Part shown: positions 1 through 32,352 of the stretch, one piece after another
How positions within the stretch are numbered: the stretch's first letter is position 1
How the letters are laid out: every line of letters begins with the position of its first letter
Source: a virus
IMG/VR virus record: IMGVR_UViG_3300037189_022604
Coordinates: 1-32,352 of that record
DNA length: 32,352 nucleotides
Strand: one strand, 5' to 3'
Translations under genes and position numbers: made by a program
The notes under the pieces: model-generated
Seen by the model: the letters and a program-made list of their open reading frames with translations, nothing else
Told to the model about the DNA's origin: nothing
Databases searched by the model: none

Positions 1-125
1 AATGGGGAAATATACCTGGATATCTGTTTAATTTCCTGTGCGGCATCGTTAGGGCAGCAGGGTAGCGCAACCGATTGCATGCAGGCATGGTCGGGAAGGT
101 CGTCGCCCATAATATAAGCGGCCGT
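1..125 (-). pseudogene. kdsC: Host kdsC fragment (Kdo-8-phosphate phosphatase), interrupted by the prophage
   Basis: Reading leftwards from about 116, the frame encodes AYIMGDDLPDHACMQ, then LPCCPNDAAQEIKQISRYIS, and runs off the window. This is the C-terminal motif of KdsC-type HAD phosphatases (MGDD.PD, then a CP.DA motif), which remove phosphate from Kdo-8-phosphate in LPS synthesis. The frame meets a TGA at 126-128, where homologues would continue, so the host reading frame ends at about 118-126. That is where the phage must start. Both ends are partial. The family call is firm; the exact junction is not, because I see no clear TG terminal dinucleotide there. Confidence 0.75.
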
Positions 126-129
126 TCAA

Positions 130-170
130 AACGTATAACTTTTTCGTTCCAGCCGGGTAACTTTTACAAA
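130..170. other. Probable phage terminus with transposase-binding-like repeats
   Basis: Just inside the deduced host/phage junction there are two related A/T-rich motifs, CGTATAACTTTTTCG (131-145) and GGGTAACTTTTACAA (about 155-169). A looser copy, CGTACTTTTAAGG, lies near 439-451. Mu-family transposases bind repeated sites at both phage ends, so these are candidates for such sites. This is inference from position and repetition only; the other phage end is outside the window and cannot be compared. Confidence 0.35.
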
Positions 171-228
171 AATGTGAAAAAACACACACACCGCTCTTAA
201 ACCCCTTTTTTACCTAATTTTACCACCG

Positions 229-359
229 CCAACCAAGTCACATCAGCCGTCACATAACAACGGCCTGATTTCCCTTTTATAGTCGAAATCCCGCCCGGAC
301 AGGTCCGAAAGGACCAGGCTGATGTACTTGGTTGGCACCATACTCTGCCGTCCGGGCGG
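229..359 (+). ncRNA. Candidate structured RNA at the phage end
   Basis: The stretch has several long exact pairings. Bases 291-300 (CCGCCCGGAC) pair perfectly with 350-359. Bases 302-306 and 311-315 form a hairpin capped by a GAAA tetraloop on the plus strand. Bases 229-248 pair with 317-335 through 19 pairs and one bulged C. Because 291-300 lies inside that last helix and its partner outside, the two long helices form an H-type pseudoknot. Alternative local hairpins also exist (242-250/260-269, and 324-332/337-343). The GNRA loop favours plus-strand transcription. I do not recognise the RNA family. A 65-codon minus ORF overlaps it but looks like a by-product. Confidence 0.5.
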
Positions 360-395
360 ACCTTACTGAAACCCGCTACCACAGCAATTTTCACC

Positions 396-470
396 CAAAA
401 AAAGTAGGTATTTTTTTTGTTTGTCTCAGGCGCTTTTCGTACTTTTAAGGAGTGAAAACGCTGGTGCGCG
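396..470. other. Non-coding end of the cassette region with A/T hairpins
   Basis: Between the structured RNA and the formyltransferase-like gene there is an A-tract/T-tract inverted repeat (about 396-420, A7 then T8). A second imperfect inverted repeat pairs GCGCTTTTC (about 430-438) with GAAAACGC (about 454-461). Either could end leftward transcription of the cassette. No gene is visible here. Confidence 0.3.
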
Positions 471-481
471 GTGTCATCTTT

Positions 482-1135
482 TTACCGACTCGGCCCTCCA
501 ATCATTAACAAATCAGGCTTAAATACGTCTTTAACATCTGTTGAAGGCTCAAACGTAGCATATCTGTCGTCCTGCGGCACTCGCAGTATTACCCCCTTAC
601 CGATATCATCCAGCGCCTTACTCATTAGCTGGACGCCAATGTTCATCAACTGGTCACGCCACAATATGCGCGCTGCCTCCCTAGGATGCTTATAGTACAG
701 TACCGGGTCAATAAAGCACCAGTCCTGGTACGCTATATCGCCCCGATCGATGCCATTGTTTAGCCAAAATACCGTGCCCCCTGTTACTGGCTCCTTCATT
801 CGTATAGCCCACTCAATGGCCGACTTGCCCCTATGCCTAGGCAATAGCGACGGGTGGTACCCTATCCAGCCCACCCGCGCCCTATACCGTGTTTTCTTGC
901 CAATGTAGTCGAAGGAATGCGCGGTAATGCCCAAGTCCACACCGCCCGGCATCGTGTCCGCATTAAGCGTTCCAGCGGGCAATATGGGCACTTCATTAAC
1001 CCTCGCAAGGTTACCTATGTACTTATCGCCTAGCGGGCAGCACACACCCACCACGTCGGCTTTTGCAAGACATAACCTTAACACCTCCTCTCCGAACTTC
1101 TTTTGCCCTGAAATAAAGACTTTCAACTTACTCAT
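482..1135 (-). CDS. Formyltransferase-like protein
   Basis: The 217-aa product resembles the catalytic domain of 10-formyltetrahydrofolate-dependent formyltransferases (Fmt, PurN, ArnA). The diagnostic block is YHPSLLPRHRG at 93-103, followed by TGGTVFWLNNGIDRGDIAYQ around 118-137. His94 and Asp130 match the usual catalytic His and Asp, but the Asn expected two residues before the His is Gly92. The Fmt C-terminal tRNA-binding domain is absent, so tRNA is an unlikely substrate. I chose ATG 1135 because an upstream in-frame start would lie deep inside the GNAT frame; ATG 1135 overlaps the GNAT stop by 8 nt, suggesting coupled translation. Substrate unknown; a role with the ABC/GNAT protein in base modification is inference. 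Confidence 0.7.
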   Translation of the reverse strand: MSKLKVFISGQKKFGEEVLRLCLAKADVVGVCCPLGDKYIGNLARVNEVPILPAGTLNADTMPGGVDLGITAHSFDYIGKKTRYRARVGWIGYHPSLLPRHRGKSAIEWAIRMKEPVTGGTVFWLNNGIDRGDIAYQDWCFIDPVLYYKHPREAARILWRDQLMNIGVQLMSKALDDIGKGVILRVPQDDRYATFEPSTDVKDVFKPDLLMIGGPSR

Positions 1136-1649
1136 CGCCTGCGTATTTAAATGCTTGTATCGCCCGGAAATGACCACCATACCCGGTGTTTCCGCTCTTG
1201 AAATTCTTAGACTTGCCCGTCCTGATGATACTGGCGGCGCTCCTCACTTTGTTGCTGCCGTAGAAATGCGCTGCCGTCTGCACCCAGCCTTTTGCCTTAC
1301 GCAGCGCCATGCAGAGCTGCGGGTGAGAGGTATGAAAGAACACGGGCAACTTGTGGCCACAACGCCCGTTACCATCCACATGATACTGGCATACGTACTT
1401 CAGGAACGCCATTCCTACCCCCGTGCCCTGCCACTCGGGCATTACCACCAGCCGTGTGGCCCTATAGGCCTTCGCCGTAAACATCGGACACACCGCAAGG
1501 TGGCACACCAGCTCGCCGTCTATCGTGCCTACAAAGTATTCGGCACAAGGTGGGTGCGCGAGGTCTAAATAGTAATGCGGCTTAAAGTAACGCCAGTAAC
1601 TTCCGTTGACCTTCCTAATTTCCAGCTCAATGGCTGGCCGCCTGGCAGT
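1128..1649 (-). CDS. GNAT-type acyltransferase domain, readable as -1 extension of the ABC ATPase
   Basis: In the -1 frame relative to the ABC gene, an open frame runs from the A10 tract to 1128. It reads TARRPAIELEIRKVNGSYWR, then FKPHYYLDLAH, FVGTIDGELVCHLAV and RLVVMPEWQGTGVGMAFL. The last block is a typical GNAT motif A (QGTGVG, the acyl-CoA pyrophosphate loop). No ATG opens the domain before GNAT strand 1; the first usable codon is a GTG at 1508, which would cut off a conserved N-terminal part. From memory, ABC-ATPase/GNAT composites with this W..F..H.YL linker are single proteins elsewhere. So this half is probably made by frameshifting, or the gene has a homopolymer indel. Mu Mom also has a GNAT fold, but I see no specific Mom signature. 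Confidence 0.65.
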   Translation of the reverse strand, partial: TARRPAIELEIRKVNGSYWRYFKPHYYLDLAHPPCAEYFVGTIDGELVCHLAVCPMFTAKAYRATRLVVMPEWQGTGVGMAFLKYVCQYHVDGNGRCGHKLPVFFHTSHPQLCMALRKAKGWVQTAAHFYGSNKVRSAASIIRTGKSKNFKSGNTGYGGHFRAIQAFKYAGDE

Positions 1650-2254
1650 TTTTTTTTTAATGAGGCCGTCCTCGTGTCATATACCCAGTCCGGCTGCAGC
1701 CAGTCTAGCACATCGTAGTGGCACGATAGCAGTATTACCTGCTTCCCTTTGTTCCTGCGCCATGCCTTAGCAAACGCCGCTGCTCCCACCTTGGCTATCT
1801 GCCGGTCAACCACGCTTGTAAATTCGTCCACCACTACCTTAACGGGCGCCTCTACCACCAGCCGCGCCAGCCCGGCTCTAAACTGCTCCCCGTTCGAGAG
1901 CACAGCAAATGGCCGCAACCATGCCGGCACATCCCCAAGCCCCACCGATGCCATCGCCCCGGTTACGGCCTTAAAATCGCCATCTGGTGCAATACAATCC
2001 ACAATCGGCTTGTCACGGTCCCAGCCCGCCGCAAGGTTATACACTGCATCCGCCCCCCACACTTGTTTGCCAAGGCTCGACTTACCGCTTCCTGATGGGC
2101 CAACGATAACGCCAATGCTCCAGTCGTCGCCCTCGATGGGCAGCTCTGCGGTGTGGTTCCATTCATAGCCCGTTTCCGCATTAAACAGGGCCTTAACTTT
2201 CTCCGCCCTGAAGGAGTCGTAGTTTTTGCAGCTGTGCCGCACTTCAATTTTCAT
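1565..2254 (-). CDS. ABC-type ATPase (N-terminal half of an ABC-GNAT protein)
   Basis: The 229-aa product is a soluble ABC ATPase. It has Walker A GPSGSGKSS (52-60), a signature-like LSNGEQ (119-124), Walker B VKVVVDEFTS (138-147) and an H-loop His in SCHYD (179). There are no membrane segments and no permease neighbour, so it is not a transporter. After LKKK at residue 202 the zero frame gives a 27-residue tail unlike family members, while the -1 frame continues into a GNAT domain. The start ATG overlaps the stop of the 52-aa gene as ATGA (2254-2251). Likely role: NTP-driven partner of the acyltransferase, possibly on DNA. Confidence 0.75.
   Translation of the reverse strand: MKIEVRHSCKNYDSFRAEKVKALFNAETGYEWNHTAELPIEGDDWSIGVIVGPSGSGKSSLGKQVWGADAVYNLAAGWDRDKPIVDCIAPDGDFKAVTGAMASVGLGDVPAWLRPFAVLSNGEQFRAGLARLVVEAPVKVVVDEFTSVVDRQIAKVGAAAFAKAWRRNKGKQVILLSCHYDVLDWLQPDWVYDTRTASLKKKLPGGQPLSWKLGRSTEVTGVTLSRITI
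1622..1660 (-). promoter_or_regulatory. A10 slippage tract with downstream hairpin
   Basis: On the minus strand the ABC frame reads TTA AAA AAA AAA CTG (ten consecutive A, 1658-1649). This contains A AAA AAA in the correct phase for -1 slippage and is long enough for RNA polymerase slippage. Eleven nt downstream a CCAGC/GCTGG hairpin (1637-1633 with 1626-1622) could stimulate shifting. A shift of -1 joins the ABC and GNAT frames. A sequencing error or a real one-base loss would look identical. Confidence 0.5.
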
Positions 2255-2409
2255 ACTGATACCACTTTTAGATTAGTAAATCCTTGTTTCTTGAGCCACT
2301 CAAACAGCTCCTTTTGTTTGCGTTCGGTCGCCACCTTAATGATTACCGCGTGCTGCTCATGGTACGTGAATTTGGCAGGCGCTTTCGGCTTACTCTCCAT
2401 CGCTTTCAT
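2251..2409 (-). CDS. Small protein opening the accessory cassette
   Basis: A 52-aa product starting MKAMESKPK, with a beta-alpha-beta-like pattern (HAVIIKVAT, then KQKELFEWLKKQGF, then LKVVSV). I do not recognise a family. I start it at ATG 2409 (ATG 2400 is an alternative) because longer versions would have to translate the terminator at 2420-2452. It overlaps the ABC gene by ATGA, so the three genes behave as one translational unit. It sits where Mu has com before mom, but it has no zinc-finger cysteines, so it is not a Com homologue. Confidence 0.55.
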   Translation of the reverse strand: MKAMESKPKAPAKFTYHEQHAVIIKVATERKQKELFEWLKKQGFTNLKVVSV

Positions 2410-2419
2410 TTTTGGCGTT

Positions 2420-2452
2420 AAAAAAAAGGGTACGCCCTTCAGAGGCGTACCC
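2420..2452 (-). terminator. Rho-independent terminator after the tail genes
   Basis: On the minus strand a perfect 9-bp stem GGGTACGCC/GGCGTACCC with a 7-nt loop (2452-2428) is followed directly by eight T (2427-2420). It lies downstream of the last tail gene and only 11 nt before the first cassette ATG, so the cassette needs read-through or its own promoter. Confidence 0.9.
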
Positions 2453-2570
2453 AAACAAAATCATGATGATAAAACTTATAATCTCGGGCATCGTGCCCAT
2501 CGATAGCGTTGCGTGTAACATGTGCCTCGGGTTTTCTTGCCTGATCCCCCCTTAGCCGTCACCCGCGCCT
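2453..2570. other. Intergenic stretch, no gene seen
   Basis: About 118 bp between the distal tail gene and the terminator. It contains a small hairpin (GGGCA/TGCCC near 2488-2500) and AT-rich sequence in which a minus-strand promoter for the cassette could sit, for example the TAAGTTTT at about 2478-2471 that approaches the Bacteroidota -7 consensus TAnnTTTG. No convincing -33 partner was found. Confidence 0.3.
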
Positions 2571-3449
2571 CTACCAAGTATTAGCTAGTAGCACTTCCAT
2601 TTTCCCGGTGGCTACAAAGTTGGTATTGGCACTGCGCATTTTCGGCACGTTGAGGTATATCCGCGTCCCGTACACCTGCGCTGTAATGGATTGCACGGGC
2701 TGGCTGCTGTTATTCAGCACCCCGCCCGCTACGCCAGTGGTAATAATGGTCGTAATGCCCAGCAGCGCAGTTGGTACACCTTCTACCGGACAACCACTAA
2801 TCGACCACGGAAGGTCTATTGTGGTATCCACCGCACGCATATCCGGAAGGCTCACACCTATTGAGTTCGCCCCTGTTACCTTCACCTGCAGCGCCATCTC
2901 CACCACGCTCGTTAGGGTATTCAAGCGCGCTTTTACGCGCACTGTGTAAGCCACAGCGCCGCTATCCGTTGTGGTCGAAGCCGTCGCATCAAACACATCC
3001 GAATACGGGCTATAGGGTGCCAGCCCACGCTTAAGCAGCTGGTAACGTATCCGCACGCTAGTGTTGGTGCTGCCAAACGGCACCCTGCTCGGGATGGCCA
3101 TCTTATCGCTCAGCGCCAAGTGGGTGCTGCCGTCATAATACTCCAAGGCCCTGTCCTCATTACTTAGTTCAGTAATGAGGAAGCCCACATCGTAAGTAGT
3201 GCCTCCGTCCACAGTGGTCACGCTACCACCCGGGCAGTAGTAAACCTCCCCGTTGTGGTATATCCATCCCACCGCAACGTCAAAATCCGGGTCGCTGCCG
3301 CTCAGCTGGCAACCGCTGATAATATAGCTATCCGCGCCGCCCATACCCGCAAGAGCACGTATAGCGCTTAAGTAGCTCTGTTGTAACCAATCCATTCGGT
3401 CTTGGTCCATCGGTATGCCCCCGTTAAAGCTAAAGTCGATCGTTTTCAT
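2571..3449 (-). CDS. Distal tail protein / putative tail fibre
   Basis: A 292-aa product at the end of the tail operon. The N-terminus MKTIDFSFNGGIPMDQDRMD, followed by a long beta-rich, Thr/Ser/Gly-rich region with few charged helices, is typical of proteins mounted on the baseplate or forming the base of a fibre. No lectin domain, collagen-like repeat or chaperone domain is visible. The start ATG overlaps the stop of the upstream gene by 1 nt. The call rests on position after the gp47/gp48-like genes and on composition. No separate fibre-assembly gene follows. Confidence 0.5.
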   Translation of the reverse strand: MKTIDFSFNGGIPMDQDRMDWLQQSYLSAIRALAGMGGADSYIISGCQLSGSDPDFDVAVGWIYHNGEVYYCPGGSVTTVDGGTTYDVGFLITELSNEDRALEYYDGSTHLALSDKMAIPSRVPFGSTNTSVRIRYQLLKRGLAPYSPYSDVFDATASTTTDSGAVAYTVRVKARLNTLTSVVEMALQVKVTGANSIGVSLPDMRAVDTTIDLPWSISGCPVEGVPTALLGITTIITTGVAGGVLNNSSQPVQSITAQVYGTRIYLNVPKMRSANTNFVATGKMEVLLANTW

Positions 3450-3949
3450 TAGTAAATTCTTATTGAGTAGTTAGTACCTGGTAACTTGTATCGGCGAATG
3501 ATCGCGTTCATTCTGGTGTAGTCAGGTGTCAGTACGCCGTCTACATTCACTATGAAAGCCCCGCTATAAGGCCGCTCCGCGCTCGTAAATAAATACTCCC
3601 AAGGGCCATACGACCCTGTAGCATACTCGCCCGCAGTGCGTAAATAGGTAGCTGCGCGATGCTCGGCAGGCAAGAAAAACCACCAAGGCTCCCCGCTGTA
3701 ATCGTCCGTAATGTAGATGCTCCGGCCTTCTGCGTCAAAGGTGTCATTCAGCGCACCAGTCAGCTTGCATACCTGCCCGTTATGGCTCAGTGTGTAAATG
3801 TTCCCGGCGCGCCAAGTTGCAAAAAGGGTATTCAGGTAGATTACCGGGCTCACCAGCAGCCGCACCCATGCAGTGTGCACCACCTTCCGGAGAGCTGTCG
3901 CCAGCTGCTGTCTGGCCTGAAAAGCAAAGTCGGGGTTAAAGAAGCTCAT
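3449..3949 (-). CDS. Putative baseplate/tail protein (Mu gp48 position)
   Basis: A 166-aa protein immediately after the baseplate J-like gene, which it overlaps by 14 nt. It has no recognisable catalytic motif. The middle is rich in aromatic residues (GEPWWFFLPAEHR), and the C-terminus ends GTNYSIRIY. In Mu the gene after gp47 encodes the small baseplate protein gp48, so a baseplate role is inferred by synteny rather than by sequence similarity I can see. Confidence 0.45.
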   Translation of the reverse strand: MSFFNPDFAFQARQQLATALRKVVHTAWVRLLVSPVIYLNTLFATWRAGNIYTLSHNGQVCKLTGALNDTFDAEGRSIYITDDYSGEPWWFFLPAEHRAATYLRTAGEYATGSYGPWEYLFTSAERPYSGAFIVNVDGVLTPDYTRMNAIIRRYKLPGTNYSIRIY

Positions 3950-4754
3950 GGGCCGTGTATATTACGTTTGCATCAAAGTAGTCTCCGTCATTAATCAGGT
4001 AGCCTGCATCCGGAAGATATTCGTCCTCCACTGGGGCAAAGGAAAGGTCGCCATACCGCGCGGCCACGGTAATAACGGAACAGTTCACCACACCTTCCAC
4101 AGCCCGCACGGCATCCAGCAGCTTGTTAACTACCATAAGGCCATTGAACGGCAGCTGTGTCAGGAACGCGGCAATCGCATCTTTCACAGGCGTTACGGAA
4201 GTGCCATCGAGGCGCGCCCCGGTAGCGTCCAGTAGCAGCGGATCGTAGTACACCTTCAATCCAATGCGCAGGTCATCTGCGGCTCCACTGGTAACCGTCA
4301 GCCTAACACCTGCGTCCTTCACCTGTTGCATATAGGCGGTCAGTGCCGCCAGCTCTGCGCTGCTCAGCGCGGCTAGAGTATCCGTTCCCTTTGCCGCTTT
4401 CAGCCTAACGCGGCCAGCACTTTCCGTACATGCCGCCTGCGTCACTATCTGTAGGCTGGCGTCGATCGTGGCATAGGTGTCGCTATCCGTCGGCAGGCTA
4501 TCACCATACTGGAACGCCTTCGCTTTCCAAACATACCAACGGGTGGTGTGTGGCAGCTCCGCATTAATAATGCTGGTCACTTCCGCCTTGTGGGCGTCAA
4601 ACAAACCCTCGTGCACATTAATGGCCACGGCCACAATGTATAGCCACAGTCGCCATATTGCGGTGGCACTACTGCTATCCAGCCCGTCCAGCGCCGCGGT
4701 GCCGCTCTTCGCCGCCAGTAGGCTGTTGTATATCGTCTCTACGCTCCTTGCCAT
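3936..4754 (-). CDS. Baseplate J-like protein (Mu gp47 equivalent)
   Basis: A 272-aa protein with the plan of baseplate-wedge proteins of the gpJ/gp47 type: a helical N-terminus, a middle segment with VRLTVTSGAADDLRIGLKVYYDP, then SVTPVKDAIAAFLTQLPFNGLMVVNKLLDAVRAVEGVVNC, in which a short helix precedes the typical ending on valine-rich strands. It is followed by the gp48-position gene and preceded by gp46/LysM-like genes, matching baseplate order in contractile phages. Starts at ATG 4754 after a short AT-rich gap. Confidence 0.65.
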   Translation of the reverse strand: MARSVETIYNSLLAAKSGTAALDGLDSSSATAIWRLWLYIVAVAINVHEGLFDAHKAEVTSIINAELPHTTRWYVWKAKAFQYGDSLPTDSDTYATIDASLQIVTQAACTESAGRVRLKAAKGTDTLAALSSAELAALTAYMQQVKDAGVRLTVTSGAADDLRIGLKVYYDPLLLDATGARLDGTSVTPVKDAIAAFLTQLPFNGLMVVNKLLDAVRAVEGVVNCSVITVAARYGDLSFAPVEDEYLPDAGYLINDGDYFDANVIYTAHELL

Positions 4755-4788
4755 GTTAATGCTTATTTAATCGACTTTCAATATTGCT

Positions 4789-5025
4789 TTAACCCTCCAC
4801 TTCCGCCGGGCCAAGGCTCCCAAACACTGTCCACGCGTTCACCGCCTCCCGCACTACTTTATCGGTGGGGTATGCCTCGGGGTATACCAGCTCCTGTCCA
4901 ACGGTCACCTCATCGGTGGCGGCCAGCCCGTTAGCCTGCGCTACCGCGTTCAGCGCTTCCAAGGTGCCAGCCATCATCAGGCAAGAGTCCATCAGGCTTT
5001 GTCCGGGCCGCACGGTATAGGTCAT
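4789..5025 (-). CDS. Small LysM-like baseplate protein
   Basis: A 78-aa product whose first 50 residues fit a LysM fold: YTVRPGQSLMDSCLMMAG, then LNAVAQANGLAATDEVTVGQ, then LVYP. LysM-like modules in phage tail proteins (Mu gpN/gpX type) help hub or tube-initiator assembly or touch peptidoglycan. The start overlaps the previous stop by ATGA (5025-5022), indicating coupled translation with the 56-aa gene upstream. Confidence 0.6.
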   Translation of the reverse strand: MTYTVRPGQSLMDSCLMMAGTLEALNAVAQANGLAATDEVTVGQELVYPEAYPTDKVVREAVNAWTVFGSLGPAEVEG

Positions 5026-5192
5026 TCGCTCGGGATTTTACTGTCCACATACGCCATAGCCGCCTTGGCTATAGCTTTTGCAAATACATCGGCATATGGC
5101 GCCATGTATACAATCACGGGGCTACTCGCCGCGTCTTCGGCGAAACTCGCCTTTACAATGTTTTCAACTTCGGTCTGTGTAAGTGCTGCCAT
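5022..5192 (-). CDS. Small hypothetical tail protein
   Basis: A 56-aa product starting MAALTQTEVENIV and ending VDSKIPSE, mostly amphipathic helix with alanines. The start at ATG 5192 is preferred over an upstream in-frame ATG because it follows an A-rich leader and leaves no overlap with the gp46-like gene. No family recognised. It lies in the baseplate cluster and is coupled to the LysM-like gene. Confidence 0.5.
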   Translation of the reverse strand: MAALTQTEVENIVKASFAEDAASSPVIVYMAPYADVFAKAIAKAAMAYVDSKIPSE

Positions 5193-5196
5193 TTTT

Positions 5197-5505
5197 TTAA
5201 TATTTAGCGTTAACAAAAAGTACCTCTTCTTCGTTCTGGAATGCCGCCGGGTTCACCGTCAGGCTCTCGATCGTCATCCCGTCTTTAATCATTTGCCGCG
5301 TCGCTTCCCTTATCAGGTCCTCCGGCCCTTCATCGTCAACCGCACGGAGGGCATTAATACCTACGAGCGGCGTCCGCTTCCATTCGCCCGGGGCGGTCAC
5401 AAAAAGCAACTTCTGGTGCTGGCCCGTGCTCTCGCCCACCGCGAAGTCGCCACCTACCACTTTCAAGTCATCGTCCGCTCCTATTAGTATATCGTGTACT
5501 TCCAT
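5197..5505 (-). CDS. Baseplate wedge protein, gp46/gpW/gp25-like
   Basis: A 102-aa protein. It has an early DFAVGESTGQHQKLLF segment and a central REATRQMIKDGMTIESLTVN helix-strand, the pattern of short lysozyme-like wedge proteins (T4 gp25, P2 gpW, Mu gp46), in which residual terminal output of the sheath initiator meets the wedge. It sits just upstream of the J-like gene, as wedge genes do. The assignment rests on size, order and the HQ...LL pattern. Confidence 0.55.
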   Translation of the reverse strand: MEVHDILIGADDDLKVVGGDFAVGESTGQHQKLLFVTAPGEWKRTPLVGINALRAVDDEGPEDLIREATRQMIKDGMTIESLTVNPAAFQNEEEVLFVNAKY

Positions 5506-5516
5506 CGGTCAGTTGT

Positions 5517-5735
5517 TTAAGTAATACTCCCTGCGGGGATAATGCCCGTCACCGGCCCAGTGCTTCCAGCAAGCCCAGCGGTCACGCTTATCTGCGCCGT
5601 CCCTAGCATGGTCACTACCGCAGTTACAATAGCGGTGGCCAACGTAGTCATTGCCGCATCACTGCTTGTGGCCGCAAGGTTCGCTACCAACGCAGCTTTA
5701 ACGTTTGTAATCGCAGTTGCACTATCCATTGCCAT
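5517..5735 (-). CDS. Small Ala/Thr-rich hypothetical tail protein
   Basis: A 72-aa product (start MAMDSATAITNVKAALVANL) that is nearly all Ala, Thr, Val and Gly, ending in TGIIPAGSIT. It lies two bases after the spike gene and before the gp46-like gene. It could be a small spike cap or tail accessory protein, but there is no visible PAAR motif or metal ligand. Hydrophobic runs look like a buried or trimerising helix rather than a clear membrane span. Confidence 0.45.
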   Translation of the reverse strand: MAMDSATAITNVKAALVANLAATSSDAAMTTLATAIVTAVVTMLGTAQISVTAGLAGSTGPVTGIIPAGSIT

Positions 5736-5736
5736 A

Positions 5737-6303
5737 TTAAAAAAGTAGTTGGTTCACTTTACTATTATCCGTAACAAAGTCAGCCACATTTATCGGTACG
5801 CCGCTCGGCCCGGTTCCCGTGGGCACGGTCAGCGCCTGTATATGGCTGAGTACATTGTTGAGTATGGTCTTGAGGTCCGCGCTGCCGTTCTTCAGGCTAA
5901 TCTTGCCGCCGCTCAGCTTCACCTCCGCATCACCTTGCTTCAGGTCCACAAGGCCGTTGCTCAGCTCCCCGGTCACATCGCCAATCTTCACCAGTACCTT
6001 TTTAAGGGTGCTGCACCTCACAACGCCAAACTTGCCCGGCCCGTCCAGCTCTGCCACCCACACCACACTCTCATCATTAGGCACGGGTATCACGCCATCA
6101 GTATTATCCTGCAAGGCATTTAGCAACACGCCCTCTGTCGGGCTATCGGTTCCGTCAACGCTCAGCAACACGCTACAGGTCATGGCTCCTTCGTCCACAC
6201 TATCGGCCACCACCGTCCCCATCATTATAGGGTGGCGCTGGCCGGTACTGCCCAGTATGGCCGTCCGCAGGTTTTCCAGTATCTGCCGCTCCGTGCTAGT
6301 CAT
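5737..6303 (-). CDS. Baseplate spike protein (gpV / Mu gp45-like)
   Basis: A 188-aa protein. An N-terminal OB-fold-like part (IMMGTVVADSVDEGAMTCSVLL...GVIPVPNDESVVWV) is followed by a repetitive beta-helix strand region (GELSNGLVDLKQGDAEVKLS and GGKISLKNGSADLK), the signature of tail-spike tips that puncture the outer membrane. Length matches the Mu gp45 group. The start overlaps the hub gene by 4 nt. The C-terminus ends in a short helix and strand; no terminal metal-binding HxH motif is evident, so a separate tip protein is possible. Confidence 0.75.
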   Translation of the reverse strand: MTSTERQILENLRTAILGSTGQRHPIMMGTVVADSVDEGAMTCSVLLSVDGTDSPTEGVLLNALQDNTDGVIPVPNDESVVWVAELDGPGKFGVVRCSTLKKVLVKIGDVTGELSNGLVDLKQGDAEVKLSGGKISLKNGSADLKTILNNVLSHIQALTVPTGTGPSGVPINVADFVTDNSKVNQLLF

Positions 6304-7361
6304 TTTATCGTAAACCCTATTTGCGGGCCAAGCTCTACTAAGCGCCTGGCTCCTGGTTGCCCAAATATTACCGTCGTGCTTTCAATCAGGTACTTGCCAT
6401 TACGCTCGGGGTACTGGCTGTCGTATATGTTCGCCACCCAGCCCGGCTGGCAGTACGGCTGCAGGAAGCCGGTCAACACGCCCTCATACCCCTCGTAGTT
6501 CATCTGCAAGGCCTTTTCATTCGCTAGCGTCTTCAAGTCGCCCGTGTTGGGTATGTTGTTGAAGGTCGCCTTCAGCTTGCGTTGGTTATACTTATACTCG
6601 CTGGCGGTCTCCACGCGGTGGCCGGTGGCCAGTGTTCCGCCGTAGATAACCTGCACCTTTTCCTTTACCGTCCGCATCTTAAGTCCATTGTCCTTAATGC
6701 AGTTATAGCCCAGCCGGTAACTTACGTCGCCCAACTTCAGCGGGTCGGTGCCTTTCTGGTAATTTAAGTGCGTAACGCCTATCCACAGGTTCTTAGGGCT
6801 CTGGAAATAGATGGCCAGCGTGCCCTGACTCAACTCGCGGAGCTTATTCAGCACATCTACACCCGTTGCCTCATTCAGTCGTATGTTTTGGAAGTGGAGG
6901 TTCGCATCCGGCATTACCGTTAGCTGGATATCGGTGAGCGGCTTAGCTATTTTCTTGCCTTTCGCATCCAGTTGGCCACAGGCTATCTTAGCGAGCTGCT
7001 CTACGGTCGTAGTGGGCAAATAACCCACTAAACCGCCCACATTGTTACGGAGTTGGTAGCTATACCCCTCGCACTCTAGTACCATGGGCATGCTCAAAGT
7101 TCTACGCCGTACAAAACCCTCAAATTCATTGTACAACGCTCCGTTATACCCCAGCGCCACGCTTACTTTTTCGCCGTCGTTAAACAAAGTGCCGGTCGTC
7201 ACTTTTTCGCTTACAGCGTTGCCGTTTTTTATCACTGCTAAGTGCGGCAGCTTAATCGTGCAAGTGTCGGCAAAGCCACGCACGCCGCGCTTTACCTGCA
7301 CCTCGTGCACGCCAGTGAACTTCTTAGTTCCTACGGTAATATAGCTCTGCAGCTTAAACAT
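6300..7361 (-). CDS. Baseplate hub protein (gpD / Mu gp44-like)
   Basis: A 353-aa protein with the hub fold pattern: an early strand pair (VHEVQVKRGVRGFADTCTIK), a middle NEATGVDVLNKLRELSQGTL segment where hub proteins carry their phage-gpD domain, and a C-terminal NGKYLIESTTVIFGQPGARR strand set. It joins tape measure, tube and spike in the contractile tail. It overlaps the upstream gene by 8 nt and the spike gene by 4 nt, in the canonical order. Confidence 0.7.
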   Translation of the reverse strand: MFKLQSYITVGTKKFTGVHEVQVKRGVRGFADTCTIKLPHLAVIKNGNAVSEKVTTGTLFNDGEKVSVALGYNGALYNEFEGFVRRRTLSMPMVLECEGYSYQLRNNVGGLVGYLPTTTVEQLAKIACGQLDAKGKKIAKPLTDIQLTVMPDANLHFQNIRLNEATGVDVLNKLRELSQGTLAIYFQSPKNLWIGVTHLNYQKGTDPLKLGDVSYRLGYNCIKDNGLKMRTVKEKVQVIYGGTLATGHRVETASEYKYNQRKLKATFNNIPNTGDLKTLANEKALQMNYEGYEGVLTGFLQPYCQPGWVANIYDSQYPERNGKYLIESTTVIFGQPGARRLVELGPQIGFTIK

Positions 7362-7992
7362 TGCCTACCTCCTCAAGACTAAACAGTGAGTCACTTACCA
7401 GCTCCATATCGTAGGGTATTACATGCTTCACCCCCGTTACCTCAGGGAAGCGGAGCGATTTAATAACTACCTTATCCAGCGCTTGCCGCTCCTTTCTAAA
7501 CAGCAGCGTGTCCGTGTACGCGCTCTTAATCACTACCGCGGCGTCCTGCTCAAACAGGGCCACCAGTTGGGTAATCAGCTCCTCGGGGTGCTCGTTGTTG
7601 CTATTAATAATCAACCCACGAATGCGTATGCGCCAGTTGTTGGCGTTAATTAGCTCTATTACCGCCCCTTTGCGCTCGGTCATCTGTGTTTCCACCATCC
7701 GTTTGTCGCAGTCGGCACTTACCACGGGGTAGGGCAGCTCCAGCTTTGTTGCGGTCGTCTGGCCTTCTGGCTGGTACTCCACCCATACGGGCATATAATA
7801 CTCCCTGCCGTTCAACCCCCTACTATAATAGGGGGTGCCTGCGGCGATGCCCGACTCACGCCTCATGCCCTCTTTAATACCCGTTAACGAGTTCTCCGGT
7901 ATCTCCGGAAAATCCTTGATATCATACGGCAGCGGCTCAATGCCAAATACCTTCAGGAACGTCGTTGCTAGGCTTAAATTAATCGTGCTCAT
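7354..7992 (-). CDS. Tail protein between tape measure and hub (Bacteroidota type)
   Basis: A 212-aa protein following the tape measure gene with a 4-nt overlap. It has a conserved-looking central region (YMPVWVEYQPEG, then ERKGAVIELINANNWRIRIR) and a C-terminal region predicting strands. In Mu this slot holds the gp43 DNA-circularisation-like tail protein. I recall uncharacterised proteins of this size in the same position in Bacteroidota phages, but I cannot confirm a family. A tail-hub adaptor role is inferred. Confidence 0.5.
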   Translation of the reverse strand: MSTINLSLATTFLKVFGIEPLPYDIKDFPEIPENSLTGIKEGMRRESGIAAGTPYYSRGLNGREYYMPVWVEYQPEGQTTATKLELPYPVVSADCDKRMVETQMTERKGAVIELINANNWRIRIRGLIINSNNEHPEELITQLVALFEQDAAVVIKSAYTDTLLFRKERQALDKVVIKSLRFPEVTGVKHVIPYDMELVSDSLFSLEEVGNV

Positions 7993-9704
7993 ATCCCCTC
8001 CGCTATTATGGTGCTTACCCTTAAAAGTGATTCTTCAAAGGCTCTTAAACCTTCATTAAAAGTGTCCGCGGCCCCACTGGTGTTAATAATCTGGCGCACC
8101 AGCTCATGGTTAAAGTTGAAGGTGATGCTCCGCTTTCCGCCGCCTATCACGGCATCACTGCTCTCGGTCAGCGCGGCACTACTGGCAGTGCTTGCTCCCC
8201 TTGCACCCAGCATGTCGGCTAGCATCTTAGGTCCGCTATCGCTTCCCTTGCCAAACATACCAGCAAGGTCATCCAGAGCCAGTTTACCTGTGTAATTGCC
8301 CTTGCCCTTCAATAGCTGGTGCATACCAGCCAGCGCATCGGCGGCACCGCCACCACCCGGTATGGCAATATTTACCAGCCCGTTATAGAGCATGTCTTTA
8401 AAGTCAGTGCTAATGCCAAACCGCGCAAAAAAGCTATTCAGCCCCTGCACTCCGGCGTCCACCACTTCAGTAAAATAAGAGAGGTGCTGCGCGATGCCCG
8501 CCGCTACCCGGCTCAGCTCGCTCATCGGGCCGCGGGCCAGCTCCAGTACATGGGTAGTCAGGTCCAGCATGCTCGCAGTCAGGTCGTGCACTCCCGGGCT
8601 GGTAATCAGGTCACCCAGTGGCCGCAAATCATTCATCAGCGCGCCGCCAAAGGCCACTATGCTCGGCATTAAAGAGGTAAAGCCATCTATCGCCCTTTCC
8701 AGCCCCGGTGCCAGCTCGTTAAACAGGTCAGGCAGCCGGTTAATTACGGGCTCCATCGCCGCTAGAAAGCGCAGCTGCGCACCTTCCGTTTTCTTGCCAA
8801 AGTCCTGTATAGCAATGCTCACATTTCCCTCCAGTTGCTGGAGCTTGCCGCCGGGCGTCTCATTCAGGTTGTTGAGGCGGTTGTAAAACTGCCCTCCCGG
8901 CCCCGTCGCGTGCTCAAACGCCTGCCTTACTAGGTCGCTGCTAATTCGGCTCTGCTCCATCTCCTTGGTAAGGTCGTCCATGCTCTTACCAGTCATAATG
9001 CTAATTTCCCGAAGGGGGTTAAACCCGGCCTCGGTAAACTGCATCTGCTCCCCACCAGCTAGGTGCCCCTTGCTGATCACTTGCCCAAGTGCCCGTACAA
9101 TGCTCTCCTCGCGCTGCGTGTCGGCTCCGGCTATGTCGCCCGCCATCCTTATGTCTCGCACCGCATTCTTATCGCCATAGCTCAGCAACATTTGGGCAAT
9201 GCCAAACTGCTCCTTGCCGTAAATGCTATCGGCCACAAAGCGGTTCAGCTGGTCATATATCTGCTGGCCCTGCACGGCTCCCGCCTGCGTCTTAAAGTCT
9301 TGCAAGGTCATACCCGCCTCGCGGCCACTGGCCAGCACATTACCCGCGCCGCTCACCAGAGCATTGAGACCTTGTGTACCCAAGTTACCCACCATCACTG
9401 CAAGCCCGCCCGACAGCACATTCTTCAGTAGCCCACCGCTGCGGGCGGCATCGGTCATTTGCCGGTTTAGCCCGCCCACCGCCTGCGCCAGTCCGCTTAC
9501 ATGCTGCTGGGCTGCAGCCGCCTGTGTCGCCACCTGTCCCAGCCCGCTCGCGCCCGCACTACCCAGGCCGTTCAGGTGCTGTTGCGCGGCGGCCGCTTGC
9601 TGAGTCACACTCGCAATGCTGCTATTCGCATTCGCCGCAGCGCTGCGCATACCAGGGCTGAGAAAGTCCTTCAGCTGTAATACGAATTCGACAAGGTTGG
9701 CCAT
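7989..9704 (-). CDS. Tail tape measure protein
   Basis: A 571-aa protein, the longest tail ORF, located between the chaperone and hub genes. The N-terminus (MANLVEFVLQLKDFLSPGMR) is followed by Ala/Gln/Gly-rich helical repeats (QAAAAQQHLNGLG and QAAAAQQHVSGLA), then a long helical region. These are features of tape measures that set tail length and fill the tube. The length is modest, which implies a fairly short tail. The central GGLAVMVGNLG segment is mildly hydrophobic, as in other tape measures. Confidence 0.8.
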   Translation of the reverse strand: MANLVEFVLQLKDFLSPGMRSAAANANSSIASVTQQAAAAQQHLNGLGSAGASGLGQVATQAAAAQQHVSGLAQAVGGLNRQMTDAARSGGLLKNVLSGGLAVMVGNLGTQGLNALVSGAGNVLASGREAGMTLQDFKTQAGAVQGQQIYDQLNRFVADSIYGKEQFGIAQMLLSYGDKNAVRDIRMAGDIAGADTQREESIVRALGQVISKGHLAGGEQMQFTEAGFNPLREISIMTGKSMDDLTKEMEQSRISSDLVRQAFEHATGPGGQFYNRLNNLNETPGGKLQQLEGNVSIAIQDFGKKTEGAQLRFLAAMEPVINRLPDLFNELAPGLERAIDGFTSLMPSIVAFGGALMNDLRPLGDLITSPGVHDLTASMLDLTTHVLELARGPMSELSRVAAGIAQHLSYFTEVVDAGVQGLNSFFARFGISTDFKDMLYNGLVNIAIPGGGGAADALAGMHQLLKGKGNYTGKLALDDLAGMFGKGSDSGPKMLADMLGARGASTASSAALTESSDAVIGGGKRSITFNFNHELVRQIINTSGAADTFNEGLRAFEESLLRVSTIIAEGI

Positions 9705-9722
9705 CGGTCTGTTTTAAGGGAA

Positions 9723-9747
9723 GGGGGCGGGCACTTGCCCCGCCCCC
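9723..9747 (-). other. GC hairpin between chaperone and tape measure genes
   Basis: A perfect 9-bp stem GGGGGCGGG/CCCGCCCCC with a 7-nt loop. On the minus strand it begins one base after the stop of the 51-aa ORF and lies 19 nt before the tape-measure ATG. No T-tract follows, so it is not a classical terminator; it could be an RNA-processing or attenuation site that tunes the chaperone-to-tape-measure ratio. Confidence 0.6.
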
Positions 9748-9748
9748 T

Positions 9749-9904
9749 CTATTTAACTTTTCGTTCCAATTTTCGGATATGCACCAAGTGGCCATATCTC
9801 ATGGCCAGCTCTTCATCGCTGGCCCCCGCTACATTGAAGCCAGGCATGTAGTACATCAACTGGCTCTCAACAAAGGCGATCGTGCCGGGCTGCGGGCGCT
9901 CCAC
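9749..9904 (-). CDS. Second tail-assembly-chaperone ORF (GT-extension position)
   Basis: A 51-codon frame opening at GTG 9904, 8 nt after the chaperone stop, and ending with TAG at 9751-9749. It encodes a product with YYMPGFNVAGASDEELAMRY then HLVHIRKLERKVK. Size, position between chaperone and tape measure, and the ending in a basic helix match the frameshifted C-terminal extension (gpGT, Mu gp42) of tail assembly chaperones. It is in the -1 frame of the upstream gene and the overlap is 31 nt, but no canonical slippery heptamer is present, so a coupled GTG start is equally likely. Confidence 0.6.
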   Translation of the reverse strand: MERPQPGTIAFVESQLMYYMPGFNVAGASDEELAMRYGHLVHIRKLERKVK

Positions 9905-9912
9905 AGCACGTT

Positions 9913-10281
9913 TTATAAGTCCTGCACGCGAGCGTTCACCCCGTTAATCTGGCCCTTAATGGCGTTCAATACGCCTAGGTTGGCCGCGTTATCCTCGAGC
10001 AGCTCTTCAGCGCCGCCTAAGAAGGTCGCCTCAGCAAGCGCTACAAGGTGTGCCAGTGGGTGTGCCGGGTCAACCTGCGCAAGGGCATAGTTTACCTCCG
10101 TGCGCGTTGGCTTTTTAAAATAAGCCACGCATCCATTGTCGCTTTCTACCTTATAAATGCCTTGCGGATGGGCTTTTTTCCATTCCGATATCTGCGCAGC
10201 GTCTACTTCGCCAAAGCGGGTAATAAATTCGCCGTTTTCATTTTTTAGCGCCATTTTCGGGGCCTGTTTAGTCTCTTGCAT
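9913..10281 (-). CDS. Tail assembly chaperone (gpG / Mu gp41-like)
   Basis: A 122-aa protein between the tail tube and tape measure genes. N-terminal positively charged/polar residues are followed by KPTRTEVNYALAQVDPAHPLAHLVALAEATFLGG, a helical segment typical of chaperones that coat the tape measure during tail assembly. It is followed by a second short ORF in the -1 frame, the hallmark arrangement of this gene pair. The start at ATG 10281 follows a short A-rich leader. Confidence 0.65.
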   Translation of the reverse strand: MQETKQAPKMALKNENGEFITRFGEVDAAQISEWKKAHPQGIYKVESDNGCVAYFKKPTRTEVNYALAQVDPAHPLAHLVALAEATFLGGAEELLEDNAANLGVLNAIKGQINGVNARVQDL

Positions 10282-10305
10282 ATGCTTTATTTGCTTTAGT
10301 AGGTG

Positions 10306-10731
10306 TTACACTAGCCTCAGGAACAGGAACGGCAGCGCAATCTCCATCATCGTGTCGCCCTGCTTCATGGCCTCTTCAAAATCAGTGATTTCACAGCCTA
10401 CAAGCTGGCGCGTCCTGAGGCCACGCTGCCCGCGCTTTTTGTAGGTTACCGTAATATCTACCACAAGGTCAAGCAGGTCAGTACCCGCCGCGGCAAGGGC
10501 GGCATCGTTCATGGAGTCCACAGCGCTCTTCAGCACCGTAAGGGTGCCCTTGTAGGTCCGGTTGCCGCTCTGTATGCTTATCGGCTCGTCACCAGCGGCG
10601 TGCAGGTGCTGCTTATTCTTGCTGGCCCCGTACGCTATGCCACGGAGCTTGCCAATTACCGCGCCGCCGTAGGCCACCGTCACATCGCTCCACTCACATT
10701 CCTTGGTATCGAAAAACGTTAAATCCGCCAT
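10306..10731 (-). CDS. Tail tube protein
   Basis: A 141-aa protein directly downstream of the sheath gene. It is beta-rich, with a central TYKGTLTVLKSAVDSMNDAALAA stretch and a QLVGCEITDFEEAMKQGDTMMEIALP strand-turn near the C-terminus, the pattern of contractile-tail tube proteins (Mu gpM). The product stacks in hexameric rings inside the sheath. Length matches the family. Order sheath, tube, chaperone, tape measure is canonical. Confidence 0.75.
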   Translation of the reverse strand: MADLTFFDTKECEWSDVTVAYGGAVIGKLRGIAYGASKNKQHLHAAGDEPISIQSGNRTYKGTLTVLKSAVDSMNDAALAAAGTDLLDLVVDITVTYKKRGQRGLRTRQLVGCEITDFEEAMKQGDTMMEIALPFLFLRLV

Positions 10732-10762
10732 AGGTTAATTTTGTATTGGTTAATAAATTGGG

Positions 10763-11944
10763 TTACACCAGTGCTGGATTACGGAAGCCGAGGTTCACAA
10801 TAATGGTCTTACTATACCCGTAAGGGGTAATGCTCACCGATATCTCCACCGTTTCGTTGGCAATAACGTTTTGCGCGGGGTCAATGTAGGCTGTAACAGC
10901 CTTCACTTCCTTCTTCGCCACCATGCTTACCGTAAGCTGGTTGATGATATCCTGTTGCAGGCGGGCGCGGTATATCTCGTCAATAGTACCGTCGTCATTT
11001 ACTGGCACCTCATCGTCAAGGTCCAGAACGAACGTCTGGTAAGCCAGCCGCTGCACCTTGTCAATGATACGGCCCCTTGCCAGCGCATGGAAGTCGTCAT
11101 TGGTATGGCTGGCCGTCGGGTCACTACTGAAGTAATACCCAGCCAGTCCCGGGTAGGTCTTGAAGGTGATAAAACCGTTCGTTTCAATCGTCCCCGGCGC
11201 GCCTACGTCAGGCAACGCCGCCATATCGTCGGTACCAAGGAAAGCAGTCGTAATCGGTAATGATCCATTGAGCACGCGGCTTATCTTCCGTTGTACGGGC
11301 AGCTTCGCCAGCCAGCCCATCAGCAAGCCCAGGCTCGCTTGGTCACCGCTCTGCGTATCGCCTATAAGCACACTTACGCGGTTCTTGGTATAGGTGGTGA
11401 TATCGGTCAGGTCCCCAGCAACGCCGCTATACGATGTGCCGCCTATTACACACCTGAAGGGCTTCTGTGCCGCGGCATAGGTCTCCGCTATAACCGATAC
11501 ATTGGTAATAGCATTATACACCAGCTCATTCAACCCCCCGTCTATTGTGGTAGCGTCTCCCGACGCAGTAGCCACGGCGGCATCGTTGGTCATAATGCCC
11601 AGTAGCTTAATACGCCCGGCAGCGTAGTCAAGCAACGCCTCACAGCTGGCAACGTTGCCTTGGTAGCTAATTTCCCCTATAGAGTGGTCGGCGCTGCGCA
11701 AAAGGAGGTACAGCTTGCTCCCGGTGCCTGCCACGTAAAAAAAGTCCTTTACTTGGCGGTACACAAACGGCTCATCGGCCAAAGTGATACCATCATTCAC
11801 CGCAGCTGCAAGGCTGGTGTACAGCACCGGAGTATCCATCGTAGCGCTACCGGCTCCGGTCAGCACCATGCCTACTACTCCGTCCTCCGTGGCCAACGCC
11901 GCTCCTAGCTGGCCGTTGGCAATATTTATGGTTACGTTACCCAT
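10763..11944 (-). CDS. Tail sheath protein
   Basis: A 393-aa protein, the contractile sheath. Recognisable features are VVGMVLTGAGSA near the N-terminus, a variable middle domain, and the C-terminal domain with YYFSSDPTASHTNDDFHALA, then GRIIDKVQRLAYQTF and a final strand region. The ARGRIIDKVQR segment and the tail QNVIANETVEISVSITPYGY look like the Bacteroidota sheath family I recall as DUF2586. It confirms a contractile (myovirus) tail. The gene is preceded by a small acidic-tailed protein and followed by the tube gene. Confidence 0.85.
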   Translation of the reverse strand: MGNVTINIANGQLGAALATEDGVVGMVLTGAGSATMDTPVLYTSLAAAVNDGITLADEPFVYRQVKDFFYVAGTGSKLYLLLRSADHSIGEISYQGNVASCEALLDYAAGRIKLLGIMTNDAAVATASGDATTIDGGLNELVYNAITNVSVIAETYAAAQKPFRCVIGGTSYSGVAGDLTDITTYTKNRVSVLIGDTQSGDQASLGLLMGWLAKLPVQRKISRVLNGSLPITTAFLGTDDMAALPDVGAPGTIETNGFITFKTYPGLAGYYFSSDPTASHTNDDFHALARGRIIDKVQRLAYQTFVLDLDDEVPVNDDGTIDEIYRARLQQDIINQLTVSMVAKKEVKAVTAYIDPAQNVIANETVEISVSITPYGYSKTIIVNLGFRNPALV

Positions 11945-11990
11945 TGGGGTGTTAATTTTTTACGTGGTTAAATACCGCTTAAACCTAGGT

Positions 11991-12308
11991 TTAAGCCTTC
12001 TTTTTGCGGCCCTTTTTTGCATCAGGCGCTTCACCTTCAGCCGTACCGTCGGTATTTTCTGCGGTCGCTTCGCTGGCCGCAGCCGGGTCTTCAGCGGCAG
12101 TAGCAGTAGCCTCTTTCCTGGGGTACAACCGTGCCTCTACGTCACCTGCATTGTCTGGCGTCACCGTCAGTATCTCCTTCCTGTCGCCCAAATTGGCGGC
12201 ATGGTTGGTCGCCCCGTTCAGCTCGTAAAAAGCCTGCCCGTCCAGCGTCATAAATATTTCCTTCTGTTTGGGGTACCTCTTAAAGAAGCCCTTGATGTCC
12301 TTCAACAT
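11991..12308 (-). CDS. Small protein with Ala/Glu/Lys-rich tail, upstream of sheath
   Basis: A 105-aa product. A globular N-half (MLKDIKGFFKRYPKQKEIFMTLDGQAFYELNGATN) is followed by a disordered tail rich in Ala, Glu and Asp that ends with KKGRKKKA. I start it at ATG 12308, since the longer ORF would overlap the endolysin gene by 60 nt. Mu-like phages have small proteins of this type (gp35/HI1506-like) between head and sheath genes. Possibly a head-tail or tail-assembly factor; unrecognised otherwise. Confidence 0.5.
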   Translation of the reverse strand: MLKDIKGFFKRYPKQKEIFMTLDGQAFYELNGATNHAANLGDRKEILTVTPDNAGDVEARLYPRKEATATAAEDPAAASEATAENTDGTAEGEAPDAKKGRKKKA

Positions 12309-12331
12309 ATGCTCGTTTATTAATGCCTCAA

Positions 12332-12865
12332 TTACAAATACTGTATAATGCCCCCGCCTTTCAGGTAGCTTACATGGCGCACCTTTCGGCACACCTCATA
12401 CCCTTCGCGGTCGCCATCGTCATTGGTATTGCCCTCTACCGTGTGCAGGTTAAACCCTTCCACCCTTTCCACAATGCCCGTATGCCCGCTGCCATCAGCA
12501 TTAATGCGAATGAACTGATCCCCGGGCTTAACCAGCTCTGGCTTATGGAAGACAGTAGCAAAAGGGATTTTAGTACCCTTGGTATCCCGCCAGCAAGCAG
12601 CCACACCGCCGGTCTTCACCACCGGGTTCACGTCCATCATCCCACGCTCCGCAGCAGGAGGCAGCGCCTCCTCAAAACAGCGGTGCACGAACGCCTGGCA
12701 CCACGCATAACCCTTGCCCAGTCCTACCAGCCGCAGGCATTCCTCCACGAATGGACCAGCATTGCTGCCTTTCGGCTCCTCTTGCTGCCCTATATAACTA
12801 ATCGCAATCTCCAACGCCTTCAGCGCTATGTTGCTACTCAGCTGCTTTTTAATATCAGTACTCAT
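12332..12865 (-). CDS. Endolysin, CHAP-like peptidase
   Basis: A 177-aa soluble protein. It has YAWCQAFVHRCFEEA around residues 53-67, with the Cys expected of a CHAP (cysteine-histidine peptidase) active site, and SGHTGIVERVEGFNLHTVEGNTN around 125-147, carrying the partner His and the downstream Glu/Asn of that fold. There is no signal peptide, so export needs a holin. The adjacent membrane proteins (13037-14110) fit that role. Function: cleavage of peptidoglycan stem or cross-link amide bonds at lysis. Confidence 0.75.
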   Translation of the reverse strand: MSTDIKKQLSSNIALKALEIAISYIGQQEEPKGSNAGPFVEECLRLVGLGKGYAWCQAFVHRCFEEALPPAAERGMMDVNPVVKTGGVAACWRDTKGTKIPFATVFHKPELVKPGDQFIRINADGSGHTGIVERVEGFNLHTVEGNTNDDGDREGYEVCRKVRHVSYLKGGGIIQYL

Positions 12866-13049
12866 TGCCTGTTTTATTTACATGGCCGGGAAACCGACCG
12901 TCTTTCTCATATTCAGCCACGCGGGCACGCAGCTCATAGTATTGCATCTTTTCCGCCTCACTCAACCCCTCCCTTTGTTCTTGCCTGGCCAGCGCCTGCA
13001 CGGTCTCCCTGCAAGCGGCATATTGGTCGTAGTTAGTTATCGGAGCCAT
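12855..13049 (-). CDS. Small hypothetical protein in the lysis cluster
   Basis: A 64-aa product, start MAPITNYDQYAACRET, mostly charged helix (ETVQALARQEQREGLS then EKMQYYELRARVAEYEK). ATG 13049 is preferred; it overlaps the spanin stop by 13 nt and the endolysin start by 11 nt, a typical coupled set. No membrane segment. Unrecognised; a regulatory or accessory lysis factor is possible. Confidence 0.5.
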   Translation of the reverse strand: MAPITNYDQYAACRETVQALARQEQREGLSEAEKMQYYELRARVAEYEKDGRFPGHVNKTGNEY

Positions 13050-13624
13050 GCCATTGAAGTCACTACATAGGTAATAATGCCAATAACAATCGCAATCAGC
13101 ACACCCAATAGCGCCCACTTCCATCTAGGCACTGTTACCCGCACATCTTTCACGCTCTGCCGCTCCTTGGTAACACTGGAGCTCCGCACTAGGCTATCTA
13201 TCACGCGGTTCTTATACACAATTAAACTCTGTAAGTCAGCAACTACGATCGTCAGGCTGTCCGCAGCACAGTCCACGCTCAGCGTCCCGTCCACATTCTT
13301 ACTTACCGAAACCGCCACCCTGCCACTACGCTTAGTTACCCGGCCACTGTCCAGCTGCGAAGGGCTCACCCGCACACCTACCGATCCGGCTGGCACACCT
13401 ATAGCAGTGTCGCGGGTTCTATACGTAGTCACCACGCTATCGCGGGCCACCACCTTCATCACCACGCTGTCGCGAACACTTACGCTATCGCGGATGTCCG
13501 TCTTATGCGTGTTCATTGTCCGGCACCCGCACATGGTCAGGAAAATCATGGCAATGAGCGCCAGCAAGGCCACTGCCCCGGTAATATGCGCCATGATGTA
13601 TGCTTTTGAATGGTTCCAGCTCAT
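13037..13624 (-). CDS. Putative unimolecular spanin (u-spanin)
   Basis: A 195-aa protein. It has an N-terminal hydrophobic signal (ITGAVALLALIAMIFLT) ending in a lipobox-like MCGC with Cys34, a periplasmic middle rich in Asp, Ser, Arg and Val (RDSVVMKVVARDSVVTTYRT), and a C-terminal membrane helix WALLGVLIAIVIGIITYVV. Lipoprotein anchor plus inner-membrane helix in one protein is the layout of u-spanins, which join outer and inner membranes at the end of lysis. The lipobox is loose (Met at -3) but acceptable for this phylum. It neighbours the endolysin and holin-like genes. Confidence 0.6.
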   Translation of the reverse strand: MSWNHSKAYIMAHITGAVALLALIAMIFLTMCGCRTMNTHKTDIRDSVSVRDSVVMKVVARDSVVTTYRTRDTAIGVPAGSVGVRVSPSQLDSGRVTKRSGRVAVSVSKNVDGTLSVDCAADSLTIVVADLQSLIVYKNRVIDSLVRSSSVTKERQSVKDVRVTVPRWKWALLGVLIAIVIGIITYVVTSMAWLR

Positions 13625-13854
13625 TATGGTTGGTTGTTGGTTGAATGATCCTTTTTAGATGCGCCGTAGCGGTAGTTAATCAGAGTGGAGAGCTGCGCGC
13701 CCAGCGTGGTAATGACAATCGTTCCAGGGTCTAGGTTGGTATGCTTTACCACCGCCAAAACTCCGAAAACAATCAGGGCTATCACAATCATCATCACCAG
13801 TGGGCCCCACCATATGTCCTTGCTATTTACTAGCTTCTCCAGTAGGCTTTTCAT
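13624..13854 (-). CDS. Holin-like small membrane protein
   Basis: A 76-aa protein with one clear membrane helix (WGPLVMMIVIALIVFGVLAVV, residues 16-36) and a second short one around TIVITTLGAQLSTLINY, followed by a polar tail RYGASKKDHSTNNQP. Size, two-helix plan and neighbours fit a holin or antiholin. It overlaps the next gene by 1 nt and its start overlaps the upstream gene by 32 nt. Confidence 0.55.
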   Translation of the reverse strand: MKSLLEKLVNSKDIWWGPLVMMIVIALIVFGVLAVVKHTNLDPGTIVITTLGAQLSTLINYRYGASKKDHSTNNQP

Positions 13855-14110
13855 CGTCCATTTTTTTAAACTGTTCCTCTTCCCTGCGTTGCTGCTTAAT
13901 CTTCCAGGCTATCTTCAGTCGGCTGTCGTGGATGCTATACCACGCCGCTAATATGCTCATCACACCCGCCGCCATACCCACCATAATGCCCGCTACCTGC
14001 ACATACGGCAACCAAGGCAACGCCTTCACGCTAGGTATGGCTGCGGCCAATATGGGCATCCATGTGCCGCAAATCTGTAGAGCTTCATTCTGGAGATGGT
14101 TGGGGTGCAT
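13823..14110 (-). CDS. Small membrane protein, second holin-like candidate
   Basis: A 95-aa protein with hydrophobic stretches at about 17-30 and 38-57 (YVQVAGIMVGMAAGVMSILAAWY) and a charged C-terminus rich in Lys, Arg, Gln and Glu. Size, order and charge layout fit class II holins or an antiholin pair with the 76-aa protein. It opens the lysis operon after a leader that contains two hairpins (14131-14210). Confidence 0.5.
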   Translation of the reverse strand: MHPNHLQNEALQICGTWMPILAAAIPSVKALPWLPYVQVAGIMVGMAAGVMSILAAWYSIHDSRLKIAWKIKQQRREEEQFKKMDDEKPTGEASK

Positions 14111-14130
14111 TACGTTACGTCTTCTGCCAC

Positions 14131-14210
14131 CTTAACCCCGCGCCGGATGATCAGTCCAGCTGCGGGGTAAAGCGCTAATAAACATGTCTACTATAACCCT
14201 TGCCTAAGGG
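14131..14210 (-). promoter_or_regulatory. Structured leader upstream of the lysis genes
   Basis: The 172-bp gap between 14110 and 14283 holds two hairpins. One pairs 14135-14141 with 14162-14168 (ACCCCGC/GCGGGGT), extended inward by CCGGA/TCCAG; the C-A mismatch on the plus strand becomes a G-U pair on the minus strand, so the RNA is likely minus. The other is CCCTT/AAGGG (14197-14201 with 14206-14210). The rest of the gap is A/C/T repeat. Confidence 0.4.
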
Positions 14211-14231
14211 GCAGTCGGCTCTATCCAAAAA

Positions 14232-14280
14232 AAGTCACACTAATAACTTACCACTGATCACTAACCACTTATCACTATCC
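14232..14280 (+). repeat. A/C/T-only intergenic repeat
   Basis: Imperfect tandem units of the ACTAAnnACTTATCACT kind, nearly free of G on the plus strand. Lies between the secreted-protein stop and the lysis leader. Confidence 0.6.
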
Positions 14281-14282
14281 CA

Positions 14283-14855
14283 TCATCGGACAATCATCCA
14301 CGCCTGCCAGCTCACCCGGCACTGGTTCACCGCGTCCTGCACATCTACCACCAGCTTGTAATTGGTAAACGGGTTTCCTATACCGCTGGCGGGCTCCCAA
14401 GTAAACACTTGAGCCGTACCTACCGTGCTGGCCATGTTTGTGGTTTGCCTCAGTTTATGTGGGGCCTGTCTAATGGGGTTCGTGCTGCTCCAAAATTGCA
14501 CCGCCACGCTGTCACAGTTTGTGCCGCTATCTATACTGGCCTGCACCTGAAAACTCACGGAGTGATAATAGCCATACAGAGAGCACCACGCACTGTCGTT
14601 GGCCGTTGCAGCATTCCTTACCGTATCCAACGCGGTATAAAAAGAGGGAAACTTCGCGACCGCTACTTCTCCCTGCGCGCCCACAGAGCTGGCGTAGCGG
14701 TGCACCAGAGTGTCACTCGCTTGGCTGTTAATCGTTCCCGCCATCAGCACGGTAGGTGCCTGAACCTCGGTGGTGTTCGTTCGGGTCTGCGTCTGCGCCA
14801 TCGCGGCCGCGGTCATCAGTAGGGCGGCAATTAACACCGCAAAAAAATGTCTCAT
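14283..14855 (-). CDS. Secreted protein of unknown function in the head cluster
   Basis: A 190-aa protein with a clear Sec signal peptide (MRHFFAVLIAALLMTAAAMA, cleavage after AMA-Q). The mature part is beta-rich, with two cysteine-containing segments (SAWCSLYGYY and SGTNCDSVAVQFW), a third cysteine near the C-terminus (NQCRVSWQAW), and a Gly/Thr-rich middle. A signal peptide is out of place beside capsid genes, because virion parts assemble in the cytoplasm. It may be a lysogenic-conversion gene, or an exported factor acting before lysis. No family recognised. Confidence 0.55.
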   Translation of the reverse strand: MRHFFAVLIAALLMTAAAMAQTQTRTNTTEVQAPTVLMAGTINSQASDTLVHRYASSVGAQGEVAVAKFPSFYTALDTVRNAATANDSAWCSLYGYYHSVSFQVQASIDSGTNCDSVAVQFWSSTNPIRQAPHKLRQTTNMASTVGTAQVFTWEPASGIGNPFTNYKLVVDVQDAVNQCRVSWQAWMIVR

Positions 14856-14879
14856 AAAATAGTAATGGTTTTTGCCTGC

Positions 14880-14911
14880 TAAAGCCGCCCCAGTAACGGG
14901 AGCGGCTTTTA
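14880..14911 (-). terminator. Palindromic terminator after the capsid gene
   Basis: AAAGCCGC (14881-14888) pairs with GCGGCTTT (14902-14909), extended by CCC/GGG; the loop is small. The stem ends in T-rich sequence on both strands (TTTT on plus, TTT on minus), so it could end leftward transcription after the capsid gene. Medium strength on the minus strand. Confidence 0.55.
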
Positions 14912-14942
14912 TAACTAATCACTTATAACTTATCACTTACAA
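14912..14942 (+). repeat. A/C/T-only intergenic repeat
   Basis: TAACTAATCACTTATAACTT-type units directly 3' of the capsid stop codon. Same polarity (no G on plus) as all other copies in the window. Confidence 0.6.
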
Positions 14943-15866
14943 CTACGCCTGCGCGCCTCCCGGTGCCTGCACAATGGCCACCACACCTTTCTGGTCGTCC
15001 CTGCGTTTCCTAGCGCCCATACGTACCAGGAAGCTATAGACGTCACCGTAATAGGTCGGGTCGTCTGTCCGGGCAAAGAATTTAATCTCGCCAATCGCAC
15101 GCACCACCTTATCCTTGTGCCAGAACAGGGCCGCGTCGTTATCGGTGGCATTCACAACCGCGTCAACCGCGTTCACCACTGGGGTGCCGCTGTTGTCGTA
15201 GGTCACCACCTGCGGGCGCTGGAATATTGTGAAGCCATACAGCATACCCAGCACACCGGTTTTCGGGTCCGCCATAGCCGAGAAGTCGCGGTAATCGGTA
15301 GCGCCTAGCTGTTCAAGTAGCTGGAAGTACATGTCCGCGCTTAAAAGAGCGTAGCGGTCGTTCATGGGTATATTTTGCTTGTTCAGCGCCAGCTGCGCAC
15401 GCTTAACGTCCGCCACGGTCAGCACCTTGCGGTTACCCGTTGTGCCGTCTAGGTGACTGGCAGTGTCCGGTCCGCTGGTCCTTAATATGCTGGCTGCAGC
15501 ACTGGGCGCCCATGCATAGATGGCATTATTGGCCACTTTTTCACGCAGCTGGCTCTGGTGCTCGCTGAGCACGCTTTCGCGCTTGTTATAGCTCAGCTCC
15601 ACCGTGTCCGCATTTGGTATCAGTATCGGGTCACTGGTGTATTCGTCGAGCGAATAAGTAATGTCAGTATCCGTCCTGGTACCTACACTCGCAGGCAGGA
15701 TGTTACGGTTTTTCACCACATTGGCCTTGGCTCCGGCCTGCGGTATATGCACCACCTTGCCTTGCAGCACATACTGGCTATCGTCGGTCGCGGCCAGCAG
15801 AAAGTTATTGTTCTGAAACAGGTTCTCCTCTATGTGGCTCTGCCAGATTTCCCTTTGTATTCCCAT
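14943..15866 (-). CDS. Major capsid protein
   Basis: A 307-aa protein downstream of the protease/scaffold gene, as expected for the head module. The sequence has the HK97-fold pattern: an N-arm, an extended-loop region (ADTVELSYNKRESVLSEHQS), a spine-helix stretch (LTVADVKRAQLALNKQNIPM), and the P-domain/A-domain strands (GMLYGFTIFQRPQVVTYD). The Mu-type capsid gpT is about this size. High expression is expected. No other major virion protein candidate is present. Confidence 0.75.
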   Translation of the reverse strand: MGIQREIWQSHIEENLFQNNNFLLAATDDSQYVLQGKVVHIPQAGAKANVVKNRNILPASVGTRTDTDITYSLDEYTSDPILIPNADTVELSYNKRESVLSEHQSQLREKVANNAIYAWAPSAAASILRTSGPDTASHLDGTTGNRKVLTVADVKRAQLALNKQNIPMNDRYALLSADMYFQLLEQLGATDYRDFSAMADPKTGVLGMLYGFTIFQRPQVVTYDNSGTPVVNAVDAVVNATDNDAALFWHKDKVVRAIGEIKFFARTDDPTYYGDVYSFLVRMGARKRRDDQKGVVAIVQAPGGAQA

Positions 15867-15925
15867 TTGAATGGATTTTGTTGTTATTAATACGGGTGAG
15901 TAAATACTATCGGCCGCGGCCGCTA

Positions 15926-16411
15926 CTACTTTTTCGCAAACTTTTCGTCAAACTTTCGGGCATATGCCTCAGGGTGCTCATCCCTCAACCTTTTCAGCAG
16001 GCCAGCCCTGTCCAGCTCGTCCCAGCTCTTATCGGCAAGCTCCTTAGGCAGGTCATCCCCGTTCGGCTTCAGTTTCGATACAATTGGGCTGTACACAGGC
16101 ATCGTGTTCACCAAGTCGGCCAGCTCCGTGGGCATGCTGGCAAATTGCTTGCCCAGCCTCTCAGCGGTGGCCTTGGTTACTCGGCCTTCTTCAAGCGCCT
16201 TTTCCAGCACGTCGGCCACCTGCCGCGCGCAATCGGCCGCTTTCAAATCGGCCAGCTCTTGCACCAGCGTGGCTTTAGCAGCGTTGGCCTGCTCTGCCTC
16301 AGTCTTTAGGTTTTTAATGCCCGCGATTATTGCATCCGGGGTAACCTCAATATCAGTCAGGCTCAGCAGCTCAAGCAGCGGGGCGTTAATCGGCAGTGTT
16401 ACTGTCTTCAT
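15926..16411 (-). CDS. Nested scaffold protein inside the protease gene
   Basis: An in-frame internal ATG at 16411 (residue 167 of the 327-codon frame opened by the TTG at 16909) would yield 161 aa starting MKTVTLPINAPLLELLSLTD, a coiled, Ala/Glu/Lys-rich protein. The protease domain ends just before it, and Mu makes gpZ scaffold in just this way from an internal start in gene I. Upstream on the minus strand is an AT-rich leader (ACATAAATATTCAACGA), typical of Bacteroidota starts. Function: assembly core of the prohead, removed by the protease. Confidence 0.6.
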   Translation of the reverse strand: MKTVTLPINAPLLELLSLTDIEVTPDAIIAGIKNLKTEAEQANAAKATLVQELADLKAADCARQVADVLEKALEEGRVTKATAERLGKQFASMPTELADLVNTMPVYSPIVSKLKPNGDDLPKELADKSWDELDRAGLLKRLRDEHPEAYARKFDEKFAKK

Positions 16412-16882
16412 TCGTTGAATATTTATGTTGGTAAAATCCGCAAGTGTTATCCCCGTACCGTCGGCAAGCTCCAGCTCCTCCTCGCCCATGGCCTCCCTGT
16501 TGCCTGGGTTATCTACAATGCTGCACTCTTTAAAGGCCCAGCGCGGCACCACCACAGCGTCGCCCATAATTACCGGCTCAGCTAAAAATTTCAGGCTACC
16601 CACACTGGCCCCATTCATAAAGCCACCCTCTATCTCTTCAACCGCACGCTCGCCCTTAGGGTGGGCTAGGTTAATAACGGGATAGCCAGTAATGGAGTCG
16701 CCCTCAATAGCCACATCCTCCCATCGTACTAGCACGCCGTCTTCACGATCGTGCATGTAGTAACCTATCGGGTTAGCCAGAAACACAGATAGATCACACC
16801 CTTCAGTGGGTAGCACGAAACCGTACTCGTTCACCGCCCCGGTGCTCAGTGTAAACTTTCTGTCTATCCGCTTTTCGCTCAT
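15926..16882 (-). CDS. Prohead protease with C-terminal scaffold (Mu gpI-like)
   Basis: A 318-aa protein. Residues about 10-130 match prohead proteases: FVLPTEGCDLSVFLANPIGY, the GASVGSLKF motif (catalytic Ser in G-x-S) and KECSIVDNPGNREA. The C-terminal half is a helical scaffold region. ATG 16882 is preferred over a TTG 27 nt upstream. The gene starts the leftward head transcript and divides from the terminase module across a 296-bp region with a 22-bp repeat and a 24-bp palindrome. Confidence 0.75.
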   Translation of the reverse strand: MSEKRIDRKFTLSTGAVNEYGFVLPTEGCDLSVFLANPIGYYMHDREDGVLVRWEDVAIEGDSITGYPVINLAHPKGERAVEEIEGGFMNGASVGSLKFLAEPVIMGDAVVVPRWAFKECSIVDNPGNREAMGEEELELADGTGITLADFTNINIQRMKTVTLPINAPLLELLSLTDIEVTPDAIIAGIKNLKTEAEQANAAKATLVQELADLKAADCARQVADVLEKALEEGRVTKATAERLGKQFASMPTELADLVNTMPVYSPIVSKLKPNGDDLPKELADKSWDELDRAGLLKRLRDEHPEAYARKFDEKFAKK

Positions 16883-16909
16883 GTGCCCGTTTCGTTTAAT
16901 CCCTTTCAA

Positions 16910-16970
16910 CTCAAGTACTTTCTACTTTCGGCTCAAGTACTCTCTACTTTCGACTCAAGTACTTTCTACC
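16910..16970. repeat. 22-bp tandem repeat, 2.8 copies
   Basis: CTCAAGTACTTTCTACTTTC plus two bases is repeated at 16910-16931, 16932-16953 (one T to C change) and 16954-16970 (partial). A period of 22 bp is close to two helical turns, which would place repeated protein sites on one face. It sits in the divergent region between the two head transcripts. Confidence 0.7.
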
Positions 16971-17173
16971 GAAAAAGGGTGCCCCTTTGTTTGAGAATTC
17001 AAAGGTCGCGCCTCGCCCGCGCGCGGAAAAATCATGTATTTGCCGCCGCCTGCCCGCTGCCTATCATAGTCTACGGCCCGCCATCCGCGCGGTTTAGCAC
17101 ATTTTTCGCACCACTGCCGGCCGACCTTTGTAGCGCACCCGCCCCCAACTAGTTGGGGGCGGTTAAAAACCAT
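16955..17173 (-). CDS. Possible small Cys-containing protein in the divergent region
   Basis: An open frame of 72 codons from ATG 17173 reads MVFNRPQLVGGGCATKVGRQ, then WCEKCAKPRGWRAVDYDRQR, then GKYMIFPRAGEARPL. The CEKC pair and basic middle resemble a small zinc-binding protein. Against it: it covers the palindrome and ends inside the 22-bp repeat, and would fill the only space available for divergent promoters. Listed as possible only. Confidence 0.25.
   Translation of the reverse strand: MVFNRPQLVGGGCATKVGRQWCEKCAKPRGWRAVDYDRQRAGGGKYMIFPRAGEARPLNSQTKGHPFSVEST
17139..17162. promoter_or_regulatory. 24-bp perfect palindrome in the divergent head promoter region
   Basis: CCGCCCCCAACT followed by AGTTGGGGGCGG, symmetrical over 24 bp with no spacer, ending 16 bp before the small-terminase ATG. 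It has no T-tract on either side, so an operator for an activator or repressor of late genes is more likely than a terminator. In Mu, late promoters need the C or Mor activator, which binds dyad sites. Confidence 0.55.
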
Positions 17174-17178
17174 TGTAT

Positions 17179-17658
17179 ATGCCTGAAGAAACAAACACAA
17201 ATAGCGAGCTATCCGCCTCCCAAAAGCGCGAGTGGGCCATGCAACTTTACCTCCGCGACGACCTCACCCAAAAGCAAATCGCCGCCACCGTCGGGGTGTC
17301 GGAGAACACCATGAGCAAATGGGTCATAGAGGGTATGTGGGAGGGGCGTCGCAAAACTTTGCTCACTACCAGGGAGGAAATCATACGCGACCTGTACGAG
17401 GGCCTGTCGCGCCTAAACAAGGCCAATAAGGAGTCGCTGGAGGACGACGATCCCGAAACCGAGCCCAACTACGACGCCGTGTCCAAAATGACGCGAGCCA
17501 TCAAAAACCTCGAACGAGAAACCGGCATTGGGGATATGATTCACACCGCCCGCGCCCTTATAGACTTTGTCCGCACCGAAGATACCGAGGCCGCAAAAGT
17601 CATCAACAAATGGGCCGACTTGTTCATCAAAGACAAAATCAAGTCCGCCAAACTCTAA
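17179..17658 (+). CDS. Small terminase subunit
   Basis: A 159-aa protein. It has an N-terminal helix-turn-helix (LTQKQIAATVGVSENTMSKWV) that would bind the packaging site, followed by helical oligomerisation segments (EEIIRDLYEGLSRLNKANKE). It stands directly upstream of the large terminase gene, as usual. ATG 17179 is chosen; a TTG 6 nt upstream is possible. The protein directs headful packaging of host-flanked DNA in Mu-type phages. Confidence 0.75.
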   Translation: MPEETNTNSELSASQKREWAMQLYLRDDLTQKQIAATVGVSENTMSKWVIEGMWEGRRKTLLTTREEIIRDLYEGLSRLNKANKESLEDDDPETEPNYDAVSKMTRAIKNLERETGIGDMIHTARALIDFVRTEDTEAAKVINKWADLFIKDKIKSAKL

Positions 17659-17776
17659 CGACTATCCACTCTCGACTATCTACTCTCTACTTTCTACTAA
17701 CGACTCTCTACCCTCTACCAACGACTATCTACTATCTACTCTCTACTTTCTACTATCTACTAACAACCATCTACCA
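17659..17776 (+). repeat. CTATCTACT-type repeat upstream of large terminase
   Basis: 118 bp composed almost wholly of CTATCTACT, CTCTCTACTT and TACTAACGACT units, nearly without G on the plus strand, directly preceding the large-terminase ATG. A translated reading in frame with TerL gives a Ser/Thr/Tyr-rich prefix that I reject. Confidence 0.75.
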
Positions 17777-19312
17777 ATGCAACGCGACCTTCGCCTCCTC
17801 AAACAATGGCAGGAATACACCAAAGAGATTGAAAGCTCCACCCCGGTCAACCTCAACGAGTCGGCGCTGGAGAAACGCAAGCGCATGGAGGCCCTCGAGG
17901 CCGACCCTGAAAGATGGTTTAACTATTACTTTCCGGCCTTCGCCTACGCCAAGCCACAGCCCTTCCATATGGCGGCCACACTCCGCATAGTCGCCAACCC
18001 CGAGTGGTACGAGGTACGTGCCTGGTCACGGGAACTCGCCAAGACCACACGCACCATGTTCGAGGTGTTCTACCTGTCTTTTGTCGGTCACCCAACCGCC
18101 GAAGGCACACGGCACCGTAAGCGCAACATTATTTTAACCAGCAACAGCGAAGACAACGCCGAGCGCCTGTTGCTACCGTACAAGACACACATGGAAAAAA
18201 ACCAGCGCCTGATATACGACTACGGCGAGCTGGTAGATATTGGTAACTGGGAGGCGGCGGAGTTTGTTACCAAGAACGGCATCGCCTTTCGCGGCATCGG
18301 CGCTGGCCAGTCTCCGCGCGGCTCCCGAAATCAGGAAATACGCCCGGATATCCTTCTCATTGACGACCTCGATACAGACCAGGACTGCCGCAATCCCGAA
18401 ATCATCAATAAACGCTGGAAGTGGATAGAGGAAGCCCTCATGCCGACGCGCTCCATCTCCAAGACCACCACGGTCATCTTCTGCGGCAACATCATCGCTA
18501 AAGATTGCTGCATCGTCCGCGCCATTAAAGTGGCCGACCACTCCGATATCATCAACATACGCATGCCCGATGAAAACGGGGTGCTGCGCTCCTCATGGCC
18601 GGATAAGAACTGCGAGGAGGATATCGATCGGGTATTGTCAAAGATCAGCTACAGCTCCGCGCAAAAGGAGTACTTCAACAATCCCATCACCGAAGGCGTT
18701 ATATTCAAGCAGCTCCAGTGGGGAGAGATACGCCCGCTCAACGAATACAAGATGCTCGTGTGCTACACCGATCCGTCATATAAAGAGTCGGGCGACTTCA
18801 AGAGCACCGTGCTGGTCGGCGCTTGGGACGACCAGTTCCACATCATTAAGGCCCGCTGCGCTCAAACCACGGTGTCCAACATGGTCGACTGGCACTACGA
18901 GATAATGGACTTAGTCGGCGACAATCCCTGTTACTACTACATGGAGGAGGTGTTCCTTCAGGATATGTTCTACAACGACTTCAACGCGGAGGCCATTACC
19001 CGCGGCCGCTCCGTCCCTATCTGCGGCGACCCCCGCAATAAGCCTAACAAGTTTATGCGTATCGAGGGCCTCCTCGACCCGCTCAACCGCCGCGGCAAGC
19101 TTCTGTTTAACGCTGCCGAAAAGAACGACCCCGGCATGCAGGCATTACAAGACCAGTTCCTCGCGTTCGGTCCCGGCTCTTCCGCTCACGACGATGGCCC
19201 CGACTCCGTTGAAGGCGCTATTTGGATACTCAATACCAAGATGGCCGCCATTTCCTCCGGCCTTATCGAAATCATCCGCCGCCGCCCCAACGCCTCGCCC
19301 AACCACTTTTAA
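17777..19312 (+). CDS. Large terminase subunit (Mu gp28-like)
   Basis: A 511-aa protein with the two domains of packaging motors. ATPase: Walker-A-like SRELAKTT (84-91), then a Walker B DILLIDDLD (191-199). Nuclease: YTDPSYKESGD with Asp332 at the start of the RNase H-like domain, followed by later acidic residues (YYYMEEVFLQDMFYND). It uses ATP to move DNA into the prohead and cuts it. The true start is ATG 17777; the longer open frame upstream lies in repeat sequence. Confidence 0.85.
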   Translation: MQRDLRLLKQWQEYTKEIESSTPVNLNESALEKRKRMEALEADPERWFNYYFPAFAYAKPQPFHMAATLRIVANPEWYEVRAWSRELAKTTRTMFEVFYLSFVGHPTAEGTRHRKRNIILTSNSEDNAERLLLPYKTHMEKNQRLIYDYGELVDIGNWEAAEFVTKNGIAFRGIGAGQSPRGSRNQEIRPDILLIDDLDTDQDCRNPEIINKRWKWIEEALMPTRSISKTTTVIFCGNIIAKDCCIVRAIKVADHSDIINIRMPDENGVLRSSWPDKNCEEDIDRVLSKISYSSAQKEYFNNPITEGVIFKQLQWGEIRPLNEYKMLVCYTDPSYKESGDFKSTVLVGAWDDQFHIIKARCAQTTVSNMVDWHYEIMDLVGDNPCYYYMEEVFLQDMFYNDFNAEAITRGRSVPICGDPRNKPNKFMRIEGLLDPLNRRGKLLFNAAEKNDPGMQALQDQFLAFGPGSSAHDDGPDSVEGAIWILNTKMAAISSGLIEIIRRRPNASPNHF

Positions 19313-19398
19313 CTATGTACTATCTGCCAACGACTATCTACCCTCTACTATCTACTAACATACCCTCTACTAATCACTAACCACTAACAACTAAAAAA
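19313..19398 (+). repeat. A/C/T-only intergenic repeat
   Basis: Mixed CTATCTACT-type and ACTAACCACTAACAACT-type units fill the gap up to the ATG of the gp36-like gene. The two repeat types follow one another in the same orientation. Confidence 0.7.
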
Positions 19399-19830
19399 AT
19401 GGCCTACCTCGTTACTTCCGACCTCTACACGGTCATCTACGAAAACATAATTACCGAAATAACACGCAACGACGATACCATTGTACCCGTCGCCATTGAG
19501 GGCGCAATCAGCGAGGCCCGCGGCTACCTTTCGCGATACGACACTGTGCAGCTCTTTGGCGATAGCGAAACCGCCCCCACCGTGGCCGATGCCTGGCTGA
19601 AGAACATGGTCAAGGATATTGCCGCTTGGCAGGTCATCAAGCTGGCCAACCCCGATATCAACTACCAGCACATCCGCTCGTGCTACGAAGACGCAATCGC
19701 CACACTCACTAAAGTGTCGTCCGGAAAGCTCCTGCCTAACTGGCCACTTTATGTGCCACCCACCACCACGCCCGACCCCGGCGCAGCCGTCCAGTGGTCC
19801 TCAAACCGAAAGCTCACTAACGATATTTAA
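19399..19830 (+). CDS. Mu gp36-like head-tail protein (DUF1320 type)
   Basis: A 143-aa protein matching the small Mu gp36 group: YLVTSDLYTVIYENIITEIT near the start, the ISEARGYLSRYDTVQLF motif, a helix AWLKNMVKDIAAWQVIKLAN and the Pro-rich tail PLYVPPTTTPDPG. This family links head and tail. Unlike in Mu, it lies between terminase and portal genes rather than after the capsid gene. Confidence 0.75.
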   Translation: MAYLVTSDLYTVIYENIITEITRNDDTIVPVAIEGAISEARGYLSRYDTVQLFGDSETAPTVADAWLKNMVKDIAAWQVIKLANPDINYQHIRSCYEDAIATLTKVSSGKLLPNWPLYVPPTTTPDPGAAVQWSSNRKLTNDI

Positions 19831-19852
19831 CCCACGTTAAAACCTGTTTAAA

Positions 19853-21232
19853 ATGGAAGAATTAAAGCCAACAATCGACCAGCAACCCAACCTCACCATA
19901 TCCAAGGACGCCCCCATTACGGGCGGCGAAACCAAGGTAGTGATCAACGAGCTGGTCGTCCGCCAGAATATTCGATCGAAGTACGATATCGCCAGCTTCA
20001 CCGCCGCTATCAACTCTGCCGAATCGCGCTACAACCCGCGCCGCATTCAGCTCTACGATATGTACCAGCACGCCTTGCTCGACGGGCACCTGTTCGGAAT
20101 CGTGGAGAAGCGCATCAACAGCGTGCTGAACAAATCGTTGGTGTACAAAAACAAACAGGGCGAGGCCGTCGAGGCCATGACGGAAGTCATTAAGAGCTAC
20201 GAGTTCCGCCAGATCATGCGGCTGATACTGGAGTCCATCCCGTGGGGTATATCCGGTATTGAGTTCATACCCGGCAAAGAGCTGCAACTTCGGGCTATCC
20301 CCCGCAAGCACATTAAGACAAAAACGCAGCTCATTACCGTCGAACAGATGGATCAGGACTACGGTATAGACTACACGAAGCTCGACAACGTCTGGATCAT
20401 CGGTGAGCCGGAGGACCTTGGTATCCTGCTCCCGGCATCGATGTACGTCATCTACAAGCGCAACGCCCTGTCCGACTTCGCGAACTTTATACAAATATTC
20501 GGCATCCCTATCCGGGTGGCTAAGTACGAGGTCAACGATAAAACAACGCAAACGGCTCTGAAAGACGCGCTGGATAACAGCGGCAGCGCACTGGCCTTAA
20601 TGATACCGAAGCAGGCCGAGTTCTCCATCGAAGATGGCAAGACCTCCAACGCCAACGGCGACTTGCAAACCCAGTTCATCGATAAAATGGACCAGTTCCT
20701 CAGCGTGATTATACTGGGTAACACGGAAACCACGACCAACGGCAAAACAGGCTCACAAGCCAAGAGCAAGGTGCACCAGGAGCAGCAAAACGAGCTCCTC
20801 AAGTCCGATATGGCCCTGCTGCAGGCCTACCTCAACGACCCGCATTTCATTCGCATATTGCAGTCCTACGCGCTTCCTGTCGAGGACGGCGGGCAGTTTG
20901 AGTTCAATAAGGACGTCGATATTAACTTCCTCTCCGCGCGGGCGGAAGTAGATAAAACGCTCATAGAATGCGGGGTGCCAATCGGGGTCGAGTACTTTTA
21001 CGAGACCTACAACATTCCAAAACCGGAGCCGGGCGAGCTAATCGTAGGCACCGCCGCACAGGCCACCAAGCACCTGAAAGCGGAGGAACAACAGGAAGCG
21101 ACCAACGGCCAGCAGGAGACCGACCAGCAGGAGCAGGAAGAGCAGGACGGCCCCAATCTTGTCGACAACGCGCTCGAGGCAGTCACCGATCGCCTGATGC
21201 AGCGCCTCAAGGATGCAGGTTTTTTCGCGTAA
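19853..21232 (+). CDS. Portal protein (Mu gp29-like, DUF935 type)
   Basis: A 459-aa protein of the Mu portal family. Features: an N-terminal clip/stem part (YDMYQHALLDGHLFGIVEKR), central FANFIQIFGIPIRVAKYE, then SVIILGNTETTTNGKTGSQA and the long acidic Gln/Glu-rich C-terminus. It forms the dodecameric ring at one capsid vertex. The gene ends in a -1 frameshift signal, see the separate entry. A fused 760-aa form with the MuF-like protein is therefore predicted alongside the normal one. Confidence 0.8.
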   Translation: MEELKPTIDQQPNLTISKDAPITGGETKVVINELVVRQNIRSKYDIASFTAAINSAESRYNPRRIQLYDMYQHALLDGHLFGIVEKRINSVLNKSLVYKNKQGEAVEAMTEVIKSYEFRQIMRLILESIPWGISGIEFIPGKELQLRAIPRKHIKTKTQLITVEQMDQDYGIDYTKLDNVWIIGEPEDLGILLPASMYVIYKRNALSDFANFIQIFGIPIRVAKYEVNDKTTQTALKDALDNSGSALALMIPKQAEFSIEDGKTSNANGDLQTQFIDKMDQFLSVIILGNTETTTNGKTGSQAKSKVHQEQQNELLKSDMALLQAYLNDPHFIRILQSYALPVEDGGQFEFNKDVDINFLSARAEVDKTLIECGVPIGVEYFYETYNIPKPEPGELIVGTAAQATKHLKAEEQQEATNGQQETDQQEQEEQDGPNLVDNALEAVTDRLMQRLKDAGFFA

Positions 21233-21251
21233 GCCCGGCAAAAGTCCGGGC
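21220..21251 (+). promoter_or_regulatory. Predicted -1 programmed frameshift signal at the portal stop
   Basis: In the portal frame the codons GGT TTT TTC GCG TAA contain T TTT TTC (21220-21226), a canonical X XXY YYZ slippery heptamer. Six nt later a 6-bp GC stem, GCCCGG (21233-21238) with CCGGGC (21246-21251) and a 7-nt loop, would stall the ribosome. Slippage by -1 bypasses the TAA (21230-21232) and continues in the MuF frame with CGC GTA AGC. All three elements are in the spacing seen in known bacterial and viral examples. Confidence 0.75.
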
Positions 21252-22134
21252 CGCAGTAGAAAAACTGTATAGCACCACCTGCCCCCAATGCGGCGGCCAT
21301 ACGCCTGCGCTACCTACCGCGCTGGCCGACGACACCCCGCAGGAGCCGCCCCCCGAGCAGCTCCGCCTAATGCGCTTAGTATTTCGCAATCGCATTGACG
21401 AAAGCGGTATCGATCCGGAAACGGTTAAGGAAACTGCCGATACATTCATGAAGGCCGTTACCGAGGGCTACGGCGAGCAACAGGGCACACCACTTACACC
21501 GGGCGACTGGTCAACAATCGTCGACTACAACACGCCCAACTACGCCATGCTGGCCAACATTGAGCGCAATGTCTACCAGTTTGCGGGCGCCCGTAATTAC
21601 CAACAGCTCCGCGACCTTACCTCAGCGCTTACCGATGGCCTGCGCCGTCGTTCATTCCGGGAGTTCAAGGCCGAGGCGCAGCGCATACTCAATACTTACG
21701 ATTTGCGCTACCTGCCCGCCGAGTACAACACGGCCCAGTCCGCCGCCTATAACGCCGCCTCTTGGGCCGACTACCTCACGTCCGCTGCCGGGAAAGGAGA
21801 AGGTGCCGTATTGTTGGAGTACGTTACCGCTGGCGATGATCATGTTCGCGCAGCGCACCGCCTCCTCGATGGCGTCGTACGCCCCATGAACGATGCCTTT
21901 TGGAACACCCACTTCCCGCCCCTCGACTGGAACTGCCGTTGCACCACCCACCGGGTGCGGAATAAGGAAGTAACGCTGCAGCCACCTGATGTAACTATAC
22001 CGCGTTTGTTTCGCACTAACTTGGCCGAAAACGGCCTCGTATTCCCTCCGGAGCACCCCTACTTCATTACCGCCCCAAGCAGCGCCAAAACCGCCGCAGA
22101 GGCCCTAATACCAACGCGCCCAACTAACAACTAA
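21226..22134 (+). CDS. MuF-like head morphogenesis protein (gp30 type), -1 extension of portal
   Basis: From the shift point the frame adds 302 residues. It carries the MuF signature, H..LDG in AAHRLLDGVVRP, then PPLDWNCRCTTHRV, near residues 230-260, plus an N-terminal CPQCGGH possible zinc site. No ATG, GTG or TTG occurs in this frame from 20971 to 21369, and the first later ATG (21370) would remove about 48 residues. An ATG at 20968 would need 265 nt of overlap with the portal and an unlikely Arg/Gly-rich prefix. MuF proteins are minor head components, so a low-rate fusion to portal makes sense. Confidence 0.7.
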   Translation, partial: RVSPAKVRAAVEKLYSTTCPQCGGHTPALPTALADDTPQEPPPEQLRLMRLVFRNRIDESGIDPETVKETADTFMKAVTEGYGEQQGTPLTPGDWSTIVDYNTPNYAMLANIERNVYQFAGARNYQQLRDLTSALTDGLRRRSFREFKAEAQRILNTYDLRYLPAEYNTAQSAAYNAASWADYLTSAAGKGEGAVLLEYVTAGDDHVRAAHRLLDGVVRPMNDAFWNTHFPPLDWNCRCTTHRVRNKEVTLQPPDVTIPRLFRTNLAENGLVFPPEHPYFITAPSSAKTAAEALIPTRPTNN

Positions 22135-22167
22135 TCACTAACAACTTACCTCTAACAACTAACAACT
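22120..22167 (+). repeat. ACTAACAACT-type repeat, including the MuF stop
   Basis: CTAACAACTAATCACTAACA-type units cover the last codons and stop of the MuF frame (ending in PTNN) and run up to the next ATG. No G occurs from about 22120 to the ATG. Confidence 0.65.
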
Positions 22168-22713
22168 ATGGACAGCCGTAACCTCGATCCGTTCCTCAAC
22201 AACATGGCCACGGCCATAAAGGCCGCCACGCCACGCATTGTGCACGAGATGGGCTCCGAAGCCGTCACGTATAGTAAGGAGAACTTTCGACGCCAGGCAT
22301 TCGACGGAAAACCTTGGCCCAAACGAAAAAAGGATAGGACACCGGGCCGGGCTGTCCTGATCAAGACCGGCCACCTGCGCAATAGCATACACATTACCAA
22401 CCAGTCCGCCGGCTCGGTCAGTATAGGCACCGACCTGCCATATGCTCAGATACACAACGACGGCGGAGTCATCCAGCACAGGGGGCGCGAAGTAGTGCTG
22501 AACTTCCGGAGAAAGGGTGGCAAGCTACTGTTGTCCAAGGTGCAGACAGAAAGCCAGCAGCGACTCATTACCGATATCCGTCGGGGCAATACGGGCGACT
22601 ATACCACCAGTATGCCACAGCGCCAGTTCCTCGGCATGACCACCGAGCTCCGCGACAAAATCATCGCCAACATCCGGCAGGAAATCACCTCCACCTTCCG
22701 CATCGTCCGCTAA
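22168..22713 (+). CDS. Virion morphogenesis protein (Mu gpG/gp31-like)
   Basis: A 181-aa protein of the phage virion morphogenesis family. Seen are an N-terminal helical part, GKPWPKRKKDRTPGR, then LIKTGHLRNSIHI, then the VSIGTDLPYAQIHNDGG core and RQFLGMTTELRDKI. The IKTGHLRNSI and YAQIHN motifs are diagnostic. It takes part in head-tail completion. It follows the MuF gene, as in Mu. Confidence 0.8.
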   Translation: MDSRNLDPFLNNMATAIKAATPRIVHEMGSEAVTYSKENFRRQAFDGKPWPKRKKDRTPGRAVLIKTGHLRNSIHITNQSAGSVSIGTDLPYAQIHNDGGVIQHRGREVVLNFRRKGGKLLLSKVQTESQQRLITDIRRGNTGDYTTSMPQRQFLGMTTELRDKIIANIRQEITSTFRIVR

Positions 22714-22814
22714 AATCTATCTACTATCTACTAACGACTATCTACTAACGACTCTCTACTATCTACTTTCGACTTTCTACTAACAACTAACCACTAACAA
22801 CTAACCACTAAAAA
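22714..22814 (+). repeat. A/C/T-only repeat, both unit types in series
   Basis: About 100 bp: CTATCTACT units followed by ACTAACAACTAACCACTAA units, leading to ATG 22815. The order (CTATCTACT type first, ACTAAC type nearer the ATG) is the same as at 19313-19398. Confidence 0.75.
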
Positions 22815-23369
22815 ATGAACTCCCCAATCGCCAACCTCTTCCTCGCACTTCAGGCCCGCATCGCTGGCCTGCACGACAACGACGGCAACAACTACTTCCG
22901 GTATGTAGATCAGGATACCGGGCAGCTGGAGATGCTGAAAAATGGCCGCTATCCGGTAAGCTGGCCCTGCGTGCTGATAGACGTAGATAAGATCGACTTC
23001 ACCGACGATGGCACGAGGATTCAAAGCGGCACGGGCACCGTAAGCCTGCGCATGGGCTTCCCGCCATACAGCGCCAGCAGCAACATTACACCGTCCGAGT
23101 ATCGCACCAAGGCGCTATACTACTACGACTTGGAGCAGGTGCTCTACCTGGCACTACAGCACTGGAACCCAAGCCAGCAGGAAGGCTTTGAGGCATTAGC
23201 CGATATCTTTGGTAGTTTCCGCCGCGCCAGTAGCGTCACCGAGCCGCGCGAGGACTTTGTCCGTGTCCGGCAGATAAGCTACACCATCGCGCTCGACGAT
23301 TACTCCGCCAAAAAACAGCAGCTCTTTGCCCCCGCCGCCCTCGACCTCAACATTGGAATCAATGCATAA
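22815..23369 (+). CDS. Putative neck/tail-completion protein (gp37 position)
   Basis: A 184-aa protein at the end of the plus-strand head module. It has a central strand pattern (VSWPCVLIDVDKIDFTDDGT, then GTGTVSLRMGFPPY) and a long C-terminal helix-strand (DDYSAKKQQLFAPAALDLN). Size and order after gpG suggest a DUF1834-like Mu gp37 relative that completes the tail or connects it to the head. Not certain from sequence. Its stop lies in the A-tract of the opposing terminator. Confidence 0.5.
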   Translation: MNSPIANLFLALQARIAGLHDNDGNNYFRYVDQDTGQLEMLKNGRYPVSWPCVLIDVDKIDFTDDGTRIQSGTGTVSLRMGFPPYSASSNITPSEYRTKALYYYDLEQVLYLALQHWNPSQQEGFEALADIFGSFRRASSVTEPREDFVRVRQISYTIALDDYSAKKQQLFAPAALDLNIGINA

Positions 23370-23394
23370 AAAAAGCCCCGGGTTTCCCCGGAGC
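23368..23394 (-). terminator. Terminator between the convergent modules
   Basis: On the minus strand a stem GCTCCGGG/CCCGGGGC (23394-23375) with one G-U pair and a 4-nt loop is followed by seven T (23374-23368). On the plus strand the same pair becomes a C-A mismatch and no T-tract follows, so it serves leftward transcripts of the accessory genes. Confidence 0.85.
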
Positions 23395-23426
23395 CTTCGC
23401 CTGATTCCCCTAATTATAGGGCAAAG

Positions 23427-23636
23427 CTAATATTGTTTTTTATCCTTTTTTAGTAGCTCCTCCTCGTCGGGTAAAAGTTTATCTAACAGGTCTACAAGAG
23501 GAACGATATTTTCATTATCACCATTTCTGGCGTCAGTCCCGGAGACCAAGGCAAGCCTGATACTTGTTGTTATAGCCCGCATCAATGATTCTCGGGAGTA
23601 AGCATCAGGTAACGTTATAGTTACTACTTGCGGCAT
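23427..23636 (-). CDS. Small hypothetical protein
   Basis: A 69-aa product, MPQVVTITLPDAYSRESLMR..., that starts with a short strand and ends in an acidic/Lys helix (PDEEELLKKDKKQY). It is separated by 2 nt from the antirepressor gene and is probably co-transcribed with it. No family recognised. Confidence 0.5.
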   Translation of the reverse strand: MPQVVTITLPDAYSRESLMRAITTSIRLALVSGTDARNGDNENIVPLVDLLDKLLPDEEELLKKDKKQY

Positions 23637-23638
23637 AT

Positions 23639-24316
23639 CTATTGATTTTCGTGGTTAAACAATGCTAACTGTTGGGCGTCGTATTCCTTTTGCTTTGCCT
23701 TTATTGGCTCGAAAAGCGACTTAATCGCTTTTCGTTGCAGCAAAATCAAAACGTAACGCTCTTCGGCGAACACAAACCCATCCACTTGCATAAAAGCCGT
23801 TGTCCAGCGCTTCGATGGCTTGTACTCACTGCCGCTTCGTTGTGTTTTACCTCGTAACAATTGTAGAACATGTGCATAACGATAGTAAACTATACCGTCA
23901 ACATCTATGCGGTCGATACCCGCTAAACCTTGGCAGTAGGCGCCATACTTCCGAATGCTCGGCAATACATCCATGGTTACCCACTTTTGGAACGCTTTCG
24001 CCTCTTCTTTTCGGCTTTGGAAAATCAGAGTGTACAACCCTGACTCATTTACAAAATGGCTTTCCCTACCCTGACCTGAGGTATATACTGTATACCTCAG
24101 CCTCTGATAATCTTCCAAGCTTTTAACAGCCATTTTGTTGTTTTGGATACCCAGTGCATCACATACGTCTTTAGCCAGAAACCAAGGCTCCCCGGCTATC
24201 ATTTCTACCTGAATGCTTTGGTCGGAAAAGAAAAAGGATAGTTCGTTTCCTGAACTACTGGTCATCGGGCCGCTACTATTATTCGCGATCTTTTGATGGT
24301 GCTGTTTGTTTGGCAT
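23639..24316 (-). CDS. Bro-N domain antirepressor-like protein
   Basis: A 225-aa protein. Residues about 27-130 carry the Bro-N pattern: WFLAKDVCDALGIQNNKMAV, then HFVNESGLYTLIFQSRKEEA and FQKWVTMDVLPSIRKYGAY. This is shared by phage antirepressors. The C-terminal 90 residues are basic and of unknown fold (EYKPSKRWTTAFMQVDGFVF). It likely binds DNA or a repressor to control the lytic choice. Its start codon lies in a 15-bp inverted repeat. Confidence 0.75.
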   Translation of the reverse strand: MPNKQHHQKIANNSSGPMTSSSGNELSFFFSDQSIQVEMIAGEPWFLAKDVCDALGIQNNKMAVKSLEDYQRLRYTVYTSGQGRESHFVNESGLYTLIFQSRKEEAKAFQKWVTMDVLPSIRKYGAYCQGLAGIDRIDVDGIVYYRYAHVLQLLRGKTQRSGSEYKPSKRWTTAFMQVDGFVFAEERYVLILLQRKAIKSLFEPIKAKQKEYDAQQLALFNHENQ

Positions 24317-24420
24317 ATATACTTAAGCTAATAAGTGCAGGCATAAAAATACCCCCGTGTGCCAAACAAACAGCCTCATGAAAGGATGTGTTAACCGGAT
24401 TGACTACCGGTTCACGGGGG
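24301..24420 (-). promoter_or_regulatory. Structured leader covering the antirepressor start codon
   Basis: On the minus transcript, CCCCCGTG (24420-24413) pairs with CACGGGGG (24359-24352), and AACCGG with CCGGTT (24412-24407 with 24398-24393). GCTGTTTGTTTGGCA (24374-24360) pairs perfectly with TGCCAAACAAACAGC (24315-24301), which contains the TG of the start codon and the next four codons. The long helices cross, so an H-type pseudoknot is possible; either way, the start would be occluded. Could also be DNA operator half-sites. Confidence 0.5.
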
Positions 24421-24490
24421 CTTAATCTTGAAAAAAATACTGAACGGGAACTCATGAACTATTTGTTTGGCTCCCCAAATGTATGATTAT

Positions 24491-25381
24491 TTATTGACCT
24501 TCAACAATACTAGTCGCTTTGTGGTCCTTAAACGTGATATTAAGATTCAACCACGGGCAATCGGCGCCTATGCAGCCCTTGGCCACACCTCTATAAATCC
24601 ATATCTCCGTTTTACCCGCCGCTGTGTAATTAACGGCCACATTGTTTGGCTCTGTAAGAGAAGCAAGGCACATTTCATCTGTCATGCCTATCCACACTTT
24701 GTTCGCCATTATTCGCGCGGCATTTTGGGCACCATATTTTTTTACAAGCTCTTGCCTATACTTGGCCATATCAACATTAGCCTCCTTATCCCTTTTCGCA
24801 CGCTCTATCGCGGCAACGGAGTCGTCATAGGCCTTCTTTATAGCGCGTTCTCGCGCAACCGCGGCCACGTGGGCCTGTATCACACTGTCATTCCTGCGTC
24901 TTTCTTCTTGTAACGAATCACTTTTACGTTGCTGATCGGCTTGGTATTGAGCGCTGTAATATTTATAAAGTGTATACTCGTTTTGGTAATTGGTTGCGTC
25001 AAATGCTAATCCCGACCTACGGATGTCGGCAAAGTATCCATCGCAACCTTGGTAGACTTTTAATTCACGATTGGCCTGTACATCTCGTTTGTACATGTCA
25101 AATTGCTCCTGCAATTTGTACAAACTCATGCTAACCAGGTATTCATTACCGCCCTGGCTGTAAGATGCCGCAAGGTCATCTTTGGTATACCGCTGAATCG
25201 CGGAAGTTCTACCCCGGTAAGTAAATGAATCTAAATTGTAGCCCATCTTCAGGATGGTTACTTTTCTATTGCGCAGTTTATTAACTCCGGCACCAATAAT
25301 GTGCGCAAGTCCATTTTGAGCGCTTAAGTCATAAGCTGTAAATAAAGCCAGCAATACAAGGCCAGCAGCGATTTTTTTCAT
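24491..25381 (-). CDS. Exported protein with BamE/SmpA-like C-terminus
   Basis: A 296-aa protein with a Sec signal peptide (MKKIAAGLVLLALFTAYDLS, cleaved near SAQ). The mature part has an N-terminal globular region, a coiled, Arg/Glu-rich middle (RKSDSLQEERRRNDSVIQAH, then RAIKKAYDDSVAAIERAKRD), and a C-terminal VWIGMTDEMCLASLTEPNNV with WIYRG and LNITFKDHKATSI. This C-terminus resembles the SmpA/OmlA (BamE) fold. It sits amid early/accessory phage genes, so it is probably a host-altering (moron) gene. The start is ATG 25381, not the ATG 39 nt upstream. Confidence 0.55.
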   Translation of the reverse strand: MKKIAAGLVLLALFTAYDLSAQNGLAHIIGAGVNKLRNRKVTILKMGYNLDSFTYRGRTSAIQRYTKDDLAASYSQGGNEYLVSMSLYKLQEQFDMYKRDVQANRELKVYQGCDGYFADIRRSGLAFDATNYQNEYTLYKYYSAQYQADQQRKSDSLQEERRRNDSVIQAHVAAVARERAIKKAYDDSVAAIERAKRDKEANVDMAKYRQELVKKYGAQNAARIMANKVWIGMTDEMCLASLTEPNNVAVNYTAAGKTEIWIYRGVAKGCIGADCPWLNLNITFKDHKATSIVEGQ

Positions 25382-25448
25382 GGTTAAACGTTTTTTGCAA
25401 AAAAAGTTAATATTAATCATCCCCGCAACGGGGAAAACACCCTTTTAT

Positions 25449-25775
25449 TTATAAGTCCCACACCAGCCATGGGTACTTTTCCCGCAGCTCCGCACAGCCC
25501 ACGCCCTCATTCATCAGGCGCTTAATATCAGAGTGGTAATCGTCCACCACCCGCGGTATCGTGTCGGTGCTGAGGAAGAACTCGCGCTCCAGCTCCAGCA
25601 ACACAAGGTCATACCGCAGCTTCCGCAGCTTGGCGTAATAATAGTAGCGGTGTATAAGAGCTATGTTCCGCGCCTCGTTCAGCTCGGGATTGCGCCCCTT
25701 CCTGCCAGCCTCCGCATCGCGCAGCTCGTGCCCGAAGAGGTCCGTATACATTCGTTTCCCGCGTTGGTATGCCAT
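25449..25775 (-). CDS. Small basic protein, Mor/late-activator position
   Basis: A 108-aa, Arg/Tyr-rich helical protein: RGKRMYTDLFGHELRDAEAG, then ARNIALIHRYYYYAKLRKLR, and VDDYHSDIKRLMNEGV. It lies next to the GemA-like gene, the slot of the Mu middle activator Mor. A helix-turn-helix is possible around LRYDLVLLELEREFFLSTDT (a strand/helix with turn), but I do not see a clear Mor motif. An activator role is inference by synteny. Confidence 0.4.
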   Translation of the reverse strand: MAYQRGKRMYTDLFGHELRDAEAGRKGRNPELNEARNIALIHRYYYYAKLRKLRYDLVLLELEREFFLSTDTIPRVVDDYHSDIKRLMNEGVGCAELREKYPWLVWDL

Positions 25776-25788
25776 GGCTAAAACTGGT

Positions 25789-26190
25789 TTAAAGGGCCTT
25801 TAAAAACGACTTATACACGGCTTCAAATTGCGTCAGCAGCACCGTCAGCTCCTTCACGGTGTGGGCATTGAGCGGCTTCTTAAACTTGCCAAACTGCTCG
25901 CACCAGCCGGAGAGGCGCTGCATATCCACCTTTCGTGTGCCCGGCAGGTGCCAGCGCATCTCGTGGCAAATGGCCACCATTTTCCGGCGCATGCGCTGCT
26001 TGGCCTCGGCATCCGGGTCGGCACGTTGCAGGTGCTGGATGAGCTGCGTCGCCCCAGCCCGGTCCATCTTGCTCACACGCCCTTCGCTATTGGGGCTAAA
26101 CCCCAGCACAATCGCGTCCGCGTCCGGCGGGTTAATCCGCCCCATCATTGTCTTTATTGCCTTAATCTGCTCCTTTGTTATCGCTTCCAT
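25789..26190 (-). CDS. gemA: GemA/Mu gp16-like regulatory protein
   Basis: A 133-aa protein of the Mu gp16 (GemA, DUF1018) type. It has the N-terminal KEQIKAIKTMMGRINPPDAD, then MRRKMVAICHEMRWHLPGTR (the conserved R.K...IC...W) and a C-terminal SGWCEQFGKFKKPLNAHTVK helix pattern. In Mu GemA modifies host gene expression or supercoiling-dependent genes early in growth. It is followed by the presumed Mor-position gene, as in Mu. Confidence 0.7.
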   Translation of the reverse strand: MEAITKEQIKAIKTMMGRINPPDADAIVLGFSPNSEGRVSKMDRAGATQLIQHLQRADPDAEAKQRMRRKMVAICHEMRWHLPGTRKVDMQRLSGWCEQFGKFKKPLNAHTVKELTVLLTQFEAVYKSFLKAL

Positions 26191-26211
26191 ACCAGGTACT
26201 TTCTCCTTATT

Positions 26212-26281
26212 ACTTTTTACTCTCTACTATCTACTATCTACCATCTACTCTCTACTCTCTACCCTCTACTTTAGACTCTAA
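26212..26281 (+). repeat. CTATCTACT-type intergenic repeat in the early region
   Basis: About 70 bp of CTACTATCTACTATCTACCA-type units, without G on plus, between the gemA-like start and the stop of the next gene upstream. Here both flanking genes are minus, yet the repeat polarity is unchanged. Confidence 0.75.
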
Positions 26282-26286
26282 ACCCC

Positions 26287-26739
26287 CTACGCCTGATACC
26301 AATTCGTCTCGTACATCGCCTTCTTGATATACGTTTCTGGGTCGGCCTTGCTTTTCCACGTATTGTGGCTCAAGTGCCACAAGTAGCCCTTCAATCGGCC
26401 CACCACTGCCGCCCGCTTCACATACGATAGGTTCTCCCATGCCTTCAACGCTCGCTGCCGGTTCACTGGCTTACCATACGGCACATAAAAGTCCGCGTCA
26501 AAGTCCAGCTCCTTTTTTTCAATAAGCACTTTAATTCGGTCGGTCTCCCATGCAGCCGCATAGTGCTGCACCAGACGGGTGGGAGCCTTGCACTTTAGCC
26601 ATTGTTTGCCGCGGTCGTCCAGCAGGGCCTCGCTAAAGTCTATACTGATCAGTGGCGCATCATCGCCACCTTCCGGCTCTCCATACACCAGCTTCACAGT
26701 GCCCTCAAAGCCGTCCGAAGTGATATATACATTTTTCAT
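26287..26739 (-). CDS. Hypothetical early protein
   Basis: A 150-aa protein that starts MKNVYITSDGFEGTVKLVYG. It has an N-terminal beta part (APLISIDFSEALLDDRGKQW), a basic C-terminal half with RLKGYLWHLSHNTWKSKADP and a final ETNWYQA. ATG 26739 is one base after the upstream stop (TAGCATG), so I prefer it over the longer ORF. Family not recognised. Confidence 0.55.
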   Translation of the reverse strand: MKNVYITSDGFEGTVKLVYGEPEGGDDAPLISIDFSEALLDDRGKQWLKCKAPTRLVQHYAAAWETDRIKVLIEKKELDFDADFYVPYGKPVNRQRALKAWENLSYVKRAAVVGRLKGYLWHLSHNTWKSKADPETYIKKAMYETNWYQA

Positions 26740-26740
26740 G

Positions 26741-27076
26741 CTAAAAAAGTGTTGTTTGCTGCAGCGGGTATCCCAACCCCGCCACCTTACCCAATGCGTT
26801 ATTATCCTCATACAGCCGCTGCCGGGCTACACCATGGTTGTGGATTGCCTGCTCTACCTCCGCTAGCTCCGCTTCCATGCTGGTAATTTCCACCGCCAGT
26901 ATATGCATAGCGCTCATAATATAATCCCTATTCCCGGCCATGCTTTCTGTCAGCCAATAGGCGTCCTTGTGTCTGCTCAGCGTCAAGTGCTGGCTCGCCT
27001 TCTCGGCAATCTTGCCCCGCAGCTCTTCCAGCCGGCACGAGTAATTTGCCAGCTCCCGCTTACTCAGTAGCGCCAT
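26741..27076 (-). CDS. Hypothetical coiled-coil early protein
   Basis: A 111-aa, largely helical protein: ANYSCRLEELRGKIAEKASQ and HILAVEITSMEAELAEVEQA, with heptad-like spacing. It has no DNA-binding motif visible. It starts at ATG 27076, two bases downstream of the ASCH-like stop, and is followed by a tightly spaced gene. Confidence 0.5.
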   Translation of the reverse strand: MALLSKRELANYSCRLEELRGKIAEKASQHLTLSRHKDAYWLTESMAGNRDYIMSAMHILAVEITSMEAELAEVEQAIHNHGVARQRLYEDNNALGKVAGLGYPLQQTTLF

Positions 27077-27078
27077 AA

Positions 27079-27555
27079 CTATTGTCTAGATTTAACATTG
27101 TCTATTATTAATTTGCGCCACAAAATCCAGTGGCCGATAAATATTTCCGGCCCCCAGAAGTTCCTCATCAACGAGCCGCAGCCCCATATTTGCTTCGGCA
27201 ACTCCGTGTGCCTAAAGCCATCCACAAACGCTATCGCATCTACCTGATAGCCGACAAATTGAATACAAGGCTTAACCCCTGCGCTGGCAAAAAACTCCCG
27301 CTCACTTGCGCAGGCCCAGTTAGGCCATACATCAATAACAAGCTCTCCCCTCAAATCGCGGGTGATACGTACCGTATGCACCGCCACTATAGGCCGCTCC
27401 GCCAACTTGCGCACATACTTCGTGCGCAGCCCGCTATACAGAAAAGCCATCTGCCCCACCTTCGGCGGAGTCCGCCTAAAAGCCCGTATCGTCCCAATCT
27501 TACTGCCGTCCAATACCCACGGCACAAACTGCTCTTTAAAGTTGTATGCTGGCAT
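27079..27555 (-). CDS. ASCH/PUA-like protein
   Basis: A 158-aa protein. The N-terminus YNFKEQFVPWVLDGSKIGTI, then RRTPPKVGQMAFLYSGLRTK, matches ASCH (PUA-fold) proteins, in which the K.G.T.R pattern and the following Lys/Arg bind nucleic acid or nucleotides. The remainder is unusual. ASCH proteins act in RNA or modified-nucleotide binding. It overlaps the upstream gene by 20 nt. Confidence 0.6.
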   Translation of the reverse strand: MPAYNFKEQFVPWVLDGSKIGTIRAFRRTPPKVGQMAFLYSGLRTKYVRKLAERPIVAVHTVRITRDLRGELVIDVWPNWACASEREFFASAGVKPCIQFVGYQVDAIAFVDGFRHTELPKQIWGCGSLMRNFWGPEIFIGHWILWRKLIIDNVKSRQ

Positions 27556-27790
27556 CGGCTTTAGGTGGGGTTTTTGTCGCGATATAATTAATTTTCATCA
27601 TCCATACCCATCTTTTGCTATCCCACTTATATACGCTAGAATTTTCCAAAATCCGGGCGTTTGGGTTGTCGCCAAAAGCCATGAATAATAATTGTTTGTC
27701 ATTTAGCCATCCAATGGCTTTACCTTTTATCTGCACCGCATCGGGGTACTCCTTTTGCCACTGTTTGAGTGACTTCTTTTTCGTTTCCAT
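27536..27790 (-). CDS. Hypothetical early protein
   Basis: An 84-aa basic protein (METKKKSLKQWQKEYPDAVQ, with KAIGWLNDKQLLFMAFGDNP in the middle). Beta-strands and aromatic residues near SVYKWDSKRWVWMMKIN suggest a small beta fold. No family recognised. Overlaps the ASCH-like gene by 20 nt. Confidence 0.5.
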   Translation of the reverse strand: METKKKSLKQWQKEYPDAVQIKGKAIGWLNDKQLLFMAFGDNPNARILENSSVYKWDSKRWVWMMKINYIATKTPPKADASIQL

Positions 27791-27821
27791 TTTACATATT
27801 GCGTACCGCGCCCGGTTGATT

Positions 27822-27858
27822 TACAACTAACAACTAACCACTTACAACTAACAACTAA
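27822..27858 (+). repeat. ACTAACAACT-type repeat
   Basis: CAACTAACAACTAACCACTT and the following units form 37 bp without G on the plus strand. It includes the stop codon of the Cys-rich 36-aa ORF. Confidence 0.7.
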
Positions 27859-27965
27859 ACGCTTACCGCGTCCACCGCGCCGCAAGTATCACAGATGAAC
27901 ACTCCGCAATACCCCTTCATAACGCACGGACCCGAACACACTGGCGCTGTCATATCCCCAACCAT
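27855..27965 (-). CDS. Short Cys-rich protein (zinc-ribbon-like)
   Basis: A 36-codon frame on the minus strand from ATG 27965 (or 27953) encodes VCSGPCVMKGYC, then CDTCGAVDAVSV. The CxxxC and CxxC pairs look like a zinc ribbon. It fills a 230-bp gap otherwise empty apart from repeat and hairpin. Similar tiny zinc proteins occur in early phage regions (Mu Com is a zinc protein), but there is no direct similarity I can claim. Confidence 0.45.
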   Translation of the reverse strand: MVGDMTAPVCSGPCVMKGYCGVFICDTCGAVDAVSV

Positions 27966-27984
27966 TTGAGTATCCGCCGCCAGA

Positions 27985-28007
27985 GCGGAGGGCGGTTTGC
28001 CCTCCGC
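27985..28007 (-). other. 9-bp hairpin between early genes
   Basis: GCGGAGGGC pairs perfectly with GCCCTCCGC across a 5-nt loop. There is no T-tract. It lies between the 89-aa gene stop and the Cys-rich start, so may be an attenuator or an mRNA-stability element. Confidence 0.5.
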
Positions 28008-28022
28008 AGGTCGGCCGCAGTT

Positions 28023-28292
28023 TCATATACTGTCAGCAGCAACAGCCGCTTTGCCTGTTTTCGGTTCATGAGTGTGAATGAGTATGGTTCGTGGGTGTTC
28101 GCAAAGGCGGCTAATGCGGGCATTCATTTCCGCCTTTACGCGGAAGGTCTCTAAATCGCTCCACTGGGTATCTCCGGCCCGCATGGCCTTTATCTTGTAT
28201 ACCACTGTATTATTGCCAGCCCACCGTTCCGCAGTCCGCAGAAGGGTATAGCCATCGGCCAGCAGCTTCGCCTGGTCTCGCTTATTAAGCAC
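28023..28292 (-). CDS. Hypothetical early protein
   Basis: An 89-aa protein starting MLNKRDQAKLLADGYTLLRT, with TVVYKIKAMRAGDTQWSDLE in the middle and a C-terminus EPKTGKAAVAADSI. Overlaps the Gam start by 8 nt, so translation is likely coupled. No family recognised. Confidence 0.5.
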   Translation of the reverse strand: MLNKRDQAKLLADGYTLLRTAERWAGNNTVVYKIKAMRAGDTQWSDLETFRVKAEMNARISRLCEHPRTILIHTHEPKTGKAAVAADSI

Positions 28293-28809
28293 TGGCCACC
28301 TCCTCTTTTTTCAGCTCAATAAAGAAGTGCTCATCCTGCACCACGCGGAGGCCACAGTTCGCCAGCTCTTGGGCCACCATTTCCTCGTCGCGGCTCAGCA
28401 GCAGCAGCTCCTTGTTAACCTCGGTCTTAGTCCGCACAAATTCAGGGAGCACATGGGCGACCATGCTCAGCACTTTTTCCCACGTCCATTTCGGTAGCGT
28501 CTTTAACGCCGGTGTGCCCATCCTAAAACCAACTGTGCCATGCTCCGTTGCCCAGCTGCGTTTAGTAGCAAATATTTCGGCCTTGTGTTCGGTACAGTAG
28601 GTTTGTATCACTTCCTGAGCAGCATCTTTCTGCTCCGCCAGCGCCGCCAGAGTGTCGGCATACTTATCGCGCACCTTGGTTATTTCAAGGTCCATTTTCG
28701 CCGCCTTGGCCGCTATGCTGGCGTCCGCCGTAGCATAGTCGTGCATAGCCTGGTTAAACTGCTCCAGTGTTACACCCGTAACCACTTTTTTACTCTCTCT
28801 TTTCGCCAT
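28285..28809 (-). CDS. gam: Host-nuclease inhibitor Gam family
   Basis: A 174-aa protein matching Mu Gam. It has a long N-terminal coiled coil (KMDLEITKVRDKYADTLAAL then AEQKDAAQEVIQTYC), the central HGTVGFRMGTPALKTLPKWT motif and the tail FVRTKTEVNKELLL. Mu Gam dimers bind DNA ends and block RecBCD-type exonucleases, protecting incoming linear DNA. Location in the early operon agrees. Confidence 0.75.
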   Translation of the reverse strand: MAKRESKKVVTGVTLEQFNQAMHDYATADASIAAKAAKMDLEITKVRDKYADTLAALAEQKDAAQEVIQTYCTEHKAEIFATKRSWATEHGTVGFRMGTPALKTLPKWTWEKVLSMVAHVLPEFVRTKTEVNKELLLLSRDEEMVAQELANCGLRVVQDEHFFIELKKEEVASA

Positions 28810-28823
28810 TGTATGGTTTAGTT

Positions 28824-29153
28824 TTAGTTTAATAATCTCCGTTTTGCATTCTTATCAATGCTCCCTACTATATCGTTGATCAGTAGGTTAGTATAGGGGT
28901 CGTGCTCCGCGGTTACCTGTGCCCAAATCTGCACAAAGGCCAGCGCTTCATGTGGCCACAAGCTCAGCTTGCACTTCCAGTTGGTCCGTGAAGCATTTTC
29001 AAACCAGTCCACAAGGAACACGAGAAACTCACGTAGTAGCTGGTCGTGCTCGCCTTCCACGTCGAAGTTGGCCAGCAGCCATTTATGCAGCACCAGCAGC
29101 GCTTGTATCTGGTCTGGTGTGAGTAGCTTTTGGAAACATTGCCTTTTGTTCAC
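28824..29153 (-). CDS. Hypothetical early protein (GTG start)
   Basis: A 109-aa helical protein starting at GTG 29153 (MNKRQCFQKLLTPDQIQALL) inside the DnaA-like gene's end, overlapping by 71 nt. The middle is hydrophobic with HKWLLANFDVEGEHDQLLRE and EFLVFLVDWFENASRTN. No transmembrane run is strong enough. Unknown function; no ATG is available in the frame, so the GTG start is inferred. Confidence 0.45.
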   Translation of the reverse strand: MNKRQCFQKLLTPDQIQALLVLHKWLLANFDVEGEHDQLLREFLVFLVDWFENASRTNWKCKLSLWPHEALAFVQIWAQVTAEHDPYTNLLINDIVGSIDKNAKRRLLN

Positions 29154-29382
29154 CTGATTGCATTTTTAACTCGTTAACCAATTGGTCTACCCGCATTCTC
29201 CACTCCGGGTAAACACTCATGTAATCCCGCACCTGCTTTATGTGGTGCAATACCGTTGTGTGGTCCATACCACCCATCAACCTGCCCAGGTACTTTGCGG
29301 AAACCGTCGGGTAAACCTCGCGCATGCAATAGATTACGGCCCTCCGCACATCCACATACTCACGCTTACGCGTCCGCGCCAT
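29083..29382 (-). CDS. DnaA C-terminal domain-like DNA-binding protein
   Basis: A 99-aa protein. Residues about 10-55 match the DnaA DNA-binding domain: RRAVIYCMREVYPTVSAKYL, then the DnaA signature helix in MGGMDHTTVLHHIKQVRDYM (the M.HTTVLHH box). It lacks the ATPase part. It may bind DnaA boxes to steer host replication, or serve as a regulator. ATG 29382 is preferred to a GTG upstream. Confidence 0.75.
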   Translation of the reverse strand: MARTRKREYVDVRRAVIYCMREVYPTVSAKYLGRLMGGMDHTTVLHHIKQVRDYMSVYPEWRMRVDQLVNELKMQSGEQKAMFPKATHTRPDTSAAGAA

Positions 29383-29461
29383 CACAACGCCCTCGGGCAC
29401 ATTTTGGCGCGATATCAGAAAGGCAATCGCAATCCATGCCGCAACTACAACAGCTGTGCAT
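29366..29461 (-). CDS. Very short Cys-rich protein
   Basis: From ATG 29461, one base after the stop of the 108-aa gene (TAAGATG), 31 codons encode MHSCCSCGMDCDCLSDIAPK then CARGRCDGADA, with eight Cys. Overlaps the DnaA-like start by 17 nt. The tight coupling on both sides supports a real gene; the Cys pattern suggests metal binding. It could also be chance. Confidence 0.4.
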   Translation of the reverse strand: MHSCCSCGMDCDCLSDIAPKCARGRCDGADA

Positions 29462-29462
29462 C

Positions 29463-29789
29463 TTACTCGTAGGTTAATGTGTGAAGACTGGTGATATCAC
29501 CTATTGCGCGGTACGCCTCACGAAACTGTCGCGCCAGTTGCACTTGCTTTTCGAGCACATACGTGTGGCTAAGCGGGCCATGCTCGCGCCAGTGCTTGAT
29601 AAATTCATTTAGCGAGGCGAGCAGCTCTCGCACCTCGCAATACTCCTCACTATCAGCGGGCTGTAGCGTAACTACCTTAGCTATTAACCGCGTTATTGCT
29701 TCCGCCTCGGATTTGTAGTAACCATCCAGCACCGTACAGGCGCTGAATTCCACTAAGGTAATCATTCGTGTGAATACGTTCATAAACAT
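29463..29789 (-). CDS. Hypothetical early protein
   Basis: A 108-aa helical protein (ACTVLDGYYKSEAEAITRLI, and VLEKQVQLARQFREAYRAIG). No family. Start at ATG 29789 is uncertain: alternatives are at 29783 and a little further. It lies 2 bp from the 31-aa ORF. Confidence 0.5.
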   Translation of the reverse strand: MFMNVFTRMITLVEFSACTVLDGYYKSEAEAITRLIAKVVTLQPADSEEYCEVRELLASLNEFIKHWREHGPLSHTYVLEKQVQLARQFREAYRAIGDITSLHTLTYE

Positions 29790-29839
29790 GAATTTAATTG
29801 GTTTTAAAAATCAGTTCCACCCCCTCGGGGCACTTATCA

Positions 29840-29893
29840 CTAACCACTTACAACTAACAGTTTCAAAAATTACCAGCGGTAGAAACCGCCAGT
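29840..29893 (-). other. A/C/T repeat plus hairpin after the RadA-like gene
   Basis: CACTAACCACTTACAACTAA-type repeat (about 29840-29862) precedes, on plus, a hairpin GCGGT/ACCGC (29876-29889). On the minus strand the hairpin is followed by TGGTAATTTTTG, so it might be a weak terminator of the RadA-like gene. Confidence 0.4.
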
Positions 29894-29925
29894 CTTGTAA
29901 CGATCAACTGTTACTATTGTGGCTC

Positions 29926-30582
29926 TTATTGCATCAGCGCCTTATAGCGCCGCTTCCAGTATCTCTTGGCGCCCTCCTCCCATATCACATAGGGCTTATT
30001 GCCGCCTTCCCGGCTCTTTACAAAGGCAATCCCACCTTCCACCCGCACTTTGTAGTCAACATCGTACTCTATGTCTATCGCCAGCTTACCGCTGGGCTTC
30101 TTGCCCTTCGCATGGCTAATGAATATGAAGCCTTTCTTAGGGAACCGCTCCTTTAGCGCCTGGTACTGCTGGTAGGTAATGCGCCAGTACTGTATGCTAT
30201 CTATAACCACGAAATCGGCGCTCTTCTTCTTAGCCAGGTGCCTCACCAAGTGGTCGTAGCTCATGCGGTGATCGTAGAACTTTATTCGCCCGGTATGCTT
30301 CTCCTCATTCAGCGCCTCCATAACTTTCCGCTGGGTGCTGCTGCGGTATCCCTCCTCCAGTGCTACGTAGTCCACCTTACCGTGGTCGAGCAAGAAGTTG
30401 ATCAGCTCCATCAGCAAGGTGCTCTTACCGCTACCGCTCTCCCCATACACTATCATCAGGATACTGCGGGTAAACCTTCCAAAACTGGACCGCATACGCT
30501 CCGGCAGTGGCTCTAAATAGTCGAACTTCATAGCGAGGAGCTGCTTTAAACCCATGCCCCTCGGGGCTTTCACTTCACTCAT
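29926..30582 (-). CDS. RecA/RadA-like ATPase
   Basis: A 218-aa protein with RecA-fold NTPase motifs: Walker A GESGSGKST (47-55), Walker B FVVIDSIQYW (123-132), and a downstream KKGFIFISHAKGKKPSGK, typical of KaiC/RadA-like cores. There is no zinc finger or Lon-like domain. It may remodel or load replication/repair proteins, alongside the DnaA-like protein. The start at ATG 30582 is 6 nt downstream of the preceding stop. Confidence 0.7.
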   Translation of the reverse strand: MSEVKAPRGMGLKQLLAMKFDYLEPLPERMRSSFGRFTRSILMIVYGESGSGKSTLLMELINFLLDHGKVDYVALEEGYRSSTQRKVMEALNEEKHTGRIKFYDHRMSYDHLVRHLAKKKSADFVVIDSIQYWRITYQQYQALKERFPKKGFIFISHAKGKKPSGKLAIDIEYDVDYKVRVEGGIAFVKSREGGNKPYVIWEEGAKRYWKRRYKALMQ

Positions 30583-30588
30583 GCGCCG

Positions 30589-31080
30589 CTATGCTCCTTT
30601 GTTTATTGATGGCACTAGGTCGCGGGCATAGCTCGCCTCCAGTACAGCTCCGTTAGGGGTAATGGCTTTCGCTAGGGTATAAGGGCAGTGCAGCTGCGCA
30701 TACGCATCATTAATCATGCGCTTGTTGGCACCCGCCGTATATCCCTGCAGCCCGTTGGCATGCACTATTTCGCGCGGGGCAAAGGCAGCATCCGCCTCGG
30801 CAATAAAGTCCTCATCGCGCTCCGCCCATTGGTTCTTCCACCAGCCCCAGAATGCCCGGCTCGCCTCCATCTGCCTGTAGTCGTAGCTGGCCTCTATTTC
30901 GGCACTGGTGATATTATCTCCGGCTACATCCTTCAGTATGTTTATCAGGTAGCGCAGCCCACACTGGTACTTAAACCAGCAGTACTCCTCTTCAGTGGCA
31001 CCAGTCAGCTCTACAACGCGCTTCATCAGCTCCGCATGGCTATACCTTACCCGGGCAACATGGCTAATTTTCCTTGTCAT
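30589..31080 (-). CDS. Hypothetical early protein
   Basis: A 163-aa protein, helical, with SHAELMKRVVELTGATEEEY and a Trp-rich SRAFWGWWKNQWAERDEDFI stretch. No domain recognised. It lies between MuB and the RadA-like gene. Start ATG 31080. Confidence 0.5.
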   Translation of the reverse strand: MTRKISHVARVRYSHAELMKRVVELTGATEEEYCWFKYQCGLRYLINILKDVAGDNITSAEIEASYDYRQMEASRAFWGWWKNQWAERDEDFIAEADAAFAPREIVHANGLQGYTAGANKRMINDAYAQLHCPYTLAKAITPNGAVLEASYARDLVPSINKGA

Positions 31081-31100
31081 ATATGTGCTCTTTGTTTTTT

Positions 31101-31121
31101 ACAACTAATCACTACCCACTA
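31101..31121 (+). repeat. Short ACTAATCACT-type repeat
   Basis: A G-free stretch CAACTAATCACTACCCACTA just upstream of the MuB stop complement, in the same orientation as the other copies. Confidence 0.5.
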
Positions 31122-32060
31122 GTTCGGCATATCGTGGTACAGCCTGAAGAAGTCCTCGGTCACCGGCTGCCCGTTCTGATCGGCAGCGCGCAACACTGGC
31201 TCTAGGTAGTTATTGAGTTCGCCGTAGTTGTTACAGATGCTGGTGAGTAAGCGCTGCAAACCTTTGTCGGCAATACCCAGCTTGTCATAGAACGGTTTAA
31301 ACGGATGGCTACCAGGTGTTACCACCGTGGTGCCCGCCTTAAACCGCCTACGGAACTGTGGTATCCCATCCGCATCCCGGCGCTCCAGCGCGTCCAGCTT
31401 GCTCAGCAGCTTGGGCGTGCCTATCAGGGTCAGGCTGGCGTAGTCTTTAACGCCATCGTACAGCCCCTTCATCATGGCCAGCATGGTTTGAGTCATGTTC
31501 TCCGCCTCGTCGATGATGAGTATCGGGTTAAGCCCCCTGCGTTTCATATCCCGCAGAGCGATGATGATATTGGCCAGTCGCATAGCCTTACTGCCCTTAA
31601 CCGGGAGCTTCAGTCGCTCCATTACCGCGGCTATTACGTCATGCAGGGCCATCAGGTTGTTAACGGTCACCTTAATAGTGGCCTCCGGATGGCCAACAAC
31701 AAACTTGTCAACCGCGTAAGTCTTCCCTTTTCCGGTGTCACAAATCACCATAGCTGCCGAGCTGTCGCGCTTCGCCTCGCTGAGCTTGTCGATAATCTTT
31801 ACGAACTCCTTTGTTTCGACAAAAGGCCAGTAGCTTTTTTTGGTGGTAAACCCAATACTCGTCGCTAGGCTAATAAACCACTTATCGGATATCTCTGTCT
31901 CCGTATCGCCGCTCTTATAGGTGATGCGGCCGTTCAGCATGGCGCTGAGGTACGCTTCGCTCACACCGCTGTGGGAGCTCAGCTGCCGCGCGCTGAGGTT
32001 GTTATCGGCCATATAGCCTTGTGCGGCTACAATGATGCTTTGTTTTTGCTCGGTAGTCAT
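31119..32060 (-). CDS. MuB-like transposition ATPase
   Basis: A 313-aa protein. The N-terminus (residues 8-50, NNLSARQLSSHSGVSEAYLS) is a helix-turn-helix as in MuB. The AAA core has Walker A TGKGKT (109-114) and Walker B PILIIDEAEN (179-188). It would bind target DNA non-specifically and activate the transposase, giving target choice and immunity. Position downstream of the transposase gene matches Mu. Confidence 0.8.
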   Translation of the reverse strand: MTTEQKQSIIVAAQGYMADNNLSARQLSSHSGVSEAYLSAMLNGRITYKSGDTETEISDKWFISLATSIGFTTKKSYWPFVETKEFVKIIDKLSEAKRDSSAAMVICDTGKGKTYAVDKFVVGHPEATIKVTVNNLMALHDVIAAVMERLKLPVKGSKAMRLANIIIALRDMKRRGLNPILIIDEAENMTQTMLAMMKGLYDGVKDYASLTLIGTPKLLSKLDALERRDADGIPQFRRRFKAGTTVVTPGSHPFKPFYDKLGIADKGLQRLLTSICNNYGELNNYLEPVLRAADQNGQPVTEDFFRLYHDMPN

Positions 32061-32094
32061 ACCTTTGTTCTGGTTTTTATGATTTTGAAATGCC

Positions 32095-32118
32095 CGGCCC
32101 GCACCCCCATGCGGGCCG
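32095..32118 (-). other. Hairpin between transposase and MuB genes
   Basis: CGGCCCGCA pairs with TGCGGGCCG (9 bp, 6-nt loop) without a T-tract on the minus strand. It lies in the 64-bp gap before the MuB start and might dampen transcription or translation of MuB relative to the transposase. Confidence 0.5.
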
Positions 32119-32124
32119 TTATTA

Positions 32125-32352
32125 TTATTCTTCGTTGTGATAGATGCTTAGGTCTGTCCGTTCCTTCCTGAAGGTTATTTGGCGCTGCTCCCAATCGCTA
32201 CGAGGCTCTATCGTTTGGCGCTCTTCGCTTCCCGCACTTGCCATCAGCCCTTTTGCCGCCTGTATGCCGTGCTTCTGCTGGCCTTTCTGCGTCCACATTA
32301 TCTTAAGGGCGAGTTCCGCATCATCGCTCAGCTCCACGGGGCTGTTGGCCAT
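32125..32352 (-). CDS. Probable transposase (MuA-like) C-terminus, partial
   Basis: The final 75 codons run to the window edge, and the apparent ATG at 32352-32350 is just the edge coincidence. The sequence ends ERKERTDLSIYHNEE-like after a helical stretch (GQQKHGIQAAKGLMASAGSE). It shows no catalytic DDE residues, which would be upstream outside the window. Call rests on its place directly before MuB. Confidence 0.5.
   Translation of the reverse strand: MANSPVELSDDAELALKIMWTQKGQQKHGIQAAKGLMASAGSEERQTIEPRSDWEQRQITFRKERTDLSIYHNEE

Follow-up and report, generated by a model that had tools for sequence, protein, structure and literature searches.

The right end of a Mu-like phage

The stretch of DNA analysed here (the window) is a virus record of 32,352 bases and comprises most of a Mu-like phage of the Bacteroidota type, with genes for Mu portal, Mu F, Mu Gam, a MuB-like ATPase and a tape measure protein. 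Gene orientation places the phage right end at the low end of the window. The other end lies outside: the record ends a short way upstream of the MuB-like gene, and past that edge lie the transposase A gene and the left end. The phage probably ends at position 113, and positions 1-112 are therefore probably host DNA. Its last genes form a modification-type cassette on the minus strand (formyltransferase, GNAT, ABC-type ATPase), and between this cassette and the phage end, beginning about 115 bp inside the phage as counted from 113, sits the element that we call RNA1.

113, probable phage right end (TATAAGCG...), from its likeness to the ...CGATTATA ends of relatives
123-143 and 145-165, two imperfect 21-bp repeats read from the sequence, putative transposase-binding sites; relatives have paired repeats at the same place
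215-222, plus strand, putative promoter -7 element TAATTTTA, from the alignment of members; mostly TATATTTG in relatives
228-359, plus strand, small RNA (RNA1) from the first P1 base to the last P5 base, ends unmapped; match of model R2
228-248, plus strand, 5' strand of helix P1 with bulge C239; double changes in 18 of 18 scored pairs among 26 members
247-263, plus strand, junction hairpin P2 (247-250/260-263), competing with the inner end of P1; read from the alignment, contained in models R1 and R2, not separately scored
267-290, plus strand, hairpin P3a (267-272/285-290) with the conserved loop ...TTTATAG...; computed fold of 229-361 and conserved columns
291-300, plus strand, 5' strand of the pseudoknot helix P5; double changes in 5 of 9 pairs in an alignment not fitted to P5
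302-315, plus strand, hairpin P4 (GGTCC-GAAA-GGACC); sequence and fold
317-336, plus strand, 3' strand of P1; same covariation count as the 5' strand
350-359, plus strand, 3' strand of P5; followed by a U-run in many relatives but not in the window
482-1180, minus strand, formyltransferase gene, last of the cassette (PF00551, E 2.3e-15)
1128-1508, minus strand, GNAT-like gene (PF13508 below cut-off; phrog_11143)
1565-2254, minus strand, ABC-type ATPase gene of the cassette (PF00005; phrog_11143)

The cassette at 482-2254 also occurs in Flavobacterium/Chryseobacterium-type phages, Porphyromonas phages and integrative prophages. It resembles a DNA-hypermodification (mom-like) module, at the right ends of Mu-like phages.

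Two crossing helices

P1 (228-248/317-336) consists of 20 Watson-Crick pairs and one bulged base (C239), and it is crossed by P5, a perfect helix of 10 bp (291-300/350-359). An earlier note on this DNA had pointed out a 19-bp helix at 229-248/317-335, which is P1 minus the terminal G228-C336 pair, a perfect 10-bp helix crossing it, which reads from the sequence as P5, and a hairpin closed by GAAA, which is P4. A further local hairpin that it placed at 242-250/260-269 exists but contains an unpaired base; its inner part (247-250/260-263) is the junction hairpin of relatives, while the outer part rivals P1.

The amount of pairing exceeds expectation, as the note had supposed. Among 2000 dinucleotide shuffles of positions 220-370, a perfect Watson-Crick helix of at least 10 bp arose in 13 and a crossing pair of helices, each at least 8 bp long, in one. 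The folding-energy z-score of 200-400 was -7.2 on the plus strand compared with -2.9 on the minus strand, and that of 229-361 on the plus strand was -6.9.

Two partners are open to the 5' strand of P5 in the window (262-300): a GGC immediately before it, giving hairpin P3, and the 3' end, giving P5. Most relatives show this competition too, which might represent a folding switch.

Homologues and models

Relatives were not found in the phage collection by sequence search with positions 1-1200, nor by an exact pattern built from the hairpin. Relatives of the formyltransferase yielded phage ends, to whose flanks DNA similarity was mere noise. A first pattern with fixed P5 letters gave five viral matches and one genome match, of which only L164 (the same phage as L148) was judged real by eye, and was rejected. 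When 294 genomes around a Flavipsychrobacter MAG were searched at the DNA level, nine matched at E<=0.01. Six of these matches spanned 25-27 nt only and were discarded; the three long ones lie at right ends of Mu-like prophages, beside a D12 adenine methylase, and in them the two strands of P1 have changed together.

Model R1 was built from three members, namely two of these genome matches and the window. It matched 7 of 394 genomes, three of which had been found before, and, once the methylase protein had served to fetch 80 phage loci, 15 of 92 phage loci at E<=2e-4. R2 comprised 18 members without the window and matched it at 215-362 (79.6 bits, E 8e-15), in an alignment made with R1, which had included the window; it added one locus, L198, to those located by the relaxed descriptor described below. 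R3, built from the loci in which the RNA precedes the cassette (group B), reached hankyphage (E 8e-8) and some methylase phages but not the window. All model E-values come from a short calibration. Antisense-strand matches of the near-palindromic P1 (L166, L167, L170 and the window) were excluded from A7 and A8 by choice of source and E-value, and L192 was left out of A8 by the E-value cut. A core pattern for group B was too strict, matching 2 of 8 genomes.

Covariation and the RNA strand

Covariation was counted in 26 members aligned to R2, whose structure has no P5, so that the alignment leans to P1 but not to P5. Standard pairs fill 97.8% of the P1 and P5 cells, and double compensatory changes affect all 18 P1 pairs and 5 of the 9 P5 pairs; the observed covariation score was reached in none of 500 shuffles, and sliding the partners by 1-3 columns lowers pairing to 31-42%. 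P5 alone is 97.3% paired, with a covariation score of 0.179 against 0.062 in shuffles. Five loci that were outside this count or misaligned in it (L194, L172, L192, L293 and L294) have wholly different P5 sequences that still pair, and RNAalifold chose P5 as the only helix in a separate set of 18 group B sequences. Matches of the descriptor introduced below pair P1 and P5 by construction and were not counted. The check that the earlier note had named, covariation among homologues, thus gave a positive answer for both helices.

G·U pairs occupy 23 cells and A·C mismatches 2, and the plus strand of the window is therefore the RNA strand. The note had taken the GNRA loop of P4 as the sign of plus-strand transcription. 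Its choice of strand agrees with the G·U bias, but the loop by itself is an unreliable sign, as the loop of L166 differs; GCAA or GAAA closes P4 in L167 and L181, and other loops are found in other members. A minus-strand reading frame at 197-394, which the note had named as what might overturn an RNA, is ruled out as protein-coding: no frame is consistently open across 13 of the 26 members.

These comparisons strongly support the existence and the fold of RNA1 as a genuine small RNA gene, in which compensatory changes preserve both helices although their sequences vary.

A predicted transcription unit

Most members carry TATATTTG or a close form of it a few bases before P1, an element that resembles the Bacteroidota -7 promoter consensus. 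In many, the 3' strand of P5 runs straight into a U-run; in L171 and L294 an extra terminator-like hairpin comes behind it. The element of the window, TAATTTTA, is weak, and its RNA1 has no U-run. The predicted products would be discrete RNAs of about 105-150 nt that start with P1 and end with P5. Together with the compensatory changes in P1 and P5 and the G·U bias, the conserved promoter element and the U-runs uphold the earlier idea of a pseudoknot-capable structured RNA read from the plus strand.

Near the phage right end of several loci, for example L204 and L232, TTTAAA motifs recur every 11-12 bp upstream of the TATATTTG-like element. L214 and L217 have the same repeats without an RNA there; they are possibly a regulator site or bent DNA.

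Distribution and genomic position

Of 80 methylase loci, 41 matched a descriptor composed of the promoter, a 12-bp P1 and a crossing 8-bp P5, as did 15 of 118 other phage loci; one shuffled copy per set gave no match. All but one of these 15 belong to the 38 formyltransferase loci, where the RNA precedes the cassette. One descriptor match, L045, is GC-rich and thought to be false. A relaxed descriptor located the RNA just before dam in 27 of the 80 methylase loci, just after it in 16 and on both sides in none; the control phages for this descriptor are mostly GC-rich and hence weak controls. Every one of the 27 and 16 RNAs lies on the strand opposite dam, and two relaxed-descriptor matches fell on the other strand. 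By the same descriptor 36 of the 80 loci are without an RNA, 13 of them with less than 200 bp after dam.

Whole records, picked for carrying an RNA, had exactly one each (15 of 15). All four named Bacteroidota Mu-like phages examined also carry it: hankyphage p00, Porphyromonas phage011a, the Winogradskyella phage Peternella_1 and TCUEAP3, scanned with a 7-bp P5 in the descriptor and, for TCUEAP3, over the last 6 kb only. In hankyphage (BK010646) the predicted RNA would run on the minus strand from about 40682 to a U-run near 40550, within a region of about 40549-40693. In sampled genomes of the phylum the models matched 3 of 395 and 3 of 385, the centre genome being counted each time; such rarity fits phage cargo.

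The RNA sits near the right end of Mu-like phages, beside and antisense to DNA-modification genes. Its neighbours are genes for D12 methylase, C5 methylase, Mom, the combination of ABC, GNAT and formyltransferase, or thymidylate synthase with D12 methylase, a link that is partly a matter of query choice, as most loci were gathered via methylase or formyltransferase genes. Matches found without those genes agree with it: the genome matches from the DNA search and from R1, and the new pattern matches L258, L265, L266 and L274, have a D12-type methylase beside or near them. At L172/G180, L264, L293 and L294 the D12-type methylase was judged by eye from C-terminal codons. We distinguish group A, with the RNA after the cassette as in the window, from group B, with the RNA before it. 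Both groups have the same anatomy and presumably a common descent. Many transposing phages of Bacteroidota possess the RNA gene, which probably helps the phage inside its host.

A second RNA before an antirepressor-like gene

The window contains a second element of the same anatomy, RNA2, directly before a Bro-N antirepressor-like gene.

24471-24352, minus strand, RNA2
24483-24476, minus strand, promoter-like TACATTTG of RNA2, whose tail is TATTTTTATG
24374-24360, minus strand, 3' strand of the RNA2 P1, a perfect 15-nt antisense to the start of the antirepressor-like gene (target 24301-24316)

The match between RNA2 and its target scores 41, compared with 27.5 for the best of 300 shuffles. In Peternella_1 (L329) a like RNA at 12511-12640 on the plus strand lies directly before a KilA-N gene, and its P1 matches the start codon region over 10+3 nt; the score of 26 (null mean 17, null maximum 30.5) is not significant alone. 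From its sequence RNA2 looks like an antisense RNA of the antirepressor gene, a claim separate from those on RNA1, and it suggests that one fold is used for two jobs.

Discussion

We regard RNA1 as new, because it has no match to an Rfam family and no paper on it was found in open-access PubMed Central. In Rfam 15, nothing near the gathering score appeared for the window (at gathering), for positions 1-480 (E<=10), for 12 relatives' loci, for 8 group B loci or for the RNA2 region. The broad kind, a phage small RNA, is already known, and several known systems invite comparison. The order of helix strands in RNA1 (P1a, P5a, hairpin, P1b, P5b) parallels that of HDV-like ribozymes. However, P1 of RNA1 is about 20 bp long, 42 nt are inserted between P1a and P5a in the window, P1b and P5b have no equivalent of P4 between them, and Rfam gives no match; an HDV-like ribozyme, compared by topology only, was ruled out on the length of P1 (20 bp instead of 7). 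In function, RNA2 looks like the C4 antisense RNA of phages P1 and P7: it lies before an antirepressor-like gene and has a 15-nt complementarity to the gene start. It has no Rfam match. RNA1, unlike C4, has no antirepressor target, as no match to its own phage goes beyond chance, and no Rfam match either. Phage Mu carries com and mom at its right end. The phages with RNA1 likewise have DNA-modification genes there, and the Elizabethkingia phage has a true Mom (PF25680). We know of no such RNA in Mu itself, and the descriptor had no match in the right 7.6 kb of D3112, a Mu-like phage of Pseudomonas.

The AbiF-associated RNA (RCd22, abiF motif RF03085) and type III antitoxin RNAs are like RNA1 in that they are reported to be prophage-encoded structured RNAs of about 100-130 nt with their own promoter and terminator (PMC12373285). 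The AbiF RNA of C. difficile is reported to neutralise AbiF by binding the protein, with the structure mattering and not the letters of the stems (PMC12373285). In contrast to these systems, RNA1 is not adjacent to a toxin gene of the ToxN or Abi_2 kind, its Pfam neighbours being modification genes, and it has no repeated motif (no direct repeats in window 1-700). It also does not match RF03085.

Given this fold and this location, we tentatively propose that RNA1, the product of a small-RNA gene of the phage, acts in trans, by its shape, through a host protein and perhaps a defence protein. Action in trans by shape is favoured because the fold is kept while the sequence drifts, because the gene can precede or follow the modification genes, and because complementarity of RNAs of this class to their own phage does not go beyond chance. 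The last result rules out RNA1 as an antisense RNA to genes of its own phage at large. In the proposed course of events, the host housekeeping polymerase would transcribe RNA1 in the lysogen and early in infection, P5 would help to terminate the transcript, and the folded RNA would, with less certainty, be bound by a host protein and act in trans. The likeliest partner could be a host defence protein, bound in the manner of antitoxin RNAs, and RNA1 would then be part of an anti-restriction island of the phage. Several points speak against this proposal: in the window the promoter is weak and RNA1 has no U-run, antisense control of the cassette could be another reason for the constant strand, and the sister RNA looks antisense. 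Extended to the whole family, the proposal becomes somewhat less probable: an undescribed class of RNAs in many transposable phages of Bacteroidota, the gut hankyphage among them, would be folded anti-defence molecules recognised by shape whatever their sequence, one gene per phage, located in an anti-restriction island beside dam, mom or base-hypermodification genes, and the sister RNA would have become an antisense that silences an antirepressor.

Alternatively, and with a probability only slightly lower, RNA1 could be a cis regulator directed as an antisense RNA against the leader or the trailer of the late dam, mom or formyltransferase transcript, silencing costly genes in lysogens through pairing or opposed transcription. 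The RNA always lies beside and opposite the modification genes, in group B its start precedes the first dam codon by a few tens of bases, and RNA2 has the same fold with an antisense arm against its neighbour gene. Still, the RNA precedes the genes in 27 loci and follows them in 16, which a leader-specific mechanism leaves unexplained. The RNA is weakly complementary to the dam start (mean z 0.7 in 24 group B loci and 0.6 in 12 group A loci), and a conserved pseudoknot is not needed for antisense action alone. We therefore prefer a trans-acting RNA over a cis regulator, by a small margin.

We consider it improbable that RNA1 is a trans-acting antisense RNA against the host or rival phages, in which P1 would store the antisense arm for superinfection or host control. 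The hypervariable P1 does recur, judged by eye, as a few types in distant phages, for example GCCAATCA/TGATTGGC and TCTCAC/GTGAGA, and RNA2 would be a precedent; against this, no target was found in the own phage and no conserved unpaired seed was identified. Nor does a mere barrier to transcription, with promoter and pseudoknot terminator holding back host or late transcripts at the phage end, have much probability. It would agree with the U-run after P5 in many members and with the position near the phage end, but a conserved junction and a P1 of 20 bp are more than a terminator needs, the element is oriented to read into the phage, and the window member has no U-run. The earlier note had also considered a DNA structure used by the transposase in end recognition, with which the location near the phage end would agree; like chance pairing, this idea is now hardly credible in view of the covariation with G·U bias, the promoter, the single case in 2000 shuffles, the position of the putative transposase sites (123-165) outside the element, several related Mu-like phages that end within about 100-150 bp after the last gene and have the RNA ahead of the cassette but none at the end, and a family member beside dam in L258, by eye a phage with an integrase-like gene.

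RNA1 and its relatives would add a structured RNA gene to a large group of temperate phages that includes hankyphage as well as marine phages in culture. Since its place is always next to DNA-modification genes, a role in anti-restriction or in the control of modification becomes directly testable via one small locus. For hankyphage, an inducible dCas9 strain and RNA-seq are described (PMC12135933), so that the transcript can be sought in existing data. In the Porphyromonas phage record BK068092 (L328), an annotated hypothetical gene of 37 codons overlaps the RNA at 33150-33263 on the opposite strand and is probably no gene.

Follow-up and report, generated by a model that had tools for sequence, protein, structure and literature searches.

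Gene organization at the ABC-GNAT locus

The window analysed here spans the whole of IMG/VR virus record IMGVR_UViG_3300037189_022604 (32,352 nucleotides). Its minus strand encodes an ABC ATPase and a GNAT acyltransferase in different reading frames (Table 1). As a preliminary description had reported, and as direct reading bears out, the ABC frame runs into TTA AAA AAA AAA CTG, which contains exactly ten A (1658-1649). In the zero frame, a TAG stop follows 28 codons past this A10 tract. If A1649 is read twice (a -1 step), translation continues into TARRPAIELEIRKVNGSYWRYFKPHYYLD...QGTGVG...GDE. The GNAT reached in this way, whose full motif the same description had noted, is a complete domain, and the profile of PHROG 11143 (357 aa) covers both halves in order, placing the gene in this family (ABC, 3.1e-84, profile positions 1-193; GNAT, 1.3e-50, positions 198-351). 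The family carries the label function unknown. In the window, the -1 frame has its first ATG only after about 55 codons, within the GNAT domain.

The ABC half has a Walker A motif (GPSGSGKSS), a signature (LSNGE), a Walker B motif (VVVDEF) and an H-loop (SCHYD), and it scores 28.3 bits against Pfam ABC_tran PF00005 (cut-off 25), which identifies it as an ABC ATPase. The GNAT half is assigned to Pfam PF00583 by a marginal 20.9 bits (cut-off 20.7). Its Q/R-x-x-G-x-G/A motif is present as QGTGVG, and Q-G-x-G is invariant across the alignment. Sequence searches found no relatives of the GNAT with solved structures. The matches listed from a fold search with the long form were ordinary ABC ATPases only, and an AlphaFold2 model of the long form of a single-ORF relative (L029) shows an ABC plus a GNAT domain. 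A relationship to the Mom protein of phage Mu was considered and dropped, as sequence comparison detected no homology (hhalign probability 0.1%).

Table 1. Features of the ABC-GNAT locus in window coordinates
Feature	Coordinates	Strand	Evidence
Predicted short product, ABC ATPase plus tail of about 28 aa, 229 aa	1565..2254	-	Zero frame by direct reading, ATG 2254 to TAG 1567-1565; tail conserved
Predicted long product, ABC-GNAT fusion, about 375 aa	1128..2254	-	-1 shift in A tract; single-ORF relatives of equal architecture
Candidate A10 slip site, in-phase A_AAA_AAA heptamers in TTA AAA AAA AAA CTG	1649..1658	-	Direct reading; relatives
GNAT acyltransferase domain, -1 frame, stop TAA 1130-1128	1128..1649	-	Translation; domain matches
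Stretch putatively coding in two frames, for the GNAT N-terminus in -1 and for the conserved short-form tail in zero	1565..1649	-	z=29; synonymous constraint ends at TAG
Formyltransferase gene (Formyl_trans_N)	482..1135	-	1.9e-15
Small 52-aa ORF sharing ATGA with the ABC start	2251..2409	-	PHROG 28816, 1.9e-6

Downstream, the ATG of the formyltransferase gene (1135-1133) overlaps the end of the GNAT. Its translation may be coupled to that of the shifted, long product; because its start overlaps the GNAT stop, such coupling would depend on the long product. A formyltransferase lies directly downstream in 254 of the 305 loci with enough DNA, and it is found beside most ABC-GNAT genes, whether the GNAT is in the -1 frame or in the same ORF. 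A distant ABC-GNAT clade (L284-L307, about 35% identity) lacks this downstream gene. The window formyltransferase reads IGYHPSLLP where Fmt and PurN have N-x-H, and the usual Asn seems to be replaced. Upstream, the overlap of the small ORF with the ABC start is the same in 241/288 loci. The small ORF resembles the C-terminus of a longer gene of Gordonia phages annotated as a ParB-like nuclease (L085 gene 1). Elsewhere in the window, short repeats of the type CTACTCTCTACTAAC occur far apart at 17600-17720 and 26190-26280, with ORFs reading LLSTLYFLLSTNN and similar.

Two gene types share one join and one hidden tail

Relatives were collected from a viral scan and a genome scan, which contributed 80 loci each, and named phages were added. 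Among the 163 loci with both halves, the GNAT lies in the -1 frame relative to the ABC ATPase in 88 and in frame, as a single ORF, in 74. The preliminary description had suggested a search for single-ORF homologues and a comparison of their join; such homologues thus exist, and protein alignment places the join at the same residue, without a linker, in both types. An A6G or A7-A11 run lies inside the overlap of 86/88 of the -1 loci. An A run longer than six occurs in only one of the 74 in-frame loci (L028, A11), which is also the only locus out of phase at the tract. L019, L028, L053 and L069 look like single-indel cases and were left aside as indel or unclear, together with L280, L283, L346 and L349. 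Four further viral scans brought the total to 334 unique joins.

The -1 arrangement is constant among loci as little as about 60% identical. Many of these come from isolates, for example the complete chromosome of Chryseobacterium sp. ZHDP1 (L114), and wherever the host order is named the -1 loci belong to Bacteroidota, chiefly Flavobacteriia (16/16), including Chryseobacterium. In most -1 loci the edge of the domain offers no start codon that the GNAT could use.

The zero-frame tail beyond the A tract had been described as unrelated sequence. This does not hold, as both the tail and its stop are conserved. The tail frame ends inside the HYYL motif of the GNAT in both types, with a stop at the Leu codon of this motif in 248/248 unique single-ORF joins (TGA 112, TAG 98, TAA 38) and at the same place in 82 of 83 scored -1 joins. 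Elsewhere in the single-ORF genes, Leu codons give a stop in 13.6% of cases, and the HYYL stop is retained in 108/108 genes after thinning to <80% identity. Since three different stop codons are in use, it is termination itself that is kept at HYYL.

Conservation of the hidden frame was assessed by permuting synonymous codons within each gene and scoring tail-frame similarity. This gave z=29.0 for the -1 group, z=29.5 for the single-ORF group and z=30 between the groups; these values ignore relatedness, and the point is their contrast with control stretches (z 2-6). The tail frame contains zero internal stops. In both groups synonymous constraint rises at the join and ends at the hidden stop, with observed/expected values of 1.4-2.1 over aa 200-230 and 1.00 at 235, five codons past that stop. 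The tails are alike, reading ...WKLGRSTEVTGVTLSRITI before the stop in the window and ...WKLGRSTEVIGDILSHIII in the single-ORF L029, and tails of the window type have about 28 aa ending I-T/I-I. AlphaFold2 predicts the tail of the short form to be disordered (pLDDT under 50). Internal initiation of the tail frame was considered and dropped, as inspection of the sequences found no universal start codon at the join. The earlier proposal that the natural protein is an ABC-GNAT composite stands insofar as single-ORF fusions exist; it falls short in that a short ABC ATPase with its own tail is conserved too, also in the single-ORF relatives.

In the single-ORF relatives the join carries a different motif, and a +1 shift at that point leads precisely into the tail frame. 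The pattern, with the majority form GGGGG-NNN-CTT-YGG-C, fits 221 of the 248 joins. Within these, CTT (179) and CCC (23) precede the stall codon, which is CGG (117), TGG (50) or CGA (27) in 194, and a C follows it in 212. The strict in-phase motif (SD+CTT/CCC-NGG-C) is present at the join of 48/108 thinned genes, against 1.1+-1.0 in synonymous shuffles, and was found once away from the join in these genes. The phage SL25 reads AGGGGG AGT CTT AGG C. From these features we infer that single-ORF relatives would make the short product by a +1 shift at this site. The features of an RF2-like +1 site occur in the single-ORF relatives only, and in Bacteroidota loci the SD-like part is missing: CTT-CGG-C is kept and the G-rich element is absent, whereas other phyla mostly have it. 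This fits the occluded anti-Shine-Dalgarno of Bacteroidia (PMC8710568). An altered anti-Shine-Dalgarno and the absence of the prfB frameshift have been reported for the Chryseobacterium family (PMC8710568).

The same end of the alternative frame is seen in the distant named phages P335, Javan141, 9184, TR-TP1, pT24, SL25 and vB_VmeM-32. In the first four (L424-L431) the GNAT lies in the -1 frame of the ABC ATPase and is annotated as a separate gene, and the ABC frame stops at the same codon, after ...I(T/I)I. Because conserved GNAT residues precede the annotated GNAT start, these genes probably undergo frameshifting as well, at a slip site that is not an A tract. In a tree built without the join and overlap columns, with indel and long-branch rows removed, the -1 rows are nested in the single-ORF spread with 3 mode changes (5 in a first tree that kept the long branches). 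The +1/single-ORF state is therefore probably older than the -1 state. Given the matching ends and sites of P335, Javan141, 9184, TR-TP1 and SL25, the two-product design itself looks ancient.

Slippage mechanism and alternative explanations

We regard it as highly probable that the window gene is a conserved programmed frameshift gene with two products. An in-phase A_AAA_AAN heptamer, which conforms to X_XXY_YYZ, is present in 99/105 -1 loci (run lengths A6G, A7G, A9-A11). Zero-frame translation would yield the 229-aa ABC ATPase with its conserved tail, and some ribosomes would slip to -1 on A_AAA_AAA(G) and read on through the GNAT to give the ABC-GNAT fusion; both proteins would accumulate. 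Ribosomal -1 slippage is the most likely event in the window gene, so the ribosome, rather than RNA polymerase, would be what slips. Folding without pseudoknots detected no stable RNA structure 3' of the slip site (mean z -0.07, 28 loci), and no SD-like stimulator was evident in the -1 group. These negatives weigh against the two-product reading, as do the predicted disorder of the short tail and the lack of a G-rich element in the Bacteroidota single-ORF loci. Frameshift cases that lack a stimulator are known (PMC4066793).

RNA polymerase could instead add or drop an A in the A10 tract, giving mixed mRNA and the same two products. Transcriptional slippage on tracts of this kind has been described in IS elements and in Thermus dnaX (PMC5009743), and both the missing RNA stimulator and the A9-A11 runs, found in 68 of the 80 unique -1 loci and as A10 in the window, agree with it. 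The other 12 unique loci have A6G or A7G only, in exact A_AAA_AAG/A_AAA_AAA phase, and because such runs are too short for efficient polymerase slippage, tandem slippage by the ribosome is favoured. In the single-ORF relatives, moreover, a +1 event would have to take place at a site of the ribosomal type that has no homopolymer. We consider transcriptional slippage rather unlikely.

The preliminary description had left three options for the split: regulated slippage, a phase-variable switch or a plain indel. Fixation of the -1 type to about 60% identity upholds the first and counts against the other two. In favour of an indel from sequencing or assembly, or of a decayed pseudogene, homopolymers are error-prone and four loci resemble single-indel cases. 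Across the family the same phase recurs in about 100 loci, drawn from many different projects and isolates, which refutes an indel for the family, and the strongly constrained dual coding speaks against a pseudogene as well; we give this explanation practically no credence. Replication slippage in a contingency tract, switching the protein on and off, is suggested by the length of the A tract and by the gene's possible role in DNA modification. It would predict many on-phase copies, of which L028 alone is one, yet members with A6G, A7, A9, A10 and A11 are all in the -1 phase, and the conserved zero-frame tail of the -1 type would be left unexplained. Phase variation is thus very improbable.

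The constraint after the join could also reflect an RNA or DNA signal rather than a second coding frame, and parts of it are near-invariant in nucleotides (GTC AAC GGA AGT; CAT TAY TAT TTA). A nucleotide signal accounts poorly for a stop that is TAG, TAA or TGA and coincides with different Leu codons, for a tail frame free of internal stops, or for a constraint whose end matches the stop exactly in both groups despite their different slip sites, and a folding signal is absent. We judge this reading to be improbable and favour a second coding frame. In the -1 type the zero frame gives the short form, and in the +1 type it gives the long form; the family seems to make the short ABC plus tail and the long ABC-GNAT throughout, by -1 or +1 slippage.

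Predicted function and comparison with known systems

ABC ATPases act as dimers. The short and long forms could assemble as such dimers, in which the shift would set the GNAT domains per complex, as with gamma/tau in DnaX, and the short/long complex could acyl-modify phage DNA. We lean towards a scenario in which the two-form output is fixed while its signals are exchanged in evolution, and in which short and long forms work together in a single complex. Most phages would use an RF2/Ty1-like +1 site, those of Flavobacteriia-type hosts (some with an altered anti-Shine-Dalgarno) an A-tract -1 site, and P335-like phages a different -1 arrangement.

To our knowledge, the main known cases of programmed frameshifting in phages are tail assembly chaperones. 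If our reading is true, it would add an enzyme family, in phages of at least six host phyla. Two opposite recoding signals at one codon boundary, giving the same two proteins, would then form a natural experiment on recoding evolution and host-ribosome adaptation. For annotation, -1 genes look broken or split and single-ORF genes appear intact, yet a second product would be hidden in either type. It can now be asked whether the short form is needed for DNA modification and whether the choice of slip site tracks host anti-Shine-Dalgarno use. In the limited open-access literature we found no prior report of frameshifting in ABC-GNAT genes and no matches for COG2401, and the portions of the GeneTack and PRFect texts consulted do not mention such a frameshift.

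A jumbo-phage survey (PMC7824862) cites an earlier prediction that GNATs coupled to ABC ATPases acylate a DNA base, and it names Tenacibaculum phage pT24, a distant relative here; the function suggested for the ABC-GNAT genes is taken from this published prediction. That system likewise pairs an ABC ATPase with a GNAT in phages, but the frameshift, the short product and the formyltransferase partner go unmentioned in the text searched. As in com-mom of phage Mu, a gene for DNA modification would close the genome of a transposable phage and follow an overlapping small gene; the GNAT has no detectable sequence relation to Mom.

The closest parallel in design is dnaX of E. coli and Thermus, where slippage on A_AAA_AAG or on a long A tract lets one gene yield two proteins with a common ATPase, and where homologues differ in slip mechanism (PMC5009743). 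The proteins are unrelated, no hairpin or SD was found for the ABC-GNAT -1 site, and the short tail, of about 28 aa, is conserved. A further difference is that the -1 clade has its short form in the zero frame and that +1 seems to serve other relatives. The E. coli prfB (RF2) site, AGGGGG UAU CUU UGA C (PMC8710568), resembles the single-ORF relatives, a likeness that excludes the window: these have a G-rich element, a 3-nt spacer, CTT and a C at the seventh base (L029, AGGGGG TAT CTT CGG C). Unlike prfB, they have a sense CGG or TGG in place of UGA, and their shift would shorten rather than complete the protein. Compared with yeast Ty1 and ABP140, the ABC-GNAT genes come from bacterial phages, mostly have CGG or TGG and usually carry an SD-like element. 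They share with them CTT, a slow codon ending in GG and a +1 GGC (Ty1, CUU_AGG_C with +1 codon GGC; PMC5009743), and SL25 and vB_VmeM-32 have CTT AGG C.

Follow-up and report, generated by a model that had tools for sequence, protein, structure and literature searches.

One-sided heptad arrays at gene borders of a Mu-like Bacteroidota phage and their association with the C-rich strand

The window analysed here is a whole virus record of 32,352 bp (IMGVR_UViG_3300037189_022604, positions 1 to 32,352). By its gene content it is a Mu-like transposable phage of Bacteroidota: homologues of Mu portal, F and G and of MuB are all present, with domain matches to Portal_Mu (2e-63), Phage_Mu_F (1.5e-17) and Phage_tail_S (1e-14; a Mu-type virion morphogenesis protein). 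Other genes encode TerL, a tail sheath, a tape measure, a baseplate hub and a MuB-like transposition ATPase (31119..32060, minus strand; phrog_296, E=1.8e-30). The latter marks the transposase (Mu-left) end, and the record stops just past it, with a last reading frame of 75 aa. The first 17 kb carry minus genes, the stretch from 17.2 to 23.4 kb plus genes, and the remainder minus genes again. The plus-strand portion is a head block (17179..23369) of TerS, TerL, a gp, Mu portal, Mu F, Mu G and a further gp, and it contains four of the arrays described below.

The portal is about 30% identical to those of Bacteroides hankyphage records, and replicative transposition has been demonstrated for hankyphage (PMC12135933). 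The likeness to hankyphage and other Bacteroidota Mu-like transposable phages (PMC12135933) lies in the Mu-type portal and the MuB-like ATPase; heptad arrays are carried by the window and a minority of its relatives. Two further gene groups are noted in passing. Formyltransferase-like, GNAT-like and ABC-ATPase-like genes follow one another at 482-2254 (minus), the last two matching phrog_11143, and may form an accessory cassette, for DNA modification or otherwise. A BRO-N domain gene (23639-24316, minus) sits at the strand switch, right after the plus-strand head block.

Eleven gaps between 14.2 and 31.1 kb hold repeats; in ten these are tandem heptads of the form ACT(A/T/C)(A/T/C)C(N), and all are on the plus strand. 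The eleven stretches add up to 678 bases, 17 of them G and 216 C, and bear out the description of single-polarity, nearly G-less repeats given by a sequence-only reading of this DNA. The unit CTATCTACT occurs 10:0 on plus versus minus (0.18 expected by shuffling) and ACTAACAACT 8:0 (0.03 expected). Adjacent heptad pairs stand at 67:4 and three-unit pattern matches at 9:0. TRF finds periods of 14, 21 and 28 besides 7, which suggests duplication of blocks of units. The same reading had stated that CTATC-type units come first where both types occur together; this is true of both mixed arrays scored for the window, and in host genomes it is suggestive (23/34, p=0.058, after removal of arrays picked by an ordered pattern).

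All eleven sites are intergenic; where one reaches into a coding end, it covers no more than a few codons. Six are at stops of minus genes, and arrays so placed often provide the stop codon. The array at 14238..14279 comes within 3 bp of minus gene 14283-14855, to the left of its stop, and that at 14909..14945 runs into the major capsid gene (minus, 14943-15866; phrog_267) at its stop codon. Further right, minus gene 26287-26811 has the array 26197..26273 to the left of its stop, 27819..27860 overlaps the stop of a 36-aa cysteine-rich minus ORF (27855-27965), and 29831..29859 is upstream, in plus coordinates, of the stop of a minus ATPase gene (29926-30582). The short array at 31095..31121, a G-free run with a heptad pair at 31111, reaches over the stop of the gene for the MuB-like ATPase. 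Four arrays precede ATGs of plus genes: 17655..17776 fills the TerS/TerL gap up to the TerL ATG (17777); 19312..19398 takes up all the space from TerL to gene 19399-19830; 22121..22167 lies at the junction of the Mu-F-like and Mu-G-like (22168) genes and holds the last codons and stop of the former; and 22714..22814 fills the gap preceding gene 22815-23369. The remaining site, 16903..16969, is a heptad-related 22-bp repeat in three copies with 6 G, situated in the divergent gap between the protease (minus) and TerS (plus) genes. The placement originally described, before plus ATGs and after minus stops, thus holds for ten sites and fails for this one, which is nearer the start of the minus protease gene (likely ATG near 16883). 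As side effects, the arrays give four head genes G-less unstructured leaders and place stop codons in many frames.

Several familiar explanations were set aside. The plus strand of the arrays is unfolded (MFE 0 in most, no fold in 10 of 11), which speaks against a hairpin or terminator role, and the minus strand folds weakly; a known structured RNA is likewise disfavoured, Rfam families giving no match to the window arrays. Pure base composition is an unlikely cause, since shuffles yield almost no such units and the roughly balanced palindrome of a sibling phage (L033, below) is equally one-sided. As tandem 7-bp units beyond chance that are mainly intergenic, the arrays resemble heptanucleotide tandem repeats of the LSSR/STRR type. 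They have neither the palindromic stem nor the fixed ends of REP or IS200-IS605-type elements, and their length varies.

For comparison we took 80 phage relatives by TerL similarity, without regard to arrays (L482-L561). Gene order is kept among them, as is gene orientation (capsid minus in 57/57, sheath minus in 32/32), and the MuB-like gene is right of TerL on the minus strand in all six relatives that show both genes. TerS abuts or overlaps TerL, with a median gap of -1 bp (n=70) against 118 bp of array in the window; from TerL to the next gene the median gap is 3 bp (n=55), against 86 bp of array in the window. Because these junctions nearly touch in relatives, the arrays are best regarded as additions at places that work without them. 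We confine this argument to the two junctions because others, such as Mu F to Mu G, are of varying length in relatives. Heptad arrays occur in only two of the 80, as three arrays, all with the polarity of the window. Three array-bearing prophages (L276, L332, L338), the first of them from Flavipsychrobacter stenotrophus, also share that polarity. Consistent orientation in related phages, a check proposed by the sequence-only reading, was therefore mostly found; the exceptions are three phage contigs with opposite polarity relative to TerL (L006, L014, L146) and one that is mixed (L136).

The sibling phage L033 (IMGVR_UViG_3300023179_000445, 19.6 kb) has a portal 59% identical to that of the window. 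Its TerS/TerL and TerL/next-gene gaps hold 121 and 118 bp of other repeats, unrelated to the heptads yet one-sided: GTCATTGCG at 32:0, GAAGCAACC at 29:0, GTTCAGAC at 18:0 and ATAGCCAATCA at 12:0. Many copies of GTTCAGAC end a few bases from a start or stop on their right. Skew in L033 is strong, at -0.46 for one gene direction and -0.38 for the other. The contig is crowded with one-sided composite repeats of the form AATCATAGCCAATCATTT - CGTCATTGCGAG..GAAGCAACCT - AATCACAGTTCAGAC, some of which sit in the portal and Mu-F-like reading frames and leave them unbroken.

The same heptads are found in chromosomes of Chitinophagales, Bacteroidales, Flavobacteria and heterocystous cyanobacteria (Nostocales). 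In the Flavipsychrobacter family 79 of 294 genomes have heptad matches. Two bins (G006 and G007) show the unit mix of the window (ACTATCT, ACTAACG, ACTAACA, ACTTTCT), and since the mix is the same the host of the window is likely of their kind. An equal density throughout the host, unrelated to the phage, would have spoken against a link to this element. Arrays are indeed present in host-type genomes, where they are sparser, at about 2-6 per Mb versus 8 strict arrays in the 32 kb of the window; selection of this window on account of its repeats biases the contrast upward.

Arrays in host loci meet a gene border with the 3' end of their ACT strand, which is the nearer side in 38/45 gaps of the '>|>' arrangement, 33/35 of the '<|<' arrangement and 14/14 convergent gaps. 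The border may be a start or a stop. Convergent gaps are the clean case because both of their borders are stop codons, which are immune to start-calling error; divergent gaps give only a trend (12/16).

A second regularity concerns the strand. GC skew is negative on the plus strand over the window (1-32352), while the sign of AT skew switches with gene direction; third-position GC skew is -0.27 in plus genes and -0.13 in minus genes, so the plus strand is C-rich throughout. In Chitinophagales chromosomes the ACT units are on the C-rich strand for 45/56 arrays (p=5e-6), using third-position skew averaged over both gene directions, which corrects for gene direction. With one vote per locus the count is 39/50, and five genomes taken singly agree (8/10, 15/19, 10/12, 8/10 and 4/5). 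These figures supersede a first host test on raw 20-kb skew (54/76, p=3e-4), which was confounded by gene direction. Among the Mu-like Bacteroidota relatives the TerL strand is C-rich in 66/80 (p=8e-8), a negative skew that could help to infer replication direction in such phages. Viral contigs with arrays and a strand-wide skew above 0.2, a cut-off chosen afterwards, agree in 11/11; over all viral contigs with arrays, which were picked by pattern, polarity and skew are not significantly linked (rho -0.21, p=0.12). The link is absent in Bacteroides sp. 519 (11/25). These counts suggest that array polarity follows the C-rich strand and not transcription. The independence from transcription that had been noticed in the window, where one strand carries the units over genes of both directions, is thereby upheld.

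Leading strands are G-rich in most bacteria, and we use GC skew as a stand-in for replication direction in all these genomes. Mu replicates mainly from its left end. The explanation we favour, and consider on balance probable, is that these are arrays of host type grown by slippage at gene borders, with a polarity set by the direction of replication. Arrays of the kind seen in Bacteroidota chromosomes would have been added in phage gaps that are tight in most relatives, each starting at a gene border from a few bases resembling a heptad and probably growing by replication slippage or unequal exchange, in blocks of one to four units. The ACT-bearing strand, associated with C-richness in the counts above, would presumably be the lagging one. 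Phage copying probably starts at the transposase end, on the right in the window, and runs one way; a single polarity for all arrays in the window would follow. The MuB-like gene at the right thus predicts leftward forks and a C-rich lagging plus strand, and a C-rich plus strand is what is observed. Of three roles put forward by the sequence-only reading (module-joining linkers, replication-related, recombination sites) the second is accordingly the best supported, through the C-rich strand in chromosomes and window alike; its tie to the fork comes from GC skew and Mu biology. A more general statement would be that the direction of the replication fork determines which way round short intergenic repeats arise or persist, in Bacteroidota chromosomes as in transposable phages, with growth toward the next gene border and polarity as a record of replication direction. 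This wider form we advance tentatively, judging it to fall somewhat short of probable.

An effect at the level of mRNA is the most natural competitor. ACT arrays would serve as G-less leaders that aid translation starts lacking a Shine-Dalgarno site, and their reverse form after stops as a 3' UTR signal. Four arrays do end 0-6 bases ahead of plus-gene ATGs with the plus strand unfolded, many host arrays end near start codons, and an aid to translation without a Shine-Dalgarno site has already been proposed for TAACTGA repeats. We nevertheless think it unlikely, as 6 of the 11 window sites touch stops of minus genes, no minus gene has a reverse array before its start (the divergent 22-bp repeat excepted), arrays occur in convergent gaps with no start codon nearby, and polarity still tracks the C-rich strand once gene direction is corrected for. 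Slightly less likely again are small mobile elements, of the IS200/IS605 or REP-like kind, entering through single-stranded DNA at the fork with one polarity per replication direction. The absence of a palindrome, fixed ends or fixed length in the heptad arrays speaks against them; they fit the repeats of L033 better, and would account for the strand polarity of repeats with balanced composition such as GTCATTGCGAG..GAAGCAACCT in that phage (32:0).

The idea of linkers that join phage modules, or of recombination sites between them, was recommended by the position of the arrays at gene junctions. The arrays lie, however, inside the conserved TerS-TerL-gp-portal-F-G block, relatives with the same gene order have nearly touching genes with gaps of about 0 bp, and arrays so rare among relatives (2/80) are common in chromosomes. 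This disfavours the linker proposal, no observation here favours recombination sites, and we rate the whole class of explanation very improbable. Polarised motifs of chromosome organisation, KOPS- or Chi-like, with a G-rich strand required on the leading strand, would explain the strand polarity in Chitinophagales; arrays that are sparse, variable in unit sequence and confined to 79 of the 294 genomes of one family make this, if anything, the least credible reading. Slippage growth with a polarity set by replication remains our preferred account.

Cyanobacterial STRR are tandem heptamers in gene gaps, with a supposed origin in polymerase slippage. Heptanucleotide long simple sequence repeats are likewise described as tandem heptamers in bacterial gene gaps with slippage as the supposed origin (Mrazek 2007, as cited in PMC4679880). 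The texts considered here state no orientation rule for either kind, in contrast to the rule given above. TAACTGA heptamer arrays are known from gene gaps of Beggiatoaceae, Bacteroidetes and Cyanobacteria (MacGregor 2015, PMC4679880), and eight Microcystis sets lying between stop codons share one orientation, the genome-wide validity of which was left open (PMC4679880). The likeness to our arrays is close: 7-bp tandem intergenic units mixed with related heptamers, often ending a few bases from a start codon (PMC4679880). The unit differs, being TAACNAC/TATCTAC in the window, where TAACTGA has no occurrence. That work dealt with chromosomes and favoured translational control (PMC4679880); our additions are the link to the C-rich strand, a border rule that extends to stops, and a phage as carrier. 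What looks new is the two-part orientation rule; heptamer arrays in themselves have been described before. In the open-access literature we found no report of the strand rule, of the border rule for stops or of a transposable phage carrying a dense one-sided set, and these appear to be new; on Mu replication direction, and likewise on strand-polar repeats, the same literature held nothing decisive. Earlier reports of heptamer arrays came without an explanation of their location and orientation. The strand and gene-border rules are simple and can be checked in any closed genome, and if the strand rule is true, repeat polarity shows the replication direction of uncultivated transposable phages.

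Paired arrays form another pattern, and in Bacteroides sp. 519 they tell against the favoured explanation. In Bacteroides sp. 519, Tannerella and cyanobacteria they point outward, from a central core toward both genes. In Bacteroides sp. 519 (L282-L302) and at two other loci (L058, L084) opposed heptad array pairs surround a short core, often CCATGCGGCATCG, and form long potential intergenic hairpins.
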